64,000 bases of DNA, from positions 62,001 to 126,000 of the forward strand of contig JAJVHY010000007.1 in the NCBI GenBank assembly GCA_022072455.1, given 5' to 3'. This stretch comes from Verrucomicrobiia bacterium (GTDB lineage Bacteria > Verrucomicrobiota > Verrucomicrobiia > Palsa-1439). Both the position numbers and the translations under genes were made by a program. The notes under the pieces are model-generated. The model had not been told where the DNA came from. It made no database searches and saw nothing but the letters and a program-made list of their open reading frames with translations. Position 1 is the first letter of the stretch. Every line of letters begins with the position of its first letter. Positions 1 to 64,000 of the stretch are shown in pieces.

Positions 1-730
1 ACCCAATCGGATTCCAGCCGAACGCCCGGCTGTTCCGCGCCTGACCGGCGCGGACGACTTGCGGCTCGTGCAATCCGTTATGAACCCCGACAAATGCATC
101 GCGCGACGTGTCGAAACCATCCACTGGTCGCGTACACGCAAACATAGCGTAATGATCACGACGCTCCCGGTATTCCGTCTTGTGATAAATAGCCGAGCCT
201 TCGACCTCCACTTCGCCGATGGAATATGTGCGCTGATAATTCGTCATCTCATTGAGCGCCTCGAACAGACAGAACTCGACGAACGAAAAAAGCGTCAGAC
301 TCTGCGGCTGGCCGGTCGTGTTCCGAACGGTCGTCTTCCAAATTTCGACGTTCTCCCCCGGCGGGATGAAGAACAAGAGTTCCACCTCGATCCCGTTCTT
401 CGCGCCGGTAATCCGCGTATAACCAAGCCCATGCCGGCATTCGAAATGATCGAGCGCGGTCTTGACCGGCTTCCAGCCGGGATTCCAGATAGTGCCGTTG
501 TGATTGATGTAGAGATACCGGCCGCCGACATCCAGCGGCATGTTGTTATACCGATACCGGGTCAACCGCCGGAGTTTCGCATCTTTCCAAAACGTGTACC
601 CGCCGCCGGTATTGGTGCAGAGACCGAAATAGTCGTCCTGCCCGAGATAATTCAACCACGGGAGCGGAGTGTCAGGTCGGGTGATGACATATTCACGCGC
701 GGTATCGTCGAAATGACCGTAGGGATTCAT
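1..730 (-). CDS. GH94 glycoside phosphorylase, N-terminal part (runs off the left edge)
   Basis: Read on the minus strand from an ATG at 730, the frame stays open to the window edge (about 243 residues). It begins MNPYGHFDD and continues with REYVITRPDTPLPW, NYLG, GGYTFWKDAKLRRLTRYRYN and FSFVEFCLFEALNE. These match the N-terminal beta-sandwich of the cellobiose and chitobiose phosphorylase family (GH94, formerly GT36). Family members split a beta-linked disaccharide with phosphate to give a sugar 1-phosphate; the substrate cannot be decided because the catalytic domain is outside the window. The frame is open upstream of the ATG back to a stop near 895, so a longer N-terminus is possible, but family members begin close to the chosen Met. 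The gene is divergent from mreB. Confidence 0.85.
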   Translation of the reverse strand, partial: MNPYGHFDDTAREYVITRPDTPLPWLNYLGQDDYFGLCTNTGGGYTFWKDAKLRRLTRYRYNNMPLDVGGRYLYINHNGTIWNPGWKPVKTALDHFECRHGLGYTRITGAKNGIEVELLFFIPPGENVEIWKTTVRNTTGQPQSLTLFSFVEFCLFEALNEMTNYQRTYSIGEVEVEGSAIYHKTEYRERRDHYAMFACTRPVDGFDTSRDAFVGVHNGLHEPQVVRAGQARNSRAFGWNPIG

Positions 731-968
731 AGAAAGGTGCTTGGTCAAGAACGTACGCCACTCACCTCGGACAACAACCCCGCTCTGGTTCACTTTGTTG
801 AAACGGCGAATCAGCGCCAGTGAACGCGAAATGGCAACTCCCGCCTTGACGCTGTCGCGCCCAAGCTGTACAAGAATCGGCAACCGGAACGGTTAAACAA
901 TTTCAAATGGTGTTGGGGGACAATTTCTTAGCAGGCCCGGGAACGCTCAGGAGGTCGTACCGGGGCAC

Positions 969-2012
969 GTGGACTCGATGTTTGGCAAATTTCTAAATTA
1001 CTTTTCCACCGATATTGGGATCGACCTGGGAACCGCGAATACGCTCGTTTACGTGCGTGATCACGGAATCGTTTTGCGCGAGCCAAGCGTGGTGGCCATT
1101 CAGGCCGGCAGTAACCACGTTCTGGCCGTCGGCGAAGAGGCCAAACGGATGTTAGGGCGCACGCCCGGCAGCATCCAAGCCATTCGCCCCATGAAGGATG
1201 GCGTCATCGCGGATTTTGAAATCACCGAAGCGATGCTCCGCTACTTCATTCAAAAGGTGTACAAGCCGCGTTACGGCGTGAAACCGCGGGTGGTCGTCGC
1301 GGTGCCGAGCGGCATCACCGAAGTCGAAAAACGCGCCGTCAAAGACAGCGCGGAACATGCCGGGGCTCGCAACCCGGTATTTCTCATTGAAGAACCAATG
1401 GCGGCGGCCATTGGCGTTGGGTTGCCGGTGCAAGAGCCGGCAGGCAACATGATCGTAGACATTGGCGGCGGCACAACCGAGGTGGCCATAATCAGCCTCG
1501 CGGGCATCGTGCTCAGCCGCAGCGTGCGGGTGGCAGGAGACGAACTGGACGAAGCCATCGTCCAGTATATGAAGCGCGCTTACAACTTGGACATCGGACC
1601 GCGGATGTCGGAGGACATCAAAATCAAGATCGGCTCGGCGTATCCTCTGGAACAGGAACTGACCATGGAAGTCAAAGGCCGCGACCTCGTCGCGGGCTTG
1701 CCCAAGACCTTGACCGTTACCTCCGAAGAAATCCGTGAAGCGTTGCAGGAACCGATCACGACGATTGTCGAAAGCATTCGGATCACCCTGGAACGTTGCC
1801 CGGCCGAACTCGCCGCCGATCTCGTCGATCGCGGCATCATGATGGCCGGTGGCGGATCATTGATCCGCGGCATCAACAGTCTGATCTCTGAAGAAACAGG
1901 TTTGCCCGTTCACATCGCGGACGATCCCCTCAGTGCCGTGGCCAACGGTACCGGCGTCGTCCTCCAGGAACTCGGCTTCCTCGAAAAGCTCGCGCGGAAC
2001 AATACCGCCTAG
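969..2012 (+). CDS. mreB: Rod-shape actin homologue MreB
   Basis: MreB is an actin-like ATPase that forms membrane-bound filaments and directs lateral cell-wall synthesis. The 347-residue length is normal for the family. The phosphate-1 loop [14 protein letters not shown] lies at the N-terminus and the second phosphate loop [14 protein letters not shown] near residue 165, both typical of MreB. An AGGAGG sequence at 949-954 precedes a GTG at 969; an ATG at 978 (MFGKFLNYF) is an equally family-like start, with a longer gap to the Shine-Dalgarno. It is the first gene of the operon mreB-mreC-mreD-mrdA-rodA. The 238 bases upstream separate it from the divergent GH94 gene and contain no other feature I can support. 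Confidence 0.97.
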
Positions 2013-2032
2013 TCTCCCACCTCACCACACGC

Positions 2033-2059
2033 GTTGTAGCCGCAGGCTTTAGCCTGCGC
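2033..2059. repeat. REP-like hairpin, single unit with GTAG foot
   Basis: GTTGTAGC is followed by the hairpin CGCAGGCT-tt-AGCCTGCG. The same GTAGC-CGCAGGCT hairpin recurs, reversed, at 48002-48024. It sits 20 bases after the mreB stop and 17 bases before the mreC start. A GTAG foot next to a hairpin is the signature of REP sequences moved by TnpA-REP (RAYT) transposases. No such transposase is in the window. Confidence 0.7.
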
Positions 2060-2076
2060 AAAGATGTGGTTTTTGC

Positions 2077-2841
2077 TTGAAGCGTAGAAATTGGATTGTG
2101 GTCGCGGTGCTGTTGATTGGCTGGATTTTGCTGCTCGGCCAACCTACTGCCGTGTCCACTAAGCTGCGCATGATTTTCGCACAACTGAGCACGCCGTTTG
2201 TTCGACTGGGGGATCACATCCCCACGGTCAAATCCCGCCGCGACCTCGAAGCCCAAAACCGCGACCTGCGCGCTGCCAACACCGACCTCCGCCTCCAAGT
2301 CCAACGCCTGAGCGAACTCAACCGCGAAACCCTCCGCGCCAACCGCCTCAAGGACTACCCCACCCTCCGCACCCTCGGCGCCCGCGTCATCGGCCGCGAC
2401 GCCTCCAACTGGTGGAAGAGCCTCCAAATCGATCGCGGCAGCAACGACGGCCTCCGCGAAAACCTCGCCGTCATCAATGCCGACGGCCTCGTCGGTAAAA
2501 TCATCCACGTCAGCCGGGGCGAAGCCCGCGTCCTACTCCTCACCGACCCCAACTGCAAAGCCAGCGCCCTCCTCCAGGAATCCCGCGAACCCGGCGTCGT
2601 TACCGGCTTGGACAGCCTCGAACCGCGCCTCCAAATCACCTACATCAGCCGGCAAGCCGTCGCCCGCGTCGGCGACCTCGTCATCAGTTCCGGCCTCGGC
2701 GGCGTTTTTCCCAAAGGCATTCCGATCGGTACCGTCCTCAGTGGCCGGCTCAATCCTGAAACCGGCATGTACCACGACCTCGAACTCAAACCCGTCGTCG
2801 ATTTTCGGCGGCTGGAGGAAGTGCTGGTGGTGCTCGAATGA
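2077..2841 (+). CDS. mreC: Rod-shape protein MreC
   Basis: MreC is a bitopic inner-membrane protein whose periplasmic domain links MreB filaments to PBP2 and RodA. The product has 254 residues: a short basic N-terminus, a membrane segment (IVVAVLLIGWILLLG), a coiled coil at about residues 45-85 rich in L, R and N, then the MreC beta-barrel region with GLVGKIIHV and a Gly-rich GLGGVFPKGIPIGTV motif typical of the family. The start is a TTG; no ATG lies at the right place and the basic-plus-membrane N-terminus begins there. The gene overlaps mreD by ATGA. A REP-like hairpin lies between mreB and mreC and could affect mRNA stability or translation of this gene. Confidence 0.93.
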   Translation: MKRRNWIVVAVLLIGWILLLGQPTAVSTKLRMIFAQLSTPFVRLGDHIPTVKSRRDLEAQNRDLRAANTDLRLQVQRLSELNRETLRANRLKDYPTLRTLGARVIGRDASNWWKSLQIDRGSNDGLRENLAVINADGLVGKIIHVSRGEARVLLLTDPNCKASALLQESREPGVVTGLDSLEPRLQITYISRQAVARVGDLVISSGLGGVFPKGIPIGTVLSGRLNPETGMYHDLELKPVVDFRRLEEVLVVLE

Positions 2842-3302
2842 ACTTCCTCCTCCTTCTGGCCACCCTGTTGCTTCTCGCGGCGTTGCAAGTTCGATTACCG
2901 GCGATTCCCTTCGTCGGCATTCACCTCGAATTTCTCCCGGCACTCGTCGCCTATGGCGCGCTCACCCTGAATCTGCCCGGCCTCCTCACGCTTGCGCTGG
3001 CGACCGGCTTCACGCACGACGCACTCTCGGCCGGCCCCTTCGGCGTGACCGGCCTCGTTTACGCCGGCACCGCGCTGCTCCTCCACAACTTCCGGGAAGC
3101 CTTTGACCGCGACTTGCCGGTGTTGCAAATCGGCGCCGGCATTCTCGTCACCCTGACCGGCGCGTTGGCCATCTGGTGCTTTGCCGGCTTCCACTTCAGT
3201 GGGCTTTGGAAACTCGTGTTGCTCGCGCTGCAAGCTGCCGTCATCACACCACTGCTTTTCTTCGGGCTGGACTTCACCCGGTATCAACTGAGGGCGCCAT
3301 GA
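2838..3302 (+). CDS. mreD: Rod-shape protein MreD
   Basis: A small, very hydrophobic 154-residue protein with about five membrane segments, as in MreD, the integral-membrane member of the MreBCD elongasome. Position supports the call as much as sequence: it lies between mreC and the PBP2 gene, overlapping both by four bases (ATGA). MreD families diverge strongly, so the assignment rests on topology, length and synteny. The motif TGFTHDALSAGPFGVTGLVY resembles the conserved central loop of the family. Confidence 0.85.
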   Translation: MNFLLLLATLLLLAALQVRLPAIPFVGIHLEFLPALVAYGALTLNLPGLLTLALATGFTHDALSAGPFGVTGLVYAGTALLLHNFREAFDRDLPVLQIGAGILVTLTGALAIWCFAGFHFSGLWKLVLLALQAAVITPLLFFGLDFTRYQLRAP

Positions 3303-5173
3303 TCATCAGCGCCCCATTCCGCGATCATAATCCCCGGCTCGCCGTGCTGGCCGTCGCCATGCTCGCGGGCTTCGGCTTGCTCTTGTTTGCGCTCTTCCGC
3401 GTCCAAGTCCTCCACGCCGACCGCTATGGCAGCCGGGAAACCGCGCAATCACTGCGCCGCATCCGGTTACCCTCGGCCCGTGGTGAAATTGTGGATCGTG
3501 CCGGCGTCGTTCTCGCCAACAACCGGCCCAGCTACGACATCGCCATCTCCCTCGACCAACTGGGCCGTATCTCGAAGCGTCAAGACGCCGTTCGTATTGC
3601 CGAGGCCAACATCTTTTCCATCAGTCGCGTCCTCAACTTGCCGGTCGCCGTTTCCGACCGCGACGTGCGCAACCACTACGAACGCCGCCGCCCGATCCCG
3701 ATGCCATTGTGGAAAGATTTGCGGACCGACATCGTGGCCGCCTTTGTCGAACGCGCCGGCACGTTGCCCGGCACTGATCTGATCGTGACGCCTGTCCGGC
3801 AATATCCGCACGGTACGCTGGCCGCCCACGCGCTCGGTTTCTGCGGCAAGGCCGAACAAAGCCCCGACGATGACGAGGAGACGTTCTACTACTACCAAGC
3901 CGACACACTCGGCAAACAAGGCGTTGAACGCGCGTTCGATGCTGACCTGCGTGGCGCGCCGGGCGGGCGCACCATCCGCGTCAATCCCGCCGGCATGCGC
4001 GTCGGCAACGTCGGCGACAAACCGGCCGAACGCGGCAACCGACTCGTCCTCACCCTCGACTCCCGCATCCAAAAAATCGCCGAACGCGCGCTCACGCACG
4101 CTCCGTTACCGGCGGGCAAGGAGTTGCGCGGAGCCGCTGTCGTCCTCGATCCGCGCAACGGCGAAATCCTCGCGCTCGCCAGTTTACCGGCGTTCGATCC
4201 GAACCTGTTCAATCCCGGCACGCCCGCCGCCACCATCAATGCCCTGCTCCAAGGCACCGCACATCCGATGCTGAATCGCGCCATCGGTGCCGCCTACGCG
4301 CCGGGCTCGATTTTCAAACCGGTTACGCTTCTGGCCGGCCTTGAAGCCGGCACGGTGCAGATGTCCGATCACGCCGACTGCACCGGTGGGCAACAAATTG
4401 GCAACCGGCGGTTCGGCTGCTGGAACACCCGCGGCCATGGCCGGGTGGATGCGTTCATGGCGATGATGCAATCGTGCGATGTCTGGTATTACCAGGAAGG
4501 CATGCAGATGGGCGTTGACTGGATCGCGCGGGTCGCGACCGAATTCGGACTCGGGCGGCCGACCGGTCTGGACTACGCGCGTGACAAAGCCGGCCTCGTT
4601 CCCACCCCCGACTGGAAACGTACGACGCAAGGCGAACGGTGGTGGGACGGCGATACCGCCCAACTTTCCATCGGCCAAAGTTTTCTGCTCGCCTCGCCGC
4701 TGCAAATGGCGAATGTCGCCGCCACGTTGGCCAACGGCGGCCAACGGTACCGGCCATTTATTGCCCAACGCATCGAAACACCGGACGGCCAAGTCGTCCA
4801 CCAAACGCCGACGGCAGTCCTGAATCGGTTGAGCGCCAAGCCACAGAATGTTGCGTTGGTCCGGCAAACCATGCTCCAAGCTGTTGAATCGTCCCAAGGT
4901 ACCGGCCATCATGCCGGCGTCCCCGGCCTCCGCGTCGCCGGCAAGACGGGAACGGCGGAGTTCGATCTGCGCGAGGATGGCCGGACACGGCGCATCAACC
5001 GGGCGTGGTTCATCGGTTTCGCGCCGTACGACAATCCGGCCATCGCGATGGCGGTGTTGATCGAGGACGGCGTTAGCGGCGGGCACACGGCGGCGCCGGT
5101 CGCGGGCGAGATCATGGCCGGCATTTTCAAACGGCCGTGGACGAAAACCGGTGGAGGTGCGTATGCCGATTAA
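3299..5173 (+). CDS. mrdA: Penicillin-binding protein 2, elongation transpeptidase
   Basis: Class B penicillin-binding protein that cross-links new peptidoglycan during elongation, partnered by RodA. Length 624 residues. An N-terminal anchor (LAVLAVAMLAGFGLLLFALF, about residues 14-33) is followed by the pedestal domain and then the transpeptidase domain. The active-site serine is in SIFK (Ser337), SCD supplies the SxN-like motif, and KTGTAEF is the third motif. The start at 3299 overlaps the mreD stop by ATGA; the frame is open further upstream but that part lies inside mreD. The 3' end overlaps rodA by 11 bases, suggesting translational coupling. Confidence 0.96.
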   Translation: MIISAPFRDHNPRLAVLAVAMLAGFGLLLFALFRVQVLHADRYGSRETAQSLRRIRLPSARGEIVDRAGVVLANNRPSYDIAISLDQLGRISKRQDAVRIAEANIFSISRVLNLPVAVSDRDVRNHYERRRPIPMPLWKDLRTDIVAAFVERAGTLPGTDLIVTPVRQYPHGTLAAHALGFCGKAEQSPDDDEETFYYYQADTLGKQGVERAFDADLRGAPGGRTIRVNPAGMRVGNVGDKPAERGNRLVLTLDSRIQKIAERALTHAPLPAGKELRGAAVVLDPRNGEILALASLPAFDPNLFNPGTPAATINALLQGTAHPMLNRAIGAAYAPGSIFKPVTLLAGLEAGTVQMSDHADCTGGQQIGNRRFGCWNTRGHGRVDAFMAMMQSCDVWYYQEGMQMGVDWIARVATEFGLGRPTGLDYARDKAGLVPTPDWKRTTQGERWWDGDTAQLSIGQSFLLASPLQMANVAATLANGGQRYRPFIAQRIETPDGQVVHQTPTAVLNRLSAKPQNVALVRQTMLQAVESSQGTGHHAGVPGLRVAGKTGTAEFDLREDGRTRRINRAWFIGFAPYDNPAIAMAVLIEDGVSGGHTAAPVAGEIMAGIFKRPWTKTGGGAYAD

Positions 5174-6278
5174 GCGGTACCTCGACCAGTTGAAACGGAT
5201 GCATGGGCTGTTGACGTTCGCGATGGTGGTGTTGATCGTGGGCAGCGTGGCGTTCATCTACAGCGCGTCGTACCGGGGGCCGGATGCGCCAATGCCGTCG
5301 TTGTATAAATGGCAGGTGGTTTGGTTCAGCCTCGGGTTGGCGTTGTATCTCGTGGTGGCATTGGTGGATTACCGGCTGGTGTGCCAGTGGGCGGCGGTGT
5401 GGTATGCGCTGGCGATTGGGTTGTTGCTGTTGGTGTTGCTGGTCGGCAAGAGCGTGCACGGCTCGAAATCGTGGCTCGGGTTTGGCGGGTTCGGCATTCA
5501 GCCGGCAGAGTTCGCGAAGCTGGCGGCGATCACCGCGTTGTCGTACTACCTGTTTCACCGGACGCAACAACAACGCCGGCAATGGGCGACGTTGCTCGGG
5601 GCGATGGCGTTGGTGGGCTTGCCGGTGTTGTTGATTCTGGCGCAGCCGGATTTGGGTTCAGCGATGGTCTTGCTGCCGATTTGTTTTGGGCTATTGTTCG
5701 TTGCCGGCGTGAAAGTGAAACATTTGATTGTGGTGGCATTGATTGGTCTCGCCCTGTTGCCAGTGGCGTGGTGGCAATTGAAGCCGTACCAGAAGGCGCG
5801 GCTCACCAATTTTCTGCACCCCGAACGCGATCCGATCAATACCGGCTGGAATCTCAATCAGTCGTTGATCGCCGTCGGCACCGGCGGGTGGACTGGCAAA
5901 GGCTACCTGCAGGGGACGCAGAATCAGCTCGGTTACATGCCGCGGCCGGTCACGCCGAGTGACTTTTTGTTCACGGTCATCGCGGAGGAGAAGGGTTTTG
6001 TCGGCAGTGTGTGTGTGGTGGGATTGTATGTGGTCATTTTGTTTTCTGGCCTGCGGATCGCCGCGGAGGCGCGCGACCGCTTGGGAATGCTGTTAGCCAC
6101 AGGCGTGGTGGCGATGCTGTTTTTTCACGTCTTCATTAACGTGGGCATGACCATCGGCTTGATGCCGATTACCGGCTTGCCCCTACCATTGCTCAGCTAC
6201 GGCGGTTCGTTCGTGTTGGCCAGCATGACCGCGCTGGGGCTGTTGCAGAACGTCTGGATCCACAGGAGGGTCTATTAA
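5163..6278 (+). CDS. rodA: SEDS glycosyltransferase RodA
   Basis: RodA polymerises lipid II into glycan strands in the elongation complex with PBP2. The 371-residue product has about ten membrane segments. It shows the SEDS signatures QPAEFAKLAAI, LILAQPDLGSAMVLLP, a long extracytoplasmic loop with NLNQSLIAVG and GTQNQLGYMPRPVTPSDFLF, and the C-terminal LPLLSYGGS. The ATG at 5163 has GGAGG at 5153-5157 and lies inside the end of mrdA; a GTG at 5151 would give four extra residues and is less likely. It is the last elongasome gene; rng follows four bases later. Confidence 0.96.
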   Translation: MPIKRYLDQLKRMHGLLTFAMVVLIVGSVAFIYSASYRGPDAPMPSLYKWQVVWFSLGLALYLVVALVDYRLVCQWAAVWYALAIGLLLLVLLVGKSVHGSKSWLGFGGFGIQPAEFAKLAAITALSYYLFHRTQQQRRQWATLLGAMALVGLPVLLILAQPDLGSAMVLLPICFGLLFVAGVKVKHLIVVALIGLALLPVAWWQLKPYQKARLTNFLHPERDPINTGWNLNQSLIAVGTGGWTGKGYLQGTQNQLGYMPRPVTPSDFLFTVIAEEKGFVGSVCVVGLYVVILFSGLRIAAEARDRLGMLLATGVVAMLFFHVFINVGMTIGLMPITGLPLPLLSYGGSFVLASMTALGLLQNVWIHRRVY

Positions 6279-6282
6279 AGTC

Positions 6283-7890
6283 ATGGAAATCGTCAAACAA
6301 ATCGTCCGCAAAACCGAGGAACTCCTCGCGCGGCGGCGGAAGCAGTTCAATAAAGAAATCATCGTCAACGCCGAAGCGCTCGAAAATCGCGTCGCGATCA
6401 TGGAGAACGGCATGCTCGAGGAGTTCACCATCGAGCGCACGAGCGAAAAGCAGATCGTCGCCAGTATCTTCAAGGGCAAGATCAAGAATCTCGAACCCGG
6501 CTTGAAAGCCGCATTCGTGGACATCGGCTTCGAGAAAAACGCGTTCCTGCACTACTGGGACATCATCCCTGAGTCGCTCGACCAGCGCGTGGATTTGATC
6601 GAGACACCGAAGAACCAGCCGCAGAAACCGCAAAAGAAAATCAGCCAAAACGACATCCCGCGCCTCTACCCGCCCGGCACCGAAGTCATCGTGCAAGTCG
6701 TCAAAGGCCCGATCGGCACCAAAGGCCCGCGCATCACGACCAACATCAGCATCCCCGGCCGCTTCCTCGTGTTGATGCCCTACAACCCCCAACGCGGCAT
6801 CTCGCGCAAAATCGAAAACGACAAGGAACGCCGCCGCATCAAGGATATCGTCGCCAACCTCAGCATCCCGGAAGGTATGGGCGTCATCGTCCGCACCGTC
6901 GGCGAGAACCAGAAGAAGCGTTACTTCATCCGCGACCTGGAGATTCTCCTCCGCACCTGGAAACAGGTCGAAGAGAAAATCAAAAGCCAACCGGCCCCAT
7001 CGTGCGTCTTCCAAGAACCCGACCTCATCGAGCGCACCGTGCGCGACTTCCTCACCGAGGAAGTCGACCGGATCCTGGTCGATCACGAACCGTCCTTCGA
7101 GCGCATCCGCGACATGATCGGCCAAATCAGCCGCCTCAGTCGCGGCCGCGTCCGCCTCTACACCGAGCCCACACCGATCTTCACGAAGTTCAACGTCGAG
7201 AAACAGATCGAGAACGCCTTCCGCCGGCAAGTCTGGCTCAAGAGCGGCGGCTACATCTGCATTGATGAAACCGAAGCCCTCGTTGCAATTGACGTCAATA
7301 CCGGCCGCCACAAATCCCAGAAGGATTTGGAGACCACGATTGTTCAAACCAACCTCGAAGCTGCCGAAGAAATCTGCCGGCAAATGCGGTTGCGAAACAT
7401 CGGCGGCCTCCTCGTCATTGACTTCATTGACATGCGTAGCCGGAGCGACCAACAGAAAGTCCTCAACAAAGTCCGCGACGGTGTCCGCCGCGACAAAGCC
7501 AAGACTCGCATTCTCCCCATCTCGCAACTCGGCCTAATGGAAATGACCCGGCAACGCCACAGCGAAAGTATGGTCAGCGCAGTCTACGAGGATTGCCCCA
7601 ACTGCAAAGGCAAAGGCATGGTCAAGAGCGCACTCTCGATGTCCGTCGAAATCCAGCGTAAGATCAGCGAAGTCCTCCGCCGCCTCCGCGAACAAGGCCG
7701 GACCGACCAACCGCACATCCGCATCTACGTCCACCCCGAAGTCCTCAACCGGCTGCGCACCGAGGACGAAGCATTGCTCATCGAACTGGAAAAGAAGCTC
7801 TCCGGCAAATTGAGTTTCCGCGCCGACCCAACGTTCCACTTCGAACAATTCAAAGTCACCGACGCCATCACCGGTCAGGACTTGGGATGA
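6283..7890 (+). CDS. rng: Ribonuclease E/G family endoribonuclease
   Basis: Single-strand-specific endoribonuclease of the RNase G/E family, acting in rRNA maturation and mRNA turnover. At 535 residues it is the size of RNase G, without the long C-terminal scaffold of RNase E. An S1-type RNA-binding region lies at about residues 35-130 (KIKNLEPGLKAAFVDIGFEK). The DNase I-like catalytic segment has the two metal-binding aspartates in ALVAIDVNTG and LLVIDFIDM. The Zn-link CPNCKGKG near residue 440 serves dimerisation. It follows rodA by four bases and overlaps larB by ATGA, so it is probably co-transcribed with both. Confidence 0.95.
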   Translation: MEIVKQIVRKTEELLARRRKQFNKEIIVNAEALENRVAIMENGMLEEFTIERTSEKQIVASIFKGKIKNLEPGLKAAFVDIGFEKNAFLHYWDIIPESLDQRVDLIETPKNQPQKPQKKISQNDIPRLYPPGTEVIVQVVKGPIGTKGPRITTNISIPGRFLVLMPYNPQRGISRKIENDKERRRIKDIVANLSIPEGMGVIVRTVGENQKKRYFIRDLEILLRTWKQVEEKIKSQPAPSCVFQEPDLIERTVRDFLTEEVDRILVDHEPSFERIRDMIGQISRLSRGRVRLYTEPTPIFTKFNVEKQIENAFRRQVWLKSGGYICIDETEALVAIDVNTGRHKSQKDLETTIVQTNLEAAEEICRQMRLRNIGGLLVIDFIDMRSRSDQQKVLNKVRDGVRRDKAKTRILPISQLGLMEMTRQRHSESMVSAVYEDCPNCKGKGMVKSALSMSVEIQRKISEVLRRLREQGRTDQPHIRIYVHPEVLNRLRTEDEALLIELEKKLSGKLSFRADPTFHFEQFKVTDAITGQDLG

Positions 7891-8642
7891 ACGAAGCCAA
7901 ACTCAACCAGCTACTGAACGACGTGCGCAGCGGCAAAAAGCCGATCGCACACGCTGTCCGGCAACTCAAGTCCTACGCGATTCACGACCTCGATTTTGCC
8001 CGCGTGGATGGCCACCGCACCTTGCGCAAAGGCTTCCCGGAAGTCATCTACTGCGAAGGCAAAACCCCGGCCCAAGTCGCCAAGATTGCCGGCACCATCG
8101 TTAAACACAACGACAACCTGCTCGCCACGCGCGCCAGCCAAGAGACTTACCGGGCCGTCAAACGAGTGCTCCATCGCGCCAAATATCACGAAGCCGCGCG
8201 GTGCATTACCGTTGTTCGCAAGCCGGCTCCAAAACGTACCGGTACCGTCGCCGTCCTCTGTGCCGGCACGACCGATATCCCGGTTGCTGAAGAAGCCGTC
8301 GTCACCGCCGAGATCATGGGCAACAAGGTCAAGCGCTACTACGACGTCGGCGTCGCCGGCCTCCATCGTCTCATGGCCGTAAACCACGAACTCCTCGACG
8401 CCAACGTCCTCATCGTCGTCGCCGGCATGGAAGGCGCACTCCCCAGCGTCGTCGGCGGCTTGGTGGACAAGCCGGTAATCGCCGTTCCATCTTCAGTCGG
8501 CTACGGCGCGAGTTTCGGCGGCATCGCTGCCCTGCTGGCGATGCTAAACTCCTGCGCCAGCGGAATCACAGTCGTGAACATCAACAACGGCTTCGGCGCC
8601 GGCTACGCCGCGAGTCTCATTAACCATCTCAGCCAATCGTGA
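7887..8642 (+). CDS. larB: LarB, pyridinium-3,5-biscarboxylic acid mononucleotide synthase
   Basis: LarB carboxylates and hydrolyses nicotinic acid adenine dinucleotide in the first step of nickel-pincer nucleotide cofactor synthesis, the cofactor of lactate racemase and related enzymes. The 251-residue protein has the PurE-like C-terminal half: VAVLCAGTTDIPVAEEA, then VVAGMEGALPSVVGGLV and PSSVGYGASFGGIAALL. The N-terminal half carries GFPEVIYCEGKTP. larC lies about 1.1 kb downstream instead of adjacent because foreign genes intervene. Neither larE nor a larA-like racemase is in the window. Confidence 0.95.
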   Translation: MNEAKLNQLLNDVRSGKKPIAHAVRQLKSYAIHDLDFARVDGHRTLRKGFPEVIYCEGKTPAQVAKIAGTIVKHNDNLLATRASQETYRAVKRVLHRAKYHEAARCITVVRKPAPKRTGTVAVLCAGTTDIPVAEEAVVTAEIMGNKVKRYYDVGVAGLHRLMAVNHELLDANVLIVVAGMEGALPSVVGGLVDKPVIAVPSSVGYGASFGGIAALLAMLNSCASGITVVNINNGFGAGYAASLINHLSQS

Positions 8643-9100
8643 AGCAGAATCTGTTAATTGCCCTGCTTTCTCTTTGTTTAGTGGGGTGCCACGGAAAAAC
8701 ATTCAATTCCGACGAGCCATACTCTAAGGTCAGAGATGGCATTCGATCTTACTACCTACATAAGTACCCCGAGTTTGCCGAGCTTGTTGTCCTACAAGAT
8801 CAACGAGCCGCAACTCCAGAATTGCTTAAGAGAATCGGAAAGTTACATGAGCTCAGTCCCGTGAAGGAACGGGTGAACTCCTTTCCCGACGGCCCTCCCG
8901 TCACCTTTATTGAATGCAACGAATCGTCAAAGACAATGCTCTCTGTCGCCACGCTTAACCTCTATGCAAGCAAAGATGGAACGTGCCGACTTGTCGTCGA
9001 CGTTGACACACAGCCAAAGAAACCAGGCGTCGCCTATTCGACTTTGCCACCCATCTCCGAGGAGGATATATTGAAATTCGTGACGACGGCAAACAAATGA
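8639..9100 (+). CDS. Putative lipoprotein of unknown function inserted between larB and larC
   Basis: A 153-residue protein with an N-terminal lipoprotein signal (MKQNLLIALLSLCLVGC, lipobox LVGC, lipidation at Cys17). I recognise no domain. A GTG start at 8639 overlaps the larB stop (GTGA). The gene is visibly richer in A and T than larB, with codons such as TTA, TCT and AGA that its neighbours avoid, which suggests recent acquisition. Its stop codon overlaps the first ATG of a degenerate larC copy. Secretion is predicted only from the signal sequence. Confidence 0.7.
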   Translation: MKQNLLIALLSLCLVGCHGKTFNSDEPYSKVRDGIRSYYLHKYPEFAELVVLQDQRAATPELLKRIGKLHELSPVKERVNSFPDGPPVTFIECNESSKTMLSVATLNLYASKDGTCRLVVDVDTQPKKPGVAYSTLPPISEEDILKFVTTANK

Positions 9101-9177
9101 AACTCCTCTATCTCGACTGTTTTACCGGCATCAGCGGCGACGTGTTTCTCGGCGTGCCGGAGTTCGCCCATAGATAA
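9097..9177 (+). pseudogene. Degenerate duplicate of the larC 5' end
   Basis: The first roughly 50 bases nearly duplicate the start of intact larC at 9743: both read ATGAAACTCCTCTATCTCG and continue with a handful of substitutions. The translation [19 protein letters not shown] parallels LarC's [19 protein letters not shown]. Similarity is then lost, apparently through a small internal deletion, and the frame ends at TAA 9175-9177. Together with 9743 this makes a direct repeat flanking the toxin-antitoxin genes. Confidence 0.85.
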
Positions 9178-9216
9178 ATTGCATCCGACAATTGAACACG
9201 CTATGTTTACCGCGTC

Positions 9217-9432
9217 ATGAGCATCGCTGAGATTCAACGACTGCCACTGAGCGAGAAGCTCCAGATTATGGAGGCCATCTGGGACGACCTGCGTGCTCGC
9301 GCCGAAGAATTACCCGTACCGGATTGGCACAAGAACTTGTTGGACGCGAGGCAGACCGCGGTCGCGGAGGGCCGCGAGAAGGTTTTGGATTGGGATGACG
9401 TGAAGCGGTCGTTACGTCCGCCGCGCCCATGA
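9217..9432 (+). CDS. Antitoxin, addiction-module component family (TIGR02574-like)
   Basis: A 71-residue protein beginning MSIAEIQRLPLSEKLQIMEA, with a following WDDL motif and the tail DWDDVKRSLRPP. This is the pattern of the small putative addiction-module proteins encoded just upstream of RelE/ParE-type toxins. It should bind and neutralise the toxin and may repress its own promoter. It overlaps the toxin frame by ATGA. The partner toxin carries a nonsense codon, so the antitoxin may be a relic or may neutralise toxins encoded elsewhere. Confidence 0.8.
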   Translation: MSIAEIQRLPLSEKLQIMEAIWDDLRARAEELPVPDWHKNLLDARQTAVAEGREKVLDWDDVKRSLRPPRP

Positions 9433-9746
9433 AGCTTCGCATTCTGGCTTCCGCCTAGGCGGACTTGGAGGAAGGCTACCGGTTTTATGAAGCGCAGAAC
9501 GCTGGACTTGGTGACTACTTTATTACTTCAGTTGAAGCCGACATTGAGAGCTTGCGCTTGTATGCCGGCATTCATCCCGTTGTGTACAAAAGCTTCCATC
9601 GGTCGTTATGCCACACCTTCCCGTTTGCAATTTACTATCTGAAGTCTGCCGACATCGCGACCATTTACGCCGTCGTCGATTGTCGACGCGATCCAGCATG
9701 GATTCGCGATCATTTGCAGGAAACCGGTAGGCAACAAGCAAAATGA
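9429..9746 (+). pseudogene. RelE/ParE-like toxin interrupted by an in-frame amber codon
   Basis: From the ATG at 9429 the frame reads MKLRILASA, then TAG at 9456-9458, then continues ADLEEGYRFYEAQNAGLGDY and on to VVDCRRDPAWIRDHL. This is the usual layout of ParE/RelE-family toxins that pair with the upstream antitoxin type. The amber codon replaces what is probably a Glu codon (GAG to TAG) at position 10. A TTG at 9465 could in principle start a 93-residue protein lacking the first beta-strand. The stop codon at 9744-9746 overlaps the larC ATG. Confidence 0.8.
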
Positions 9747-10918
9747 AACTCCTCTATCTCGACTGTTTTGCCGGCATTAGTGGCGACATGTTGCTCGGCG
9801 CGCTACTCGATCTCGGCGTGTCGGAAGACGCGTTGCGGTCAGAACTCGCGAAGCTCAAGTTGCCGGGCTACACAATTTCGACGCGGCGCGTAGTGAAACA
9901 GAATATCGAGGCGACAAAGTTCGATTGCATCGAAGTCACGTCGATTCGTTCGGCCCACCATCGTGGTTATACCGAGATTGCCGGAATGATTACCGATAGC
10001 GGTCTGTCTGCGAAGGCGAAGCGCCGGGCGTTGAACGTATTCAAACGCATCGGCGAAGCGGAGGCGAAGATTCATGGGGTACCGCTGGACTCGATTCACT
10101 TCCATGAAGTCGGCGCAGTGGATTCGATTGTGGATATCGTCGGCACCTGTGTGGCCATTGAGATGTTGGGTGCGGATGAGATTCAGGCTTCGCCGGTACC
10201 TTTAGGCTCGGGGTTTGTCGAGACGGCACACGGACGCTTCCCAGTGCCGGCGCCGGCTACTCTCGAATTGCTCAAGGGGATACCGACGCAGTCGGCCAAC
10301 ATTGCAATGGAGTTGGTGACGCCGACGGGCGCGGCTTTGATGGCTGAGTTTTGTGCGAAGTTTGCACCAATACCGGCAGTGCGGGTTGAGAAGATTGGAT
10401 ACGGCGCGGGCTCACGCGATCTCGATAAGACACCCAATGTTCTTCGGGCGATTCTCGGCCAAGTCACCGGCGCCGAAAACGATGTTGTCGCGATCATCGA
10501 GACGAATATCGATGACATGAACCCGGAACTTTTTGGGGATGTGATGGAGCGGGTGCTGGCGGCCGGGGCGTTGGATGTTTTTTGGACGCCGGTGCAGATG
10601 AAGAAGAATCGGCCGGGCACGCTCGTGACGGTGTTGTGCGAACGCGAGGCGACAGATCGGCTCGTGGAGTTGTTGTTGCGTCAGACGACGAGTTTCGGGG
10701 TGCGCATTCATGAGGCGTACCGCCGAAAATTGACGCGGGCGATCGTCAAAGTGCCGACCCGGTACGGGGAAATTGAGTGTAAAATTGGCCGGCTGAATGC
10801 TATTGTCGTCCAGCGTTCGCCGGAGTTCGAGGCGTGCAAACGCGCGGCAGCGCAGGCAGGCGTGGCCGTTCGTGAAGTGTATAACGAAGCCGCCCGCGCG
10901 GCAGGAGATATCCAATGA
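9743..10918 (+). CDS. larC: LarC, nickel insertion enzyme for the nickel-pincer cofactor
   Basis: LarC inserts nickel into the bis-thiocarboxylic mononucleotide, the last step of nickel-pincer cofactor synthesis, using CTP. The protein is a single 391-residue chain, not the two-frame larC1/larC2 arrangement of Lactobacillus. It has the N-terminal [15 protein letters not shown] motif, [16 protein letters not shown] near residue 115 and the C-terminal [13 protein letters not shown] and VQMKKNRPG motifs. Its start overlaps the stop of the broken toxin, and a duplicate of its first bases lies at 9097. It overlaps the next gene by ATGA. Confidence 0.95.
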
Positions 10919-11088
10919 TTGACAAGGAATTGATGGAAATTCTGTGTTGCCCGGCCTGCAAAGGCGACCTCAAAGAGGAAGGCGACAAGCTCATCTGTCA
11001 GAACCCGCAATGCAGGTTGCGCTACCCCGTGCGCGACGGCATCCCGGTGATGCTAATTGATGAGGCTGAGAAGCCCGCCGGCAAATGA
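10915..11088 (+). CDS. Trm112-like zinc-ribbon protein
   Basis: A 57-residue protein, [19 protein letters not shown] followed by a second cysteine pair region (LICQNP.. C) and [16 protein letters not shown]. This is the small bacterial Trm112 family (YcaR-like), whose eukaryotic relatives activate methyltransferases; the bacterial partner is not established. The start overlaps the larC stop and the end overlaps the next ATG, both as ATGA, so it belongs to the lar-GT2 transcription unit. Confidence 0.85.
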
Positions 11089-11807
11089 ACTCGCCGACGC
11101 TGTCGGTCGTCATTCCCGCTTGGAACGAGGAAAAGACCGTCGGCCGCGCCATTCAATCGCTGCAACGCGCCGCGGCATTTTACCGCCAGGAACGCAACGC
11201 GATTGCCGAAATCATCGTCGTTGATAACAACAGCCAAGATCGCACGGGCGTGATTGCCCGGCAGCACGGTGCGCAGGTTGTTTTCGAACCCGTCAACAAC
11301 ATCGGCAAGGCCCGCAATGCCGGCGTCAAGGCGGCGGCCGGAAAATATATCGCCTTTTGCGACGCGGATAATGAGGTCACCGAAAACTTGCTCGTGCTCA
11401 TTCACGATCATCTCGAAGACCCGCAGGTTGGCGGGGGCGGCACCTGGATCGAGCCGGCAACCCGCAATCTGAAGATCAACTTCTTTTTCTTTTGTTGGGG
11501 AATCTACGTGCGCTGCAGCGGGGTGGGCGTCGGCATGATGCATTGCCGGAAGGCGGATTTTGAATCATTCGGCGGGTTCGACGAAACAATTTTCGCGGCC
11601 GAGGATGTGCAGTTGGCCTACGACTTGAAGAAGATTGGGAAGTTCCGGCTCATTCGCAACGGCTGGATCATCACTTCCACCCGCAAGATTGACCAAACGC
11701 CGTTGTTCACGATGCTGGCGAAACTGATTGGCTTCGGATTCGGGCTGCAAAAGAAAATCCGCAGCAAAGAGTACTGCGAACACTGGTACGACAAAGCGGC
11801 GCGCTAG
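11085..11807 (+). CDS. Family 2 glycosyltransferase
   Basis: A 240-residue GT-A fold glycosyltransferase. It begins [14 protein letters not shown], has the nucleotide-sugar region [12 protein letters not shown], the metal-binding segment [10 protein letters not shown] near residue 90 and an acceptor-site-like [12 protein letters not shown] hydrophobic stretch ([20 protein letters not shown], about residues 127-146) may dip into the membrane. Such enzymes add sugars to lipids or envelope polymers; the substrate cannot be told. It is translationally coupled to the Trm112-like gene and converges with the PGPGW gene, overlapping it by four bases. Confidence 0.85.
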
Positions 11808-12061
11808 CTTTTTGGTTTGTCGTCAGCCGGCACAGGTTTGTTCCGCGCCTTGTTCAGGAGTTGCAGGGCGCGATCTTTGAATTTGGTCTTCAACTTGTGG
11901 GCCCAAACAAAGTCCACTGCCAAAATGCTCAAGCCGGCAAAAACCACCAGAAAGCCCGGTCCCGGCACTCCGGGCAGCATCAGGAACACTCCGGCCATAA
12001 TCACCACGATGCCTCCGGAAATCCGGATCACTCGTTTCCCATGCTGAATAAACCAGTCCAT
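11804..12061 (-). CDS. Small membrane protein of the PGPGW family
   Basis: An 85-residue protein with a hydrophobic core (ISGGIVVIMAGVFLMLPGVP) followed by GPGFLVVFAGLSILAVDFVWA and a basic tail. The LPGVPGPGFLVV motif is the hallmark of the PGPGW putative transmembrane family, here with F in place of W. The function is unknown. Its stop codon overlaps that of the convergent glycosyltransferase gene (shared GCTAGC). Confidence 0.8.
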   Translation of the reverse strand: MDWFIQHGKRVIRISGGIVVIMAGVFLMLPGVPGPGFLVVFAGLSILAVDFVWAHKLKTKFKDRALQLLNKARNKPVPADDKPKS

Positions 12062-12170
12062 TGTTGTCGTTTGCTGGACAGCGCTGCCGGCGGCAGCTTA
12101 AACATGGCATGGTTGTTTGCCAACACATTCTGGGTAGTTGCGCTGTTTTGTCACCACTGGCGGAAGCGAT

Positions 12171-12199
12171 TTGACACCACTCCCCTTGACCAGTAGCAT
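12171..12199 (+). promoter_or_regulatory. Candidate sigma-70 promoter of sodA
   Basis: TTGACA at 12171-12176, a 17-base spacer and TAGCAT at 12194-12199 form a good -35/-10 pair about 50 bases before the sodA ATG. It is the only strong match I noticed in the 189-base gap between the PGPGW gene and sodA. Confidence 0.45.
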
Positions 12200-12250
12200 G
12201 TCCCGCACTGGCCCGTAGTTTTCACGAAACCAAACACATAAGGACACAAC

Positions 12251-12859
12251 ATGGCTCACACATTACCGGCATTACCGTACGCATTCGACGCGCTCGAACC
12301 GCACATTGACGCGCGCACGATGGAAATCCATCACGGCAAACACCACAACGCCTACGTCACCAACCTCAACGCCGCGCTCGACAAAGCCCCCGAGTTGCAC
12401 GCCAAGTCACTCGAAGACCTGCTCCGCGGCATCAACTCCGTTCCCGAAGCGATTCGCGGTGCCGTCCGCAACAATGGCGGCGGTCACCACAACCACAGCC
12501 TCTTCTGGACGATCATGAAGAAGGGCGGCGGCGGTGAACCGACCGGCGCACTCGGCGACGCAATCAAAGCCACGTTCGGCGATTTCGCCAAATTCAAGGA
12601 ACTCGTCACCAACAACGGCATGACCCGGTTCGGCAGCGGCTGGAGCTGGCTCGTCGTCAGTAAAGGCGCGCTCAAAGCCTACTCGACCGCCAACCAAGAC
12701 AGCCCGCTCGAACAAGGCGATGTGCCGATTCTCGGCGTGGACGTCTGGGAACACGCGTATTACTTGAAGTACCAGAACCTCCGCAAAAACTACCTCGACG
12801 CCTGGTGGAATGTGGTGGATTGGAACGCAGTCGCCGCGCGGTTTGCGAAAGCGAAGTAA
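12251..12859 (+). CDS. sodA: Superoxide dismutase, Mn type
   Basis: Converts superoxide to hydrogen peroxide and oxygen. The 202-residue protein has all four metal ligands: His27, His82 (in [11 protein letters not shown]), Asp164 and His168 (in [13 protein letters not shown]). GGG at 76-78 and Q149 in STANQDSPL are the residues usual in manganese rather than iron enzymes, although metal choice cannot be proved from sequence. There is no signal peptide, so it should be cytoplasmic. AAGGA lies just upstream of the ATG. It appears to be a single-gene unit with its own promoter and a strong terminator. Confidence 0.95.
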
Positions 12860-12877
12860 TCAAGCATTGTCAACTCA

Positions 12878-12910
12878 CAGGGGCACGGGCTACCGTGCCC
12901 CTGTTTGTTT
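12878..12910 (+). terminator. Rho-independent terminator after sodA
   Basis: A perfect 11-base-pair stem (CAGGGGCACGG with CCGTGCCCCTG, loop GCTA) is followed by TTTGTTT. It ends where trmL begins, so trmL is either expressed by read-through or from a promoter inside sodA. Confidence 0.8.
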
Positions 12911-13357
12911 ATGAACGTCGTCCTCGTTGAACCCGAAATCCCCCCGAATACCGGCAACGTCGCCCGCCTCTGCGCCGCGACCAATTCGACGCTTCACCTC
13001 ATCGGCCCCCTTGGTTTCCGTCTCGACGACCGGCAACTCAAACGCGCCGGTATGGATTACTGGGAACACGTCACCTGGAAATACTGGAAATCGTGGGATG
13101 AATTTCGGCCGGCCACAGCGCAATTTTGGCTCGTCGAGAACAAGACCGACCGGCTCTACACTGCCGTAACCTACCGGCCGGATGATTATTTGGTGTTCGG
13201 TCGGGAAACCGCTGGGTTGCCGGCGAAGCTGTTGGAGGAACACCGGGACTCCGTGATCGCCATCCCGCAATACAACCCGGCCGTCCGCAGTCTGAATCTC
13301 GCCAACTGTGTCGCGATCGTCCTCTACGAAGCGCTTCGGCAAGTTAAGGGCTTCTGA
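12911..13357 (+). CDS. trmL: tRNA (cytidine(34)-2'-O)-methyltransferase TrmL
   Basis: SPOUT-class methyltransferase that methylates the wobble ribose of tRNA-Leu isoacceptors. The 148-residue length fits TrmL (YibK). Motif 1 is EIPPNTGNVARLCAA; the knot motifs VFGRETAGLP and IPQYNPAVRSLNLANCVAIV form the S-adenosylmethionine site. The ATG at 12911 is chosen over a TTG two codons upstream. The last 14 bases overlap the convergent AsmA-like gene. Confidence 0.93.
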   Translation: MNVVLVEPEIPPNTGNVARLCAATNSTLHLIGPLGFRLDDRQLKRAGMDYWEHVTWKYWKSWDEFRPATAQFWLVENKTDRLYTAVTYRPDDYLVFGRETAGLPAKLLEEHRDSVIAIPQYNPAVRSLNLANCVAIVLYEALRQVKGF

Positions 13358-13856
13358 ACAGCCCGCGCATCGCCTCGAAGTCCTGCACATTATTAAACGT
13401 CGCCTGCAGCTTGCCGGACAACGTCTGCTCGTCGTACACCACGGTGCCATCCAGTTTCAAATGCACCACATCCACCCGCACCGACCGACCGGCTGACCCA
13501 CCCGCACCGGCACGCTGCCGGCCCGACTTGTTTTGCGGAACGATCGCGAGTTGCCGGATCTCGCAGGTGATTTCGTGAACATGCAATTCTCGGCGCAGGA
13601 GCGACAGCGGTTCATACTCCACCCGCACCACCGGAACGTCAGCCGTGATCAGCGCCCCAGCCGCGGCGTAATTTGTGCAGACAAGTTCCCGGACTTCAAA
13701 CCGGCCCCGCGTCAAACCGAGACTGGCCGTCTGCACCTCCGCCGTCAACCCGGTCAACCGCCGCAAACAAAGCCGGGCCAATGGCTCGCGACCGGTAAAG
13801 ACTGCCGCTACGACCAAATTCATCGCCACAACAATCCAAATACCGGCGCGTTTCAC
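13344..13856 (-). CDS. AsmA-like single-span membrane protein, function unknown
   Basis: A 170-residue protein with an N-terminal membrane segment (GIWIVVAMNLVVAAVFTG) and a soluble part in which SLGLTRGRFEVRELVCTN and SLLRRELHVHEITCE resemble the repeating beta-strand pattern at the N-terminus of AsmA/DUF748-type proteins, which span the periplasm in lipid transport. It is far shorter than those proteins, so this is only a fold-level suggestion. Start is GTG at 13856. It is divergent from nfo and converges on trmL with a 14-base overlap. Confidence 0.55.
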   Translation of the reverse strand: MKRAGIWIVVAMNLVVAAVFTGREPLARLCLRRLTGLTAEVQTASLGLTRGRFEVRELVCTNYAAAGALITADVPVVRVEYEPLSLLRRELHVHEITCEIRQLAIVPQNKSGRQRAGAGGSAGRSVRVDVVHLKLDGTVVYDEQTLSGKLQATFNNVQDFEAMRGLFRSP

Positions 13857-13894
13857 GCGTTGCTTTTAGCCGCGCGCCCCGGCAGAATCAAGCT

Positions 13895-14728
13895 GTGCCC
13901 AAACTCGGTTCCCACATGTCCATTGCCGGCGGCGTGGATCGCGCCATCGAACGCGGCGCGTCCATCGGCTGCACCGCCATTCAGATTTTCCTGAAGAATA
14001 ATTTCCAATGGACCGGCCGCCCCTACACACCGGAGGAAATCACACGCTTCCACGCCGCCGTCAAAAAGACCGGCATCGCGGTCTTCGCCCACAGTGGCTA
14101 CCTCATCAACCCCTGTGCGCCGAACCCAAAACTCCGGGAACGCTCTCTCGCGGCGATCATTGACGAGATTGAACGGGCTACCGTACTGGGTGTCCCATTC
14201 ATCGTCATGCACCCCGGAGCCCATCTCGGTGCCGGCGAGTCCCCCGGCCTCCGACTCGTCGCCAAAACTCTCGACACCGCCTTTCGCGCCACCAAACGCA
14301 GTCCGGTCCGGATCGCGTTGGAGACCACTGCCGGTCAAGGCACGTGTCTCGGCCACCGCTTTGAACACCTGGCCGAAATCATCGCGCACAGCCAATTCCC
14401 CGACCGGCTCGCTGTTTGCGTGGATACTTGCCACATCTTCGCGGCCGGCTACGACATTCGCACGCCGGCCGGCTACAAGTCTGTTGCCAAACAACTCGCC
14501 GCCTTACCGGTCGTCGCGTTTCATCTCAACGACTCAAAAAAACCGCTCGGCTCTCGCGTCGACCGGCATGATCACATCGGGAAGGGTTATCTTGGCTTGG
14601 CCGCCTTTCGACACGTCCTTCGCGACCGGCGCTGGCGGAATCTGCCGATGTCGCTCGAAACCCCCAAAAGCGCCGACTTGCACGAGGATGTCGCCAATCT
14701 GCGTGCGTTGACAAACTGCCTGATTTAG
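13895..14728 (+). CDS. nfo: Endonuclease IV, AP endonuclease
   Basis: Cuts DNA 5' of abasic sites in base-excision repair using a trinuclear zinc centre in a TIM barrel. The 277-residue length is typical. Ligand motifs are in order: GSHMSIAGG, FAHSGYLIN, MHPGAH, ALETTAGQGT, CVDTCHIFAAGYD, AFHLNDSK, RHDHIGKGYLG and LETPK. The start is GTG at 13895, giving MPKLGSHMS as in homologues. Divergent from the AsmA-like gene. Confidence 0.95.
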   Translation: MPKLGSHMSIAGGVDRAIERGASIGCTAIQIFLKNNFQWTGRPYTPEEITRFHAAVKKTGIAVFAHSGYLINPCAPNPKLRERSLAAIIDEIERATVLGVPFIVMHPGAHLGAGESPGLRLVAKTLDTAFRATKRSPVRIALETTAGQGTCLGHRFEHLAEIIAHSQFPDRLAVCVDTCHIFAAGYDIRTPAGYKSVAKQLAALPVVAFHLNDSKKPLGSRVDRHDHIGKGYLGLAAFRHVLRDRRWRNLPMSLETPKSADLHEDVANLRALTNCLI

Positions 14729-14744
14729 CTAGGCTGAACTCGCA

Positions 14745-15683
14745 ATGGTCGCACCCCTTGAACAGCAAACTTTGACCGCACGGATGCGCGAACTGAAGCA
14801 GCTCCGCAACGCCGTGATTCTCGCGCACAATTATCAGACCGGCGATCTGCAAGACGTGGCCGATTTCGTCGGCGATTCGCTCGGCCTCGCCTACAAAGCA
14901 CGCGACACCGAAGCTGATGTGATTCTCTTTTGCGGCGTGCACTTCATGGCCGAGACCGCCAAAATCGTGAATCCAACCAAAACCGTGCTCTTGCCGAGTC
15001 TCGAAGCCGGTTGTTCGCTCGCTGATTCGTGCGATGCCGCCGCGCTCGCCAAATGGCGCGCGGAAAATCCCGACGCCGTTGTCGTCGCCTACATCAACTG
15101 CACTGCTGCCGTCAAAGCGCAGACCGACATCATCTGCACCTCCGGCAACGCCGTCAAAGTCGTCAACTCGATCCCCAAAGACAAACGCATCCTGTTTGTC
15201 CCCGACCAGAACCTCGGGCAATGGGTGATGAGCCAGACCGGCCGCGAACTCATCCTCTGGCCCGGCGCATGCCATGTCCATGTGCTCTTTACACACAAAG
15301 CCATCTTCCAGCTCAAGCAACAGCACCCGAACGCCAAAATCGTCGCGCACCCTGAGTGCGTGCCCGCCGTGCGGATGCTGGCCGACGAAGTATGTTCGAC
15401 GGAAAAAATGGTCAACTACTGCCGCACCTCGTCGGCCACCGAGTTCATCATCGTCACCGAAGCCGGCATGTTGCATCGCCTCCATAAAGAAGTCCCCGGC
15501 AAGAGATTCATTGCCGGCCCGACGGACACCTGCAATTGCAACGAATGTCCGTTCATGAAAATGAATACCCTCGAAAACGCCGTCGCGGCCTTGGAAAATT
15601 TGTCACCCGAAATCACCCTCGACGAAACCATCCGCCGGCAAGCGCTCATCCCCATCGAACGCATGTTGGCCATCGGCCGGTAA
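14745..15683 (+). CDS. nadA: Quinolinate synthase A
   Basis: Condenses iminoaspartate with dihydroxyacetone phosphate to quinolinate in NAD synthesis. It needs a [4Fe-4S] cluster held by three cysteines; candidates are in NCTAAVK, the region HPECVPAVRM and TDTCNCNECPFMKMNTL. Length is 312 residues, with the N-terminal AHNYQTGDLQDVADFVGDS and the pseudo-repeat CGVHFMAETAK expected of NadA. nadB and nadC are not in the window. It lies 16 bases after nfo and 3 bases before the thioredoxin gene. Confidence 0.95.
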   Translation: MVAPLEQQTLTARMRELKQLRNAVILAHNYQTGDLQDVADFVGDSLGLAYKARDTEADVILFCGVHFMAETAKIVNPTKTVLLPSLEAGCSLADSCDAAALAKWRAENPDAVVVAYINCTAAVKAQTDIICTSGNAVKVVNSIPKDKRILFVPDQNLGQWVMSQTGRELILWPGACHVHVLFTHKAIFQLKQQHPNAKIVAHPECVPAVRMLADEVCSTEKMVNYCRTSSATEFIIVTEAGMLHRLHKEVPGKRFIAGPTDTCNCNECPFMKMNTLENAVAALENLSPEITLDETIRRQALIPIERMLAIGR

Positions 15684-15686
15684 CCC

Positions 15687-16724
15687 ATGAAAACGATCCT
15701 TATTGCCCTCCTGCTCGCCACCACCCTCGTCCACGCCGACAACACCCTGGAGGCCGATGCGCTCTGGCAAAAACTCCAACAAATGGAACGGCAAGGACCG
15801 ACCAACACCAGCGGCGACCGCAAAGCCGACATTCTGAAATTCCTCACCGAAGTCGAAGCCGTCTGCAATCAGTTCATCCGCGACTTTCCCAACGACCCGC
15901 GCCTCTGGGAAGCCAAGAGCGACCGACTGCACATTCTCGCCGCTCGCAGCGAAGTCGCCGAAGCAGCACTCGATTGGAAATCATTTCAAGCCAGCGTCCA
16001 GGAAATCCTGACCGCGTCCGGCGCCAGCAAGCCGGTCAAAAGCCAGACCAGTCTCCTCGCCCTCCAAGTTCAAGGCAAAGACGCCATGGATCACCCGCAC
16101 GCCGACAAAGTCATCGCCTTCGAAAAAGCGGCTGCCGACTTTGCCGCCACCTACCCGAACGACCCCGCCACCCGGCAACTCCCCTTCCTGCGCCTTGACG
16201 TCTACGAGAAGAACGATCCCACGAAAGCCAGCGCGTTGCTCAAAGAATTGGCGGCCGACAAAAGTTCGGCTGTCGCGATGGAAGCCAAACGCCGACTCAA
16301 AGCGCGCGAACTCAAGACGCGCCCTCTGGACCTCAAGTTTACCACCGTCGACGGCAAAGAATTCGATCTCGCCCAACTCCGTGGCAAAGTTGTGCTCGTT
16401 GATTTCTGGGCGACGTGGTGTGGCCCGTGCCGGGTCGAAATGCCCCACGTCGTCGCCACCTACAAAAAGCTCAACCCCAAAGGCTTTGAAATCGTCGGCA
16501 TCTCCCTCGACTCCCAGAAAGACCGGTTGCTCGACTACACCAAGTCCAACGAAATGACTTGGCCGCAATACTTCGACGGCAAAGGTTGGGGTAATGAAAT
16601 CAGCACCGGCTTTGGCGTGACCGGCATACCGACGATGTGGTTGGTTGACAAAAAAGGCTTCGTCCGCAACACCGAAGCCCGCGCCAATCTCGAAGCCGAA
16701 ATCAGCAAACTGCTCGCGGAATAG
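15687..16724 (+). CDS. Exported TlpA-like thioredoxin-fold protein
   Basis: A 345-residue protein with a signal peptide (MKTILIALLLATTLVHA) and a helical, tetratricopeptide-like region (about 20-215). The C-terminal part (about 218-345) is an AhpC/TSA-type thioredoxin domain with the redox motif WCGPC in VDFWATWCGPCRVEMP and the cis-proline loop VTGIPTMWLVD. It probably acts on protein disulfides in the periplasm. Ends one base before the convergent amrS gene. Confidence 0.85.
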   Translation: MKTILIALLLATTLVHADNTLEADALWQKLQQMERQGPTNTSGDRKADILKFLTEVEAVCNQFIRDFPNDPRLWEAKSDRLHILAARSEVAEAALDWKSFQASVQEILTASGASKPVKSQTSLLALQVQGKDAMDHPHADKVIAFEKAAADFAATYPNDPATRQLPFLRLDVYEKNDPTKASALLKELAADKSSAVAMEAKRRLKARELKTRPLDLKFTTVDGKEFDLAQLRGKVVLVDFWATWCGPCRVEMPHVVATYKKLNPKGFEIVGISLDSQKDRLLDYTKSNEMTWPQYFDGKGWGNEISTGFGVTGIPTMWLVDKKGFVRNTEARANLEAEISKLLAE

Positions 16725-17774
16725 TCACCGCCACCGCCCCGCAATCGGCGTCGCGCACCGCGGACAATTCCCGGCATCTGACACCCGCATAGTGCGCACG
16801 GTGAAACCGGTCCGTTCCACCAACAACGCGCCGCAACTTGGGCACCGCGTGTTCTCCCAATCGCCAACCCGCCCCGGCAAGTTACCGGCGTAGCAATACC
16901 ACAACCCAGCTTCCTTCCCGATTTCACAAGCCTCCATTAGTTTGCTGACCGGCGTGCTCGCATACTCCTGCATTTTGTAATCCGGATGAAACGCCGTGCA
17001 ATGCCACGGAATCTCCGGCGAAATACCGGCGATAAAATTTGCAATGTCGCGCAACTCTGCCGGGCTGTCATTAAACCCCGGCACGATCAATGTCACAATC
17101 TCCACCCAAAATCCCCGCCGCCACAAACCGGCAATCGTCTGCAACACATTGTCCAGCTTCCCGCCCAGTTGCCGGTAATTCCGGTCATTAAAACTCTTGA
17201 GGTCAACCTTGTAGAAATCCACCCACGGCCGCAGGTAATCGAGCACTTCCTCCGTCCCATTTCCATTTGAGACGAACGCTGTCTTCAACCCCTGCCGGCG
17301 GGCCTCGCGGAACACCGCCACCGCCCACTCACTTGTGATCAACGGCTCGTTGTAAGTACTCGTGACCGTCCGCGCCCCCCCTGCCACTGCCAACTCACAC
17401 AACTCCGCCGGACTCATTTCCGTCGTCGGGGCGATACTGGCCGGATCGCGGAGCGTCTGCGAAGTCAACCAGTTCTGACAGTAGCCACAATGCAAATCGC
17501 ATCCCAACATCCCAAAACTCAGCGCCACCGACCCCGGCAAAACATGAAAGAAGGGTTTCTTCTCAATCGGATCGCATTGAATCCCGCCGAAGTAACCATG
17601 CGGGACGAACAGCGTCCCACCGCGATTAAACCGCACCCGGCAAATCCCGTCGTGCCCATCGAGAATCAAACACCGGTGCCCACACGCATAACACCGCACC
17701 CGTTGATCCGGTAACCGTTCATACAGCACCCCGGCCTTCGTCAACCGTCCCAACCTTTGGGCGAGTGTCTCCAT
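16725..17774 (-). CDS. amrS: AmmeMemoRadiSam-system radical SAM enzyme
   Basis: Radical S-adenosylmethionine protein of the AmrS (PflA-like) family; its reaction is unknown. The cluster motif CDLHCGYC is in LGCDLHCGYCQNW, and TSTYNEPLI and FVSNGNGT are family signatures. Extra cysteine pairs flank the core: CYACGHRC near the N-terminus and CPSCG and CPRC near the C-terminus, probably zinc- or iron-binding. The companion Memo-like and AMMECR1 proteins are not in this window. ATG at 17774 is chosen; two GTG codons directly upstream (17777 and 17780) are alternatives. Confidence 0.88.
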   Translation of the reverse strand: METLAQRLGRLTKAGVLYERLPDQRVRCYACGHRCLILDGHDGICRVRFNRGGTLFVPHGYFGGIQCDPIEKKPFFHVLPGSVALSFGMLGCDLHCGYCQNWLTSQTLRDPASIAPTTEMSPAELCELAVAGGARTVTSTYNEPLITSEWAVAVFREARRQGLKTAFVSNGNGTEEVLDYLRPWVDFYKVDLKSFNDRNYRQLGGKLDNVLQTIAGLWRRGFWVEIVTLIVPGFNDSPAELRDIANFIAGISPEIPWHCTAFHPDYKMQEYASTPVSKLMEACEIGKEAGLWYCYAGNLPGRVGDWENTRCPSCGALLVERTGFTVRTMRVSDAGNCPRCATPIAGRWR

Positions 17775-17822
17775 CACCACCGGAAACTACCACGCGACCG
17801 CAGCCCTGTCGCCCCCGGCTGC

Positions 17823-19064
17823 TTACCGCTTCAAGCTCACACCACGCCGGATAAAAGTCGGCACGTCGAGATCCTCGCCGTCCACCAGTGTCGGCTCGCT
17901 CTTGTCGAACCGGCCCCGACTGACGCCTTCCAATGGCAAACTCTCCTGCTTCGGCGCAGATTCTTTCTTCGCGGGGGTTTTCACATCGGCCACCGGCGCT
18001 ACCGCCACCAGACTGCCGGTGCGCAATGGACTACTGGCCGCGACGCGGCTCCCGGCTGTTTGACGGGTCGAGACCGATACCGGCGGTCGCCGCTGAATCA
18101 GATTCGCGGTCGCGATCACGGTAATTGCCAGCCGGTCCACGTACTCCTCGTCAATCGCCGCCCCCATGATCACGTGCGCCCGCGGCGTCGCGCGCGAGAT
18201 CGGCTCGACCGCGCGCTGCACATCCACCAACGTCATGTCCGGCCCACCCAACACACTCACCAAAACTGTCTCTGCTTTCGCCAGCACTTCCCCGCCATCG
18301 AGCAATGGATTATCCATGACCGCCTTCACTGCCGCGCGCGTTTTCTCCGCACCGGTCGCGCTGCCGAAACTGAAAATCCCATCGCTGTGCTTCGACCCCA
18401 GCGCGGCACGCAAATCGGCGAAATCCACGTTGATCAATCCCTTGCGTGAAAGCAGTTGCCAGAACGCCTGCACACCGGTCGCGACCAAATCGTTGCCCTT
18501 CTGAAACGCCTCGGCCGCCGTCGCGTTCTCGCCGACCACCTTGAACAATTTATCGTTCGCGATGCAGATGACCGCATCCGCCTGCGCTTTCAACTGCTCC
18601 AACCCGGCCAGCGCCTGTTGCCGGCGCCGCTCCCCCTCGAACGTGAAGGGCAAAATCGCAAACCCCAACACCAGCGCCCCCTGCCCCTTCGCCACCCGCG
18701 CCACGACCGGCGCCGCCCCGGTGCCGGTCCCGCCGCCAAGGCCCGCCACGAGGAAAACCAAATCAGAATTCTGCACTGCGGCTTCCAGGCGCTCGGTGTC
18801 CTGCTGCGCCGCGCGCAACCCGAGTTCCACCTCGCCGCCCGCGCCGAGTCCATGCGTGACCGCCGAACCAATTTGCATCTTCTCCACGTCCGCCAGACCG
18901 TGTAACGCCTGCAAATCGGTATTCACCGCGATGACCTCCAGCCCGGTTAACGTGCCGGCAATCTGACTCACCGCGTTGCCGCCGGCGCCGCCGACGCCAA
19001 CCAATTTCAGTCGTACCCGCGCGGACGTATCCGCAGTTTCCGAGGGGGATTTTCGAGTGGCCAT
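17823..19064 (-). CDS. ftsZ: Cell division GTPase FtsZ
   Basis: Tubulin homologue that forms the division ring. It has the G1 region GVGGAGGNAVSQ, the tubulin signature LGGGTGTGAAPVVA (about residues 109-122) and the synergy loop NVDFADLRAAL. A variable linker ends in the FtsA-binding tail DLDVPTFIRRGVSLKR. 413 residues. AAGGAG lies in front of the ATG, in the 12-base gap after ftsA. It is the last gene of the dcw cluster. Confidence 0.97.
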   Translation of the reverse strand: MATRKSPSETADTSARVRLKLVGVGGAGGNAVSQIAGTLTGLEVIAVNTDLQALHGLADVEKMQIGSAVTHGLGAGGEVELGLRAAQQDTERLEAAVQNSDLVFLVAGLGGGTGTGAAPVVARVAKGQGALVLGFAILPFTFEGERRRQQALAGLEQLKAQADAVICIANDKLFKVVGENATAAEAFQKGNDLVATGVQAFWQLLSRKGLINVDFADLRAALGSKHSDGIFSFGSATGAEKTRAAVKAVMDNPLLDGGEVLAKAETVLVSVLGGPDMTLVDVQRAVEPISRATPRAHVIMGAAIDEEYVDRLAITVIATANLIQRRPPVSVSTRQTAGSRVAASSPLRTGSLVAVAPVADVKTPAKKESAPKQESLPLEGVSRGRFDKSEPTLVDGEDLDVPTFIRRGVSLKR

Positions 19065-19076
19065 GGGATAATCTCC

Positions 19077-20306
19077 TTACATCATCGTCCGAACTTTTTG
19101 CAGCAGGTGGTGAAACGTGGATTTGACCTTGTCCGCCGGTGACGGCGCCTGGTGTTGGTCGCGCTGCGAACCTTGGGCGTACCGCACCAGCCCAATCGCC
19201 GTCGAATACTCCGGGCTTTCAATGGCGGAAGTCGGCCCATTGATCGTCTGACTGTGGCCGATGTGAACCGGCAATGCAAAAATCTCGCCCGCCAGTGCTT
19301 CCAGTCCGCGCACCCGGGCACACCCGCCGGTGATGAAAACCCCTGCCGCCAGATAATCGAACAGCTTCTGCCGGTCGAGTTCCTTCCGCACCAACGTCAA
19401 GGTTTCCTCGACCCGCAACCGCATGATCCGGCACAGCTGCTGTTTGGAAACCTGCAAATCCGGCAACCCCACTTCGCGTTTGAAGCTGATCGCCTCGTCC
19501 ACCTCCGGAATTTCCACCGAGCCATGTTCAATCTTCAACTGTTCGGCGCGACTCATGGGAATCCGCAACCCAATCGCGATGTCATTCGTCAGATGATCGC
19601 CGCCGACTGCGAACACCCCGCTGTGTTGAATTGTTCCCTCGCGGTACACTAGAAAATCGGTCGTCCCGCCGCCGATATCCAACACCACCGCCCCAAGCTT
19701 TTGCTGCTCCGTCGTCAATACCGCCAACGCCGACGCAAAACTGCTCACCGCGATATTCTGCACATCCAACGGCACCTGTTTGATGCAGCGAATTGTATTC
19801 TGAAACCGGGTCCGCACTCCGTGAATCACATGCACATCCGCTTCGAGTTTTGACCCCAGCATCCGCACCGGATTCTGGATCCCGTCCGCGCCATCCACAT
19901 AAAACCGTTGCCGGATTGCATGCACCACCACGTGATCCATCGGAATGTTCACCGCTTTCGCGTTCAGCAACACATTCCGCACTTCTTCATCGGTGATCTC
20001 GCGGTCTTCATTTGTCACAATCACGCTGCCGCGATTGTTGAAACACCGGATATGCCCGCCGGACACGCTCGCCAACACATTATGAATCTCCACGCCCGCG
20101 CTATCCTCGGCGGCAGCCACAGCGTCGGTGATATTCTGCATCGCCGCGTCCATGTCCACGATCTCCCCCTTGCGCACGCCCGTTGACGGCACCTGCCCGA
20201 CCCCGATGATCTGCAAGTTGCCGCCCTCCATCGTCTCGCCGACCACGGCGCACACTTTCGAAGTGCCGACCTCCAACCCCACCACAATTTGCTCTTTCTT
20301 CAACAT
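19077..20306 (-). CDS. ftsA: Cell division protein FtsA
   Basis: Actin-like protein that tethers FtsZ to the membrane. 409 residues from MLKKEQIVVGLEVG; the frame is open 31 codons further upstream but that part overlaps the end of ftsQ and the chosen Met matches the family. Motifs: GLEVGTSKVCAVVGE (phosphate 1), VVLDIGGGTTDFLVY (phosphate 2) and VFITGGCARVRGLEALA (adenosine). The C-terminal KSTFHHLLQKVRTMM is a short amphipathic, membrane-targeting-like helix. Confidence 0.96.
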   Translation of the reverse strand: MLKKEQIVVGLEVGTSKVCAVVGETMEGGNLQIIGVGQVPSTGVRKGEIVDMDAAMQNITDAVAAAEDSAGVEIHNVLASVSGGHIRCFNNRGSVIVTNEDREITDEEVRNVLLNAKAVNIPMDHVVVHAIRQRFYVDGADGIQNPVRMLGSKLEADVHVIHGVRTRFQNTIRCIKQVPLDVQNIAVSSFASALAVLTTEQQKLGAVVLDIGGGTTDFLVYREGTIQHSGVFAVGGDHLTNDIAIGLRIPMSRAEQLKIEHGSVEIPEVDEAISFKREVGLPDLQVSKQQLCRIMRLRVEETLTLVRKELDRQKLFDYLAAGVFITGGCARVRGLEALAGEIFALPVHIGHSQTINGPTSAIESPEYSTAIGLVRYAQGSQRDQHQAPSPADKVKSTFHHLLQKVRTMM

Positions 20307-20317
20307 GGCCAATCCTC

Positions 20318-21187
20318 TCAATTCAAAAATTGCACCGGCACCCCGCGACTCACCGTCAAATCCACCGCCGCCACCAGCTTCTGGCGTTGCGCCGCCCACG
20401 TCAGGATCGCGCTCAACCGCCGCAGCTGCGGCTGAAAATCCGCCATATCAAACTTCACCACCGTCTTCTGCCGCGTCGTCAACGTAAGGTGCCGCGGCTT
20501 CGACAAATCAATCGCTTCAATCTCCAACATCGAACCCGCCGCTGCTTGCTGCACCTTGTCCAACAACTCCAAAGCCCGGTACACCTGCTCCGATTGCAAC
20601 GCACTGCCAACCCGCAAATCCGTCACCGGCACACCAACCAACACCGGCAACACCCCGACGGATTGCGGCTTCACCACCGTCCCATCCCGGAACTGTACCG
20701 GCCGCATCACCACGCCGTTCCGATCAATGAAAAACGCCGCGTCCCGGCTCCCGACCGTCTGCAACCGCGCCACCGCGATCCGCTCGTCCACATGAATCAC
20801 CAACTTCGCCGGCAACATCCGCCGCACCTCCACCCGGCGCACCACCGGCAACTCCTCCAACCGCCGCTGCACCCGCGCCAGATCCACCGCCAACAAATTC
20901 TGGCCGACCGCGACACCAGCCGCCCCCATGACTTGTGGCGGCGTCAACACCCCGTCATTCTCCACGATCACTTCCGTCACGGCGAACCGCGGATTCTCAT
21001 ACACCAGCTTGGCCGCCGAAAACTTGATCAACCGGTACATGCCGAACCCGGTCAACCCCGCCACCGCGACCACCGCCGTCACCGCCAACAACCACCGCAC
21101 CCGATGCCGGAGCCGGCCCTCTGTCTGGACTTTCACATCCAGCAGATATTCGTTGCGCCTCTTCCTGCGATTGCCAATCCGTACCAT
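20318..21187 (-). CDS. ftsQ: Cell division protein FtsQ
   Basis: Bitopic divisome protein linking early and late components. 289 residues starting MVRIGNRRKRR, a basic cytoplasmic tail, then a membrane segment (VRWLLAVTAVVAVAGLTGFG, about 36-55). A POTRA-like region follows (FAVTEVIVENDGVLTPPQVM) and an FtsQ domain with RRMLPAKLVIHVDERIAVA. The ATG overlaps the ddl stop (TAATG); the longer open frame runs through ddl and is rejected. Confidence 0.9.
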   Translation of the reverse strand: MVRIGNRRKRRNEYLLDVKVQTEGRLRHRVRWLLAVTAVVAVAGLTGFGMYRLIKFSAAKLVYENPRFAVTEVIVENDGVLTPPQVMGAAGVAVGQNLLAVDLARVQRRLEELPVVRRVEVRRMLPAKLVIHVDERIAVARLQTVGSRDAAFFIDRNGVVMRPVQFRDGTVVKPQSVGVLPVLVGVPVTDLRVGSALQSEQVYRALELLDKVQQAAAGSMLEIEAIDLSKPRHLTLTTRQKTVVKFDMADFQPQLRRLSAILTWAAQRQKLVAAVDLTVSRGVPVQFLN

Positions 21188-22089
21188 TACGCTGCCACAG
21201 CCTCCGGTCGGCGCGTCAGCGCCATTTCGATCATCCGCAAACACAACGCCGGCATCCCCAACCCGGCCGTGCGCGCCGCCTTCGGTAACAAACTGTTCGC
21301 CGTCATCCCTGGAATCGTATTCACCTCCAACACGCATAACTCCCCGGTCTCGCTCAACATCAAATCCACCCGCGAAAAATCCCGGCAACCAAGACTTTCA
21401 TGCGCCCGCCACGCCAACTCCTGCGCCCGCACCGTCGTCGCGGCATCCAACGGCGCCGGACAAATCTCCTCCGCCTCCCCGGCCGTGTACTTCGCCTCAA
21501 AATCAAAAAACTTGTGCTTCGTGCGGATCTCAATCACCGGCAACGCGTCAGTTCCCAAAATCCCCACCGTCAACTCCCGGCCCCGCACAAACTCCTCCAC
21601 GATCACCGCGCCCGGGAACGCCTGCGCCCGCGCCAACGCCGGCGCCAACTCCGGCCGCTCTCGCACAATGCTAATCCCCACGCTCGACCCTTGCCGGGCC
21701 GGCTTCACCACGACCGGCAAATCCAAATCCTCCCCCAAATTCCCAATCGCAAATGCCGGCGTGGGAATCCCGGCCTGCTGAAAACATTCCTTCGCCGTCA
21801 CCTTGTCAAACGCCCGCGCACTCGCCCCGGCATCCGACCCGGTATACGGCACCCCGCGATCCTCCAAAATCTGCTGCAAATGACCGTCCTCCCCGAACGC
21901 CCCATGCATCGCGATGAACGCCAGGTCCACCCCCGCCGGCAACTCCACGGTCGTCCCCAACAAATCCACCGGCTCCGCCGCCACGCCCGTCCCGCGCAAC
22001 GCCTCCAGCACCATCTTGCCGGACGCCCGCGACACCGCCGCTTCCGCCGACGGCCCGCCCATCAAAACCGCCACATGCAAATGTTTCAC
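21187..22089 (-). CDS. ddl: D-alanine--D-alanine ligase
   Basis: ATP-grasp enzyme that makes the D-Ala-D-Ala dipeptide for MurF. The 300-residue length is that of the short DdlB type. Motifs: GGPSAEAAVS near the start, AMHGAFGEDGHLQ, VVKPARQGSSVGI in the ATP lid and LEVNTIPGMTANSL for Mg and substrate. It overlaps murC/murB upstream by four bases and ftsQ downstream by TAATG. Confidence 0.96.
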   Translation of the reverse strand: MKHLHVAVLMGGPSAEAAVSRASGKMVLEALRGTGVAAEPVDLLGTTVELPAGVDLAFIAMHGAFGEDGHLQQILEDRGVPYTGSDAGASARAFDKVTAKECFQQAGIPTPAFAIGNLGEDLDLPVVVKPARQGSSVGISIVRERPELAPALARAQAFPGAVIVEEFVRGRELTVGILGTDALPVIEIRTKHKFFDFEAKYTAGEAEEICPAPLDAATTVRAQELAWRAHESLGCRDFSRVDLMLSETGELCVLEVNTIPGMTANSLLPKAARTAGLGMPALCLRMIEMALTRRPEAVAA

Positions 22090-24422
22090 GATTCCCTCCC
22101 CAGAATCATCACTTCCGGTTCCAATTCGATCCCCCGTTCCTGCCGCGCCTTCGCCCGGATCACCTCGATCAACTTCAACACATCCCCAGCCGTCGCCCCG
22201 CCTTCGTTCACAATAAAATTCCCGTGCATCTCCGACACCCGCGCCGCGCCGACACTCGTGCCTTTGAGTCCGAGGTCATCAATCAACTTCCCGGCGGCCA
22301 CCTCCCGGGGATTCTTGAAAATGCACCCCGCGCTCGGTCGTGCCGGCTGGCTCGCCCACCGTTTCTGCTCGAACTGCCGAAGCCGCGAATCAATCACCGC
22401 CCGCGCCGTCTTCTCCCCGCGCAGAATCACCGACAACACCACATGATTCGCAAACAACGGACAACTCCGGTAACCCACCGGCAAACTCTTCGCGTCCGCG
22501 TCATAAATCTCCCCGGCAAAACTCACATAGCGGACCCACTCCACCACGTCGAACGTCTGTTTCCCCATCGCCCCGGCATTCATCCGCAACGCGCCACCCA
22601 CCGAGCCGGGAATCCCTTCGAGAAATTCCAGCCCGCCGAGCTCATGATGCTTCGCGGTGTTCACGATCCCCTTCAACCGCGCCCCGCCCCGGGCGATCAC
22701 TGAATCACCGTCCACTTCCACCTTGGAAAACTCCGCGCTCGCCAGATGGATCACCACCCCGGGAATTCCCCCGTCGCGCACCAACAAATTCGTCCCACGT
22801 CCCACAATCGTCACCGGGATGTTCCGCTGATGGCAATACTTCAACAACTTCGCCAAATCGCGTTCATTGCCCGGCTCGACCCACAACTCGGCCGGCCCGC
22901 CCACGCGCAGCGAAGTATGTCGCGCCATCGGCTCCTCCGGCCGGACCACGGCCAACTCCGACAACATCCCCTGCACATCCGATTGAATGTTCATGGCAGT
23001 CTCCAGTTTGACCGGCTTGGTGGCACGCCGCGCCGCCAACTTCTCGGCGACAGCTTGCGCGACCTTCGAAATATCCCCGGCCCCCATCACCAAAATCAAA
23101 TCCCCCGCGTGCGCCTCGGCACAGAGATGCTGCGCCAACTTTTGCAGATCGCGTTCAAACGTCACATCCACCTGCCCGGCGGCAATCACCGTATCCCGCA
23201 GCGTTTCGCCCGTAATCCCCTTGATCGGCTTCTCGCTCGCCGCGTAGATCTCCGTCAAAAACAATTTGTCCGCCTCGTAAAACGCGCTCCCAAACTCCGG
23301 CAACAACGCCTGCGTCCGCGTGAAGCGGTGCGGCTGAAACGCCACCACCACCCGCTGGAATCCCAACGTCTTCGCCGCCGCAATCGTCGCGCGAATCTCT
23401 GTCGGATGATGCGCGTAATCGTCCACCACCACGATCCCCTCGCCCTCATACCGGCGTTCAAACCGCCGTTTCGCGCCGGTAAACTTGCCCAACGCCTCCG
23501 CCACCTTCTCGAAGGGCATCCCGAGTTGATCCGCCACCGCAATCGCCGCGAGCGCGTTCACGACGTTCTGCTTGCCGGGAATCACCAACTCGATCTCACC
23601 GAGCTGCTGCCCCCGGCAGGTCACGATAAATTTGCAGCCGCGACTCGTCGGCGTCACGTCATGCGCCCGGTAATCCGCCCGGTCACTCAACCCGAACGAA
23701 ATCGCCGCCCGGCTTTGTTGCGCCAGCGTCACGCAATTTGTGCAATCGGCGCAATAAAACACCGTGTTCAACGTGCTCCGAAAAAACACTTCAAAATTCG
23801 CCAGCAACCCATCCATCGACCGGTGATGGTCGAGATGCTCGGCTTCAATGTTCAAGCAGACCGAGTACTGCGGCGTAAACCCGATCAACGTCCCGTCGCT
23901 CTCGTCGGCTTCCGCCACGAAATACTTGCCGGCGCCGAACTGCGCGTTCGTGCCCAACACCGGCACGTTCCCGCCGACGCAATAACTCGGCGAACTGTCA
24001 CTCCGCGTCAGCACGTAGGCGATCATCGCCGTCGTCGTCGTTTTCCCGTGCGTGCCGGCCACCGCGATGTTGTGCTGGTGCGTCATCAACCCCGTCAGCA
24101 ACACCCCGCGCCGCACCGCCGGTATCTTGTGCTCAAGCGCCGCCAGCAACTCGGGGTTGTCGCTCGTGACCGCCGACGTGTAGACGACGAGTTCCGTTTC
24201 GCGATGGACATGTTTGCCGGCATGGCCGACGTGAATCTTCGCGCCTAGTTTGCGCAACACTGTCGTCTCGCCGTTGCCGTTGAGATCCGAGCCGGTCACC
24301 TGATGTCCCTGTTGAATCAGCAGCCGGGCCAGGCCGCTCATGCCGCAACCGCCGATCCCGACAAAATGCACCCGCCGGGATTGCGTCGTCAAAAAATCAA
24401 TCAGTTGTTGTCTAGTTTGCAT
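22086..24422 (-). CDS. murC/murB: MurC-MurB fusion: UDP-MurNAc--L-alanine ligase and UDP-MurNAc dehydrogenase
   Basis: One 778-residue frame carries two enzymes of peptidoglycan precursor synthesis. Residues 1 to about 465 are MurC: VHFVGIGGCGMSGLARLL, the P-loop AGTHGKTTTTAMIAY (122-136), EADESDGTL and DDYAHHPTEI. After a short linker, residues from about 477 are MurB, which reduces the enolpyruvyl group with FAD and NADPH: RHTSLRVGGPAELW, GRGTNLLVRDGG, IPGSVGGALRMNAGA. The usual catalytic serine of the GSFFKNP motif is Cys700 here (AGCIFKNP). The start at 24422 follows GGAGGCGT. No stop or frameshift separates the halves. Confidence 0.96.
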   Translation of the reverse strand: MQTRQQLIDFLTTQSRRVHFVGIGGCGMSGLARLLIQQGHQVTGSDLNGNGETTVLRKLGAKIHVGHAGKHVHRETELVVYTSAVTSDNPELLAALEHKIPAVRRGVLLTGLMTHQHNIAVAGTHGKTTTTAMIAYVLTRSDSSPSYCVGGNVPVLGTNAQFGAGKYFVAEADESDGTLIGFTPQYSVCLNIEAEHLDHHRSMDGLLANFEVFFRSTLNTVFYCADCTNCVTLAQQSRAAISFGLSDRADYRAHDVTPTSRGCKFIVTCRGQQLGEIELVIPGKQNVVNALAAIAVADQLGMPFEKVAEALGKFTGAKRRFERRYEGEGIVVVDDYAHHPTEIRATIAAAKTLGFQRVVVAFQPHRFTRTQALLPEFGSAFYEADKLFLTEIYAASEKPIKGITGETLRDTVIAAGQVDVTFERDLQKLAQHLCAEAHAGDLILVMGAGDISKVAQAVAEKLAARRATKPVKLETAMNIQSDVQGMLSELAVVRPEEPMARHTSLRVGGPAELWVEPGNERDLAKLLKYCHQRNIPVTIVGRGTNLLVRDGGIPGVVIHLASAEFSKVEVDGDSVIARGGARLKGIVNTAKHHELGGLEFLEGIPGSVGGALRMNAGAMGKQTFDVVEWVRYVSFAGEIYDADAKSLPVGYRSCPLFANHVVLSVILRGEKTARAVIDSRLRQFEQKRWASQPARPSAGCIFKNPREVAAGKLIDDLGLKGTSVGAARVSEMHGNFIVNEGGATAGDVLKLIEVIRAKARQERGIELEPEVMILGRES

Positions 24423-25494
24423 ACGCCTCCACCAAATTTGCGATCCGCTCCGCTGCATCCGGCACTGCCAGCCCGTGGGCAGCCCGCGCCATACCGGCCC
24501 GCTTGCCGGCGTCCGCCAGCAACGCCGTCAACTCGGGCCCCAGCTGCTGCGCCTGCGTGACCAGCCGCGCCGCGCCGACGCGTTCAAACACGCGCGCATT
24601 GTGCCACTGATGATTGCCGGCGGCGTGCTCGTAGGGAATCAACAACGCCGGCAACCCGAACGCCGCCAGTTCCGTCAACGACGCCGCACCGGCGCGCGTG
24701 ATCACCACATCCGCGGCGCTGTACGGCAATTCCATTTCTCGGCAAAAACTCATCACTTTCGCATCCAATCCATTTCGTTCATACGCGGCGCGCACCGTGG
24801 CTTCGTCGGCGGCCCCGCTCAAATGCACAAACTGCGTCTGCCCTCGCCACTCCTTCAGTTCCGGCAACGCGGCGGCCATCCATTCGTTGATGGCGTGCGC
24901 GCCCTGGCTGCCGCCCATCACGAGCACCGTCAACCGGTCGCGCGCCACACCGAGCCGCTCGTGCGCGTCGGTCACTTTGCCCTGCCGGAGGGCTTGCCGG
25001 ATCGGCGTGCCGGTCACGGTGACCGGTTTGTGTCCAAAGAACTTTGCGCAGTCGGCCAATCCGACCGCGATGTGGTCGGCCACTTTGCCCGACCAGCGGT
25101 TCGCCTTGCCCGGCACCGCGTTTGACTCATGAATCAACTTTCCACTGCCCCGCGCCGCCAACAACGCCGGGGCCGAGGTGAAGCCGCCCATCCCCAGTAC
25201 CGCGGCCGGCTGGAATTCACGCTGCAGCTTCGAGCAATCGCCGAGTGCTTGAACAAAACGGCCGCAAAAACGCATCAACCCGCGCGAGCCGGAATAACCG
25301 ACCGCCCGCAGCGCTTGAACGGTAATCGCCGAACCGGCGGAGTTGGTCGTCCACGGTGCCAACGCGGTTTGGTCCACTGCTTTTTCGGAAACGAGGAGCT
25401 TCACCTCGTGCCGGCGGGCCGCCAACGTCTCGGCCACCGCCAGCCCCGGGAATAAATGCCCGCCCGTCCCGCCACATGCGATCAGGACTCTCAT
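24412..25494 (-). CDS. murG: UDP-GlcNAc:lipid I transferase MurG
   Basis: Adds GlcNAc to lipid I at the inner face of the membrane to make lipid II. 360 residues, two Rossmann-like domains. Motifs: CGGTGGHLFPGLAVAE at the N-terminus, VLGMGGFTSAPALLAA, HESNAVPGKANRW, the second glycine-rich loop VMGGSQGAHAIN and the donor-site ITRAGAASLTELAAFG. It overlaps murC/murB by 11 bases. Confidence 0.96.
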   Translation of the reverse strand: MRVLIACGGTGGHLFPGLAVAETLAARRHEVKLLVSEKAVDQTALAPWTTNSAGSAITVQALRAVGYSGSRGLMRFCGRFVQALGDCSKLQREFQPAAVLGMGGFTSAPALLAARGSGKLIHESNAVPGKANRWSGKVADHIAVGLADCAKFFGHKPVTVTGTPIRQALRQGKVTDAHERLGVARDRLTVLVMGGSQGAHAINEWMAAALPELKEWRGQTQFVHLSGAADEATVRAAYERNGLDAKVMSFCREMELPYSAADVVITRAGAASLTELAAFGLPALLIPYEHAAGNHQWHNARVFERVGAARLVTQAQQLGPELTALLADAGKRAGMARAAHGLAVPDAAERIANLVEAYAN

Positions 25495-25522
25495 TCATCA
25501 TCTCCTAACTCCCTGTTCATGG

Positions 25523-26665
25523 TTAGGTCACCGGCTCCCGTTGCGCGAAAAATTCCTGTTCAAACGGCAGGCTCTCCGCCGTCCCATGCCGGTAAATGCT
25601 CAGCAACACGCCGACAGTCACCAAGTTCATCATCACATTTGAACCGCCGTAGCTGATGAACGGCAACGCCAAACCTTTCGTCGGCAACCAGGCGGTGACG
25701 ACGCCGACATTGATGATCGTTTGCAGGCCGATCATGATCGTTGCGCCCAGCCCGAGGTATTGGCCGAACAAATCCGGGGCGCGCAAGCTGATGACGACGC
25801 CGCACGCAATCAAGGCCGCAAAACAACCCAAAACCACGAGCGAGCCAATCAATCCCAGCTCTTCGCCCACAATCGGAAAAATAAAATCGGTATGCGCTTC
25901 CGGCAGGTAGAACATTTTCTGGCGGCTGTTCCCGAGGCCCAACCCACTGATCCCGCCCGAGCCAAACGCCAGCATCGCCTGCCATACTTGGTAGCCGGGG
26001 CCGGCCTTGTACCGCTCCAAATCAGTAAACGCCAACATCCGCTGCATCCGCACCGGATTGTGGAAAATCAAAACGCCAAACGCCACGGCTCCGGCCAGCA
26101 AGGTCGGCACCAGAAACTTCAGCCGCACGCCGGCAATGAACAACATGGACAAGGCCACCGCGCCCAGCAGCGCCGTCGTGCCGAAATCCGGTTCGGCCAA
26201 GATCAAGAGACACGTCACGCCCACCACGGCCATCGGGACGAGGAACCCGCGTTTGAACTGATCAATCCGGCGCTTTTCTTTCGCCAGGTAATGCGCCAGC
26301 CAGAAAATGAGGGCGAGTTTTGCAAATTCGGACGGTTGCACGCGAATCGAGCCGAGGCCAAGCCAGCGGCGCGCGCCACTGACCTTGATCCCGATCTGCG
26401 GGATGAGGACCAACACCAAGAAGACTCCCGCGCCTACCAACAGGAACGGCACATAGGGCCGAAACTTCTGGTATGGAGTCGCCGCCACGGTCGCGCAGAG
26501 GACGCCACCGAGCGACAACCAGACGAGTTGCCGCTTCAGCAGATAATTCGCGTCGCCATACTTGTCGCGCGCCTGCATCGAGCTCGTGCTGAAAAGCATG
26601 ACGATGCCGACGGTGACCAGCATCAATGTCACGATCAACAGCAGTATGGCGGCTTTGTTTTTCAT
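25523..26665 (-). CDS. ftsW: SEDS glycosyltransferase FtsW
   Basis: Divisome-specific lipid II polymerase, partner of FtsI. 380 residues with about ten membrane segments. Motifs: RVQPSEFAKLALIFWLA, ILAEPDFGTTALLGAVAL, the ARRWLG motif and the C-terminal LPFISYGGSNVMMN. The ATG at 26665 is chosen over a TTG ten codons upstream that lies in a hairpin. Position between the LysM gene and murG separates it from RodA at 5163. Confidence 0.95.
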   Translation of the reverse strand: MKNKAAILLLIVTLMLVTVGIVMLFSTSSMQARDKYGDANYLLKRQLVWLSLGGVLCATVAATPYQKFRPYVPFLLVGAGVFLVLVLIPQIGIKVSGARRWLGLGSIRVQPSEFAKLALIFWLAHYLAKEKRRIDQFKRGFLVPMAVVGVTCLLILAEPDFGTTALLGAVALSMLFIAGVRLKFLVPTLLAGAVAFGVLIFHNPVRMQRMLAFTDLERYKAGPGYQVWQAMLAFGSGGISGLGLGNSRQKMFYLPEAHTDFIFPIVGEELGLIGSLVVLGCFAALIACGVVISLRAPDLFGQYLGLGATIMIGLQTIINVGVVTAWLPTKGLALPFISYGGSNVMMNLVTVGVLLSIYRHGTAESLPFEQEFFAQREPVT

Positions 26666-26678
26666 CGGTTGACGCCGG

Positions 26679-26707
26679 CGCGGGACGGGGTTCAACCCCG
26701 CCCCGCG
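26679..26707 (-). other. Strong hairpin between the LysM gene and ftsW
   Basis: CGCGGGACGGGG and CCCCGCCCCGCG form a 12-base-pair stem with one mismatch and a TTCAA loop in the 60-base gap upstream of ftsW. There is no T-run, so simple intrinsic termination is unlikely; an mRNA-stability or attenuation role is possible. Confidence 0.6.
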
Positions 26708-26725
26708 TTGCGGCGCGTGAGCGAA

Positions 26726-27664
26726 TTAATTGCTCGTGGTAACGATCGGGGCCGTGACCACTGCCGGCGTTGGCGTCGGCGCGGTGGTCGTCGCTTGTTG
26801 CGGCGCGCCGGGGATCATCAATTTCTGGCCGACCATGATGCGTTTCGGGTCGGAGATGTTGTTGGCCTTCAACAACTGATCCACGGTGACCTTGTGTTTC
26901 TTCGCGATGGTTGCCGGGGTTTCGCCAATGTCCACGACATGCACTGTTTGGCCGCCTTCGACGTAGGCGCCGGGTTGCCATTCCGCATACGTGGTGGGCG
27001 CGATGCCGGCTTGCGCGGTGGTGGTCGCCACGGCGGGCGCGGTGCCAGCCGGGATGGTGAGCTTCTGGTTGATCTTCAACGCGTCGCTGGTCAGGTTGTT
27101 GGCCTGCTTGATGGCCGTCACGCTGACGTTGTGCGCTTTCGCGATCTTCCAGAGCGAGTCACCAGACTTGACGACATAGGCCGGGCCAGTAACGGCCGGG
27201 ACCGCGGCATCGGCGGCCGGCGCGCCGGCCGGTGGCGCTGCGGCAACCGGGGCGGTGGTCGGCTCGGCTTTGACCGGAATGGTCAGCTTCTGGTTGATCT
27301 TGAGGATCGAGGTCTTGGTCAGGTTATTGGCGCTGGCCAATTCCGCCATGCTGACGCGTTCCGCACGCGCGATCTTCGAGAGGGTGTCGCCTTTTTTGAC
27401 CACGTAGCTCCGGCTTACGACCGGCGCGGGCGCGGGCGCGGGCACACTCGCGATGGGCTGAACAGGAGCCAACGCTGGTACCATGGCCGTTGGATCCGGC
27501 GGTACAACTGTCGCAGGGCCGGTGGGGTCCGTGGGCGTGGTTTCGTTGGCGGCTAACTCGGGTGCACCTGTTTTGGCGCGGGAGCATCCTTCAAAAATGA
27601 AGATGCCGCCGATCACCAGCACGTGCAGGGCGACGACGATTAATACGACTTTCGATACTTTCAT
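26726..27664 (-). CDS. Triple-LysM cell-wall-binding protein within the dcw cluster
   Basis: A 312-residue protein with an N-terminal membrane segment (VVLIVVALHVLVIGGIFIF) followed by EGC, which could be a weak lipobox, then a Pro/Ala/Thr-rich linker. Three LysM repeats are visible: YVVKKGDTLSKIARAERVS (about 87-130), YVVKSGDSLWKIAKAHNVS (about 162-205) and VHVVDIGETPATIAKKHKVT (about 241-285). LysM domains bind GlcNAc in peptidoglycan. No catalytic domain follows. Lying between murD and ftsW, it is a candidate division-associated wall-binding protein; that role is an inference from position. Confidence 0.85.
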   Translation of the reverse strand: MKVSKVVLIVVALHVLVIGGIFIFEGCSRAKTGAPELAANETTPTDPTGPATVVPPDPTAMVPALAPVQPIASVPAPAPAPVVSRSYVVKKGDTLSKIARAERVSMAELASANNLTKTSILKINQKLTIPVKAEPTTAPVAAAPPAGAPAADAAVPAVTGPAYVVKSGDSLWKIAKAHNVSVTAIKQANNLTSDALKINQKLTIPAGTAPAVATTTAQAGIAPTTYAEWQPGAYVEGGQTVHVVDIGETPATIAKKHKVTVDQLLKANNISDPKRIMVGQKLMIPGAPQQATTTAPTPTPAVVTAPIVTTSN

Positions 27665-27722
27665 TGTTTCCTTTTGAGCTATTGGGTTTGGTTTGGTTGG
27701 GTTGATTGTTTTTGGCTCTGGC

Positions 27723-27781
27723 GTTGTAGCCGCAGCACACGCTGCGGGTGAATCCGCCGAAGCGCACGCTTCGGCTACAAC
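27723..27781. repeat. REP pair (REPIN-like) abutting the murD stop
   Basis: Two hairpins, CCGCAGC-acac-GCTGCGG and CCGAAGCG-cac-GCTTCGG, are flanked by the inverted ends GTTGTAGCC and GGCTACAAC. The GTAG foot on the right (27778-27775 on the minus strand) supplies the TAG stop codon of murD. Same family as 2033-2059 and 47967-48024. Confidence 0.8.
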
Positions 27782-29130
27782 AGCGTTAGTACAGCTTCCT
27801 TGAATTTGTCCCCGCGGTCCTCATAGTTCGCAAACATGTCAAAGCTGGCGCATGCCGGTGACAACAACACGGTGTCCCCCCGGCCCGCTTGCGCGGTTGC
27901 CACGCGAACGGCTTCCGCCATTGTCGCGGCGCGTTCGCACGGCGTCACGTCACTCCATGCGGTCACCATTTTGTCGCGTGCTTCGCCGATGAGCACGGCC
28001 ACTTTGACTTTTTCCGCAATCACCTCCTTGATGCTGGAGAAGTTCAGTCCCTTGTCCCGGCCGCCGGCAATCAAGACCACCCGGCCTGGCAACGCCCGCA
28101 ACGCCTTCTCCACTGCGTCCACGTTCGTCGCCTTCGAATCGTTGATAAATGTCACCCCGTCCTTCACCGCGACTACTTCGCCGCGGTGCGGTTGCGGGCA
28201 GTACGAACAAATCGCCTCGCGCATCGCAGCGACCGGCAACTTCATCGCCAGTCCCGCCGCGAACGCCGCCAAAATGTTCTCCGCGTTGTGCAACCCGCGC
28301 AGGTTCGTCTCGTCCATCTTCATCAAAATGCCGTTGCACTCCGGCAACCGGCACCAAATCGTCTGGCCATCCGTCCAATCCACGCGCAAGTCCGCCTCCT
28401 GCCCGTACGCGCTGACGGTGATCACCCGCGATTTCGGCCGGCAACCCACCTTGTTCATCCAGGCCAAGACCGACGTACTCACGATGGCGTAATCCTGCGA
28501 CGTCTGATTCTCGAAAATGCGCGCCTTCGCTTTCGCGTAGGCTTCCATTGAACCGTGCCGGTCAATGTGGTCCGGCGTCAGGTTCAACCAAATCGCCACG
28601 TCCGGGCGGAACTGCTCGATACGCTCCAATTGGAACGAACTCGTCTCCAACACCACCGCATCCAACCCCGCGCTCTGCTCCACCGCCGCAGCGAATGCGT
28701 TTCCGATGTTACCGGCGGTGGCGGTCCGCTTGCCGGCGGATTCGAGCATCGCGTGGATCAACTCCGTCGTCGTCGTCTTCCCGTTCGTGCCGGTAATCGC
28801 GACGATCGGGCACAGGCAATACCGGTAGGCGAACTCCAACTCGCTCAAAACCGGCGTCCGCTGCCGCACCAACTCCGTCACGAGCGGGCGCTCGGGCGCA
28901 ATGCCGGGACTCAACACCGCCAAATCAAAATGCGCCGCCACGTCAAACCGGTTGCCCAGCTCGACGCGCACCCCGAGCTGCCGCAGCCGGTTGGCGCGTT
29001 CCACCAATTCCTCGGTATCCCCTTCGTCACGCACCACGACGCGCGCGCCGTCCCGTTGCAGCAATTCCGCGGCGGCCATCCCGCTCCGGCCCAGCCCCAA
29101 CACCACGACATCCTTGTCTTTGAGTTCCAT
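27775..29130 (-). CDS. murD: UDP-MurNAc-L-Ala--D-glutamate ligase MurD
   Basis: Adds D-Glu to UDP-MurNAc-L-Ala. 451 residues from MELKDKDVVVLGLGRSG. Motifs: ITGTNGKTTTTELIHAML (P-loop), NLTPDHIDRHGSMEAYA and the C-terminal INDSKATNVDAVEKAL. It starts two bases after the mraY stop. The stop codon TAG lies in the foot of a REP-like element, so the native 3' end may have been altered by the insertion. Confidence 0.96.
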   Translation of the reverse strand: MELKDKDVVVLGLGRSGMAAAELLQRDGARVVVRDEGDTEELVERANRLRQLGVRVELGNRFDVAAHFDLAVLSPGIAPERPLVTELVRQRTPVLSELEFAYRYCLCPIVAITGTNGKTTTTELIHAMLESAGKRTATAGNIGNAFAAAVEQSAGLDAVVLETSSFQLERIEQFRPDVAIWLNLTPDHIDRHGSMEAYAKAKARIFENQTSQDYAIVSTSVLAWMNKVGCRPKSRVITVSAYGQEADLRVDWTDGQTIWCRLPECNGILMKMDETNLRGLHNAENILAAFAAGLAMKLPVAAMREAICSYCPQPHRGEVVAVKDGVTFINDSKATNVDAVEKALRALPGRVVLIAGGRDKGLNFSSIKEVIAEKVKVAVLIGEARDKMVTAWSDVTPCERAATMAEAVRVATAQAGRGDTVLLSPACASFDMFANYEDRGDKFKEAVLTLL

Positions 29131-29132
29131 GG

Positions 29133-30239
29133 TTACCTTAGTTTGAGTGTTGCCAATCCCAACAACGCGAAAATGACCGACAAGATCCAAAACCGGGTCG
29201 TGATCTTGGTCTCGCTCCAGCCGAGTTCTTCAAAGTGATGATGAATCGGCGTGCGCTTGAAAATCCGGTAGCTCTTGCCGCGCAGCTTGCAGCCGGCCAC
29301 TTGAATCACCACCGACGCCGCCTCCATCACGAAAATGCCACCGACGATGATCAACACGAGTTCCTGTTTGATCATCAGCGCGATCGCCCCAATCAACCCG
29401 CCAATCGCCAGCGACCCGGTATCGCCCATGAACACCTCGGCCGGGTGACAGTTGAACCAGAGAAAACCGAGACTCGCGCCGATCAACGCCGCGCATACCA
29501 CCGTCAACTCCGCCGCGCCGGGCACAAAAGGAATCGTGAGATAGCTCGCGAGCTTCGCGTTACCGGCGACGAAGGTCATCACGGTGAACGCCAGCGCCGC
29601 CGTCAACGTGCAGCCAATCGCCAGGCCGTCCATGCCGTCGGTCAGATTCACAGCGTTGGACGCGCTCGTCAGGACGAACGCAAACCAGATGAGCATGAAA
29701 ATCCCCATGTCCAGAATCACCGGCAACTTCACGAACGGCAGATAAAATTGCCGGGCAATCTCGCCAACCGTCGGATGAAACCCGAGATACACCCCCAGCG
29801 CGATGCCGCACAACATCTGGGCCGCGAACTTTGTTTTGCTGCTGATGCCCTTCGAGTTGCGTTTTGTAACCTTCGCGAAGTCATCAAGGAAACCAACGAA
29901 GCCCAAGCACAACACCGTCGCGAGGCAGAGCAACACGAGCGGATTATCCGGTCGCGCCCATAAGATCGTCGCGTCAATCACCGCCCACAAAATCAACACG
30001 CCGCCCATCGTGGGCGTGCCGGTCTTATGCCCGTGTTTCTCCGCGAGCGGCCCGAGATCATCGGCCCCGCGAATCGGCTGGCCGAATTTCAACTCGGCCA
30101 ACTTCCGAATCATCCACGGCCCGGTCACGACACAAATCAGCATTGCCGTGATCGCGGCAAAAACCGCGCGGAACGTCGTGTACTGAAACACGCGCAACGG
30201 AGTGAAATACTCCGTCAACTGACTCAAATAAAACAGCAT
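29133..30239 (-). CDS. mraY: Phospho-N-acetylmuramoyl-pentapeptide transferase MraY
   Basis: Integral membrane enzyme that transfers phospho-MurNAc-pentapeptide to undecaprenyl phosphate, making lipid I. 368 residues, about ten membrane segments. Conserved motifs: RGADDLG and GTPTMGGVLI near the N-terminus, GFLDDFAKV (Asp pair), NLTDGMDGLAIG, FMGDTGSLAIGG and the C-terminal PIHHHFEELGW. Typical length and fully syntenic between murF and murD. Confidence 0.97.
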   Translation of the reverse strand: MLFYLSQLTEYFTPLRVFQYTTFRAVFAAITAMLICVVTGPWMIRKLAELKFGQPIRGADDLGPLAEKHGHKTGTPTMGGVLILWAVIDATILWARPDNPLVLLCLATVLCLGFVGFLDDFAKVTKRNSKGISSKTKFAAQMLCGIALGVYLGFHPTVGEIARQFYLPFVKLPVILDMGIFMLIWFAFVLTSASNAVNLTDGMDGLAIGCTLTAALAFTVMTFVAGNAKLASYLTIPFVPGAAELTVVCAALIGASLGFLWFNCHPAEVFMGDTGSLAIGGLIGAIALMIKQELVLIIVGGIFVMEAASVVIQVAGCKLRGKSYRIFKRTPIHHHFEELGWSETKITTRFWILSVIFALLGLATLKLR

Positions 30240-30268
30240 CTCCTTGTTTCCTGCTTACCGCTCCCCAA

Positions 30269-31660
30269 CTACTTCAGTTCAAACGCCGCCAAAACTTTTT
30301 CCAACTGCATACCCCGCGAACCCTTCAACAACACAAAATCCCCGTCGCGCAACAACCAGCGCAACAAATCCGCCGCCTGCTGCGCGTCACTGACCGGTAA
30401 CACGCGATGCGATTCCATTCCGCGGCTGACCGCGCCATCCGCGATCCAGCGCGCGTTCGGGCCAACCGTGACCAGCAACGCCAACTGACTCTGCGCTGCC
30501 AGCGCGCCAATTTCCAAATGCGCCGGGCGGGAGTGTTCGCCGAGTTCGAGCATGTCGCCGAGCACCGCGATCTTGCGCCCCTTACCGGGCGTCTCGCGAA
30601 TCATCCGCAAGGCGGCCGTCATCGAAACGACGTTGGCGTTGTAGCAATCGTTGACGAACCGGATGCCGGCGCGCGTGACTTCCTGCATCCGCATGCCGGG
30701 GAACTCCATCGTTTCGAGGCCTTCCCGGATTTCGTCGAGGTCCATGCCCTGCATGTAACCGACCGCTGCCGCTTGCAGCGCGTTGTAAATCTGATGCCGG
30801 CCGAGCGTGCGCAGCCGGATGTAAACGTCCTCGCGTTTCTTCGCGATGTTCAGCCGGAACTTCACGTCGCCGTTGATCTTGATCTCGCTGGCGCGGATGT
30901 CCGCAAAATTTTCGATGCCGACGCTGACCACGGCGGCGCGGGTGCGCGCGCGGAGTTCGGCGAACCATTTGTCATCCGCGTTCAACACCGCCAACCCCTC
31001 CCCATTCGCCGGCAACCCTTCGAGGAGCGCGCCTTTTTCTTTGGCCACACCGGCTTCGCCGCCGAGGAACTCGGCATGCGCCAGCCCGATGTTGGTGATG
31101 ACGCCGACTTCCGGTTTGCAGAAGCCGGTCAGTTGCGCGATCTCGCCGGGATGACTCGTGCCCAGCTCGAACACGCCGAAATCATATTCGGGATTGAGCT
31201 TCAGCAGATTCAACGGCAGGCCGATGTGGTTGTTCTTGTTGCCCTCGGTCTTGATGACGTTGAACCGCTGGCCGAGGACGGCCGCGATCATTTCTTTCGT
31301 CGTCGTTTTCCCGGACGAGCCGGTAATTCCGATGACGCGGGTAGTGGGGGGCATTAGCCGGCGGTAGTTCGTTGCGAGTTTGTGCAGCGCGGTGAGGGTG
31401 TTCTGGACTTGGAGAAGCGCAAGAACACTAGGCGAGTTGGCTGCACGGGTAGGATGGTGCGAGACTACCGCCGCGGATGCCCCCCGCTGCGCCGCGTCAT
31501 CCAAAAATTCATGACCGTCAAAATGTGGGCCCTGCAAGGCGATGAAACAATCGCCGCGTTCGAGCGCCCGCGTGTCGGTGCTCACTTGGCGCACCGGCTG
31601 GTCCGGGTTGCCCTGGATCAATTCCGCACCGCAAAGTTCGGCAAATTCAGCTAGGCGCAT
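30269..31660 (-). CDS. murF: UDP-MurNAc-tripeptide--D-Ala-D-Ala ligase MurF
   Basis: Adds D-Ala-D-Ala, the last cytoplasmic precursor step. 463 residues from MRLAEFAELCGAEL. Motifs: STDTRALERGDCFIAL, GITGSSGKTTTKEMIAAVL (P-loop), GTSHPGEIAQL, NIGLAHAEFLG and VNDCYNANVVSM. The ATG at 31660 has AGGTGG at the right distance; the GTG three codons earlier is rejected. It overlaps the end of murE by ten bases. Confidence 0.96.
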   Translation of the reverse strand: MRLAEFAELCGAELIQGNPDQPVRQVSTDTRALERGDCFIALQGPHFDGHEFLDDAAQRGASAAVVSHHPTRAANSPSVLALLQVQNTLTALHKLATNYRRLMPPTTRVIGITGSSGKTTTKEMIAAVLGQRFNVIKTEGNKNNHIGLPLNLLKLNPEYDFGVFELGTSHPGEIAQLTGFCKPEVGVITNIGLAHAEFLGGEAGVAKEKGALLEGLPANGEGLAVLNADDKWFAELRARTRAAVVSVGIENFADIRASEIKINGDVKFRLNIAKKREDVYIRLRTLGRHQIYNALQAAAVGYMQGMDLDEIREGLETMEFPGMRMQEVTRAGIRFVNDCYNANVVSMTAALRMIRETPGKGRKIAVLGDMLELGEHSRPAHLEIGALAAQSQLALLVTVGPNARWIADGAVSRGMESHRVLPVSDAQQAADLLRWLLRDGDFVLLKGSRGMQLEKVLAAFELK

Positions 31661-33147
31661 TGTTTCCACCTGGAACCCAGATTCATGAAATAGTCTTCCA
31701 CCACTTGCCGGTCGTTGAACGGCACGACCGTGTCGGTGAATTCCTGATAAGTTTCGTGGCCTTTGCCGGCGATGAGGACGCTGTCGCCGGGGCGCGCGAG
31801 GTCGAGCGCGCGCTCAATGGCTTCGCGGCGATCAAGGATCACTTGATACCGGTTGCGTTTGTCAGCCGGGTAGCCGGCTTCGATCTGCTGGACAATCGCG
31901 CGCGGATCTTCGGTGCGCGGGTTGTCGCTCGTGAGAATGGAAAAGTCCGCGAGTTCGCAGGCCGCCGCGCCCATCGGCGCGCGTTTGCCGGTATCACGGT
32001 CGCCGCCGCAGCCGAAAACACAAAGCAACCGGCCTTTGGTCAGTTCGTTGACGGTCAACAACACGTTGCGCAACGCGTCTTCGGTGTGCGCGTAGTCCAC
32101 GTAGACGTGGAAAGGTTGGCCGGTGTTGAGCCGTTGCAGCCGCCCCGGCACCGCCGGCATGTGCGCGAGGGCACGTTCGGTGGTCGCGAGGTCAATGCCC
32201 AACGCGTAGGCTGCACCGATGGCAGCGAGCGCGTTGTGAACATTGTACCGGCCGTTCAATGGCAGCAATACGGGCACGCAGCCCTGCGGGGTGCGAACGA
32301 CGAAGTATGTTCCGTCCGCTGACACACGAACATCGGTCGCGCGAATGGTCGCATCACCTAGGACGCCGTACGTCACGACGGCGTTTTCCCCACCCAGGCC
32401 CGCGATCAATCGGCGTCCATACTCATCGTCCGCATTCACCACCGCACGGCCGCGTTTCCGCATTGCGCCCAGCGAGGCGAACAGCCTCGACTTGGCTTTG
32501 AAATAGTCTTCCATCGTCTGGTGGTAATCGAGATGGTCTTGCGAGAGATTCGTGAAAATCGCGACGTCGTAATCAATTCCGTCCACCCGGTGGAGGTCGA
32601 GCGCGTGCGAACTGACTTCCATCGCCACCCCACCGCAACCGGCCCGCAACATCTGGCTCATCAAATCTTGAATCTCGACCGACTCCGGCGTCGTCCGCGC
32701 AGCCGGGATGATGCGTTGGCCGACTTGGTATTGGACGGTGCCGAGCAAACCCGCGCCGATGCCGGCGGCTTCCAGAATTTCCCGCACCATGAAGGCGGTC
32801 GTGGTCTTGCCATTCGTGCCGGTCACGCCGACGACTTTGAGTTGCTGCGACGGATGATTGTAGAACCGTGCTGCCGCCAACGCCAACGTCAGCCGGGCGT
32901 CCTGCACCTTGATGCGGGTGGCGCGCGGATTCATCCCGGTTTCGCGTTCACAAACGATGGCGGTCGCACCGCGTTCGACGGCGGATTCGACGAACCGGTG
33001 GCCGTCGGTGTTTTCGCCACGCATGGCGACGAACAAGTTGCCGGGCATGACGCGCCGCGAATCGTACGTGATGCCGGTGATATCGCGGTCGAGCGAGCCT
33101 TCGACGGTGAGGGTTTTGACGGTTTGGAGAATGTCGGTGAGTTTCAT
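31651..33147 (-). CDS. murE: UDP-MurNAc-L-Ala-D-Glu--meso-diaminopimelate ligase MurE
   Basis: Adds the third stem-peptide residue. 498 residues. Motifs: GITYDSRRVMPGNLFVA, VTGTNGKTTTAFMVREIL (P-loop) and MEVSSHALDLHRV, where Lys carbamylation chemistry follows. TSDNPRTEDP is the decisive site: DNPR is the signature of enzymes that take meso-diaminopimelate rather than lysine. The start overlaps the ftsI stop by one base. Confidence 0.96.
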   Translation of the reverse strand: MKLTDILQTVKTLTVEGSLDRDITGITYDSRRVMPGNLFVAMRGENTDGHRFVESAVERGATAIVCERETGMNPRATRIKVQDARLTLALAAARFYNHPSQQLKVVGVTGTNGKTTTAFMVREILEAAGIGAGLLGTVQYQVGQRIIPAARTTPESVEIQDLMSQMLRAGCGGVAMEVSSHALDLHRVDGIDYDVAIFTNLSQDHLDYHQTMEDYFKAKSRLFASLGAMRKRGRAVVNADDEYGRRLIAGLGGENAVVTYGVLGDATIRATDVRVSADGTYFVVRTPQGCVPVLLPLNGRYNVHNALAAIGAAYALGIDLATTERALAHMPAVPGRLQRLNTGQPFHVYVDYAHTEDALRNVLLTVNELTKGRLLCVFGCGGDRDTGKRAPMGAAACELADFSILTSDNPRTEDPRAIVQQIEAGYPADKRNRYQVILDRREAIERALDLARPGDSVLIAGKGHETYQEFTDTVVPFNDRQVVEDYFMNLGSRWKQCA

Positions 33148-34868
33148 CAGAGCTGCGCTACTTTCTTCTCTTCGGGCTCGGCAAATTGCGGCGGGATGGC
33201 GAGGTATTGGGTGACCTTTTCAGCCACGCCACGGAAGACCGGCCCCGCGACGGTGCCGCCGTAGTACGAACCGCTCGTGGGATTATCCAACGAGACCAAA
33301 ATGGAAATCTCCGGGTCCGCCGCCGGCAAGTAGCCGATGAACGAGGAGTAATATTTGCGAACGTATTGGCCGTTTTCGATTTTCTGCGCGGTGCCGGTTT
33401 TGCCGGCGGCGTCGTAGCCCTTGACCGCGGCCTTCGGGGCCGTGCCGTCAGCAGCCGGCACTTTGCGGAGGGCTGCCGCCATGAGAATGCTGGCGCGCGG
33501 CGTAATCGGCTGCGCGATTTGTTGCGGCGGGTAGGTCAGCAACGGGACGTTGTTTTCGTCCACGATGGATTTAATGATCTGCGGTTTGAAGAGCCGGCCG
33601 CCGTTGGCCATGGCATTGACGGCCATGATCATTTGCAGCGGCGTCGCAGCAATTTCGTGGCCCATCGGAATGCGGCTGATCGAAAGCGGCGTCCATCGGG
33701 TCAGCGGATGTGCGATACCGGAAACCTCCCCCGGCAAGGCGATGCCGGTCTTGCGGCCGAAACCGAAGTTGCGGATGTACTGGTAAAGCTTGGCGGCACC
33801 GAGGCGTTGAATCGCGATTTTGGCGGCGCCAATGTTGCTGGACTTGTAGAGAATTTCCGAGACGCTGAGAACGCTGTACGGATGGGCATCGTGCAGGATG
33901 CGGCCGCCGTAGAGCCACGCGCCGTTTTCGCAGTCGAACCGGTCGTCCAGCCGGATGGTGCCTTCGTTGAGCGCACCGGAGGCGACCACGATTTTGAAGG
34001 TCGAGCCCGGTTCGGCGACGTCACTGACGCAGCGGTTCCGCCGGGAATCGGCGGGGGCGTTGCCGGGTTGGTTGGGGTCGAAGGTCGGCCGGGAACTCAT
34101 GGCGAGGATTTCGCCGGTCTTCGGACGCGTGACGATGATGACGCCGGCACTCGGATGGAATTCCGCCATCGCCTTGTCGAGTTCGGTCTCGGCAATGTGT
34201 TGGATGACTTGGTCAATGGTGAGCACGACGTGAAAGCCGTCGCGCGGGCCGATGCCTTCGGCGCGTAAGGCGCGGATTTCCCGGCCTTTGCGATCGCGTT
34301 CGATGACTTCGTAGCCAGCCAGGCCTTGGAGGTATTGTTCGAGGACGGACTCGATGCCTTGAACGCCCCGGTGTTCGTTGTCCACGAAGCCGAGGACGTG
34401 ACTGGCGAGCGGGCCGTTGGGGTAAGTGCGGAGAAGTTGGTCTTCGAACACCAAGCCGCGAATGTTCAGCGCCTTGATTTGGGCGATAGTGTCTTCATCG
34501 ACTTTGGTTTTGAGGCGCACGTACTTGCCGGACCCGGTCAGCTTCGCCTGCAACACCGCGAGGTCCAGCTTGAGGAACGGCGCGAGTTTCTGCGCGATGG
34601 CCGGGGCGTTGGAAGCCGTAATGCTCGGGTCGGCTGCAACGATGCGGACGGACTGGCTGTTGGCGAGCAAGTTATTGTTGCAGTCCCGAATTTCGCCACG
34701 CCGACCTTGCCGGCGGACGACTTGTTCGCGGTTGGATTCGGCGACGCCGGCCAGTTCCGTGCGGCGGAAGACCTGCAAGTCCACCAAGCGACCGGCCAAC
34801 GCGGTGAACGATAGCGAAAGACAGAGTACAACAGCGAGGGCACGTTGTTTGTGAGTCCACCCACTCAT
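33147..34868 (-). CDS. ftsI: Division transpeptidase FtsI (PBP3)
   Basis: Class B penicillin-binding protein that cross-links septal peptidoglycan with FtsW. 573 residues: anchor ALAVVLCLSLSFTALAG (about 10-26), dimerisation/pedestal region, then the transpeptidase domain with STFK at 289-292, SSN in YKSSNIGAAK and KTGTAQK. No PASTA domain follows. The start at 34868 overlaps ftsL by ATGA; the longer open frame lies within ftsL. Confidence 0.95.
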   Translation of the reverse strand: MSGWTHKQRALAVVLCLSLSFTALAGRLVDLQVFRRTELAGVAESNREQVVRRQGRRGEIRDCNNNLLANSQSVRIVAADPSITASNAPAIAQKLAPFLKLDLAVLQAKLTGSGKYVRLKTKVDEDTIAQIKALNIRGLVFEDQLLRTYPNGPLASHVLGFVDNEHRGVQGIESVLEQYLQGLAGYEVIERDRKGREIRALRAEGIGPRDGFHVVLTIDQVIQHIAETELDKAMAEFHPSAGVIIVTRPKTGEILAMSSRPTFDPNQPGNAPADSRRNRCVSDVAEPGSTFKIVVASGALNEGTIRLDDRFDCENGAWLYGGRILHDAHPYSVLSVSEILYKSSNIGAAKIAIQRLGAAKLYQYIRNFGFGRKTGIALPGEVSGIAHPLTRWTPLSISRIPMGHEIAATPLQMIMAVNAMANGGRLFKPQIIKSIVDENNVPLLTYPPQQIAQPITPRASILMAAALRKVPAADGTAPKAAVKGYDAAGKTGTAQKIENGQYVRKYYSSFIGYLPAADPEISILVSLDNPTSGSYYGGTVAGPVFRGVAEKVTQYLAIPPQFAEPEEKKVAQL

Positions 34869-35248
34869 CGCGAGACCACCTGTCGGGGTTTGGTTGACGG
34901 CGCCGGGCGGACCGCCGGCAGGAAGCGCGTATCCCATTCGGGACCGGGTTCGAGCAGCCGGATGGTCTGCGCCTCGCGCGGGGCAACAAGGCCAAGACCA
35001 TAGTGCTGGCAGCGGGCTTCGAGCCAGGCCGGCGATTTCAGTTGGGCGAGTTGCGCGGCGAGCATCGTGTTGCGTTTTTCGCTGGCGAGCAGCGTCGCTT
35101 CGCGTTTCTTGATCTCGTCGCCGAGCCGGTAGATCTGGTTTTTCTGCCAGACATAACCGACACCAATGGCGCCGATGCTCATACAGGTCAGGAGCGATCT
35201 GGCGACTGTGCCAAACCGCAACGGCTCGCGTTTACGATTACTTCTCAT
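34865..35248 (-). CDS. ftsL: FtsL-like divisome protein
   Basis: A 127-residue bitopic protein between rsmH and ftsI, the invariant place of ftsL. A basic N-terminus (MRSNRKREP) is followed by a membrane segment (LLTCMSIGAIGVGYVW) and a coiled coil of about 40 residues (YRLGDEIKKREATLLASEKR) ending in a short hydrophobic motif (YGLGLVAP). FtsL sequences are poorly conserved; the call rests on size, topology and synteny. Confidence 0.82.
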   Translation of the reverse strand: MRSNRKREPLRFGTVARSLLTCMSIGAIGVGYVWQKNQIYRLGDEIKKREATLLASEKRNTMLAAQLAQLKSPAWLEARCQHYGLGLVAPREAQTIRLLEPGPEWDTRFLPAVRPAPSTKPRQVVSR

Positions 35249-35261
35249 GCTTCAAATTTCC

Positions 35262-35293
35262 CCGGTGGCCGTTTCCTTGGTAACGGCCACCGG
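35262..35293 (-). promoter_or_regulatory. Perfect 12-bp hairpin in front of ftsL
   Basis: CCGGTGGCCGTT and AACGGCCACCGG form a perfect stem in the 63-base gap between rsmH and ftsL. Read on the coding strand the eight-base loop is ACCAAGGA, which holds an AAGGA Shine-Dalgarno-like core, though it is too far from the ATG to serve ftsL directly. There is no T-run. It may be an attenuator, a processing site or a repeat; the sequence does not decide. Confidence 0.55.
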
Positions 35294-35311
35294 CGGGGTT
35301 CCCCACCCCCA

Positions 35312-36241
35312 TTAAACTTTTTCGGCCACGCGCAATTTTGCGCTTCTAGCTCGCGGGTTCTGCCGGATCTCCGACTCCGTGGCGGTCACCGGTTTGCGGG
35401 TGATGACCCGCAACACTGCTTTGCGCCCGCAGGCGCAAATCGCTAACGCTGGCGGACAAACGCATCCCGTGCTCAACTGCACGAAAAACTGCTTCACGAT
35501 GCGGTCTTCCAACGAATGAAATGATATGACGGCGAGCCGGCCACCGGATTTCAACAGGTTCACCGCGCCAGCCAGACCGCGCTGGAGATTATCCAGTTCG
35601 CGATTCACCGCGATCCGCAACGCTTGAAACACGCGCGTTGCCGGATGGATGGCGTTACCGCGTTTCGGCCCGAGCACCGACTCGACGACGCGCACCAAGT
35701 CGCTGGTCGTTTCCAGCGGCCGGACAGCGCGTTCCCGGTCGATGTGTTGGGCGACGGCGCGGGCACGGCGTTCTTCGCCGTAGACCCGAAAGATCCTCGT
35801 CAACTCGTCCACACTCGCTTGCAAAAGAACATCTTTGGCAGTGATACCGGCTTCCCGGTTCATCCGCATATCCAAAGGGCCTTCGCGTTGGAAGCTGAAG
35901 CCGCGAGACGGTTCATCGAACTGGCGCGAGCTGACACCCACGTCGAACAACATTCCGTCCACCGCTGTTACTCCGGCACTCATTAACACCTGTTCAACAT
36001 CTGCGAAGTTCGCGCGCACCAATTGCACGCGGTCTCCAAACCCCTTGAGTCGGTCGCGACTGACTGCCTGGGCCTCCAAGTCCCAGTCCAGCGCGATCAA
36101 CTTCCCATCTGGATCAGTCGCCCGCAGAATCGCTTCTGCATGGCCGCCACCGCCCAGCGTGCAGTCCACATACAGACCGCCGCGGCGTGGCTGTAACTGT
36201 TCCACTACTTCCGTCAGCAGAACCGGCGTGTGGTAGGTCAT
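35312..36241 (-). CDS. rsmH: 16S rRNA (cytosine(1402)-N(4))-methyltransferase RsmH
   Basis: Methylates N4 of C1402 in the ribosomal decoding centre. 309 residues from MTYHTPVLLTEVV. Motifs: DCTLGGGGHAEAIL (methionine-binding glycine loop), DGMLFDVGVSS, GPLDMRM, NRELDNLQRGL and AVISFHSLEDRIVK. The C-terminal region has a cysteine cluster (CVCPPALAICACG). Upstream in-frame codons extend to 36289, but the chosen Met matches the family. Confidence 0.96.
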   Translation of the reverse strand: MTYHTPVLLTEVVEQLQPRRGGLYVDCTLGGGGHAEAILRATDPDGKLIALDWDLEAQAVSRDRLKGFGDRVQLVRANFADVEQVLMSAGVTAVDGMLFDVGVSSRQFDEPSRGFSFQREGPLDMRMNREAGITAKDVLLQASVDELTRIFRVYGEERRARAVAQHIDRERAVRPLETTSDLVRVVESVLGPKRGNAIHPATRVFQALRIAVNRELDNLQRGLAGAVNLLKSGGRLAVISFHSLEDRIVKQFFVQLSTGCVCPPALAICACGRKAVLRVITRKPVTATESEIRQNPRARSAKLRVAEKV

Positions 36242-36325
36242 TCGGCAGGTGGAATCGGCAAGAAATTGCTCCCCACTTCTCCGCTCCACTGCAGCACAAC
36301 CTTCACAACCTGTCCGCTTGAAATT

Positions 36326-36664
36326 TCATAGACGCACGACCGGCTGCGCTTGCCCTAACATCCGGCCCACCAAGTGCGCCAACCCAACCTTCGGCGCTGG
36401 TCGCGCCCCGAGCCGGTCACGCTTCACATTCTCCACTGCGTACCCGGCATCCACTCCTAAAATATCCGAGGTCATCTCCGGCAACGCGCCAGATTCGCTA
36501 CTCAACATCACTGAACCACCAGTCTGCACCGGCCGGCGAAGCACACGTTGGTCGAGTTTTGGAAAGGGACTCATCGTCGGCAACCGCATCTGGCGCGCTT
36601 CCCCACCGACGTTGGTCACGCTCCGATTCACATTGAACAACCCCGCGATGGCTTCCCGTCCCAT
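36326..36664 (-). CDS. Unknown 112-residue protein between mraZ and rsmH
   Basis: No domain is recognised. MGREAIAGLFNVNRSV, PKLDQRVLRRPVQ and the C-terminal GRMLGQAQPVVRL show no signal peptide or membrane segment; it should be a small, basic, cytoplasmic protein. It is probably real: the ATG has GAGG five bases upstream, it starts seven bases after the mraZ stop, and the strand and spacing fit the operon. An 84-base gap separates it from rsmH. It may be a lineage-specific dcw member. Confidence 0.6.
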   Translation of the reverse strand: MGREAIAGLFNVNRSVTNVGGEARQMRLPTMSPFPKLDQRVLRRPVQTGGSVMLSSESGALPEMTSDILGVDAGYAVENVKRDRLGARPAPKVGLAHLVGRMLGQAQPVVRL

Positions 36665-36671
36665 ACCGACC

Positions 36672-37124
36672 TCATAAACCTAATTGTTTCACTGACTCTT
36701 CAAACTTGCCGGCGGTGTTCTGCTTCACTTCCGCATGCCGCTCCGGCGACCAAATTTCAAACCCTCGAAACGTCCCAACCAACACAGCCTCGGCTTGGAT
36801 CCCCGCATGCCGCATCAACTCCTCAGTCAAAATGATCCGCCCCTGCCCATCGCACTGCGCTTGATGCGCATCCCCGGCAATCAACCGCAACGCATTACGC
36901 TGCTCATATTCGCCGACGGAAATCGCATCCACGCGATCCAGCAGCGTGGCCATGGCTGACTCTGGAAGAACGAACAAGTGATTATTCGGCAGGGGCATCA
37001 CAAAGAACTCCTGCGCATCACTCGCCGGACCGCGCCATTTAGCCGGGATCGCCAGCCGTTTCTTCTCGTCAACCGAGTGGCGAAACGTGCCAACGAACAC
37101 AGTGCGTTTCTGTACCTTTTCCAT
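36672..37124 (-). CDS. mraZ: Transcriptional regulator MraZ
   Basis: First gene of the dcw cluster, an AbrB-fold DNA-binding protein that represses its own operon. 150 residues from MEKVQKRTVFVGTFRHSVDE, with the paired half-repeats KKRLAIPAKWR and CDGQGRIILTEELM characteristic of MraZ. The open frame runs 24 codons further upstream, but that DNA is the operator and promoter, so the ATG at 37124 is preferred. GGAGG lies 14 bases upstream. Confidence 0.93.
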   Translation of the reverse strand: MEKVQKRTVFVGTFRHSVDEKKRLAIPAKWRGPASDAQEFFVMPLPNNHLFVLPESAMATLLDRVDAISVGEYEQRNALRLIAGDAHQAQCDGQGRIILTEELMRHAGIQAEAVLVGTFRGFEIWSPERHAEVKQNTAGKFEESVKQLGL

Positions 37125-37161
37125 GGGATTTCGTGGAACCTCCTTGATGTCCACCAACTCC

Positions 37162-37206
37162 CCCACAACGACCCACTTTCTACCACCCTTCCCCAAAACA
37201 CGTCAA
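37162..37206 (-). promoter_or_regulatory. dcw promoter with mra-box repeats (MraZ operator)
   Basis: On the minus strand GTGGT, GTGGG and GTGGG start exactly ten bases apart (37186 to 37162), followed by a degenerate GGTGG. MraZ is known to bind such phased TGGG/GTGGG repeats upstream of mraZ. TTGACG (37206-37201) and TAGAAA (37182-37177) make a plausible -35/-10 pair with an 18-base spacer, and the repeats cover the -10 region, as expected for repression. Confidence 0.7.
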
Positions 37207-37243
37207 TACCTTTCCACAATTATTTTGAACTATTTTTCCGAGC

Positions 37244-38023
37244 CTACCGGCCGTACAGAAAACTCAACGCCCGCCACACCCGGTCTCGCCAGAAACGCTC
37301 GTTATGCGCCGCGCCCGCCTCCACGTGGTGCGCCAGATCCACGCCATCGCGCCACCCCAGCGCCCGGTACGTCGCCGCAACTTTGCGTGTGAGAGCAACT
37401 CCATCATCCACCGTCCCGCTGTCCAGATACACAGTCAACTTCTGATACTCCCGACCACCCAGAAATCCAGCAAACGTCTGCCCCGCGCGGTCGCGCAGTT
37501 GAAACGCGCCCGAGAGACACGCCGCCTTTCCAAACGTCTCCGGCAACGTGTGCGCCATCCACAACGCCACCAACCCACCCAACGACGACCCCAAAATCGC
37601 CGTGTGTTGCCGGGCTTTCTTCGTCGGATAATGCCGGTCGACATACCGCTTCACCACGTCCACCACAAAATTCGCGTACGGATGATCCAACACATCCGCA
37701 AACGTCCGGCGCGGCATATAGTCGCGGTACCGTTCGGTGCTATTCGGAATCCCCACGAGAATTACCGGCTCGATTTCGCCGGCCGCCGTCAGCTCATCCA
37801 CGATGCGATTCAAGTACCAACCACCGTGACCGTAACACGCGTGCGGATCATCCCAGAGATTTTGGCCGTCCTGACTGTAAATAACCGGAAACCGGCGGCG
37901 CTGATCCTGCAGCGCTGCCTCCGGCAAATACACATAGACGGGCCGCATCGCGAGTCGTCCATACCGGGGCCGCACCCGGTCAGCCTCGATCACATGGAAG
38001 CGCGGCGAATCCGGCAGTTGCAT
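37244..38023 (-). CDS. Alpha/beta hydrolase of the esterase D type
   Basis: A 259-residue protein of the putative esterase family (enterochelin esterase/antigen 85-like fold). The nucleophile elbow is GSSLGGL (in TAILGSSLGGLVALWMA). The fold begins RPVYVYLP and RRFPVIYSQDGQNLWD, with a late DSGTVDD and a C-terminal catalytic His candidate in AGAAHNERFW. No signal peptide is seen. The substrate is unknown. Its ATG overlaps the metG stop (TGATG), so it is expressed with metG. Confidence 0.85.
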   Translation of the reverse strand: MQLPDSPRFHVIEADRVRPRYGRLAMRPVYVYLPEAALQDQRRRFPVIYSQDGQNLWDDPHACYGHGGWYLNRIVDELTAAGEIEPVILVGIPNSTERYRDYMPRRTFADVLDHPYANFVVDVVKRYVDRHYPTKKARQHTAILGSSLGGLVALWMAHTLPETFGKAACLSGAFQLRDRAGQTFAGFLGGREYQKLTVYLDSGTVDDGVALTRKVAATYRALGWRDGVDLAHHVEAGAAHNERFWRDRVWRALSFLYGR

Positions 38024-39522
38024 CACACCTTTTTCGGAAACAACGGCGCCACCGTGCCGACCGTTGTCCCCGCCGGCAAGCGGCCCCAAGTCAGTTCATC
38101 CGCGAGCGGCCCGGCAATTTCGCCGACGCCGAGTTGCGTCCGCGCCTGCGCTGTAATCGCCGGCATCACCGGCGCGAGCGCGACAGTGATCAAGCGCACC
38201 GACTCCGCGAGATTGTAAAGCACTGCGTCGAGTTGCGCGGCTTTTTCCGGCGCTTTGGCCAATGTCCACGGGGCGCTTTCCTCGACGTACCGGTTGGCGC
38301 GGACGACACCGGCGCGCACTTCGGCCAAGGCACTGGTGAGATCGAAAGCGTCCATGTGTTGCCGGTAAGCGGTGAAATCGAGTCGGAACTCCGCCGCCCC
38401 ACCGGCGGGCACCACGCCCTGCCGGTAGCGCTTGATCATCGAGAGGGTGCGATTGATGAGGTTGCCAAGTTCGTTGGCGAGGTCGGTGTTGTAGACTTCG
38501 ATGAATTTCGCTTCGGCAAAATCGCTGTCGTTGATTCCGAGCGGACCGTTGTTCGCGAGGAAATAGCGTAACGCATCGAGGCCGTAATCGGCGACGTACC
38601 GGTCAATCTTTTCCAAGTCCACGAAGTTCCCGAGGCTCTTGCTCATTTTTTGGCCTTCGGCAATCCAGAAACTATGCACGTAGACCTGCGCCGGGAGCGG
38701 TCGCTTCAACGCCAGGAGCAGCGCCGGCCAGATGACCGCGTGAAACCAGAGGATATCTTTCGCGATCAGATGGACATTGGCCGGCCAGAAGTGCTGACGC
38801 GCCGGCGTGTCCACGGTCGAGAGGTAATTAAACAACGCGTCAATCCAAACGTAGATGACATGTTCATCATCACCGGGGACGCGAATCCCCCAGTCGCCGG
38901 TACCTGTGCGCGAGATCGGCACGTCGTTGAGACCTTCGCGAATCCGGTTCGCAATTTCTTTACGCCGCGCATCGGGACGGAGAAATTCCGGCTGGTCCTC
39001 CAGCAGTTTCAGCAATGCGTCGCCATATTGGCTCAACCGGAAGAAGTAGTTTTTTTCTTTTTTGCGGACGAGCGGCTTGCCGTTGAAGGGCGACTTGAAT
39101 TCGTACTCCTTGGCCTTGTTCTCCGGCAAGTATTCCTCCTGCCCTTCGTCGTACCAACCTTCGTACTCGCCCGGATAGACGTCGCCGGTCTTGAGGAGTT
39201 CGCCGACGTATTGCACGACTTTGTCTTTGTGACGTTGTTGCGAGGTGCGGATGAAATCGTCGTTGGCGATGCCGAGTTTGCGGAACGTGTCCTGAAAGGC
39301 CTGGGCATTTTGGTCAGACCACTGCTGGGGTGTCAGGTTATGTTGCGCGGCTGAATCCACAACTTTGGCCGCGTGTTCGTCGGTGCCGGTCAAAAAGAAA
39401 ACATCATCGCCACACAGCCGATGATACCGGGCGAGGATGTCCGCGATGGTAGTCGTGTAGACATGCCCAATGTGTGGCCGGTCATTGACGTAGTAAATGG
39501 GCGTGGTGATGTAAAATTTCAC
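38023..39522 (-). CDS. metG: Methionine--tRNA ligase
   Basis: Charges tRNA-Met. 499 residues; HIGH motif as HIGH in DRPHIGHVYTT and KMSKS in EGQKMSKSLGNFVD, with an anticodon-binding helical C-terminus. The inserted knuckle (GWYDEGQEEYLPENKAKE) lacks the cysteines of zinc-containing MetRS, so it belongs to the zinc-free class, and no C-terminal dimerisation domain is fused. GTG at 39522 begins VKFYITTPIYYVND, as in homologues. Confidence 0.95.
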   Translation of the reverse strand: MKFYITTPIYYVNDRPHIGHVYTTTIADILARYHRLCGDDVFFLTGTDEHAAKVVDSAAQHNLTPQQWSDQNAQAFQDTFRKLGIANDDFIRTSQQRHKDKVVQYVGELLKTGDVYPGEYEGWYDEGQEEYLPENKAKEYEFKSPFNGKPLVRKKEKNYFFRLSQYGDALLKLLEDQPEFLRPDARRKEIANRIREGLNDVPISRTGTGDWGIRVPGDDEHVIYVWIDALFNYLSTVDTPARQHFWPANVHLIAKDILWFHAVIWPALLLALKRPLPAQVYVHSFWIAEGQKMSKSLGNFVDLEKIDRYVADYGLDALRYFLANNGPLGINDSDFAEAKFIEVYNTDLANELGNLINRTLSMIKRYRQGVVPAGGAAEFRLDFTAYRQHMDAFDLTSALAEVRAGVVRANRYVEESAPWTLAKAPEKAAQLDAVLYNLAESVRLITVALAPVMPAITAQARTQLGVGEIAGPLADELTWGRLPAGTTVGTVAPLFPKKV

Positions 39523-39625
39523 AGTGCGCGGATATTTACAGCTTGCCGCAGCAGAGTCAACGGCGGGGAAAAAACGCTCAGGGTTTTCCCTGATAGCCAA
39601 AATACGGGTTACACCCGATTTCCTT

Positions 39626-39641
39626 GGTGAAGCGTTTCACC
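39626..39641. promoter_or_regulatory. Inverted repeat upstream of the 39673 gene, candidate operator
   Basis: GGTGAA-gcgt-TTCACC is a perfect inverted repeat about 30 bases before the gene, with a -10-like TATAAC at 39653-39658 just downstream. No convincing -35 was found, so a regulated promoter is only suggested. Confidence 0.35.
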
Positions 39642-39672
39642 TACACTGCGTCTATAACAACGGAGGAACGCC

Positions 39673-39984
39673 ATGAAGCCGACCACCACAATGAAAAAGC
39701 AACGCACCACCAATTTGCCCGGTACCCCCAAACGCGTACCGGTCGTGTTCCTTCCCCAGCAGGGTTGGCAGGTAGACATCGGGCGCACCCCGGTCAAGAC
39801 GTTCGCCACTGCACAGACAGTGCGTGACAACAGCTCGCTGACCGGCTACAAACGCGCCCACGGCAGTTCGCAACTCACGCACGTGTTCGTGCCGGTCGGG
39901 TTGCTGGACGATGCCGCCAAACAACGAGCGACATCTCGGCACAGCGAGTGCCGGGCTGAGCTCAAACCACCAGTCAACCTCTAG
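39673..39984 (+). CDS. Small basic protein of unknown function
   Basis: A 103-residue protein with no recognisable domain. It is rich in basic residues, Thr and Gln (MKPTTTMKKQRTTNLPGTPK) and has no signal peptide or membrane span. The central part VPVVFLPQQGWQVDIGRTPV could form a small beta fold. CGGAGG at 39661-39666 is an excellent ribosome site, supporting translation. It ends eight bases before the DUF481 gene, so the two are probably co-transcribed. Confidence 0.55.
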   Translation: MKPTTTMKKQRTTNLPGTPKRVPVVFLPQQGWQVDIGRTPVKTFATAQTVRDNSSLTGYKRAHGSSQLTHVFVPVGLLDDAAKQRATSRHSECRAELKPPVNL

Positions 39985-39992
39985 GAGACGAA

Positions 39993-40778
39993 ATGTCGAA
40001 TCTGTCAGTGACTTGGCGTCGGACCGCAATTGCGGCCACCGTCGCTTCATTTGTAATCGCTTCATCGGCCGTGCGCGCCGAAGATGCGGAAAAGCCGTGG
40101 GAGCGCACCATCGCCGTCGGTATTTCCATGGTAACAGGAAACACAGATAGTTCGCTGTTCAATGCCGCCGTCAAAGGCGAGAAAATCTGGAAAGCCGACG
40201 AACTCCGCCTCGGCGCCTCGGGCGCATACGGGAAGAATGACGGCGACGTGGCGACGGAAGTCTTGCTCGGTTTCGCCCAATACAAACACCTCTTCTCCGA
40301 ACGCTGGTACGGCGCGCTCACAGCGGATGCCATCCATGATTCCATCGCCAACGTGGAATACCGGCTGACGATCGGCCCGGCGTTGGGCTATTTCCTCATT
40401 AAAAAGGAAATGACCCGGTGGACCATTGAAGCCGGTCCCTCCTACGTCTACGAAAAAACGGATGTCCGCCACCCCAACCAACCGCCGGGACCGACCTTCG
40501 TGACTAGCGATGACCGGGGCTACCTCGCCGCGCGTTTTAGCGAGCGCATCGAACACAAGTTTTCAGGCAACAACGCCAAAGTCTGGCAACAGACCGATTG
40601 GCTGCCGCAGGTGGATGATTTCCAAAACTACCTGTTGATCAGTGAAGCCGGCATCGAAGCCGCCTTGACCAAGGCCATGAGCCTCCGGGTCGTCGGCACG
40701 CACCGGTATGACAATCGGACCGACAGCCAGCGGCATTATGACATCACCTTGGTCAGTGCGTTGGCGTACAAGTTTTAA
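39993..40778 (+). CDS. DUF481 outer-membrane beta-barrel protein
   Basis: A 261-residue exported protein of the YdiY/DUF481 family. A signal peptide (AAIAATVASFVIASSAVRA) is followed by ISMVTGNTDSSLFNAAVKG, the typical opening of DUF481 (salt-induced outer-membrane protein), and by alternating beta-strands such as RLGASGAYGKND and LRVVGTHRYDNRTDSQRHYD. It ends LVSALAYKF with a terminal Phe, as expected for an outer-membrane barrel. The function is not established. Confidence 0.88.
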   Translation: MSNLSVTWRRTAIAATVASFVIASSAVRAEDAEKPWERTIAVGISMVTGNTDSSLFNAAVKGEKIWKADELRLGASGAYGKNDGDVATEVLLGFAQYKHLFSERWYGALTADAIHDSIANVEYRLTIGPALGYFLIKKEMTRWTIEAGPSYVYEKTDVRHPNQPPGPTFVTSDDRGYLAARFSERIEHKFSGNNAKVWQQTDWLPQVDDFQNYLLISEAGIEAALTKAMSLRVVGTHRYDNRTDSQRHYDITLVSALAYKF

Positions 40779-40806
40779 GAATGGGTGAGAGCCACCAGGC
40801 TCTGGT

Positions 40807-40881
40807 GAGTGGGCGTTGCGGACGGTGAGGTGGTAAAAGACCGCACCGCGGTAGTTTACCGGGTTAACGCAGCGCCCACTC
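40807..40881 (+). ncRNA. Candidate structured leader upstream of mscL
   Basis: GAGTGGGCGTTGCG (40807-40820) pairs with CGCAGCGCCCACTC (40868-40881) with a single G-T pair. Inside it GGTAAA pairs with TTTACC and CCGC with GCGG, giving a nested three-helix stem ending 25 bases before the mscL ATG. A separate small hairpin (AGAGCC-acca-GGCTCT, 40789-40804) precedes it. It matches no riboswitch class I recognise; it could equally be a repeat element. Confidence 0.35.
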
Positions 40882-40906
40882 CCACCAAGTGGACCGAGAA
40901 GCAATT

Positions 40907-41359
40907 ATGGGATTTCTAAAAGAATTCAAAGATTTCGCACTGCGCGGCAACGTCCTCGACATGGCGATTGGCGTCATTCTCGGCATCGCCTTCGGCAAAA
41001 TCGTCAACTGTCTCGTCAACGACGTCCTCATGCCCCCCATCGGCCAACTCATGGGCGGCGTCAACTTTACCGACCTCTTCTTCGCCCTCGACAACTCCAA
41101 AGGCGAATTCGCCACCCTGGCCAAGGCCCGCGAAGCCGGCGTGCCTGTCATCGCTTACGGCCTCTTCATCAACACCGTCCTCGATTTCCTCATCGTCGCC
41201 TTCTGCGTTTTTCTGGTCATTAAAGTCATGAACACCCTAAAACGCCGGCAATCCCCCGCCCCAGCCCCGGCCCCGACCACAAAAAACTGCCCCTACTGCT
41301 GCTCCGCTATTGCCATCCGCGCCACCCGCTGCCCGCAATGCACCTCGGAAGTCAAATAG
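40907..41359 (+). CDS. mscL: Large-conductance mechanosensitive channel with C-terminal zinc ribbon
   Basis: MscL opens under membrane tension to release solutes on hypo-osmotic shock. The 150-residue protein has [20 protein letters not shown], the first pore helix [20 protein letters not shown], a short periplasmic loop and the second helix (about 85-106). Instead of the usual C-terminal helical bundle alone, it ends with a Pro/Ala linker and two CxxC pairs (C128/C131 and C142/C145), a probable zinc ribbon. ATG at 40907 is chosen over a GTG at 40889. Confidence 0.93.
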
Positions 41360-41561
41360 CCGCAACGGGCTGCCCATAAAAAATGATTGCAAATTCATCA
41401 ATTCAGCTCACTATGCAACCACTGGGTAGTGCGACCATTGGAGAGGTGCTTTTGAATAAACCCGGTCTTACGTTTATCCAACTGGCTTTCGGGAAAAACT
41501 CCCGGCTTTTCCATCGATTACAATTTCACACCGAACCGGCACACAACAACAGGAGGTCCAC

Positions 41562-41975
41562 ATGAAGTTCCGTCAAACGATCACGATCACCGCCCTTTGC
41601 GCCATCGGCGCCGGGTTGGTAGCCTGCGGTAAGCAGGAATCCACCCCCACCCCGCCGGCAGCTCCCGCCATGGAGAAACCGGCCGCCTCCGCACCCGCTG
41701 TCCCGGCAGCGCCGGCAACCCCAGCTGCACCCGCCGCCCCAGCAAATGGCGCGCAATCCTTGCTCGACAAGGCCCAGAAGCTCATCGCTTCCAAAGACTA
41801 TTCTGGCGCGATGACCACTCTGAAAGACCTGTCCAAACTGAAACTCACCCCCGAGCAACAAAGCCTCTTGGACCAACTCAAAGCCACGGTTCAAAAAGCC
41901 ATGGCCGCTGACGCGACCTCGGATGCCACCAAGAAAGCCACCGACGCTCTCGGCGGTGCCTTGGGTGGCAAATAA
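41562..41975 (+). CDS. Ala/Pro-rich lipoprotein
   Basis: A 137-residue protein with a lipoprotein signal (lipobox LVAC, lipidation at Cys22), then a Pro/Ala-rich spacer (residues about 28-63) and a helical part with KAQKLIASKDYSGAMTTLKD that resembles a single TPR-like hairpin. An AGGAGG site lies at 41551-41556. The 200 bases upstream hold no gene I can support. It is 38 bases before the OmcB-like gene and may form an envelope unit with it. The exact function is unknown. Confidence 0.75.
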   Translation: MKFRQTITITALCAIGAGLVACGKQESTPTPPAAPAMEKPAASAPAVPAAPATPAAPAAPANGAQSLLDKAQKLIASKDYSGAMTTLKDLSKLKLTPEQQSLLDQLKATVQKAMAADATSDATKKATDALGGALGGK

Positions 41976-42013
41976 CCACAATCAACCAAACCAAACGACA
42001 AAAAGGAAACCTC

Positions 42014-43609
42014 ATGAATAAACAACTCCTCCAACTCACCGCGATCCTCGCGGTTACCGCCGCCACATCCGTGTGGACCGGCTGTATGAATTATCGCGAA
42101 GCCCGCGAGAAAAATCCGGCACTCTACAACGAACAAGGCTACAACGCAGGCGGCGAAGCCAGTCGTACCGAAACACCTCGTTACAAACCCGCCGCGCCAG
42201 CCGAAAAAGCCGCCCCGGCAGCAAAACCGGCCGCCAAAGCAGAAGTGCCTTCCAACTCATTCACTATCAAGAATGACGTTCTCTCCGTCACCAAGCGCGT
42301 GCCGGCCAAGACCACGCTCGGATCAACGATTGAAGCCGACGTCACCATCACCGCGCTCGCGGATTGCGCCAATGTGGTCGTGGCTGACACCATCCCGGCC
42401 GGCTCCACCCTCGTCAAGAGCGAGCCAGCCGCCACCGTCAGCGGCTCGAAGCTGACTTGGAACATCGACACGATGGACAAAGGTCAGACCATCAACGCCA
42501 AGATCTGGTACAAAGCCGACAAGGAAGGCCTCCTCGTCAACTGCGCCACCCTCTCGGCTGACCCCCGCGGCTGCGCCGCCACCATGGTTGGCAAAGCCCA
42601 GATCGCCATCGAGAAGAGCGGCCCTGAAACCGCTAAGATCGGCAGCACCGTCACCTACAACATCGTCGTCAAAAACACCGGCAACGCCGATGCCGAAGGC
42701 GTGGTTGTTACCGACACCGTCCCCGCTGGCTTGACCAGTGCTGACGGCAAGAAGACCATCACCTACAACCTCGGCACCCTCGCCGCCGGTCAATCCAAGG
42801 AAATCCCGGTCAGCCTCAAGGCCGACGCCACCGGCAAGCACTGCAACGTCGCCAGCGTCGCCACCAGCAACGCCGGCAACGCCAAGGATGATGCCTGCAC
42901 CGTCGTCGTCAAACCCGGCCTCGCCATCACCAAGACCGGCACCAAGGAACAATTCCTCGGTCGCGTCGCGAGCTATGAAATCGTCGTCAGCAATACCGGC
43001 GACACCACCCTTACCGGCGTGAGCGTCACCGACACTGCCCCGGCCGCGACCAAGATCGTCAAAGCCGACGGCGCCACCGTCACCGGCAACACCGCCGTCT
43101 GGAATGTTGACCAACTCAAGGCCGGCGAGAAGAAGAACCTCGCCATCAGCCTCACCTCGGTGACCCCGGGCACCCACTGCAATGGCGTCGCCACCAAGGC
43201 CACCTCGGACAACCTCATGGCCGATGCGCAAGCCTGCACCGCGTGGCGTGGCGTGCCCGCCATCCTGATCGAAGTCGTGGATGATCCCGACCCGATTCAA
43301 GTTGGTGAGAGCAGCACCTACACCATCCGCGTGACCAACCAAGGCACCGCGCCGGACAACAACATCAAGATCGTCGCCAAGTTCGCGAAGGAAATTGACC
43401 CGACCGCCGCTGCGGGTTCCACCGCCGGCAAGATCGAGGGCAAGACTGTGACCTTCGCGCCTGTGGCCACCCTCGCGCCAAAACAAGTCGTCACCTGGAC
43501 GATCTCGGCCAAGGGCGTCAGCACCGGCGACCATCGCTTGAAGGTTGACCTCACCTCCGACGTGCTCGACACGCCGGTCGTCGAAGAAGAAAGCACCAAC
43601 GTTTACTAG
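42014..43609 (+). CDS. OmcB-like envelope protein with DUF11 repeats
   Basis: A 531-residue exported protein with a lipoprotein-like N-terminus (VWTGC). A charged, Ala/Lys-rich spacer leads into four tandem beta-sandwich (DUF11) repeats at about 82-190, 194-297, 300-405 and 412-531, each with a YNIVVKNTGN/YEIVVSNTGD/YTIRVTNQGT strand and VTDT.PAG motif. Cysteines recur in pairs (ADCA, NCAT, RGCA, KHCN, DDAC, THCN, QACT). This arrangement resembles the cysteine-rich OmcB of Chlamydia, which stiffens the envelope by disulfides. A strong terminator follows. Orthology to OmcB is inferred from layout. Confidence 0.82.
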   Translation: MNKQLLQLTAILAVTAATSVWTGCMNYREAREKNPALYNEQGYNAGGEASRTETPRYKPAAPAEKAAPAAKPAAKAEVPSNSFTIKNDVLSVTKRVPAKTTLGSTIEADVTITALADCANVVVADTIPAGSTLVKSEPAATVSGSKLTWNIDTMDKGQTINAKIWYKADKEGLLVNCATLSADPRGCAATMVGKAQIAIEKSGPETAKIGSTVTYNIVVKNTGNADAEGVVVTDTVPAGLTSADGKKTITYNLGTLAAGQSKEIPVSLKADATGKHCNVASVATSNAGNAKDDACTVVVKPGLAITKTGTKEQFLGRVASYEIVVSNTGDTTLTGVSVTDTAPAATKIVKADGATVTGNTAVWNVDQLKAGEKKNLAISLTSVTPGTHCNGVATKATSDNLMADAQACTAWRGVPAILIEVVDDPDPIQVGESSTYTIRVTNQGTAPDNNIKIVAKFAKEIDPTAAAGSTAGKIEGKTVTFAPVATLAPKQVVTWTISAKGVSTGDHRLKVDLTSDVLDTPVVEEESTNVY

Positions 43610-43632
43610 TCGGACCGGTAACGTTTAACCCG

Positions 43633-43667
43633 AGAGGGGCTGGCGGCAACGCCAGCCCCTCTTTTTT
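43633..43667 (+). terminator. Rho-independent terminator after the OmcB-like gene
   Basis: AGAGGGGCTGGCG and CGCCAGCCCCTCT form a perfect 13-base-pair stem closed by a GCAA tetraloop and followed by TTTTTT. Confidence 0.92.
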
Positions 43668-43704
43668 CCCCAATCCACCCCGCCACTGTGTTACCTTCAC
43701 ACCT

Positions 43705-44418
43705 ATGAAACACATCCTCCTTGCCGTCCTCCTCGCAAGCACCGCCCAAGCCGGCTGGCTCGACTTCATCAAAAAACCCGCCACCGCAACCAATTTGACG
43801 GCGCTCGCGGAAACTGACATCGCGGCTGGGCTCAAAGAAGCCCTCGCCAAAGGCGTCACCAAAGCCGTCACCGACCTCGGCAAAGACGGCGGTTACCTCA
43901 AAAATCTCGACGTCAAAATCCCCATGCCAGAAAAACTGCAATCCGTGGAAAAAGGCCTCCGGTCACTCGGCCAAGACAAAATGGCCGACGAATTTGTTGC
44001 CACCCTCAACCACGCCGCCGAACAAGCCGTCCCGGTCGCCGCCCCCATCTTCGCCGATGCCATCAAGCAGATGACCATCCAAGACGCCCAAGCCATCCTC
44101 CAAGGCGCGCCCGATTCCGCCACCCAATTCTTCCGCAAAACCAGCACCCCGCAGCTCACCGAAAAATTCCTCCCCATCGTCAAAACCGCCACCGAGAAAA
44201 CCGGCGTCACCGCCCAGTACAAAAAACTCATGCAAGCTGCCGGCCCGTTGGCGTCCCTCCTCGGCAAAGACAACGCCGACCTCGACGGTTACGTCACCAC
44301 CAAAGCGCTCGACGGCCTGTTCAAAATGGTCGCGGCTGAAGAAAAGCAAATCCGTGAGAATCCGGTCGCCCGCACCAGCGACCTCCTCAAAAAAGTCTTT
44401 GGCAGTACTAGCAAGTAA
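43705..44418 (+). CDS. Exported DUF4197-type protein
   Basis: A 237-residue protein with a signal peptide (MKHILLAVLLASTAQA). The mature part is all helical: DIAAGLKEALAKGVTKAVTD, GGYLKNLDVKIPMPEKL, IQDAQAILQGAPDSATQFFR and a C-terminal DGLFKMVAAEEKQIRENPVA. These are the signatures of the DUF4197 family, periplasmic proteins of unknown function. It begins after the terminator of the OmcB-like gene, so it should have its own promoter. Confidence 0.85.
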   Translation: MKHILLAVLLASTAQAGWLDFIKKPATATNLTALAETDIAAGLKEALAKGVTKAVTDLGKDGGYLKNLDVKIPMPEKLQSVEKGLRSLGQDKMADEFVATLNHAAEQAVPVAAPIFADAIKQMTIQDAQAILQGAPDSATQFFRKTSTPQLTEKFLPIVKTATEKTGVTAQYKKLMQAAGPLASLLGKDNADLDGYVTTKALDGLFKMVAAEEKQIRENPVARTSDLLKKVFGSTSK

Positions 44419-44467
44419 GAGTGAATTTCAGTCGCGATTCGCCGCCATCCCCGGTATCTTGACCACC

Positions 44468-45655
44468 ATGTTTGTCGATAAAGTCAAAGTTCACGCCAAG
44501 GCCGGCGACGGCGGCAACGGCTGCGTCGCCTTCCGCCGCGAGCAGTTCATTGACCGGGGCGGCCCCGACGGCGGCGATGGCGGCAATGGCGGCGACGTAG
44601 TTCTCATCGCCGACAAAAATGCCAGCGACCTCTCCGACTACTTCTTTTCCCCGCGCCTGCTTGCCCCGAATGGCGGCCACGGCAAAGGCAAAAACTGCAC
44701 CGGCAAAACCGGTAAAGCTAAAACTTTTAAGGTCCCTGTCGGCACCCAAGTCTTCCGCCTCGGCCAACCACTCCGCGAACTCAGCTACCAACGCTACCGG
44801 CCCGGCGCTGTCTCGGACGAAGTGGATTACAAAAGCGACAAGATGCTCGGCATCCCCCACCGCCCCGGCCGCGCCCGGCAAGCCCTCGCCGCCGCGCGGG
44901 CAGCCGAAGAAAGCGCATTGCCGGCGGCTGTCAACACCGCCACCCCGACCGAACCCCCGGTCGAACCGACTCGCGAACTGATTGCCGACCTCGTTGAAGA
45001 AGGGCAACGCTTCATTCTCGCCAAAGGCGGCGGCGGTGGCCGCGGGAACCGCGCCTTCAAAAGTTCGACCCATCAAGCTCCCCGTGAATTTGAATACGGT
45101 GAACCCGGCGAAGAACTCCACGCCGAACTGGAACTCAAAACTCTCGCCGACGTCGGCCTCGTCGGCTACCCAAACGCCGGCAAGTCCACCTTGCTGTCGA
45201 AACTCACGCGCGCGCACCCGAAGATCGCGGCGTATCCGTTCACGACCTTGACACCGAACGTGGGACTGACTGACTACGACGATTATTCGCGGATCACGAT
45301 TGCTGACATTCCCGGGTTGATCGAAGGCGCACACTCCGGTCGCGGCTTGGGCCATGATTTCCTCCGCCACATCGAGCGCTGCCGGCTGCTGTTGATCCTG
45401 ATTGATATGGCCGGCGTGGACGCCCGGAAACCGTGGGCGGACTACCAGCAGTTGCTCGAAGAGTTGGAACTCTACAACAAAGAACTGCTCCACAAACCCC
45501 GCGTCGTCGTCGCGAACAAATCAGACTTGCCGGCGGCGAAAAAGAATTTGGCGACGTTTAAGCGAAAACACAAAGTCCGGGTCATTCCGATTTCGGCGCA
45601 GGACGGCATCGGCCTGGAAAAATTGAAGCTGGCATTGCGCAAACAGCTGCCGTAA
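44468..45655 (+). CDS. obgE: Obg family GTPase with an enlarged N-terminal domain
   Basis: Essential GTPase of ribosome assembly. The glycine-rich Obg domain (DGGNGCVAFRRE, GGPDGGDGGNGGDVVL, KGGGGGRGNRAF) is followed by the G domain: GYPNAGKST (G1), IADIPGLIEGA (G3), NKSD (G4) and ISAQ (G5). Between GTQVF (residue 96) and LIADLVEEGQ (residue 171) lie about 70 extra residues rich in Arg, Ala and Pro that most Obg proteins lack. No C-terminal OCT domain is present. 395 residues from the ATG at 44468; the open frame upstream overlaps the DUF4197 gene. Confidence 0.95.
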   Translation: MFVDKVKVHAKAGDGGNGCVAFRREQFIDRGGPDGGDGGNGGDVVLIADKNASDLSDYFFSPRLLAPNGGHGKGKNCTGKTGKAKTFKVPVGTQVFRLGQPLRELSYQRYRPGAVSDEVDYKSDKMLGIPHRPGRARQALAAARAAEESALPAAVNTATPTEPPVEPTRELIADLVEEGQRFILAKGGGGGRGNRAFKSSTHQAPREFEYGEPGEELHAELELKTLADVGLVGYPNAGKSTLLSKLTRAHPKIAAYPFTTLTPNVGLTDYDDYSRITIADIPGLIEGAHSGRGLGHDFLRHIERCRLLLILIDMAGVDARKPWADYQQLLEELELYNKELLHKPRVVVANKSDLPAAKKNLATFKRKHKVRVIPISAQDGIGLEKLKLALRKQLP

Positions 45656-45674
45656 TCTGCCGCGCCATCGGAGG

Positions 45675-46040
45675 ATGAAACTCACGCGAACAGCTCAGGT
45701 TGTAGCTGGAGTGACCGTCGCTGGTGCTGCCGGTTTATTCTTTTTCTTCGGCAATCCCGCTTGGCTGCCAGCTTGCCTGTTTCACTCCCTGACCGGCTGG
45801 AACTGTCCCGGCTGCGGCTCAACGCGCGCCCTCCGGCAACTCACAAGTGGCAACCTCATGGCTGCGCTGCAATTCAATCCTTTGACTATCCTGGCGTTGC
45901 CGGTCATCGGCTTCTGGTTGGTGCGCGAAAATCACTCCGCGCCCAAACCGCTGTGGATTTGGCTCACTCTCGGGATCGCGCTGGCCTTTGGCATCGCGCG
46001 CAATATTCCGATTTACCCATTCACCTTAGTCAACCCCTGA
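45675..46040 (+). CDS. DUF2752 membrane protein
   Basis: A 121-residue protein with three probable membrane spans. The motif NCPGCGSTRALRQL directly after the first span (GWNCPGCG, about residues 42-49) identifies the DUF2752 family, whose function is unknown. In this family genes often neighbour TM2-domain proteins, as here. It starts 19 bases after obgE. Confidence 0.88.
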   Translation: MKLTRTAQVVAGVTVAGAAGLFFFFGNPAWLPACLFHSLTGWNCPGCGSTRALRQLTSGNLMAALQFNPLTILALPVIGFWLVRENHSAPKPLWIWLTLGIALAFGIARNIPIYPFTLVNP

Positions 46041-46068
46041 ATCACCAACCAACAAAGGAGCAGCAACC

Positions 46069-46320
46069 ATGAGCGATGGCAAACCCGCAGGCGCAGAGAA
46101 AAAAGTCGTGGCCGGGATTTTGGGAATTCTTCTGGGCGGTTTCGGAATTCACAAATTCTTCCTTGGCTACACCAAGGAAGGCATCATTCAACTCATCCTA
46201 ACCTTTGTCACTTGCGGCATTGGCAGCATCATCGGCCTGATCGAGGGCATCATTTACCTCACCAAGTCCGACGAAGAATTCGTCGCCACTTACATCACCG
46301 GCAAAAAAGGCTGGTTCTAA
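46069..46320 (+). CDS. TM2-domain membrane protein
   Basis: An 83-residue protein: a short charged N-terminus, two membrane helices joined by a tight turn (AGILGILLGGFGIHKFFLGY and IIQLILTFVTCGIGSIIGLI) and the tail YITGKKGWF. GGFGIHKFFLGY is the TM2 signature. The function is unknown. AAAGGAG precedes the ATG. The last 24 residues are nearly identical to those of the next gene, which looks like a tandem duplicate. Confidence 0.9.
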   Translation: MSDGKPAGAEKKVVAGILGILLGGFGIHKFFLGYTKEGIIQLILTFVTCGIGSIIGLIEGIIYLTKSDEEFVATYITGKKGWF

Positions 46321-46326
46321 GCGCGC

Positions 46327-46785
46327 ATGTACAAAATCATTGGCGCTGACGGTCGCGAATACGGCCCGGTCACCAGCGAGCAAGTCCGCCAGTGGGTCGC
46401 CGAAGGCCGAGCCAATGGCCAAACCCGTGTCCAAGCCGAAGGCACAACGGATTGGCAACCTCTGGCCGCGACGCCGGAGTTTGCCTCACTTTACAGCACA
46501 CCGCCCACCCTTACCCCGCCAACTGCCAGCCCCAAACCACTAAGCGCGGACAAGAAAATCGCCGCCGGCATTTGCGGCATCATCCTCGGCGGTTTTGGCG
46601 TGCACAAATTCATCCTCGGCTATGGTGGCGTCGGCTTGACGATGCTGTTGATCTCGATTCTGAGTTGCGGCCTTGCCGCGCCCATTATGCATATCATCGG
46701 CATCATCGAAGGCATCATCTACCTGACCAAGTCCGATGAAGATTTTGTAGCCACATACGTGACCGGGAAAAAAGGCTGGTTCTAA
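46327..46785 (+). CDS. GYF_2-TM2 domain membrane protein
   Basis: A 152-residue protein with an N-terminal GYF_2-type domain (MYKIIGADGREYGPVTSEQV, about 1-50, ending in a conserved WQPLA), a Pro/Thr-rich linker and a C-terminal TM2 module (GGFGVHKFILGYGGVGLTML) that closes with DEDFVATYVTGKKGWF. GYF_2 domains are predicted peptide-binding modules. It lies six bases after the shorter TM2 gene and shares its C-terminal end. Confidence 0.88.
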   Translation: MYKIIGADGREYGPVTSEQVRQWVAEGRANGQTRVQAEGTTDWQPLAATPEFASLYSTPPTLTPPTASPKPLSADKKIAAGICGIILGGFGVHKFILGYGGVGLTMLLISILSCGLAAPIMHIIGIIEGIIYLTKSDEDFVATYVTGKKGWF

Positions 46786-46812
46786 ACCTACCTCCACGCG
46801 TACAACCAACGC

Positions 46813-47970
46813 GTGACTCTGCAGCCCGGCCAACGCCTCGAAATCGAAATTGCCGATGTCGCCTTTGGCGGTGATGGCCTCGGTCGCGCTGACGGCTTTG
46901 TCATCTTCGTTCCTTTCGTCCTCACCGGCGAACGCGTTGAAGTCGAAATCGTCAGCGTCCACAAACGTTTCGCCAACGCCGACCTCGTCCGCGTCATCAC
47001 CCCTTCCCCGCATCGGGTGGAACCCCGCTGCCGGCTCTACACCCAGTGCGCCGGCTGCCAGTACCAACACGTCACCTACCGGCACCAGCTCGAACTCAAA
47101 CAAAAACAATTCCGCGACATCTTCCAACGCATCGGCAAGATGCCCGACCCGCCCATCGCACCGGTTGTCGGTTCGCCGCGCGAATACAATTACCGGAACA
47201 AACTCGTCGTCCACGGCCCCGGCGCGCCGGGCTTCTGGACGATGCGCGGCAAGTCCATCATCCCGGTCAACCACTGTCCGATCGCCCGGGAAGAGGTCAA
47301 CGCCAAGCTCGCCACCATCACCGACGCCGACAAACATACGACCATCCGCAGCAACAGTGCCGGCGAAGTCTGGAGTTTCGCCGAACCGCCCGTTGATCTC
47401 ATGATTAACGAAGTCATCCTCGGCAAGACTCTCCGCGCTCCCGTCGGCTCATTCTTCCAAGTGAACCGCGAAGTTATCGAACTTGCCCTCCAACACACCC
47501 GGCAAATCTTCCTCGACAGCGGCTGCAAAACTCTCGTGGACGCCTATTGCGGCATCGGTCTGTTCGCGCTCCTGCTCGGCGATCTTGCCGACCATATTTA
47601 CGGCATCGAATTCGACCCGAACGCGATCAAAGCCGCCAACGAAAACGCCGCCCGGCTCGGACTGCAGAACTACGATTTCTACCCCGGCAAGACCGAACGG
47701 CTGCTGTTCTACACGCTCCGGATGTGCCAGATGGACAACACCTGCCTGATCCTCGACCCACCGCGCTCCGGCTGCGCCGCCCCGGTGCTCAAGACCTTGC
47801 GCGAATACCGGCCGAAGAAGTTAATCTACATCTCCTGCGCCCCGCCGATGTTGGCGCGCGACGTGAAGCTCCTCAGCAACCAAGGCTACCGGCTCGAACG
47901 CATCACGCCGTTCGACATGTTCCCGCAAACCGCCCACTGCGAAGCCGTCGCCGAATTGGTGCGGAAGTAG
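46813..47970 (+). CDS. TrmA/RlmD-family RNA uracil-C5 methyltransferase
   Basis: S-adenosylmethionine-dependent RNA methyltransferase of the 23S U1939/U747 or tRNA m5U54 group; the exact target is not clear. An N-terminal TRAM domain (LEIEIADVAFGGDGLGR) is followed by iron-sulfur cysteines (CRLYTQCAGC and CPIA), the SAM site LVDAYCGIGLFALLLG and the catalytic-cysteine motif YISCAPPMLARD. Asn of the usual SCNP is Ala here. The active-site LILDPPRSGC is intact. 385 residues; GTG start. The stop codon TAG is inside the GTAG foot of a REP-like element. Confidence 0.88.
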   Translation: MTLQPGQRLEIEIADVAFGGDGLGRADGFVIFVPFVLTGERVEVEIVSVHKRFANADLVRVITPSPHRVEPRCRLYTQCAGCQYQHVTYRHQLELKQKQFRDIFQRIGKMPDPPIAPVVGSPREYNYRNKLVVHGPGAPGFWTMRGKSIIPVNHCPIAREEVNAKLATITDADKHTTIRSNSAGEVWSFAEPPVDLMINEVILGKTLRAPVGSFFQVNREVIELALQHTRQIFLDSGCKTLVDAYCGIGLFALLLGDLADHIYGIEFDPNAIKAANENAARLGLQNYDFYPGKTERLLFYTLRMCQMDNTCLILDPPRSGCAAPVLKTLREYRPKKLIYISCAPPMLARDVKLLSNQGYRLERITPFDMFPQTAHCEAVAELVRK

Positions 47971-48024
47971 CCGCACCCTTTACGGGTGCGTTGTGACCCC
48001 ACGCAGGCTGAAGCCTGCGGCTAC
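47967..48024. repeat. REP pair (REPIN-like) overlapping a stop codon
   Basis: Ends GTAGCCGCA and TGCGGCTAC are inverted repeats. Inside are two hairpins, CGCACCC-tttac-GGGTGCG and CGCAGGCT-ga-AGCCTGCG. The left GTAG (47967-47970) contains the TAG stop of the methyltransferase gene. The second hairpin is the reversed copy of the element at 2033-2059. Confidence 0.82.
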
Positions 48025-48066
48025 AAGATTGTTTGTCATACCGGAGATTGCTAGCATCTCGACCGC

Positions 48067-50214
48067 ATGCCGGACCCGCTCGAAACAATTGCCGGGAGTA
48101 TCGAGAAGATTCTCTTTTCCAACGAGGAGAACCATTACACCGTCGCGCAACTCTTGCCGGAAGGACGCGGGCGGGTGGAGCCGGTCATCATTGTCGGCAA
48201 TCTGGCGGCGTTGAACATCGGCGAGACCGTCCGGGCGCAGGGACATTGGACGAATCACAAACAATTCGGCCGGCAGTTCGCGGTGGAGAAATTCGAGTCG
48301 GTCATGCCGCGATCGGTCGTCGGAATCAAAAAATACCTCGGCAGCGGCCTGGTGAAAGGGATCGGGCCAAAGTTCGCCGACCGGATCGTGGAGAAGTTCG
48401 GTGAGAAGACGCTCGAAGTCATCGACCAGTTCTCCGGCAAGCTGCGAGACGTAGACGGAATCGGGCCGGAGCGGGCGCGGAAGATCAAGGAAGCGTGGAC
48501 AGCGCAGAAGAGCATCCGCGACATCATGATTTTCCTGCAAGGCCATGGCATTGGAAGTTCACATGCGGCAAAGATATTCAAGCAGTACGGCGAAAACGCC
48601 ATCGCCGTCGTGCGCGAGAATCCCTACCAACTCGCCCGCGACATTACCGGCATCGGGTTTCGAACGGCAGACGGGATCGCTTCGAAGACGGGTGTTGCCG
48701 CTGATTCGATTCATCGACTGAAGGCCGGGTTGATTCACGCCTTGGAACGGGCGATGGATGAAGGCCACACGTGTTTGCCGCGAGAGGAGTTGCTCCGGTC
48801 CGCCCGGGAGTTGCTCACCGTGGAACTGAAACCGGTCGAGTCGGCACTCACGCTGTTGACCATTGCCGGCGAGGTGGTCATTGAAGATGAGTTGGTGTAC
48901 CTCACGGGTTTGTGCCGGGCGGAACGGGGTACCGCCACCAAGCTGACGGAACTGCGTTGCGCCAAGTTGGAGTTGCCGGCGATGGACATGGAGAAGGCGT
49001 TGGTTTGGGTTCAGCAGCAGACCGGTATTGGCCTCGCTGCGGCGCAGAAGCAGGCGATCAAGACGGCGTTGACGTCGAAGGTGAGTGTGATTACCGGCGG
49101 GCCGGGCGTGGGCAAGACAACCATCGTCAACAGCATCGTCCGCATCTTGAAGGCGAAGAAGTGCGACGTGTTGCTAGCGGCCCCAACCGGCCGGGCGGCC
49201 AAGCGGATGAGCGAGGCAACCGGCGCGTTTTCGCAGACGATTCACCGGCTACTGAAATACGAGCCGCACGAAGGCGGGTTTACCTACAACGAACGCCGGC
49301 CACTCAAGGGCGATCTGCTCATCATTGATGAGACTTCGATGCTGGATATTCGCCTCGCCTACCATTTGTTGAAGGCGATTCCGTTGAGCGCGTCGGTGGT
49401 GTTCGTCGGCGACGTGGATCAGTTGCCGTCGGTCGGGCCGGGAAATTTCCTGCGCGATTTGATCGAGTCGGACGCGGTGCCGGTGGTGCGGTTGACGGAG
49501 ATTTTCCGGCAGGCGAAGCAGAGTTTCATCATCACGAACGCCCACCACGTGAACCATGGCAACTTACCGGTGTTGGATGCGCCGGAAGAGAGCGATTTCT
49601 TCTTCATCCAGGAGGAGAACCCGGAGAAGGTCGTCGCCACAATCAAAGCGCTGTGCCGGGACCGCATTCCGCAGAAATATGGGCTGGAGGTGCAAGTGTT
49701 GACGCCGATGCACAAGGGCGTGTGCGGCGCGGAGAATCTCAACCGCGAGTTGCAAGCCGCACTCAATCCGACCGGCCCGGCCATGCAACGCTATGGCCGA
49801 ACATACCGGGTGGGCGACCGGGTGATGCAGATTCGCAACAATTACGACAAAGATGTCTTCAACGGTGATCTTGCCCGGATCAAACGCCTCGATCTCGTCG
49901 AGCAGGAAGTCATCGTCGAGTTGGATGGCCGCGAGGTCACCTACGATTTCACCGACATGGATGAACTCCTGCCGGCGTATGCGATTACCGTCCACAAATC
50001 GCAGGGCAACGAGTATCCGGCCGTGATTGTTCCACTCCTGACCCAGCATTTTGTCCTCCTCCAGCGCAACCTCCTCTATACCGCCATCACCCGCGGCAAG
50101 CGCCTCGTCATCCTCGTCGGCTCGAAGAAAGCGCTGGCCTTGGCTGTGCGCAACAACCGCACCGCCGCCCGCTACAGCCGCCTCGCGACACTGCTGCGCC
50201 GAAATAGCCATTGA
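48067..50214 (+). CDS. recD2: RecD2-type DNA helicase
   Basis: SF1B 5'-3' DNA helicase that acts without RecBC. 715 residues. The N-terminal region holds helix-hairpin-helix motifs (LVKGIGPKFADRIVEKFG, VDGIGPERARKIKEAW, ITGIGFRTADGIASKTG). The motor has Walker A GGPGVGKTT near residue 345, APTGRAAKRM (Ia), DETSMLD (II), GDVDQLPSVGPG (III), LTEIFRQA (IV) and the C-terminal VHKSQGNEYPAVIVPL and LLYTAITRGK. Length and N-terminal extension fit RecD2 rather than RecBCD RecD. Starts after a REP pair. Confidence 0.93.
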   Translation: MPDPLETIAGSIEKILFSNEENHYTVAQLLPEGRGRVEPVIIVGNLAALNIGETVRAQGHWTNHKQFGRQFAVEKFESVMPRSVVGIKKYLGSGLVKGIGPKFADRIVEKFGEKTLEVIDQFSGKLRDVDGIGPERARKIKEAWTAQKSIRDIMIFLQGHGIGSSHAAKIFKQYGENAIAVVRENPYQLARDITGIGFRTADGIASKTGVAADSIHRLKAGLIHALERAMDEGHTCLPREELLRSARELLTVELKPVESALTLLTIAGEVVIEDELVYLTGLCRAERGTATKLTELRCAKLELPAMDMEKALVWVQQQTGIGLAAAQKQAIKTALTSKVSVITGGPGVGKTTIVNSIVRILKAKKCDVLLAAPTGRAAKRMSEATGAFSQTIHRLLKYEPHEGGFTYNERRPLKGDLLIIDETSMLDIRLAYHLLKAIPLSASVVFVGDVDQLPSVGPGNFLRDLIESDAVPVVRLTEIFRQAKQSFIITNAHHVNHGNLPVLDAPEESDFFFIQEENPEKVVATIKALCRDRIPQKYGLEVQVLTPMHKGVCGAENLNRELQAALNPTGPAMQRYGRTYRVGDRVMQIRNNYDKDVFNGDLARIKRLDLVEQEVIVELDGREVTYDFTDMDELLPAYAITVHKSQGNEYPAVIVPLLTQHFVLLQRNLLYTAITRGKRLVILVGSKKALALAVRNNRTAARYSRLATLLRRNSH

Positions 50215-50276
50215 CTTGACTGGTTGCTTTGGCATCATGCGGCCAGTTTTTCGTTACCCAAGAAGGTTTGCGGCAC

Positions 50277-50777
50277 ATGTCAAAACTGCACATTCTTTCC
50301 GGCGTCCTCGAAGGCAAGGTCATTGAATTGACCGAGGAACGAATCACCGTCGGCCGGGCGATGGACAACATGGTGCGCCTCGAAGACGGCACCGTATCCC
50401 ACCATCACGCGATGTTCCTGATCGAAGCCGGTGACTTCAAACTGCGCGACCTCAATTCCACCAACGGCACCCGAGTCAACGGTATGCGCATCGTCGAAAC
50501 CAAGCTCCACAACGGCGACCAGGTCCGGCTGGGCTCCGTCGAAATGCGCTTCGAGTCCGACGCCAAGAAAACCTCACAACCACTGCCCCCCACCCAGACC
50601 GGCATTGATCTCTCCGCCGTCGGCGCCGGCAGTACACCGCCACCGAGTTTTGGGGCGGGCTCGGCGTTCGGTCGCAAAAAACAAGCCCAGCGCAATCCGT
50701 TGCTCTGGGTTCTCCTCGCGTTGGGCGTTGCCGCCATCGGCGCACTCGCCTTCCTCTTCATCAAACTGCCCAAGTGA
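50277..50777 (+). CDS. FHA-domain protein with a C-terminal membrane anchor
   Basis: A 166-residue protein. The forkhead-associated domain (about 3-85) has the phosphothreonine-binding pattern ITVGRAMDN, VSHHHAMF and LRDLNSTNGTRVNG. A Pro/Gly-rich linker leads to a C-terminal membrane helix (LLWVLLALGVAAIGALAFLF), so the domain faces the cytoplasm. The kinase partner is not in the window. ATG at 50277 is chosen over an in-frame upstream ATG-like start at 50229 that lacks the family-like MSKLHILSG. It is co-directional with the next lipoprotein gene. Confidence 0.9.
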   Translation: MSKLHILSGVLEGKVIELTEERITVGRAMDNMVRLEDGTVSHHHAMFLIEAGDFKLRDLNSTNGTRVNGMRIVETKLHNGDQVRLGSVEMRFESDAKKTSQPLPPTQTGIDLSAVGAGSTPPPSFGAGSAFGRKKQAQRNPLLWVLLALGVAAIGALAFLFIKLPK

Positions 50778-50783
50778 GTGGGC

Positions 50784-51164
50784 GTGAAACGCTTCCTGTC
50801 CTCCTGCGCGGTCGTGGTTCTGGTCGGTTGTGCCGGTCTCACAGCCCCGAAAACTTTTCTCCAGACCACCAACCCACCCAGTCAGGCTTGGCTCAATTCG
50901 ATTGTCGAAATTGACCTGCACAACGTGCCCGTCGCTGACTTACCCCGCCGGGAAGTTTTTGCGGGGCTGATGTTGGTATTGGATGATGTGGACGGTAACG
51001 CCGTCGTTTCGCTCACCGCCCCGCGCCTAACCCGCCGGCAAGCCCTCTGGAAACTGGCTGACAAATACGGCCTGACCATGACGCTGGTCGAAACCGCTGA
51101 TCACCCGGTCGCACTCCGGCTCACCAGTCGCCAAGCCCGCCGCGAAAACCGGCCGCTGAATTAG
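50784..51164 (+). CDS. Small lipoprotein with an STN-like region
   Basis: A 126-residue protein with a lipoprotein signal (FLSSCAVVVLVGC). In the mature part EIDLHNVPVADLPRREVFAG and VSLTAPRLTRRQALWKLADK followed by YGLTMTLVE resemble the beta-alpha pattern of the short STN domain found in secretins and TonB receptors. This is a pattern-level suggestion only. GTG at 50784 is used; a GTG two codons upstream (50778) is possible. It ends one base before the convergent hemB. Confidence 0.6.
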   Translation: MKRFLSSCAVVVLVGCAGLTAPKTFLQTTNPPSQAWLNSIVEIDLHNVPVADLPRREVFAGLMLVLDDVDGNAVVSLTAPRLTRRQALWKLADKYGLTMTLVETADHPVALRLTSRQARRENRPLN

Positions 51165-52139
51165 CTACCGGCCCAACCACCGCGCCGCTGCCGTCGCCCA
51201 GTAGGTCAAGATGATGTCGGCCCCCGCGCGCCGAAAACCGGTCAGCAACTCCAGCACGCACTGCCGTTCATCGACCCACCCCTTCAGGGCCGCGGCTTTG
51301 ACCATCGCGTATTCGCCGCTGACGTTGTAGACCGCGACCGGATAGCCAAACTTCTCCTTGACCCGCCAGATCAAATCCAAATACGGCAGCCCGGGTTTGA
51401 CCATCACAATGTCAGCGCCCTCCTCAATATCGAGCGCCACTTCCCGGAGCGCTTCCGCCGCGTTGGCATAGTCCATCTGATACGATTTCCGGTCACCAAA
51501 CTGCGGTGGACTCTCCGCGGCTTCCCGGAACGGCCCGTAAAATGCCGACGCAAATTTCGCTGCATAACTCATGATGGGCGTCTCCGCAAAACCGCCGGCG
51601 TCCAACCCCGCCCGAATCGCCGCCACTCGTCCGTCCATCATGTCGCTCGGCGCGATGATGTCTGCTCCCGCCTCCGCGTAAGCCACTGCGGCTTTCGTCA
51701 ACAGCTTCACTGTCGGATCGTTCAGCACCCGGCCGCCATGCACGATCCCGCAATGGCCGTGGCTCATGTACTCGCACAGGCACACATCACAAATCACCAA
51801 CAACTCCGGCAACTCCTTCTTCAACGCCCGCACCGCCTGCGGCACGATTCCGTTGGCCGCGTACGCACCCGACGCCCGTTCGTCTTTCCGCTCCGGTATG
51901 CCAAACAAGATCACCGCCGGTACGCCCAGCTTGTGTGCCGCCGTGGCTTCCCGGACCAGTTCATCCACCGACAATTGAAACTGCCCCGGCATCGAACCAA
52001 TCGGGTTGCGAATCTTCTTGCCGGGTCGCACGAACAACGGCTGCACCAGATGACTGACCGACAATTCCGTCTCCCGCACCAACGCCCGCAGGACCGGGTT
52101 CTGGCGGAGACGACGCGGGCGAACTTGGGGAAAGCGCAT
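51165..52139 (-). CDS. hemB: Porphobilinogen synthase
   Basis: Condenses two 5-aminolevulinate molecules to porphobilinogen in haem and corrin synthesis. 324 residues. The zinc site is present as DVCLCEYMSHGHCG (Cys122, Cys124, Cys132), so it is the zinc-dependent type. Schiff-base lysines lie in SYAAKFASAFYGPF and MVKPGLPYLD; IAPSDMMDGRV and YNVSGEYAM are family motifs. The start ATG at 52139 lies nine bases after the end of the HTH-EIIA gene. Confidence 0.96.
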   Translation of the reverse strand: MRFPQVRPRRLRQNPVLRALVRETELSVSHLVQPLFVRPGKKIRNPIGSMPGQFQLSVDELVREATAAHKLGVPAVILFGIPERKDERASGAYAANGIVPQAVRALKKELPELLVICDVCLCEYMSHGHCGIVHGGRVLNDPTVKLLTKAAVAYAEAGADIIAPSDMMDGRVAAIRAGLDAGGFAETPIMSYAAKFASAFYGPFREAAESPPQFGDRKSYQMDYANAAEALREVALDIEEGADIVMVKPGLPYLDLIWRVKEKFGYPVAVYNVSGEYAMVKAAALKGWVDERQCVLELLTGFRRAGADIILTYWATAAARWLGR

Positions 52140-52147
52140 GGCGTCAG

Positions 52148-52831
52148 TTACACCGGGATGGATTGTTCGGCGACCCGAATCAAACTAATGACATCGTCAG
52201 CCGTCGTGGTCGCGGCGAGTTTCTCGCGGAATCCTTTCCCATGCAACACCCGTGACAACCGGGCGAGTAACTTCAGGTGCTGTCGCACCGTCGGCGCACA
52301 CAGCAAAAAATAATGCCGCACCGGCTTGCCATCCAGCGCGCCGAAATCAATCCCCGTCGTATGCCGGCCATACGCGAGCACTGGTTTATCCACCAATCCC
52401 ACCAACGCATTGCGCGCGTGCGGAATCGCGACGCCTTCATTCACGCAGGTCGAGCACAAATCCTCGCGCGCCTTCAACGCCTGAAAGAAAATTTCCGCCT
52501 GCCGGCTCTGGCCGGGGTCGATCACCAATTCCACCAGCTCATGCAACACCGCGTCCTTGTCGGCGCCGCGCAACTCCAAATTCATCCGCGCCACTTCCAT
52601 CGCGCCCGCCAGTGTCAAAACTTCCGGCACGCCCGTGGCCTCCGTCGGCAACTCATTCACAATCGTCGGCCGCCGGCTCTGCCATTCATCCACCGCAGTC
52701 CGGCTGAACCGCCACCCGCGCGTCAATTTCTGCGCCGGTAATTGCCCATCCTGCGCGAGCCGGCTGACGGCCTTCTCCTTCATCCGCAGATGCCGGGCCA
52801 CGTCCCGCAAATTCATCAGTTCATTATCCAT
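52148..52831 (-). CDS. Helix-turn-helix protein fused to a PTS EIIA domain
   Basis: A 227-residue protein. Residues 1-55 form an excisionase/MerR-type helix-turn-helix (NLRDVARHLRMKEKAVSRLA, then GWRFSRTAVDEW). Residues about 75-220 are a PtsN-like EIIA domain with the phosphorylatable His in VAIPHAR and VLAYGRHTTGIDFGALDG. Combining both suggests a DNA-binding regulator controlled by phosphotransfer, but this is inference. No EI or HPr gene is nearby. It lies upstream of hemB on the same strand and may be co-transcribed with it. Confidence 0.85.
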   Translation of the reverse strand: MDNELMNLRDVARHLRMKEKAVSRLAQDGQLPAQKLTRGWRFSRTAVDEWQSRRPTIVNELPTEATGVPEVLTLAGAMEVARMNLELRGADKDAVLHELVELVIDPGQSRQAEIFFQALKAREDLCSTCVNEGVAIPHARNALVGLVDKPVLAYGRHTTGIDFGALDGKPVRHYFLLCAPTVRQHLKLLARLSRVLHGKGFREKLAATTTADDVISLIRVAEQSIPV

Positions 52832-52876
52832 GACAACCCAATTCTAGGCTGGAACGGCGCGAGGCGTCAACCGTCG

Positions 52877-53476
52877 TTAAAACCGTCGCTCGTAACTTCG
52901 GATCACCCCGATCACCCGCCCCAAAACCTGCGTGTGCGGCCCGACCGGAATCGGTTGGTACCGTTCATTCGCTGGCTGCAACTCCAACTTCCCATTCCGC
53001 CGGCCAAGTCGTTTCACCGTCGTTTCCCCTTCCACCAACGCCACGATGATCTGCTCCGGCTCGGCCTGTTCCGTCGCGCGCACCACCACCAAATCCCCCT
53101 CATGAATCCCGGCATCCTGCATCGAATCCCCGCGCACCTTCAACGCGAACACCTTCTCCCCGCCAAAATCACTGCTGAAATCAAACGCCCCTTCCAGATT
53201 CTCCTCCGCCAACAACGGCGTCCCGGCCTGCACTCGTCCCAAAATCGGCACCGCCCCCAGCAACTTCGCCGGCAACAATCCGCGCGATTTGCCTGGCATC
53301 GTCCGCAGGTACCCCTTCGTGGTCAAAGCCCGGAGATAATCCCGCACCGTGCCGGTCGACCGAAACCGAAACGCCTGCCCGATCTCGCGAATCGTGGGTG
53401 GATGGCCTTTCGCGCGGATGTGATTCTGGATAAAATGCAGGAGTTTTTCCTGCCGGGTCGTCAGTGGTTGAGTCAT
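52877..53476 (-). CDS. lexA: SOS repressor LexA
   Basis: Represses DNA-damage genes until RecA-stimulated self-cleavage. 199 residues: winged helix-turn-helix (PPTIREIGQAFRFRSTGTVRDY, shown in two parts in most relatives) at about 26-58, the Ala84-Gly85 cleavage site in VQAGTP, and the catalytic dyad Ser118 (RGDSMQDAGI) and Lys155 (TTVKRLG). The ATG at 53476 has no Shine-Dalgarno; the promoter is so close that the transcript may be leaderless. The operator upstream suggests autoregulation. Confidence 0.95.
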   Translation of the reverse strand: MTQPLTTRQEKLLHFIQNHIRAKGHPPTIREIGQAFRFRSTGTVRDYLRALTTKGYLRTMPGKSRGLLPAKLLGAVPILGRVQAGTPLLAEENLEGAFDFSSDFGGEKVFALKVRGDSMQDAGIHEGDLVVVRATEQAEPEQIIVALVEGETTVKRLGRRNGKLELQPANERYQPIPVGPHTQVLGRVIGVIRSYERRF

Positions 53477-53482
53477 GCCGGA

Positions 53483-53512
53483 TAATTACCACACAAGCGT
53501 GTGGTATGACAA
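53483..53512 (-). promoter_or_regulatory. lexA promoter with a palindromic operator in its spacer
   Basis: On the minus strand TTGTCA (53512-53507) and TAATTA (53488-53483) are separated by 18 bases. The perfect inverted repeat TACCACAC-gctt-GTGTGGTA covers 53506-53487, filling the spacer and touching the -10. The -10 is about six bases from the ATG. LexA is the obvious candidate ligand; the motif differs from the E. coli and Bacillus LexA boxes. Confidence 0.65.
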
Positions 53513-53521
53513 GTCCGGCCT

Positions 53522-53878
53522 TCAAGCTGCGGCTGCCGCTTCGCAAATCACCGCGTTCAACTCGGCAATCTCAAAGGGCTTTTCCACCACCGCCCGCGCC
53601 CCGACTTCCCGCGCCATACTGGCCGTCGTCCGCCCGCCGGTCACAATCACGACCTTGGCCTCCGGGTGCATTTGCGAGAGCATCTCCGTGCACTTCAATC
53701 CATCAATCAACGGCATCCGCACATCCATCAAAACCACCTCAGGATGCGTCCGCTCATACTCCGCGAGTGCCTCCTCGCCGTCGCAAGCCACCCCAACGAC
53801 TTCGTGACCGAAATATTCCATTGCCAATCGCAAGGCAAACCGGACCGACTCCGTATCTTCCGCAATCATGATTCGCAT
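53522..53878 (-). CDS. Single-domain response regulator
   Basis: A 118-residue CheY-like receiver domain without an output domain. The acidic pair is at E7/D8 (MIAED), the phosphoacceptor is Asp52 (LMDVRMP), and Thr80 and Lys100 complete the switch site. A histidine kinase partner is not in the window. It may relay phosphate or bind a partner protein. It is transcribed toward lexA, whose promoter lies in the 45-base gap. Confidence 0.9.
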   Translation of the reverse strand: MRIMIAEDTESVRFALRLAMEYFGHEVVGVACDGEEALAEYERTHPEVVLMDVRMPLIDGLKCTEMLSQMHPEAKVVIVTGGRTTASMAREVGARAVVEKPFEIAELNAVICEAAAAA

Positions 53879-53922
53879 AGCGACTGCCCTTTAAGCAGTG
53901 GCCATGCCACCCCCAAAAAAAA

Positions 53923-54708
53923 TCAAGGCTTCGCCACCCGCTCCAGCTCCTCCGCCCGCACCCAACCCTGTTGCTCATCAGCGCGTTCGACAAAAACCCA
54001 CTGCCCGCGGTCCTCCCGAATCGCCACTTTCGTCCCCTCGCCCAACTGAAAATGCACCGTCGCATCCGCCAACGGCGCAAACCGCGCCTCCACCTTCGGC
54101 ACCACCACCACCGCCACTGGCCGCGCCGCATTCCGGTAAATCACCATCGCCGTCGCCGTCACCAAGCCGATCCCGGCCATGACCGCCAAAATCACCAACC
54201 CGCTTCGCCACCGGGGCCGCCACACCGCGGCCGCAATCAACAACATCGTTGCCCACACTCCGATGATCTCATACCGAGTCCACTGCGCCGTCGTCCGCGC
54301 GCCGGCCAGCGACCGAAAAAAACGGACGACCAGCTTCGGCGACACATTCACCTCCGCCACGCCGAGCTTTTCTTCGGCGAACTTCAGATTCGCGAGAATA
54401 TCGGGATCACCAGGTGCAATCAGCCGGGCTCGTTCGTAATTGAGCACCGCCCGCCCCACCTGTCCCGCCCGGTAATGCGCGTTGCCGAGATTAAAAAATA
54501 CATGCGCCGTCTTTGGCTCGATTTTCTCGTAAGCCGCCACCGCCTCCGCAAACTTGCCGGCATCAAACAGCGCGTTCGCCGCCTTGAAGTCGTCGGCGAC
54601 CGCCATGGCCGCGATCAAGTAGGGTGCGCTATTGCGCACCAGCCGCGCCCAGCCGCACAAAATGCGGTGCGCAATAGCGCACCCTACTGGCTTACTTTTC
54701 CAATTCAT
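53923..54708 (-). CDS. batE: BatE-like TPR and SH3-type membrane protein with a REPIN-encoded insert
   Basis: Last gene of the bat operon. A TPR region (about 40-110; AANALFDAGKFAEAVAAYEK, FFNLGNAHYRAGQVGRAVLN) is followed by two membrane helices (IIGVWATMLLIAAAV and LVILAVMAGIGLVTATAMVI) and a C-terminal SH3-like domain (VAIREDRGQWVFVE, GWVRAEELERV). Residues about 8-30 are the translation of a 69-base palindromic element; without it the N-terminus would read MNWKSKP-LIAAMAVADDF, a short signal-like sequence. ATG at 54708 overlaps batD by 17 bases; an alternative start is the ATG at 54606 (MAVADDF). 261 residues as called. Confidence 0.82.
   Translation of the reverse strand: MNWKSKPVGCAIAHRILCGWARLVRNSAPYLIAAMAVADDFKAANALFDAGKFAEAVAAYEKIEPKTAHVFFNLGNAHYRAGQVGRAVLNYERARLIAPGDPDILANLKFAEEKLGVAEVNVSPKLVVRFFRSLAGARTTAQWTRYEIIGVWATMLLIAAAVWRPRWRSGLVILAVMAGIGLVTATAMVIYRNAARPVAVVVVPKVEARFAPLADATVHFQLGEGTKVAIREDRGQWVFVERADEQQGWVRAEELERVAKP
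54619..54687. repeat. REP pair (REPIN-like) inside batE
   Basis: GTAG-GGTGCGC-tatt-GCGCACC at the left and GGTGCGC-aata-GCGCACC-CTAC at the right are inverted copies, 69 bases in all (exactly 23 codons). It lies in frame within the 5' end of batE. The hairpin differs in sequence from the CGCAGGCT family but has the same GTAG feet and two-hairpin layout. Confidence 0.85.
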
Positions 54709-56335
54709 CAATCACCTGTTCCAATTGTTGCTTCAATCCGTTCACATCCGCCCGCGCCCCGGCAAACCGCGCCGCGTCGCATACCTCAAAAATCTCCCGC
54801 ACCTTCCCCGGCAACCGGTGCTCCTCCACCACCGATGCCGTCATCCCCGCCGCCGGCAAGTTCAACCGGTCGCCCAAATACTCCTGCAACACCCGTTGCA
54901 CCTGCTCCGGCGTCGTCGCCCCGGCCAGAATCTGCCGCGCATTCCGCGCCGCCCGGCTGCGCCGCGCGTACGCCACATCGCCGGTCAAGCGTTCCTGCCG
55001 GCGTTTCCACGCAATCGCCCCGGCCAGTGCCAGAACCGGGACCACGTTCCATGGCCAAATCGGCGGCGGCACACTCGCGACCGGCCCGCGATCACCCTTC
55101 AAATACACGATGTCCTGCCCCAGTTTCTCCGCTGGCCGTACCCGCTCACTGCCGGTCAACACCGCCGCCTGCCCGCCGGGCTTGATCTTCAACTCAATTG
55201 GCGCCTGGCCGGTCGTCTTGTACGTCTTCGCGACCGGATCAAAATACGACAACCGCACATCCGGTAACTGCGTCGCCTTCGTGTCTTTCGCGACCAACAC
55301 CTGCTGAAACACCCGTTCACCGGTCGTGCCCAACTCATTCTTTGTCGTCTTCGATGTTGGGTCATACGTCTTGAAATTCTCCAATCCCTTCAACTGAATC
55401 GCCGGCACCGTGTCGATGTTGCCATTCCCGGCAATCCGCACCGTCACTGTGATCGGATCTCCCACCGCCACCTCCACCGGTTTTGCGTCCACGCTCAAAC
55501 TCCATTCGCCCACCGCCCCGGCAAAATCCGCCGGCCGCCCCTCCGCCGGCAACGGCAAGACTTCAATCGGCACGACATCCAAGGTGACCGGCACTTCGCG
55601 CACTTCGATGCGTCCCATCATCTCATCGAAAATCGACCGGTTTCGCACCTGCGTCGCCAACTGCACCTTGAGCACGCATGGGCCGAACTTGAGTTCACCG
55701 GCGCGCGTCGGCGAAATCGCGCCTTCAACCACATAGACATTGAACGCCTCACCATTGATCGACTGCGTCCCCTGTTTCACGTTACCGCTGTACTTGTACC
55801 CGAGCCCTTCCGCTTCCGAGTTAAAACTGCTCAACCCGCGCACCGGCAAATTCGCCCGCGCAAACACGATCACATCCAACGGCGCGGTCTGCCCGAGGTA
55901 AACCTGCTGCGAATTCAGCCGCACCTTCGCAAACAAACTTTGCGACATATCGGTTTGCGCGCCCGGTTTATCAACGGTCAACCTGATGGGGTTGGTCTTA
56001 AAGATTTTCCCGGCCACATTCACATCCAGTGCCGGTATCATAAACTCACCCGTTCGCGTCGGCGTGACCTGATACACCAAGCTCACTGATTGACTCATCG
56101 CCCCGTTGACGATGGACACGCTGGTGTTCACCGCCGGCCCCGCGAAGTTCAAACCCTCAATCTTCGGAATCGCCGGTTGCCCGCCGCTCTGGGTGCCGTT
56201 GATGCTGATGGTCAGCGAGATGGACTCGCCAAAACTCACCCGCGCCTGATCCACCGTAGCCGACACCGATACCTCCGCGAACACTTGCGGCGTCAGCAAG
56301 ACCAACGCAATGACCCAGAAAAATCTCACGCTCAC
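54692..56335 (-). CDS. batD: BatD, aerotolerance-operon membrane protein
   Basis: A 547-residue protein with a signal peptide (FFWVIALVLLTPQVFA), four or so beta-sandwich domains (DQARVSFGESISLTISING, AKVRLNSQQVYLGQTAPLDV, KPVEVAVGDPITVTVRIAG) and a membrane segment near residue 410 (WPWNVVPVLALAGAIAW) before a cytoplasmic helical tail. This is the BatD layout. Bat proteins are linked to stress resistance in Bacteroides and Leptospira, but their mechanism is unknown. GTG at 56335 follows AAGGA and overlaps the BatC-like stop by GTGA. Confidence 0.88.
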   Translation of the reverse strand: MSVRFFWVIALVLLTPQVFAEVSVSATVDQARVSFGESISLTISINGTQSGGQPAIPKIEGLNFAGPAVNTSVSIVNGAMSQSVSLVYQVTPTRTGEFMIPALDVNVAGKIFKTNPIRLTVDKPGAQTDMSQSLFAKVRLNSQQVYLGQTAPLDVIVFARANLPVRGLSSFNSEAEGLGYKYSGNVKQGTQSINGEAFNVYVVEGAISPTRAGELKFGPCVLKVQLATQVRNRSIFDEMMGRIEVREVPVTLDVVPIEVLPLPAEGRPADFAGAVGEWSLSVDAKPVEVAVGDPITVTVRIAGNGNIDTVPAIQLKGLENFKTYDPTSKTTKNELGTTGERVFQQVLVAKDTKATQLPDVRLSYFDPVAKTYKTTGQAPIELKIKPGGQAAVLTGSERVRPAEKLGQDIVYLKGDRGPVASVPPPIWPWNVVPVLALAGAIAWKRRQERLTGDVAYARRSRAARNARQILAGATTPEQVQRVLQEYLGDRLNLPAAGMTASVVEEHRLPGKVREIFEVCDAARFAGARADVNGLKQQLEQVIDELEK

Positions 56336-57060
56336 CAATCCTTGACCGGTTGCCCGGCCTCTTTCAAGTCCTTCATCTGCAACTCCGGGAAAAAATTCCA
56401 ATTTTTCTCCTCCTCCCGGAGTTGATCAAGCAATGCCGCCGCCTGTTGTTTATCGAGATTTTCCGCGGGTTTCGGCTCGGTCTGTGCCGGTTGCTCCTGC
56501 GGTTTTTGTTCTTGCGACGAATCGGGTTTTTGTTGCTGTTGCTGTTGCTCGTCCGGCTTTTGCTGATCCTGTTTGTCCTGATCTTTTTTGTCCTGGTCCT
56601 TCTGATCGCCTTTGTCCTGCTTCTGCTGCTGTTGTTCCTGCTGCTGTTTTTTCAGCTCCTCAATTTTCTTCTTCACCAAATCCCGATTGAATTTTGCATC
56701 TTCGTCTTGGGCATTCAACGCCAACGCCCCCTCATACTCCTTCAAGGACTTCTCATACACCGGCAACGCCTGCTCGATCCCCTGCTTCTCCGCCGCCTGC
56801 CCCAGCCGGTAATGCGTGTTCCCGAGATTGTACCGCGAGCGAACTTGCAGTTCCCTTTCCGGCGACGCCAACGCCCGCTCAAACGCCGCCACCGCCTTTG
56901 CTAAATCATTACTCCGGTAGGCCGTCACCCCCTCATTATAGACGCGCGGCCAACTCTCTGCCGCTCTGACCGAAGTTGAACCACAGAGACACAGAGCGCA
57001 CAGAGCCACCAGCACTCCGGTCGTTCTCCTCTCTGCGTTCTTTGTGTCTCTGTGGTTCAT
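56332..57060 (-). CDS. batC: BatC-like TPR protein with a repeat-encoded signal peptide
   Basis: A 242-residue protein. Residues 1-33 (MNHRDTKNAERR then VLVALCALCLCGS) are a signal peptide translated from a palindromic repeat, with a possible lipobox-like LCLCG. TPR repeats follow (about 35-125; YNEGVTAYRSNDLAKAVAAF, YNLGNTHYRLG). Residues about 135-205 are an extreme Gln/Lys/Asp-rich, charged low-complexity tract. The C-terminus has LLDQLREEEKNWNFFPEL. The ATG is inside the repeat and overlaps the batB stop (ATGA). Upstream frame extension lies in batB. Confidence 0.82.
   Translation of the reverse strand: MNHRDTKNAERRTTGVLVALCALCLCGSTSVRAAESWPRVYNEGVTAYRSNDLAKAVAAFERALASPERELQVRSRYNLGNTHYRLGQAAEKQGIEQALPVYEKSLKEYEGALALNAQDEDAKFNRDLVKKKIEELKKQQQEQQQQKQDKGDQKDQDKKDQDKQDQQKPDEQQQQQQKPDSSQEQKPQEQPAQTEPKPAENLDKQQAAALLDQLREEEKNWNFFPELQMKDLKEAGQPVKDW
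56977..57059. repeat. Palindromic repeat of the TGAACCACAGAG family at the batB/batC junction
   Basis: TGAACCACAGAGACACA (56977-56993) and its exact complement TGTGTCTCTGTGGTTCA (57043-57059) bound an 83-base element. It carries the batB stop codon, the batC start codon and the codons of the batC signal peptide. A single half-unit of the same family is at 63192. Confidence 0.85.
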
Positions 57061-58058
57061 ATCCGTTTCCGATCCGACACAAACATCTCCACCACCAGCA
57101 ACAACAACCCAATCCCCAACGGCCATTGGAACCGCTCAAAAAGTTTCTTCTGCAACTGCTCCTCGTATTCCTTCCGTTGCAACTGCGCGATTCCCTTCTC
57201 GTACACCGTCTCCATCCCAAAATCTCCGGCCGCACTCCGCACATAAATCCCCTCCGTCTGCAACGCCAACTGCTGCAGCGTCCCCTCATCCAACCGCGAC
57301 TTCACCACCTTGCCTTCGCCGTCCTTCAAAAACTCCATCCCCTTGCCATCCTCCCGCACCGGAATCAACTCCCCCTCCACCGACCCCACGCCAATTGCAT
57401 AAATCCGCACCCCGGCCTTCTTCGCCTCGGCTGCCGCGGCGATGGCATCGCCCTCCGTCTCCTCCCCGTCGGTAATCAACACAATCGCCCGGTCGCGCCC
57501 CTCGCCCGCCTCGAACGCCTTCAACGCCGTCCGAATCGCCGCCCCAATCGCCGACCCGCCGCGTGGAATGATCCGCGGCTCCGCATCTCGCAACGCCAGC
57601 CGGCACGCCTCATAATCAATCGTCAAGGGACACTGCACAAACGCCGTCCCGGCAAACGCCACCAACCCAATCCGGTCGCCCGCCAACTTCGCCATCAAGT
57701 CCGCCACCGCAAATTTCGCCTGCGTCAGCCGGTTCGGTCGCACGTCCTCGGTCAACATGCTCTTCGACACATCCAGCAACACGAACACATCCACGCCCTT
57801 CCGTTTCACCTGTCGCCACTCAAACCCCCACCGCGGCTGCGCCAATGCCAGCAACGCAAACACAATCCCCGCCACCAACAAAACCGCCTTCCACCGCCGC
57901 GCTACCGGCCGCACCGACCGGGTCAATCGCTCCGCCAACGGCGGCGCCACAAACCGTTCCAACGCCCGCCGCCGCGCGCGAAACGCCCACACCAGCAGCA
58001 GCACCACTACCGGTACCACCGCCAGCCACCAGAACATTTGTGGATTCCCGAATTGCAT
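57057..58058 (-). CDS. batB: BatB, von Willebrand factor A membrane protein
   Basis: A 333-residue protein: two N-terminal membrane spans (FWWLAVVPVVVLLLVWAF and AVLLVAGIVFALLALAQP), a VWA domain with the MIDAS motif DVSKS (LLDVSKSM, about residue 95), Thr in TAFVQCPLT and DGEE in LITDGEETEGD, and a C-terminal span (PLGIGLLLLVVEMFV). This is the BatB arrangement. ATG at 58058 overlaps the batA stop by one base. Its own stop codon TGA is the first three bases of a TGAACCACAG repeat. Confidence 0.9.
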   Translation of the reverse strand: MQFGNPQMFWWLAVVPVVVLLLVWAFRARRRALERFVAPPLAERLTRSVRPVARRWKAVLLVAGIVFALLALAQPRWGFEWRQVKRKGVDVFVLLDVSKSMLTEDVRPNRLTQAKFAVADLMAKLAGDRIGLVAFAGTAFVQCPLTIDYEACRLALRDAEPRIIPRGGSAIGAAIRTALKAFEAGEGRDRAIVLITDGEETEGDAIAAAAEAKKAGVRIYAIGVGSVEGELIPVREDGKGMEFLKDGEGKVVKSRLDEGTLQQLALQTEGIYVRSAAGDFGMETVYEKGIAQLQRKEYEEQLQKKLFERFQWPLGIGLLLLVVEMFVSDRKRI

Positions 58059-59050
58059 CACGGCACCCTCCGCAATCGCGTGTTCTCCAACGCCACCGCG
58101 AGCAGCAAGCATCCCAACCCCGGCATCAGAAACCACGAGAAAAGCTCCGTCCACTCCTCGTACTTCACCGTCTCGATTTCGTGCTTCTCCAGCTTATCAA
58201 TCTGCTCATACGTCTGCTTCAACGTCGCCGTGTCCGCCGCCCGGAAATACTGACCGCCCGTCTGCGCCGCAACATCCTTCAACAAGCCTTCATCCAAATC
58301 CGACATCGTGTACCCGATCAACTGCCGTTGCGCATTCAACACCGGCACTCTTCCCCCGATATTCGACCCCGCGCCAATCGTGTACACCCGCACCCCAAAT
58401 TCCTTTGCCGCCTTTGCGGCCTCGCGCGCCGGTGGCTTTGGTACATTCTCTCCACCATCCGTCAACAACACGATCACCTTGCTCTTCGCCTTCGAATCGC
58501 GCAGCCGGTTCACCCCCGTCCCCAGCCCCGCGCCGGTCGCCGTGTTTCCCTCCACCAAACCGATTTGCACCCGGTCCAGATTCCGGTCGAGCCAATCGTG
58601 ATCCAGCGTCAACGGACTCGCCACATACGCGTGCGTCCCGAACACCACCAACCCCACCCGGTCATTCGTCCGCGCCTTGATAAAATCGCGCACCACACTC
58701 TTCACCACATCGAGCCGGGTCGTCCGTTCCCCGCGCTCCTCATAATCCGCCGCCCCCATGCTGCCGGAAACATCCACCACCAATACAATATCCACGCCTT
58801 CCGTTTTCACCTTCGACTCACTTCGCCCGATCTGCGGCCGCGCCAACGCCACGATCAAAGCCGCCACCGCCAACCCGCGCAGCAACAACAACAACGTCGG
58901 CCCCACTCGCGCCCAAACCGAACCCGCCCCCTGCGCCGGCAACACCGATGAAAACTGCACCCCACCATCGCGTTTCGATCGGAATTGCCGCCACATCCAG
59001 ACCGGCAAGAGCAGGAGCAACAACAGCAGCAGTGGATCGTGAAACTTCAT
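58058..59050 (-). CDS. batA: BatA, von Willebrand factor A membrane protein
   Basis: A 330-residue protein: two N-terminal spans (LLLLLLLLLPVWMW and LLLLLRGLAVAALIVALA), a VWA domain with MIDAS DVSGS (VVDVSGSM, about residue 92), TLDHDW and LLTDGGEN, and a C-terminal span (FLMPGLGCLLLAVAL). It is paired with BatB, as in other bat operons, and follows the DUF4381-type gene with a four-base overlap. Confidence 0.92.
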   Translation of the reverse strand: MKFHDPLLLLLLLLLPVWMWRQFRSKRDGGVQFSSVLPAQGAGSVWARVGPTLLLLLRGLAVAALIVALARPQIGRSESKVKTEGVDIVLVVDVSGSMGAADYEERGERTTRLDVVKSVVRDFIKARTNDRVGLVVFGTHAYVASPLTLDHDWLDRNLDRVQIGLVEGNTATGAGLGTGVNRLRDSKAKSKVIVLLTDGGENVPKPPAREAAKAAKEFGVRVYTIGAGSNIGGRVPVLNAQRQLIGYTMSDLDEGLLKDVAAQTGGQYFRAADTATLKQTYEQIDKLEKHEIETVKYEEWTELFSWFLMPGLGCLLLAVALENTRLRRVP

Positions 59051-59520
59051 CGCGCCGACTCCCGCACAAATTTCTCCGCCGCTCCCAACGCCCGGTCCAT
59101 GTCCTCTGTGCCGGGCCGATGCCGGGCAAACTTCACCAAATCCGCCTCCTGCAAAAACGCCCCCAACAACTCCATGCTCGCCGCCGGCAACTTCGCCTCG
59201 CTCAAAAATTCCTCCGTCGTCCGCTCCGGTGCCCGCAGCCCAAACTGTCCCTCAATGAATTGCCGGACGATGTCCGCCACCCGCGTATAAAACTCCTCCA
59301 CCGGCAAGTTCTCCCGTCGCAACCGCTCCAGCGCCGCCAAAGCGATTACATAAGGCGTCGGTAGTGGAACGGGCGTCTCGCCTATTACCGCCGCCTTTTT
59401 CCGGCTAATCGCCCACACAATGAGACCGATGGCCACCACCACAAACGCCAGCAGCGCCCAAACCCACCACGGGTAAGGCACATCCACCAACCCCTTAATG
59501 TCACGAATATCGCTCTCCAT
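59047..59520 (-). CDS. DUF4381-type membrane protein, first gene of the bat operon
   Basis: A 157-residue protein with one membrane span (WWVWALLAFVVVAIGLIVWA, about 19-38) and a helical cytoplasmic part (ALAALERLRRENLPVEEFYT, VADIVRQFIEGQFGLRAPER, TTEEFL). That pattern matches the small DUF4381 proteins located between the DUF58 and batA genes in other genomes. Here the ATG at 59520 is taken; the frame is open to 59598 with no better start. MoxR and DUF58 genes, usual upstream partners, are absent; metH is divergent instead. Confidence 0.8.
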   Translation of the reverse strand: MESDIRDIKGLVDVPYPWWVWALLAFVVVAIGLIVWAISRKKAAVIGETPVPLPTPYVIALAALERLRRENLPVEEFYTRVADIVRQFIEGQFGLRAPERTTEEFLSEAKLPAASMELLGAFLQEADLVKFARHRPGTEDMDRALGAAEKFVRESAR

Positions 59521-59627
59521 CGGGAATATCTGACCATAACCAGCCCCCCACCGTTGAGTCCAGTATCCAGTCAGCGGCACCCTTGCCCAACCCGGCAACC
59601 ACTGCTATTGTCCCCGCCGGCAACCCC

Positions 59628-62600
59628 ATGAGCAACGCACGCACCCAATTACTTTCTGACGCCCTGAATCAACGCATCCTCGTCCTCGACGGCGCGATGG
59701 GCACGATGATCCAGCAACGCGACCTCACCGCCGCCGATTTCGGCGGCCCCGCGCTCGAAGGCTGCAACGAAAACCTCGTCCTCACCCGCCCCGACGTCAT
59801 CCGCGACATCCACCGGCAATACTATGCTGCCGGCGCGCACATCGTGGAAACGAACACCTTCGGCGCCACCCCGCTCGTGCTCGCCGAATACGGTCTTCAG
59901 GACAAATGCCGGGAAATCAACATCGCCGCCGCCAAACTCGCCCGCGAAGCCGCCGTCGAGTTCAACGGCTTCGTAGCCGGCTCGATGGGGCCGACCACCA
60001 AAGCCATCACGGTTACCGGCGGCGTCACTTTCCAGCAGTTGATCGAAAATTTCCACGCCCAAGCCAAAGCCCTGACCGAAGGCGGTGCCGACATCCTGCT
60101 CCTCGAAACCGCGCAAGACATGCGCAACGTCAAAGCCGCGCTCATCGGCATTGAGCAGGCTTTCACCGAACTCGGAACGAAATTGCCGGTCATGGTCTCC
60201 GGTACGATTGAACCGATGGGCACCATGCTCGCCGGTCAGGCTGCCGACGCACTTGTCGCGTCGCTACAACACGTGGATTTGCTCTCGGTCGGACTCAACT
60301 GCGCTACCGGCCCCGAGTTCATGACCGATCACATCCGCACCATTCACCAAATGGCGAACACGCTCGTCTCGTGCTATCCAAATGCCGGCCTGCCCGACGA
60401 GGACGGCAAATATGGCGAGACTCCGACTTCCCTCGCTTCCTCCCTCGAACGATTCGTCAAGAACGGCTGGCTCAACATCATCGGCGGCTGCTGCGGCACC
60501 ACCCCGGCCCACATCAAAGCCATCGCCGAGATGGTCGCCGGCAAAGAACCGCGCCGGCATCGCGGCCAACGGAAGTCTTGGTATACCGGCATCGAACTCG
60601 TCGAAGCGGCCGACGATAACCGTCCACTCATCGTCGGTGAACGCACCAACGAAGTCGGCTCGCGCGCGTTTAAGCGTCTGATCACCGAGGAGAAATTTGA
60701 GGAAGCCACCGAGATCGCCCGCGCCCAAGTCAAAAGCGGTGCGCACATCATTGACATCAACCTCGAAAACACCGACCGGGATGAGTTGCTCGATATTGAC
60801 CGGTTCTACGAAAAGGTCATCCACAAGGTCAAAGTCCCGTTGATGATTGACTCGACCAACCCCAAGTCAATCGAGCGCGCCCTCACGTATTGCCAAGGCA
60901 AGAGCATCATCAACTCGATCAACTTCGAGGACGGCGAAGAAAAGTTTAACCACGTCCTCCCACTCGTGAAAAAGTACGGCGCGGCGGTCATCATCGGTTC
61001 GATTGACGAAGACAAGCTCCAAGCCCAAGCCATCACCCGGGAACGCAAACTCGCCATCGCCGAACGCGCCCACCGGTATTGCACCGAGCGCGGCATCGCG
61101 GAGGAAGACCTGATCTTCGATCCGCTCGTCTTCCCGTGCGCGACCGGCGATGAGAACTACATCGGCAGCGCCGTCGAAACCATCGAAGGCGTCCGCCTCA
61201 TTAAAGAAAAACTGCCGCGCTGCAAAACCGTCCTCGGCGTCAGCAACGTCAGCTTCGGCCTCCCGCCCGCCGCGCGCGAAGTCATCAACTCCGTTTTCCT
61301 CTACTATTGCACGAAAGCCGGCCTCGATCTGGCCATCGTCAACGCCGAGAAGCTCGAACGCTACGCCAGCATCCCGGAAAAAGAAAAACGTCTTGCCGAA
61401 GATTTACTCTTCAACTATCCGCCCGACGGCTACAACGCGCCGCGCGATTACCGGCAACAAACCATTCAGCACCGCCACGAGATCAACCAACTCCACATCG
61501 CCGCTATCAACGACCATTTCCGTGGCGCGGAAAGTCGCGTCAAAAAGAAGATCTCCGACCTCCCCCTCGATCAGCGTCTGGCAAATTACATCCTCGAAGG
61601 TACCAAAGAAGGCCTGATCTTGGACCTCGAACTCAAACTTAAAACCGGTACCGCCCCGCTCGACATCATCAATGGCCCGCTCATGGACGGCATGAAAGAA
61701 GTCGGCCGGCTCTTCAACGCCAACGAACTCATCGTCGCCGAAGTCCTTCAGTCGGCCGAAGCGATGAAAGCCGCCGTCGCGTTCCTCGAACAATTCATGG
61801 AACGCAAAGCTGATTCCACCAAAGGCAAAGTCCTTCTCGCCACCGTCAAAGGCGACGTCCACGACATCGGCAAAAACCTCGTCGAAATCATTCTCTCGAA
61901 CAACGGCTTCCACGTCATCAATCTCGGCATCAAAGTCCCGCCCGAGGATTTGATCAAAGCTTACCGGGAACACAAACCCGACGCCATCGGCCTGTCTGGC
62001 CTCTTGGTGAAAAGCGCCCAACAAATGGTCATCACCGCCGGCGACCTCAAGACCGCCGGCATCACCGTCCCGATGCTCGTCGGTGGCGCGGCGCTCAGCG
62101 ACAAATTCACCCGCAACCGGATCGCCCCGAGCTACGACCAAGTCGTCATCTACTGCAAAGACGCCATGACCGGCCTCGCGATGATGAACAACCTGATGGA
62201 CCCGGCCCAACGCGTGAAAGTCATCGCCGATCACCAACCGGTCGCAGTCGCGGCTGCCCTCGAGAAAGAAGAAGAGTTTGCGGAGACAACCCAACGCAGT
62301 TCCCGCGTCCGCCTACTCCCGCCGTTACCGGTACCCTATCCCGACCGGAAAGTTCGCGACGTTCCGCAACTCCGTGAGATCTGGGAATACATCAACCCGC
62401 AGATGCTTTACGTCCGGCATCTCGGTTTCAAAACCAACTTCGAGAAAGCGCTCGCCGCCCGCGACCCGAAGGCGCTGGAGCTTTACAACCTCGTCGAAGA
62501 CGTCAAAGCCGAAGCCGCGAAGTTCATGAAGGTGAAAGCGGTCTGGCAATTCTTTGACGCTGTTGCTGAAGGCAACAGCCTCAAGCTGTTCTCGCCGACT

Positions 62601-63194
62601 CTCCCGCTCGCCGATTCGCCCCTTCACATTTTCAACTTCCACCGGCAACGCAAACCCGACGGTCTCTGCCTGGCGGATTATGTCATGCCGCCGATTTCCC
62701 GTGGGAGCGGCATTCCTGCCGCGACTGGTCGTGACAAGAATGTCACTCCCACAGACATTGAAGTTCAACGCGACAGCATCGCGCTCTTCGTCGTCGGCGC
62801 CGGCACCGGCATCCGGCAACGCTCCGAGGAATACAAAGCGAAAGGCGAATACCTCAAATCGCACGCCCTCCAAGCGCTCGCCATCGAGACCGCCGAAGCC
62901 TGCGCCGAATGGCTGCACCGCCGCATCCGGGAAGACTGGGGTTTCCCCGACCCCGCCGACATGACGATGCTCAACCGGTTCACGACCAAATACCGGGGCC
63001 GCCGCTACAGCTTCGGTTACCCCGCCTGTCCCGCACTCGAAGACCAAGCCGGTATCTGGAAACTTCTCCGCCCCGAAGAAATCGGCGTCGAGCTTACCGA
63101 AGGATTTATGATGGAACCGGAAGCTTCCGTAAGCGCCTTGGTCTTTCACCATCCGGACTGCACGTACTTTGGAGTTGGGGAAATTACGGAATGA
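59628..63194 (+). CDS. metH: Cobalamin-dependent methionine synthase with a REPIN-encoded insert
   Basis: Transfers a methyl group from methyltetrahydrofolate to homocysteine through methylcobalamin. 1188 residues in four modules: homocysteine-binding (DGAMGTMIQ; zinc cysteine pair GGCCGT about residues 286-291), pterin-binding (NERTNEVGSRAF), cobalamin-binding (His745 in DVHDIGKN, SGLLVKS) and the C-terminal activation domain (about 900-1188). Residues about 1024-1042 are encoded by a 52-base palindromic element lying in frame between CLADYVMPP and DIEVQRDS. ATG at 59628 is chosen over the TTG at 59583. The stop TGA is the first three bases of a TGAACCACAG repeat. Confidence 0.94.
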   Translation: MSNARTQLLSDALNQRILVLDGAMGTMIQQRDLTAADFGGPALEGCNENLVLTRPDVIRDIHRQYYAAGAHIVETNTFGATPLVLAEYGLQDKCREINIAAAKLAREAAVEFNGFVAGSMGPTTKAITVTGGVTFQQLIENFHAQAKALTEGGADILLLETAQDMRNVKAALIGIEQAFTELGTKLPVMVSGTIEPMGTMLAGQAADALVASLQHVDLLSVGLNCATGPEFMTDHIRTIHQMANTLVSCYPNAGLPDEDGKYGETPTSLASSLERFVKNGWLNIIGGCCGTTPAHIKAIAEMVAGKEPRRHRGQRKSWYTGIELVEAADDNRPLIVGERTNEVGSRAFKRLITEEKFEEATEIARAQVKSGAHIIDINLENTDRDELLDIDRFYEKVIHKVKVPLMIDSTNPKSIERALTYCQGKSIINSINFEDGEEKFNHVLPLVKKYGAAVIIGSIDEDKLQAQAITRERKLAIAERAHRYCTERGIAEEDLIFDPLVFPCATGDENYIGSAVETIEGVRLIKEKLPRCKTVLGVSNVSFGLPPAAREVINSVFLYYCTKAGLDLAIVNAEKLERYASIPEKEKRLAEDLLFNYPPDGYNAPRDYRQQTIQHRHEINQLHIAAINDHFRGAESRVKKKISDLPLDQRLANYILEGTKEGLILDLELKLKTGTAPLDIINGPLMDGMKEVGRLFNANELIVAEVLQSAEAMKAAVAFLEQFMERKADSTKGKVLLATVKGDVHDIGKNLVEIILSNNGFHVINLGIKVPPEDLIKAYREHKPDAIGLSGLLVKSAQQMVITAGDLKTAGITVPMLVGGAALSDKFTRNRIAPSYDQVVIYCKDAMTGLAMMNNLMDPAQRVKVIADHQPVAVAAALEKEEEFAETTQRSSRVRLLPPLPVPYPDRKVRDVPQLREIWEYINPQMLYVRHLGFKTNFEKALAARDPKALELYNLVEDVKAEAAKFMKVKAVWQFFDAVAEGNSLKLFSPTLPLADSPLHIFNFHRQRKPDGLCLADYVMPPISRGSGIPAATGRDKNVTPTDIEVQRDSIALFVVGAGTGIRQRSEEYKAKGEYLKSHALQALAIETAEACAEWLHRRIREDWGFPDPADMTMLNRFTTKYRGRRYSFGYPACPALEDQAGIWKLLRPEEIGVELTEGFMMEPEASVSALVFHHPDCTYFGVGEITE
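62701..62752. repeat. REPIN-like element inside metH
   Basis: Ends GTGGGAG and CTCCCAC are inverted; inside are GCGGCA-ttcc-TGCCGC and GTGACA-agaa-TGTCAC. GTGGGAGCGG...GCCGCGA closely resembles the REP consensus described in Pseudomonas. It is read through as about 17 codons of metH without a stop. Confidence 0.82.
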
Positions 63195-63212
63195 ACCACA
63201 GAGGCACAGAGA
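63192..63212. repeat. Half-unit of the TGAACCACAGAG repeat at the metH stop
   Basis: TGAACCACAGAGGCACAGAG begins at the metH stop codon (TGA, 63192-63194). It matches one arm of the batB/batC element at 56977-57059. No inverted partner is seen in the 58 bases before the Mrr gene. Confidence 0.75.
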
Positions 63213-63252
63213 TCGCAGAGTCGTCGGCATCCGTCAGGAGCAATGCAGGAAT

Positions 63253-64000
63253 TCAATCGTCTTCGAAATAGTCTGAATCGACGCGCTTGAGTTCGTAAGT
63301 CTTGTCTGGGGTGACGCCGATGTTGTAGTCGATCATTAGCTCCGCCAATTGCTCTCCATCAATCAATATGATCTTGTTGTCGATCCGGGCTGCATATTCA
63401 GTCGCTTCCTTGGTGAAGTCGGAAGTTGTGATGAAGATGCCCTTCTTCGCGCGTTGGCCCTGTAATGCGCCCGCAAACTTCTGAATTTCGGGCCGGCTTA
63501 CCGTGTTTCCCCAGCGCTTCGCTTGAACGTAGATTACATCCAGCCCCAACCGGTCTTCTTTGATAATCCCGTCAATACCCTCGTCACCGCTCTTGCCGAT
63601 TGCTTGCCCCGCATCGCGTAGACTGCCGCCATATCCCATTCGAACAATCAACTCGACCACTGTTTTCTCAAACCTTCCCGGCAGTGAGGACTTCAAGCGC
63701 TGGAGGATTTCTGAAGCCAGATTTGAGCGGAGATCTTCGTATGCATTCTCCAACGCTTCCTCTGGCGTTTTCAATTCCGGTTGGGCGTCATTCTCTGCTT
63801 CAACTTTTTCATGGCGTAGAGCTTTGAAGGCTTTGAATTCTGCGAACTGATTCAGATATTTTCCATCGATGCGGGATGGCTTGGCATCCAATACCTCCCG
63901 CCCTCGTGCTGTGATCTTGAAGAATGCGCGTCGCGTTGTTTCCAGCAAGCCGGCTTTCTTCATGTAGGTTCGCGCCCAACCGACTCGGTTTCCAAAGACT
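63253..64000 (-). CDS. mrr: Mrr-type restriction endonuclease, N-terminus beyond the right edge
   Basis: The frame is open to the window edge, so the start is missing. The last visible upstream residues, NRVGWARTYMKKAGLLE and FFKITARGREVL, are the winged-helix (Mrr_N) part. The Mrr catalytic domain follows, with GKSGDEGIDGIIKEDR and VYVQAKRW-like spacing (GLDVIYVQAKRWGN) giving the D...QxK active site. Mrr enzymes cut methylated DNA (type IV restriction). About 249 residues are visible; the ATG at 63963 is internal. Confidence 0.88.
   Translation of the reverse strand, partial: VFGNRVGWARTYMKKAGLLETTRRAFFKITARGREVLDAKPSRIDGKYLNQFAEFKAFKALRHEKVEAENDAQPELKTPEEALENAYEDLRSNLASEILQRLKSSLPGRFEKTVVELIVRMGYGGSLRDAGQAIGKSGDEGIDGIIKEDRLGLDVIYVQAKRWGNTVSRPEIQKFAGALQGQRAKKGIFITTSDFTKEATEYAARIDNKIILIDGEQLAELMIDYNIGVTPDKTYELKRVDSDYFEDD

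Follow-up and report, generated by a model that had tools for sequence, protein, structure and literature searches.

Background

The closest described counterparts of the first repeat type analyzed here are the GTAG REPs and REPINs of RAYT transposases (accessible portions of PMC3733652 and PMC2817692), with which our repeats share the GTAG foot, the hairpin stem, the arrangement in inverted pairs, the placement after genes and the supply of TAG to neighbouring ORFs. According to the accessible portion of PMC3733652, the termini of GTAG REPs often give flanking ORFs their TAG stop, and heterodimeric REP pairs as well as Rickettsia palindromic elements inside ORFs are mentioned in the same source. 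E. coli REPs close to stop codons are counted in the accessible portion of PMC12306157. The main GTAGCCGCA pair found here differs from the GTAG REPs and REPINs in that it is composed of two different arms.

The second repeat type is best compared with MITEs and insertion sequences, which it resembles in having matched inverted ends around an enzyme gene, short pairs without a gene and a high number of copies in some genomes. Unlike those elements, the units described below carry no known transposase, have a GxxExxY protein (PF13366) as their sole protein and show no target duplication. PD-(D/E)XK nucleases of mobile DNA include TnsA of Tn7, the Rpn proteins and homing nucleases. GxxExxY belongs to the same nuclease superfamily and has the conserved D...ExK, but it is a small protein standing alone, with matched repeats of its own.

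Results

The window, i.e. the whole 64-kb stretch of DNA that was analyzed, was read directly at the ends of murD, an RNA methyltransferase gene (rlmD), batB and metH. All four stop codons lie within repeat feet, confirming what the first-pass annotation had claimed, and its further claim that two unrelated repeat families are involved was borne out, these being GTAG pairs and AACCAC arms (Table 1). The identities of the four genes were checked with family models, and the activation domain of metH was matched close to the gene end (262 of 273 profile positions). When up to 3 mismatches were allowed, the AACCAC word had 3 matches in the window and 0 in 100 shuffles, indicating that it is not a chance match. 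A genome of the same genus (G001) carries, at the same codon as the murD repeat, a pair with a different stem and identical feet. The TGA of batB and the ATG of the next gene share bases in an ATGA; should batC begin with that ATG, the repeat would encode its first codons and its apparent signal peptide (MNHRDTKNAERR...LCALCLCGSTSVRAA).

Table 1. Genes and repeats of the window (. = no strand assigned)
Feature	Position	Strand	Remarks
murD	27775..29190	-	TAG at 27777-27775 inside foot; identity by family model TIGR01087
GTAG-foot inverted pair, REPIN-like	27723..27781	.	at murD end; foot GTAG on - strand, 27778-27775
RlmD/RumA-type methyltransferase gene	46813..47970	+	TAG at 47968-47970 inside foot GTAG; TIGR00479
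GTAG-foot pair, two different arms (CCGCACCC and CCGCAGGC types)	47967..48026	.	rlmD end
batB-like VWA gene	57057..58154	-	TGA at 57059-57057 is the outer end of an inverted pair
83-bp facing pair of AACCACAGAG arms	56977..57059	.	resembles gene-less pairs of other genomes
batC-like TPR gene	56332..57060	-	ATG within ATGA overlap with batB
metH	59583..63194	+	TGA at 63192-63194 is the first bases of single arm TGAACCACAGAGGCACAGAG
Single AACCACAGAG arm	63192..63220	+	at metH end; three tandem words (CACAGAG G CACAGAG AT CGCAGAG)
Single GTAG arm	2034..2058	+	about 22 nt past the gene's own TAG; supplies no stop
GTAGGGTGCGC pair	54618..54688	.	3 nt beyond gene 54692..56401 (-), which has its own TAA

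The repeats in the last two rows of Table 1 were absent from the first-pass annotation. Counted per foot over the window, 5 of 7 GTAG feet have a coding-like stop nearby and in 2 of these 5 the stop is the TAG of the foot; two of the three AACCAC feet end a gene.

The frame in which stop codons meet the feet was determined genome-wide and in other genomes, using ORF calls that were rough for both the frame and the stop-position counts. In this genome (G000), 6 of the 8 coding-like frames open at the end of a GTAG foot end in its TAG (about p 0.02 against the expected 1/3), and in G010 the same was seen for 2 of 4 open frames, one of the two being probably no REP. For AACCACAGAG feet of other genomes, 11 of 30 frames of at least 200 codons stop at the foot (p 0.026 against about 20% expected). 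The figure was 12 of 43 for frames of at least 120 codons (p 0.14) and 11 of 20 when only stops up to +90 were counted, which leaves out longer-running frames.

Among GTAG feet with a coding stop nearby, the foot itself supplies the stop in 6 of 22 in G000 and in 2 of 14 in G010, and 11 of the 22 follow the stop at a distance of a few to 30 nt. AACCAC copies had a stop at positions -30 to -1 of the foot in 42 of 76 cases, 11 of them exactly at the foot, compared to 12 of 136 random points. TG or TT stands directly before 75 of 138 AACCAC copies. The suggestion that insertion is tolerated mainly where the element supplies a stop was upheld in part: copies cluster at gene ends with a modest lean to the stop frame, but most of them supply none. 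Precise insertion at stop codons found no support as a rule, many copies of the repeats lying short distances past the stop. As to the view that such precise insertion is not a described rule, the supply of TAG by GTAG REPs is already in print (accessible portion of PMC3733652). A tolerance filter explains both the lean to the stop frame and the copies within 30 nt after genes.

Relatives were then aligned at the four gene ends. In each of the four cases one or more relatives without the repeat share the aligned stop codon, an outcome that the first-pass annotation had named as contrary to its proposal. Such relatives were G009 for murD, G004 for rlmD, G002, G003, G004, G008, G009 and G010 for batB, and G001, G007, G008 and G009 for metH; the ATGA overlap of batB and batC is also kept in six relatives without the repeat. 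These results indicate that the repeats need not have created these gene ends. Truncation of metH by the repeat was rejected, since relatives end at the same codon. In G004, the metH stop comes three codons further on, at TGAACTACGGAG, and the resemblance of this sequence to a foot suggests that G004 may also carry a decayed copy at metH.

The GTAG repeats consist of a GTAG foot followed by a hairpin and occur as inverted pairs with a short spacer. One Y1_Tnp (RAYT-type) gene of this genome (locus L014) is flanked by GTAGGGTGCGC pairs, and in the flanks fetched for the four remaining Y1_Tnp loci no GTAG hairpin was found.

The AACCAC-type repeats were found as matched ends around genes encoding GxxExxY proteins. 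With matched ends defined by a score of 13 or more, matched inverted ends bracket 45 of 53 unique GxxExxY genes; among mispaired flanks the figure was 10 of 424, and among windows shifted at the same loci it was 0 of 105. In 8 of the 53 genes no clear ends were found. Six of the 53 genes had been found via the repeat and are therefore biased, and without them 39 of 47 are bracketed. At loci fetched by protein family alone, matched inverted ends were present in 24 of 30, against 0 of 60 random placements. The 1.1 Mb of AACCAC loci contained seven GxxExxY matches (two of which are one gene in overlapping loci), and no match was obtained in 0.69 Mb of other loci. The resulting unit is an inverted repeat, a GxxExxY gene and a matching inverted repeat, about 450 bp in all, 43 of 45 units falling in the range of 402-549 bp. 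The AACCACAGAG repeat is present in many phyla, isolates included, and units sit among co-directional genes, in placement counts made without a control.

Each arm is composed of 2-3 tandem words of about 9 bp. The words agree within a locus, differ between loci and follow the protein tree; the correlation of word to protein (r 0.485 in a narrower test with 38 genes) was reached by 0 of 5000 permutations. A correlation of this kind could come from physical linkage alone. The foot's TGA corresponds, in some units, to the last two bases of the likely start codon of the gene plus A ([A/T]TG AAC CAC, i.e. M N H). Of 67 pairs, 54-72% show complementarity at positions 1-3 outside ACCAC, and by this measure T[G/T]A seems to belong to the terminal repeat.

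The unit of this genome has exact AACCACGAAATGCACGAAA copies on both sides, with two one-mismatch copies elsewhere, and in G405 the AACCACGAAATGCACGAAA word has 23 matches, of which 12 make up six facing pairs without a gene. Derivatives that lack the gene but share the ends of a unit in their own genome were seen in G405 and, weakly, in G000 (CACGAAA), and also in G026 (CACGGAG). In G026, the genome with most copies, 9 pairs are arranged back to back and 1 pair is facing. The arms are reversed in orientation at L402, at L407 and at L435, a plasmid locus. Gene-less pairs and single arms, as at batB and metH, look like derivatives of the unit; the only PF13366 match of this genome has a word that differs from those of the batB and metH repeats.

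We infer that the units move. Sphingomonas parapaucimobilis has a GxxExxY gene between fabD and fabG, and the same gap is empty in four relatives, all of them other species or genera. Apart from this site, pairwise comparison of the fetched loci revealed no empty site and no recent jump, and target-site duplications of 2-6 bp showed no excess in 67 facing pairs. The GxxExxY proteins that were compared within a genome are 33-85% identical, indicating no burst of identical copies, and occupation of the gatA-gatB gap in five genomes could mean long residence instead of movement. A literature search with the repeat letters, with subscription papers and preprints outside its coverage, returned no paper, and among the papers listed for shorter pieces of 9-10 letters none is by its title on a bacterial repeat. 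In the accessible portions of the sources no description of a GxxExxY-repeat unit was found; GxxExxY is named in two papers, in passing in both, and PF13366/TIGR04256 in one.

By profile match GxxExxY is PF13366/TIGR04256, a family of PD-(D/E)XK nucleases, and the active-site D, E and K are kept as expected in 52 of 53 proteins. The profile search with the L070 protein gave PF13366/TIGR04256 only and no known transposase, and the Cas4 profile matched GxxExxY weakly (E 0.034). No solved relative was found by sequence, and the structure prediction was of low confidence (mean pLDDT 50.6). PF13366 matches occur in 104 of 194 sampled genomes of the phylum, up to 12 in each. Phages gave no match; in viral contigs 15 stretches fit a short peptide pattern, none of them a relative. 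Plasmids carried GxxExxY in 8 of 72,556 records, and three of these eight genes have clear ends by the same score; in a fourth plasmid case (Sphingomonas) the right end falls within the annotated gene.

Discussion

We consider it probable that two kinds of small element, unrelated to each other, occupy the short gaps after genes and that their end bases happen to spell stop codons. The GTAG pairs would be ordinary RAYT-type REPs with TAG contained in the foot, and the AACCAC arms would be ends or leftovers of the GxxExxY unit of about 450 bp. Both kinds would settle where harm is least, just past stops and often between co-directional genes, and a copy slightly inside a gene end would survive best with an in-frame stop in its foot or with an old stop at the same codon. 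GxxExxY would bind or cut its own ends, moving the unit and its gene-less copies.

The frame lean of the GTAG feet in this genome and of the AACCAC frames of at least 200 codons would also fit a rule of retention mainly at sites where the element brings the gene its stop. Such a rule is distinctly improbable, since most copies of both families give no stop, the same stop codons are kept in relatives without the repeats, and the AACCAC frames of at least 120 codons are not above expectation. That the elements target a TAG or TGA stop as their insertion site is very improbable: foot and same-codon stop do coincide at metH and batB, and TG or TT often precedes AACCAC copies, but T[G/T]A seems to belong to the terminal repeat, most stops lie elsewhere than at the foot and there is no target duplication. 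Four coincidences in one window, with REPs in gaps and nothing more, would agree with a window chosen after inspection, with genome rates below the window rates and with the modest size of the frame bias; the strong clustering of stops before the AACCAC foot in other genomes (42/76 versus 12/136) argues against it and we hold it to be decidedly unlikely.

The matched repeats around GxxExxY could instead form a stem in the RNA, serving to protect or regulate the message, and not be transposon ends. RNA pairing would by itself keep left and right complementary, and the location of units among co-directional genes is consistent with a role in the message. On the other hand, further copies of the same word, as single arms or as pairs without a gene, are scattered over these genomes, and a stem does not need tandem words in each arm, so that this alternative appears rather unlikely.

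For the AACCAC repeats as ends of a unit, we tentatively propose, as a real possibility, that GxxExxY and its matched repeats may be a very widespread, undescribed minimal mobile element. A single PD-(D/E)XK nuclease would recognise the tandem word of about 9 bp at both ends and move itself and gene-less copies, without target duplication, into gaps of conserved operons (gatA-gatB, cysD-cysN, araB-araD, fabD-fabG and pyruvate dehydrogenase E1 beta-E2), the ATGA foot serving in some lineages for translation off the preceding gene. If GxxExxY is the enzyme to which the repeats belong, a large set of intergenic repeats that so far lack an explanation could be assigned to it, and PD-(D/E)XK nucleases would join the enzyme types able to drive a stand-alone element. 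Since protein clades carry different words, the matched words lend themselves to testing how DNA is read by a small nuclease. The stop codons in the repeats are a smaller puzzle, now settled as mostly known or inherited.

Signal peptides encoded by repeats were rejected as a rule: 39 of 215 reverse arms have an outgoing ORF of at least 120 codons, and most of these look wrong-frame or antisense. The start of batC resembles the Rickettsia palindromic elements (accessible portion of PMC3733652) in that a palindromic repeat adds codons to a protein, and differs from them in being one case, at a gene start, read from sequence. The case of batC, with its apparent signal peptide, is clear in the sequence and was retained as a single case.

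Gene ends within repeats

The source genome (G000; 4.82 Mb, 36 contigs) includes the window, in which four genes, identified by family models as murD, an RlmD-type methyltransferase gene, batB and metH, end in repeats. The first-pass annotation had placed their stop codons within repeat feet, and reading the sequence confirmed all the coordinates. Two other window repeats supplied no stop. Two close-set pairs of similar pieces (63-93 nt) were also seen in the window; a stop codon ends one pair and an ATG opens the other.

Coordinates of stop codons, repeats and similar pieces in the window and in fetched loci
Feature	Location	Coordinates	Remark
murD stop	window	27777-27775	TAG in GTAG foot
RlmD-type gene stop	window	47968-47970	TAG in GTAG foot
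batB stop	window	57059-57057	TGA in AACCAC foot
metH stop	window	63192-63194	TGA in AACCAC foot
GTAG pair at murD codon	window	27723-27781	counterpart in L183/L256 (G001)
Repeat	window	2034-2058	no stop supplied
Repeat	window	54618-54688	no stop supplied; same repeat as at L014
Similar pieces	window	46228-46320 / 46693-46785	86% alike
Similar pieces	window	9095-9157 / 9741-9803	90% alike
RlmD-type gene 3' end, repeated	L253 (G010)	1034-1307 and 3523-3654	~2.3 kb downstream
Reverse AACCAC arm	L001 (G000)	~1501-1520

The same gene ends were compared in relatives of the same family, reading about 90-130 nt beyond each stop. For metH, a stop at the same aligned position was found in G001, G007 and G008 (TAA) and in G009 (TGA), with no repeat at any of them. 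The stop lies three codons further on in G004 and G010, and in G004 it is followed by TGAACTACGGAG, which resembles the AACCAC foot and may be a decayed repeat copy. The batB frame of G002, G003, G004, G008, G009 and G010 ends at the same codon, a TGA that overlaps the ATG of the following gene (ATGA); in G001 and a number of less closely related genomes the frame continues into that gene. The murD stop of G009 (TGA, without repeat) lies at the same codon, as does that of the same-genus G001 (TAG), where a repeat pair has the same feet and other stems; in G004 and G010 a TAG without repeat lies one codon earlier. The RlmD-type gene ends at the same aligned position in G004 (TAA), and its end shifts by a few codons elsewhere. 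The stops do sit in the feet, as annotated, but since relatives stop at the same codons without a repeat, judging from these alignments the protein length of the four genes is not clearly set by the repeats.

The GTAG pair at the murD codon, present in two species of one genus with the same feet and differing stems, may reflect either stem turnover in place or insertion on more than one occasion. In L252 (G010) and L254 (G008) a further copy of part of the metH 3' end lies about 0.7-1.1 kb downstream of metH; in L254 an ORF that by our own reading is nucleotidyltransferase-like separates the copies. In G010 the RlmD-type gene likewise has its 3' end repeated, with a second repeated piece beyond.

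Read from the ATG of the ATGA, the repeat at batB would encode the opening codons of the next gene together with its apparent signal peptide; in relatives this gene has other signal-peptide-like starts. Rather than fixing batB length, this repeat may provide the putative start and export signal of the next gene. The reverse arm in L001 is, by our own reading, apparently in frame within the hydrophobic N-terminus of another gene.

Position of stops relative to repeat feet

GTAG feet with hairpins were counted in the G000 loci, and coding-like stops were scored from -120 to +110 nt of the foot. Such a stop was near 22 of the 36 feet: six were exactly the foot's TAG, one overlapped the foot by one base, 11 lay at -30 to -3, three farther upstream and one beyond the foot. 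With no upper limit, six of the eight coding-like frames open at a foot finished in its TAG (p ~0.02 against 1/3, by our own arithmetic). The relative G010 had a coding-like stop at 14 of 31 feet, two at the TAG (one of the two probably not REP), eight at -30 to -3, three farther and one past the foot; with no upper limit, two of four open frames ended in the TAG. Stop provision by these feet is already in print for GTAG REPs: PMC3733652 reports that flanking ORFs often get their TAG from GTAG REP termini and that REPs are located chiefly downstream of coding regions. The GTAG half of the finding is known. Among the five Y1_Tnp genes of G000, one (L014) has GTAGGGTGCGC pairs on both sides, the repeat also found at window 54618-54688.

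A scan of a public genome collection for the AACCAC repeat gave at least 117 stretches, and the matches listed span many phyla, including isolates (Magnetospirillum, Sorangium, Nostoc, Microcystis, Thiobacillus) and one archaeal MAG. Among these listed matches, TG or TT precedes 75 of 138 distinct copies, and 76 of the 124 copies with enough sequence had a long-frame stop at -120 to +90, long open frames being counted as genes and some hence spurious. For 42 of the 76 the stop lay at -30 to -1, and for 11 of these it coincided with the foot (-2 or -1); in nine it was inside the repeat or beyond. Stops around random points were spread flat (136/690 with a long-frame stop; Fisher p 2e-13 for the clustering at -30 to -1). 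When frames open into the repeat were followed with no downstream limit, the foot was the end point for 11 of the 30 that had 200 or more codons (p 0.026) and for 12 of the 43 that had 120 or more (p 0.14), the share expected from the foot letters being about 20%. In G026, the genome with most copies, the feet are AAACCAC, without TGA, and for 25 of 45 copies a long-frame stop fell within that range, more widely spread. The association of stop codons with repeats is genuine, though modest, and mostly reflects where the elements are tolerated.

Forward AACCAC arms in the listed public loci had a facing partner within 700 nt in 64 of 111 cases, mostly 50-280 nt apart, and six pairs were back-to-back. 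The 83-bp batB pair fits the facing class, and metH has a single arm. Unlike the facing pairs elsewhere, G026 (L092-L126) showed nine back-to-back pairs and one facing. In G405, 12 of 23 matches of the CACGAAA word form six gene-less facing pairs. Among 67 facing pairs, target duplications of 2-6 bp were not in excess.

A GxxExxY gene between inverted ends

An iterative profile run on about 1.8 Mb of fetched loci gave seven matches of the GxxExxY family (PF13366 / TIGR04256), two being one gene in overlapping loci. All were in repeat loci and each sat between inverted repeat copies; none was found in the 0.69 Mb of non-repeat loci. Translation probably starts at the ATG of ATGAACCAC in L297 and in L337, the latter with an internally shortened gene, and at a TTG in the same place in L361.

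Because repeat-based searching biases the result, 30 loci were taken from a search of the phylum with PF13366, which matched 104 of the 194 genomes covered. Matched inverted ends scoring at least 13 were present at 24 of the 30, whereas no score among 60 random placements exceeded 11. Adding twenty more loci and the first six brought the set to 53 unique proteins, of which 52 retain the D, E and K residues expected at the active site. Ends matched at 38 of 53 genes in a narrow window (11/212 mispaired) and at 45 of 53 in a wider one (10/424 mispaired, 0/105 shifted windows), or 39 of 47 with the six repeat-found loci left out. The AACCAC half of the pattern leads to a GxxExxY-carrying unit with matched repeat ends, of which no description turned up in the literature searched. 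We infer that the unit moves and that GxxExxY moves it.

Of the 45 units, 43 measure 402-549 bp and the other two 256 and 585 bp. Most arms consist of 2-3 words, each about 9 bp long, in tandem (CACAGAG, CACGGAG, CACGAAA, CGCCAAG, ACAGGAT and others), the same within a locus and varying from locus to locus; in L402 and L407 the arms have the opposite orientation. Word likeness tracks protein relatedness (38 genes, Mantel r 0.485, 0/5000 permutations), a result that linkage alone can give. In uncontrolled counts, a co-directional long frame upstream ends nearby in 36 of 45 units (32 at -44 to +2 of the left end), a co-directional start lies downstream in 39 (33 within -35 to +34 of the right end) and a converging frame is on the right in 12.

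Five genomes have a unit in the gatA-gatB gap, which may be a hot spot or a place of long residence; their GxxExxY proteins are 43-65% identical and form no single clade in a tree without support values. The units at this gap (L387, L388, L391, L400, L420) carry differing words. Two genomes each have a unit in the cysD-cysN and pyruvate dehydrogenase E1 beta-E2 gaps. S. parapaucimobilis has a GxxExxY gene between fabD and fabG, a gap that is short (~15-35 nt) and without a unit in S. paeninsulae, M. bullatum, R. indigoferae and Shinella. The unit of G000 itself lies between araB-like and araD-like genes, and the TGA at the unit's foot ends a frame that is at least 481 codons long.

Follow-up and report, generated by a model that had tools for sequence, protein, structure and literature searches.

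A GTAG-type REP hairpin pair within the batE reading frame of a Verrucomicrobiia bacterium

GTAG repeats and the pair in batE

REP sequences of the GTAG type have been described in several phyla, in a survey of 24 families, and the species with the most intragenic GTAG repeats was Opitutus terrae, a member of the Verrucomicrobia (Di Nocera, De Gregorio, Rocco 2013; PMC3733652). The same work reported that these REPs can lie inside ORFs, that their dimers can encode 20-30 residues, and that their feet can provide TAG stop codons. The spacers of head-to-head (HH) dimers were found to range from conserved to variable, and the Rickettsia elements RPE-4 and RPE-6 were placed in a sister CGTC class (PMC3733652). 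REPINs were defined by Bertels and Rainey 2011 (PMC3116915) and RAYTs by Nunvar 2010 (PMC2817692). The mechanism of REPIN dissemination is still described as unresolved (PMC8266576).

The element considered here occupies 54619-54687 of the window, meaning the whole stretch of 64,000 nt that was analysed, and is the only REP pair within it. Its 69 nt (22+25+22) comprise two identical 22-nt GTAG-type REP hairpins inverted around a spacer. Arm 1 (54619-54640, plus strand), which is distal on the batE strand, has the sequence GTAGGGTGCGCTATTGCGCACC, a GTAG foot followed by the hairpin GGTGCGC-TATT-GCGCACC. After an unstranded spacer of 25 nt (54641-54665) comes arm 2 (54666-54687, minus strand), an inverted and identical copy, and thus the reverse complement of GTAGGGTGCGCTATTGCGCACC, which is proximal on the batE strand. 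Each arm forms its own hairpin with a 7-bp stem and a 4-nt loop and leaves the GTAG foot unpaired, and the two arms can also pair with one another. The initial annotation had described a REPIN-like pair of 69 bases with GTAG feet and inverted hairpins, which is borne out by a perfect inverted repeat (54618-54640 and 54666-54688; 23 nt, 100% complementary, 25 nt between), the sole inverted repeat within 54500-54800.

Known HH dimers share many properties with this element and its relatives in the genome. Both combine an unpaired GTAG tail with a short-looped stem of 5-13 bp, both are joined head to head with the GTAG outside, and both are found between convergent or tandem genes, close to their 3' ends. 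Feet serving as TAG stops, occasional copies in frame within ORFs, a RAYT flanked by the same repeats, and many near-identical dispersed copies are likewise common to the two, although the family here is small (28 arms, 13 pairs) and each pair has its own spacer. The likeness is one of architecture. As with REPINs and their RAYTs (PMC3116915, PMC2817692), inverted doublets far exceed singlets, the cognate RAYT is flanked, and the doublet is more conserved than its spacer. The differences are a far smaller population and spacers that lack a common sequence, and the latter does not exclude membership because Bertels and Rainey report that spacers are less conserved than REPs.

A resemblance to the coding palindromic elements of Rickettsia had also been proposed for the batE element. 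This holds insofar as palindromic repeats lie in frame within protein genes and are tolerated there. It does not extend to the class of the repeat, since RPE-4 and RPE-6 have CGTC tails whereas the foot here is GTAG, and here merely 2 of the 13 pairs are in genes. Closer in sequence is the REP family of Candidatus Melainabacteria GWF2_37_15, which has the identical 22-nt arm and in which pairs flank a RAYT homologue (L124:1293-1976) that shares 37.6% identity over 189 aa with the RAYT of our genome. That lineage is distant, however, and its REPs have AT-rich spacers and occur more commonly as singles. Between the two organisms the REP DNA is conserved far better than the RAYT protein.

The batE pair thus represents known behaviour of GTAG-REP HH dimers and REPINs, of which intragenic copies and stop-codon feet were already described in 2013.

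A small family of pairs and its RAYT

With up to 3 mismatches allowed, the 4.82-Mb genome contains 28 copies of the arm, 14 per strand, and a reversed-pattern control gave 0. These 28 arms resolve into 13 inverted pairs (control 0), distributed over 8 contigs, and two single arms, so that doublets clearly outnumber singlets; one of the lone arms is probably a deletion derivative. Clean feet and outer stems are found in 10 of the 13 pairs, the others being C3:205431 and C13:136869, with one mutated foot each, and C7:37588, in which a compensated stem change is present in both arms. Only two pairs are located within genes, both in the n-regions of signal peptides. The pair pattern is absent from the 383 other genomes of a class-wide draw, the only same-genus genome included, and from the 387 other genomes of a phylum-wide draw that overlaps the first. 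The family is recent in this genome because its arms are near-identical, its spacers are all unrelated, and the pair is missing from the sampled relatives. A scan of 84,980 species for the exact 22-mer, from which the records of the source genome were possibly left out, returned only one Melainabacteria genome and two Rhodobacterales MAGs.

Two REP pairs bracket a gene for a 191-aa RAYT (locus C9:196974-197683, gene at C9:197078). The protein matches the NCBIfam model NF047646 (REP_Tyr_transpos, REP-associated tyrosine transposase) with 182 bits against a cut-off of 80, and its Pfam match is Y1_Tnp. A single RAYT gene with the same REP pairs on both sides is the usual REPIN-RAYT arrangement. 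A mutS-like gene takes its stop codon from the foot of one RAYT-flanking pair (C9:196974). Four other genes for Y1/IS200-like transposases (on C14, C30, C1, and C4) have products with 22-23% identity to the RAYT where they can be aligned at all, and are not associated with this REP.

Most copies lie outside genes and adjoin gene 3' ends. Where a gene 3' end touches an element, the TAG of the foot is the stop codon in 14 of 18 cases (P = 1.4e-4 for at least 14, against one third expected under random frames), and TGA directly precedes the foot in 3 more. Among ORFs of at least 120 aa in the window, 5 of 54 end in a GTAG stop context. Orthologues stop at the same codon or 0-1 codon away at most sites compared, and at C7:202781 the orthologues of both genes in genome G001 stop exactly at the foot codons. 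At C21:14972-15036 the two flanking convergent gene ends have an inverted CTACAAGTCG in common, possibly by chance.

With high confidence we assign the batE element to the GTAG-type REP pairs (HH dimers or REPINs), as one of only 13 pairs in a family that was active recently and is presumably dispersed in trans by the single RAYT. This enzyme, an HUH/Y1 single-strand transposase whose involvement is suggested by its physical association with the repeats, would act on the hairpins while the DNA is being replicated and place pairs beside GTAG-like sequence. The insertions that survive would be those in harmless positions; most of them are flush behind stop codons. The batE copy would have landed in the overlap of batD and batE, where relatives have the batD stop, and may have been retained because it adds a whole number of codons and is located in a signal-peptide n-region. 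What speaks against this reading is that the comparison for batE reaches to orthologues of at most 61% identity and not to a strain-level empty site, and that spacers which all differ would not be expected if the whole unit were copied, conserved spacers being the rule of thumb for HH dimers (Di Nocera 2013).

The moving unit and the origin of the spacers

The 13 spacers are all different and measure 11-25 nt, with exactly 25 nt in 5 of 13. At up to 3 mismatches the spacer of the batE site occurs once in the genome, leaving no donor copy to be found elsewhere, and it resembles none of the spacers of the 12 other pairs. Since the arms are near-identical yet the spacers are unrelated, the spacer is not simply copied along with the arms. 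In 26 of 26 arms a purine immediately follows the hairpin (P = 1.5e-8). When the spacers were compared with genomic stretches, their likeness to one another was unremarkable by local score (p 0.31) and weak by global score (p 0.01), where the ends are constrained.

Several further ideas were dropped. Spacer families were rejected with local similarity no higher than in genomic controls, spacer-guided target choice with 1 of 13 sites alike and the rest at chance, and target-site duplication with nothing consistent among the flanks. Two candidates for a decisive empty site proved ambiguous: at hisC the leader is native in other relatives, and at hisI/trpE relatives differ in their trpE spacing, from -4 to more than 100 nt. 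Empty sites were also sought at the convergent pairs, where synteny in relatives is lost or broken by hundreds of bases. None of the available relatives offered a clean empty site.

The second pair in frame within a gene (C4:285377-285444, 68 nt) bears directly on what moves. It lies in the n-region of the signal of a CzcB/CusB-like efflux-adaptor lipoprotein, following MKIN and leaving LAVLLLAGC intact. Because the frame is open despite 68 nt, a plain insertion of this length cannot be the whole story at this site.

One plausible account, to which we give somewhat less than even weight, is that two 18-nt hairpins entered each site, either one by one or through a RAYT dimer, behind host GTAGs that lay on the two strands 11-25 nt apart, in which case the host supplied the spacer as well as both feet. 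At batE the foreign part would then amount to only 36 nt, and the N-terminus would originally have read MNWKSKPVGILCGWARLYLIAAMAVADDF. This would fit spacers that are unrelated while the arms are identical and recent, feet that are both native stop codons at convergent sites such as C7:202781, and the purine behind every hairpin. Of the foreign lengths tried, 2x18 nt is also the one that leaves both coding cases (69 and 68 nt) in frame, and rayt 3' ends captured between REPs have precedent (Nunvar 2010; PMC2817692). At C4:285377 the spacer approximately repeats its left flank at 12 of 13 positions, a score reached by 17 of 20000 random 24-mers before correction for the 13 sites; that site aside, however, spacers resemble their own flanks no more than the spacers of other sites do. 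Other observations weigh against such an origin. Spacer lengths peak sharply at their maximum, as if they were an intrinsic loop of the unit, and the hisI and trpE genes overlap in the same-genus genome and leave no room for a spacer. Convergent genes without a gap are, moreover, not uncommon: of 11 gaps in the window, 3 measure 0 or less. The more specific statement that each insertion consists of two new 18-nt hairpins placed on opposite strands behind a pre-existing GTAG, bracketing 11-25 nt of host DNA, so that the moving unit is the hairpin and not the doublet, we regard as tentative and rather doubtful.

No less plausible, and likewise short of probable, is the entry of a 65-69 nt REPIN in one piece, with its loop re-made or replaced at each transposition. 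The common length is 69, and the shorter spacers would then be likely deletion derivatives. The lone arm near C6:105196, with GTAGGGTGCG in front, resembles a 69-nt pair that has lost 20 nt internally by deletion. At batE, 69 is divisible by 3, and the doublet has been proposed as the moving unit by Bertels and Rainey 2011 (PMC3116915), who found the REPs better conserved than the spacers. Against entry as one unit stand the 68 nt at C4:285377, which keep the frame only when one further base is included, and the native gene ends at both feet of convergent sites.

The batE frame and its export signal

The batE gene (53923-54708, minus strand) encodes a TPR protein with a C-terminal SH3-like region and begins with the ATG at 54708. 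On the minus strand its frame runs from MNWKSKP (54708-54688) through 23 element codons, translated as VGCAIAHRILCGWARLVRNSAPY (54687-54619), into LIAAMAVADDF, in agreement with the initial annotation. The protein is otherwise whole, with a TPR match and a weak SH3-like match, and has 53-61% identity to family relatives. Upstream, batD (54692-56401, minus strand) ends with a TAA (54694-54692) that falls inside batE codons.

For the start codon we relied on the relatives with the closest batE N-termini (G002, G003, and G008, from two sister genera). In all three, the protein starts with MNW at the position that corresponds to 54708, and the start overlaps the batD stop as ATGA. They do not use the alternative Met at 54606, which lies in LIAAM (54604-54618, minus strand), a part of the hydrophobic core of the signal peptide. 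The earlier proposal that the insert is translated is therefore upheld by the alignment. Counted from the batE ATG, the GTAG of the batD stop in G008 is at +22 and the element foot here at +21. Judging from position, the element would occupy the place where batD formerly ended, a point that lies within batE.

It is very unlikely that BatE starts at 54606 and that the element is a hairpin in an untranslated 5' leader: many N-terminal REPs do become extragenic once mis-annotated starts are corrected (Di Nocera 2013; PMC3733652) and a stable hairpin could block an upstream start, but the relatives retain the MNW start together with the batD overlap and the GTGATTGATG context, and a start at 54606 would yield MAVADDF, a protein without an export signal. 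The RNA of the element region is predicted to fold with -62.4 kcal/mol (z -5.05), and the start of this very stable hairpin is 21 nt downstream of the batE ATG. In the batE mRNA it may lower translation.

The initial annotation also held that the element disrupts the export-signal region, which is too strong. Both the hydrophobic stretch YLIAAMAVA and the cleavage region AVA|DD are intact, the core and the signal-peptidase site thus being kept, and the best 9-residue hydropathy is 2.26 with the element and 2.22 without it (values from a hydropathy calculation, not from a signal-peptide predictor). Under the reading that we favour, in which a RAYT-dispersed REP pair is translated as part of batE, BatE would still be made from 54708, and the insert would merely lengthen the positively charged n-region of its signal peptide by 23 residues. 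BatE is probably still exported, and the consequence for batE itself is probably minor. The element may be an exact insertion, as had been described, and the sequence agrees with this. Excision of the 69 nt, however, leaves a signal peptide of 15 residues, which is short but possible, whereas the closest relatives have 18-19 residues, and the other coding case measures 68 nt.

Because the 13 pairs are recent and nearly alike, a single RAYT accompanies them, and the same-genus genome has no pair at all, the question of what moves and where the spacers originate becomes testable in this organism. The two coding cases identify signal-peptide n-regions as places where such insertions survive inside genes.
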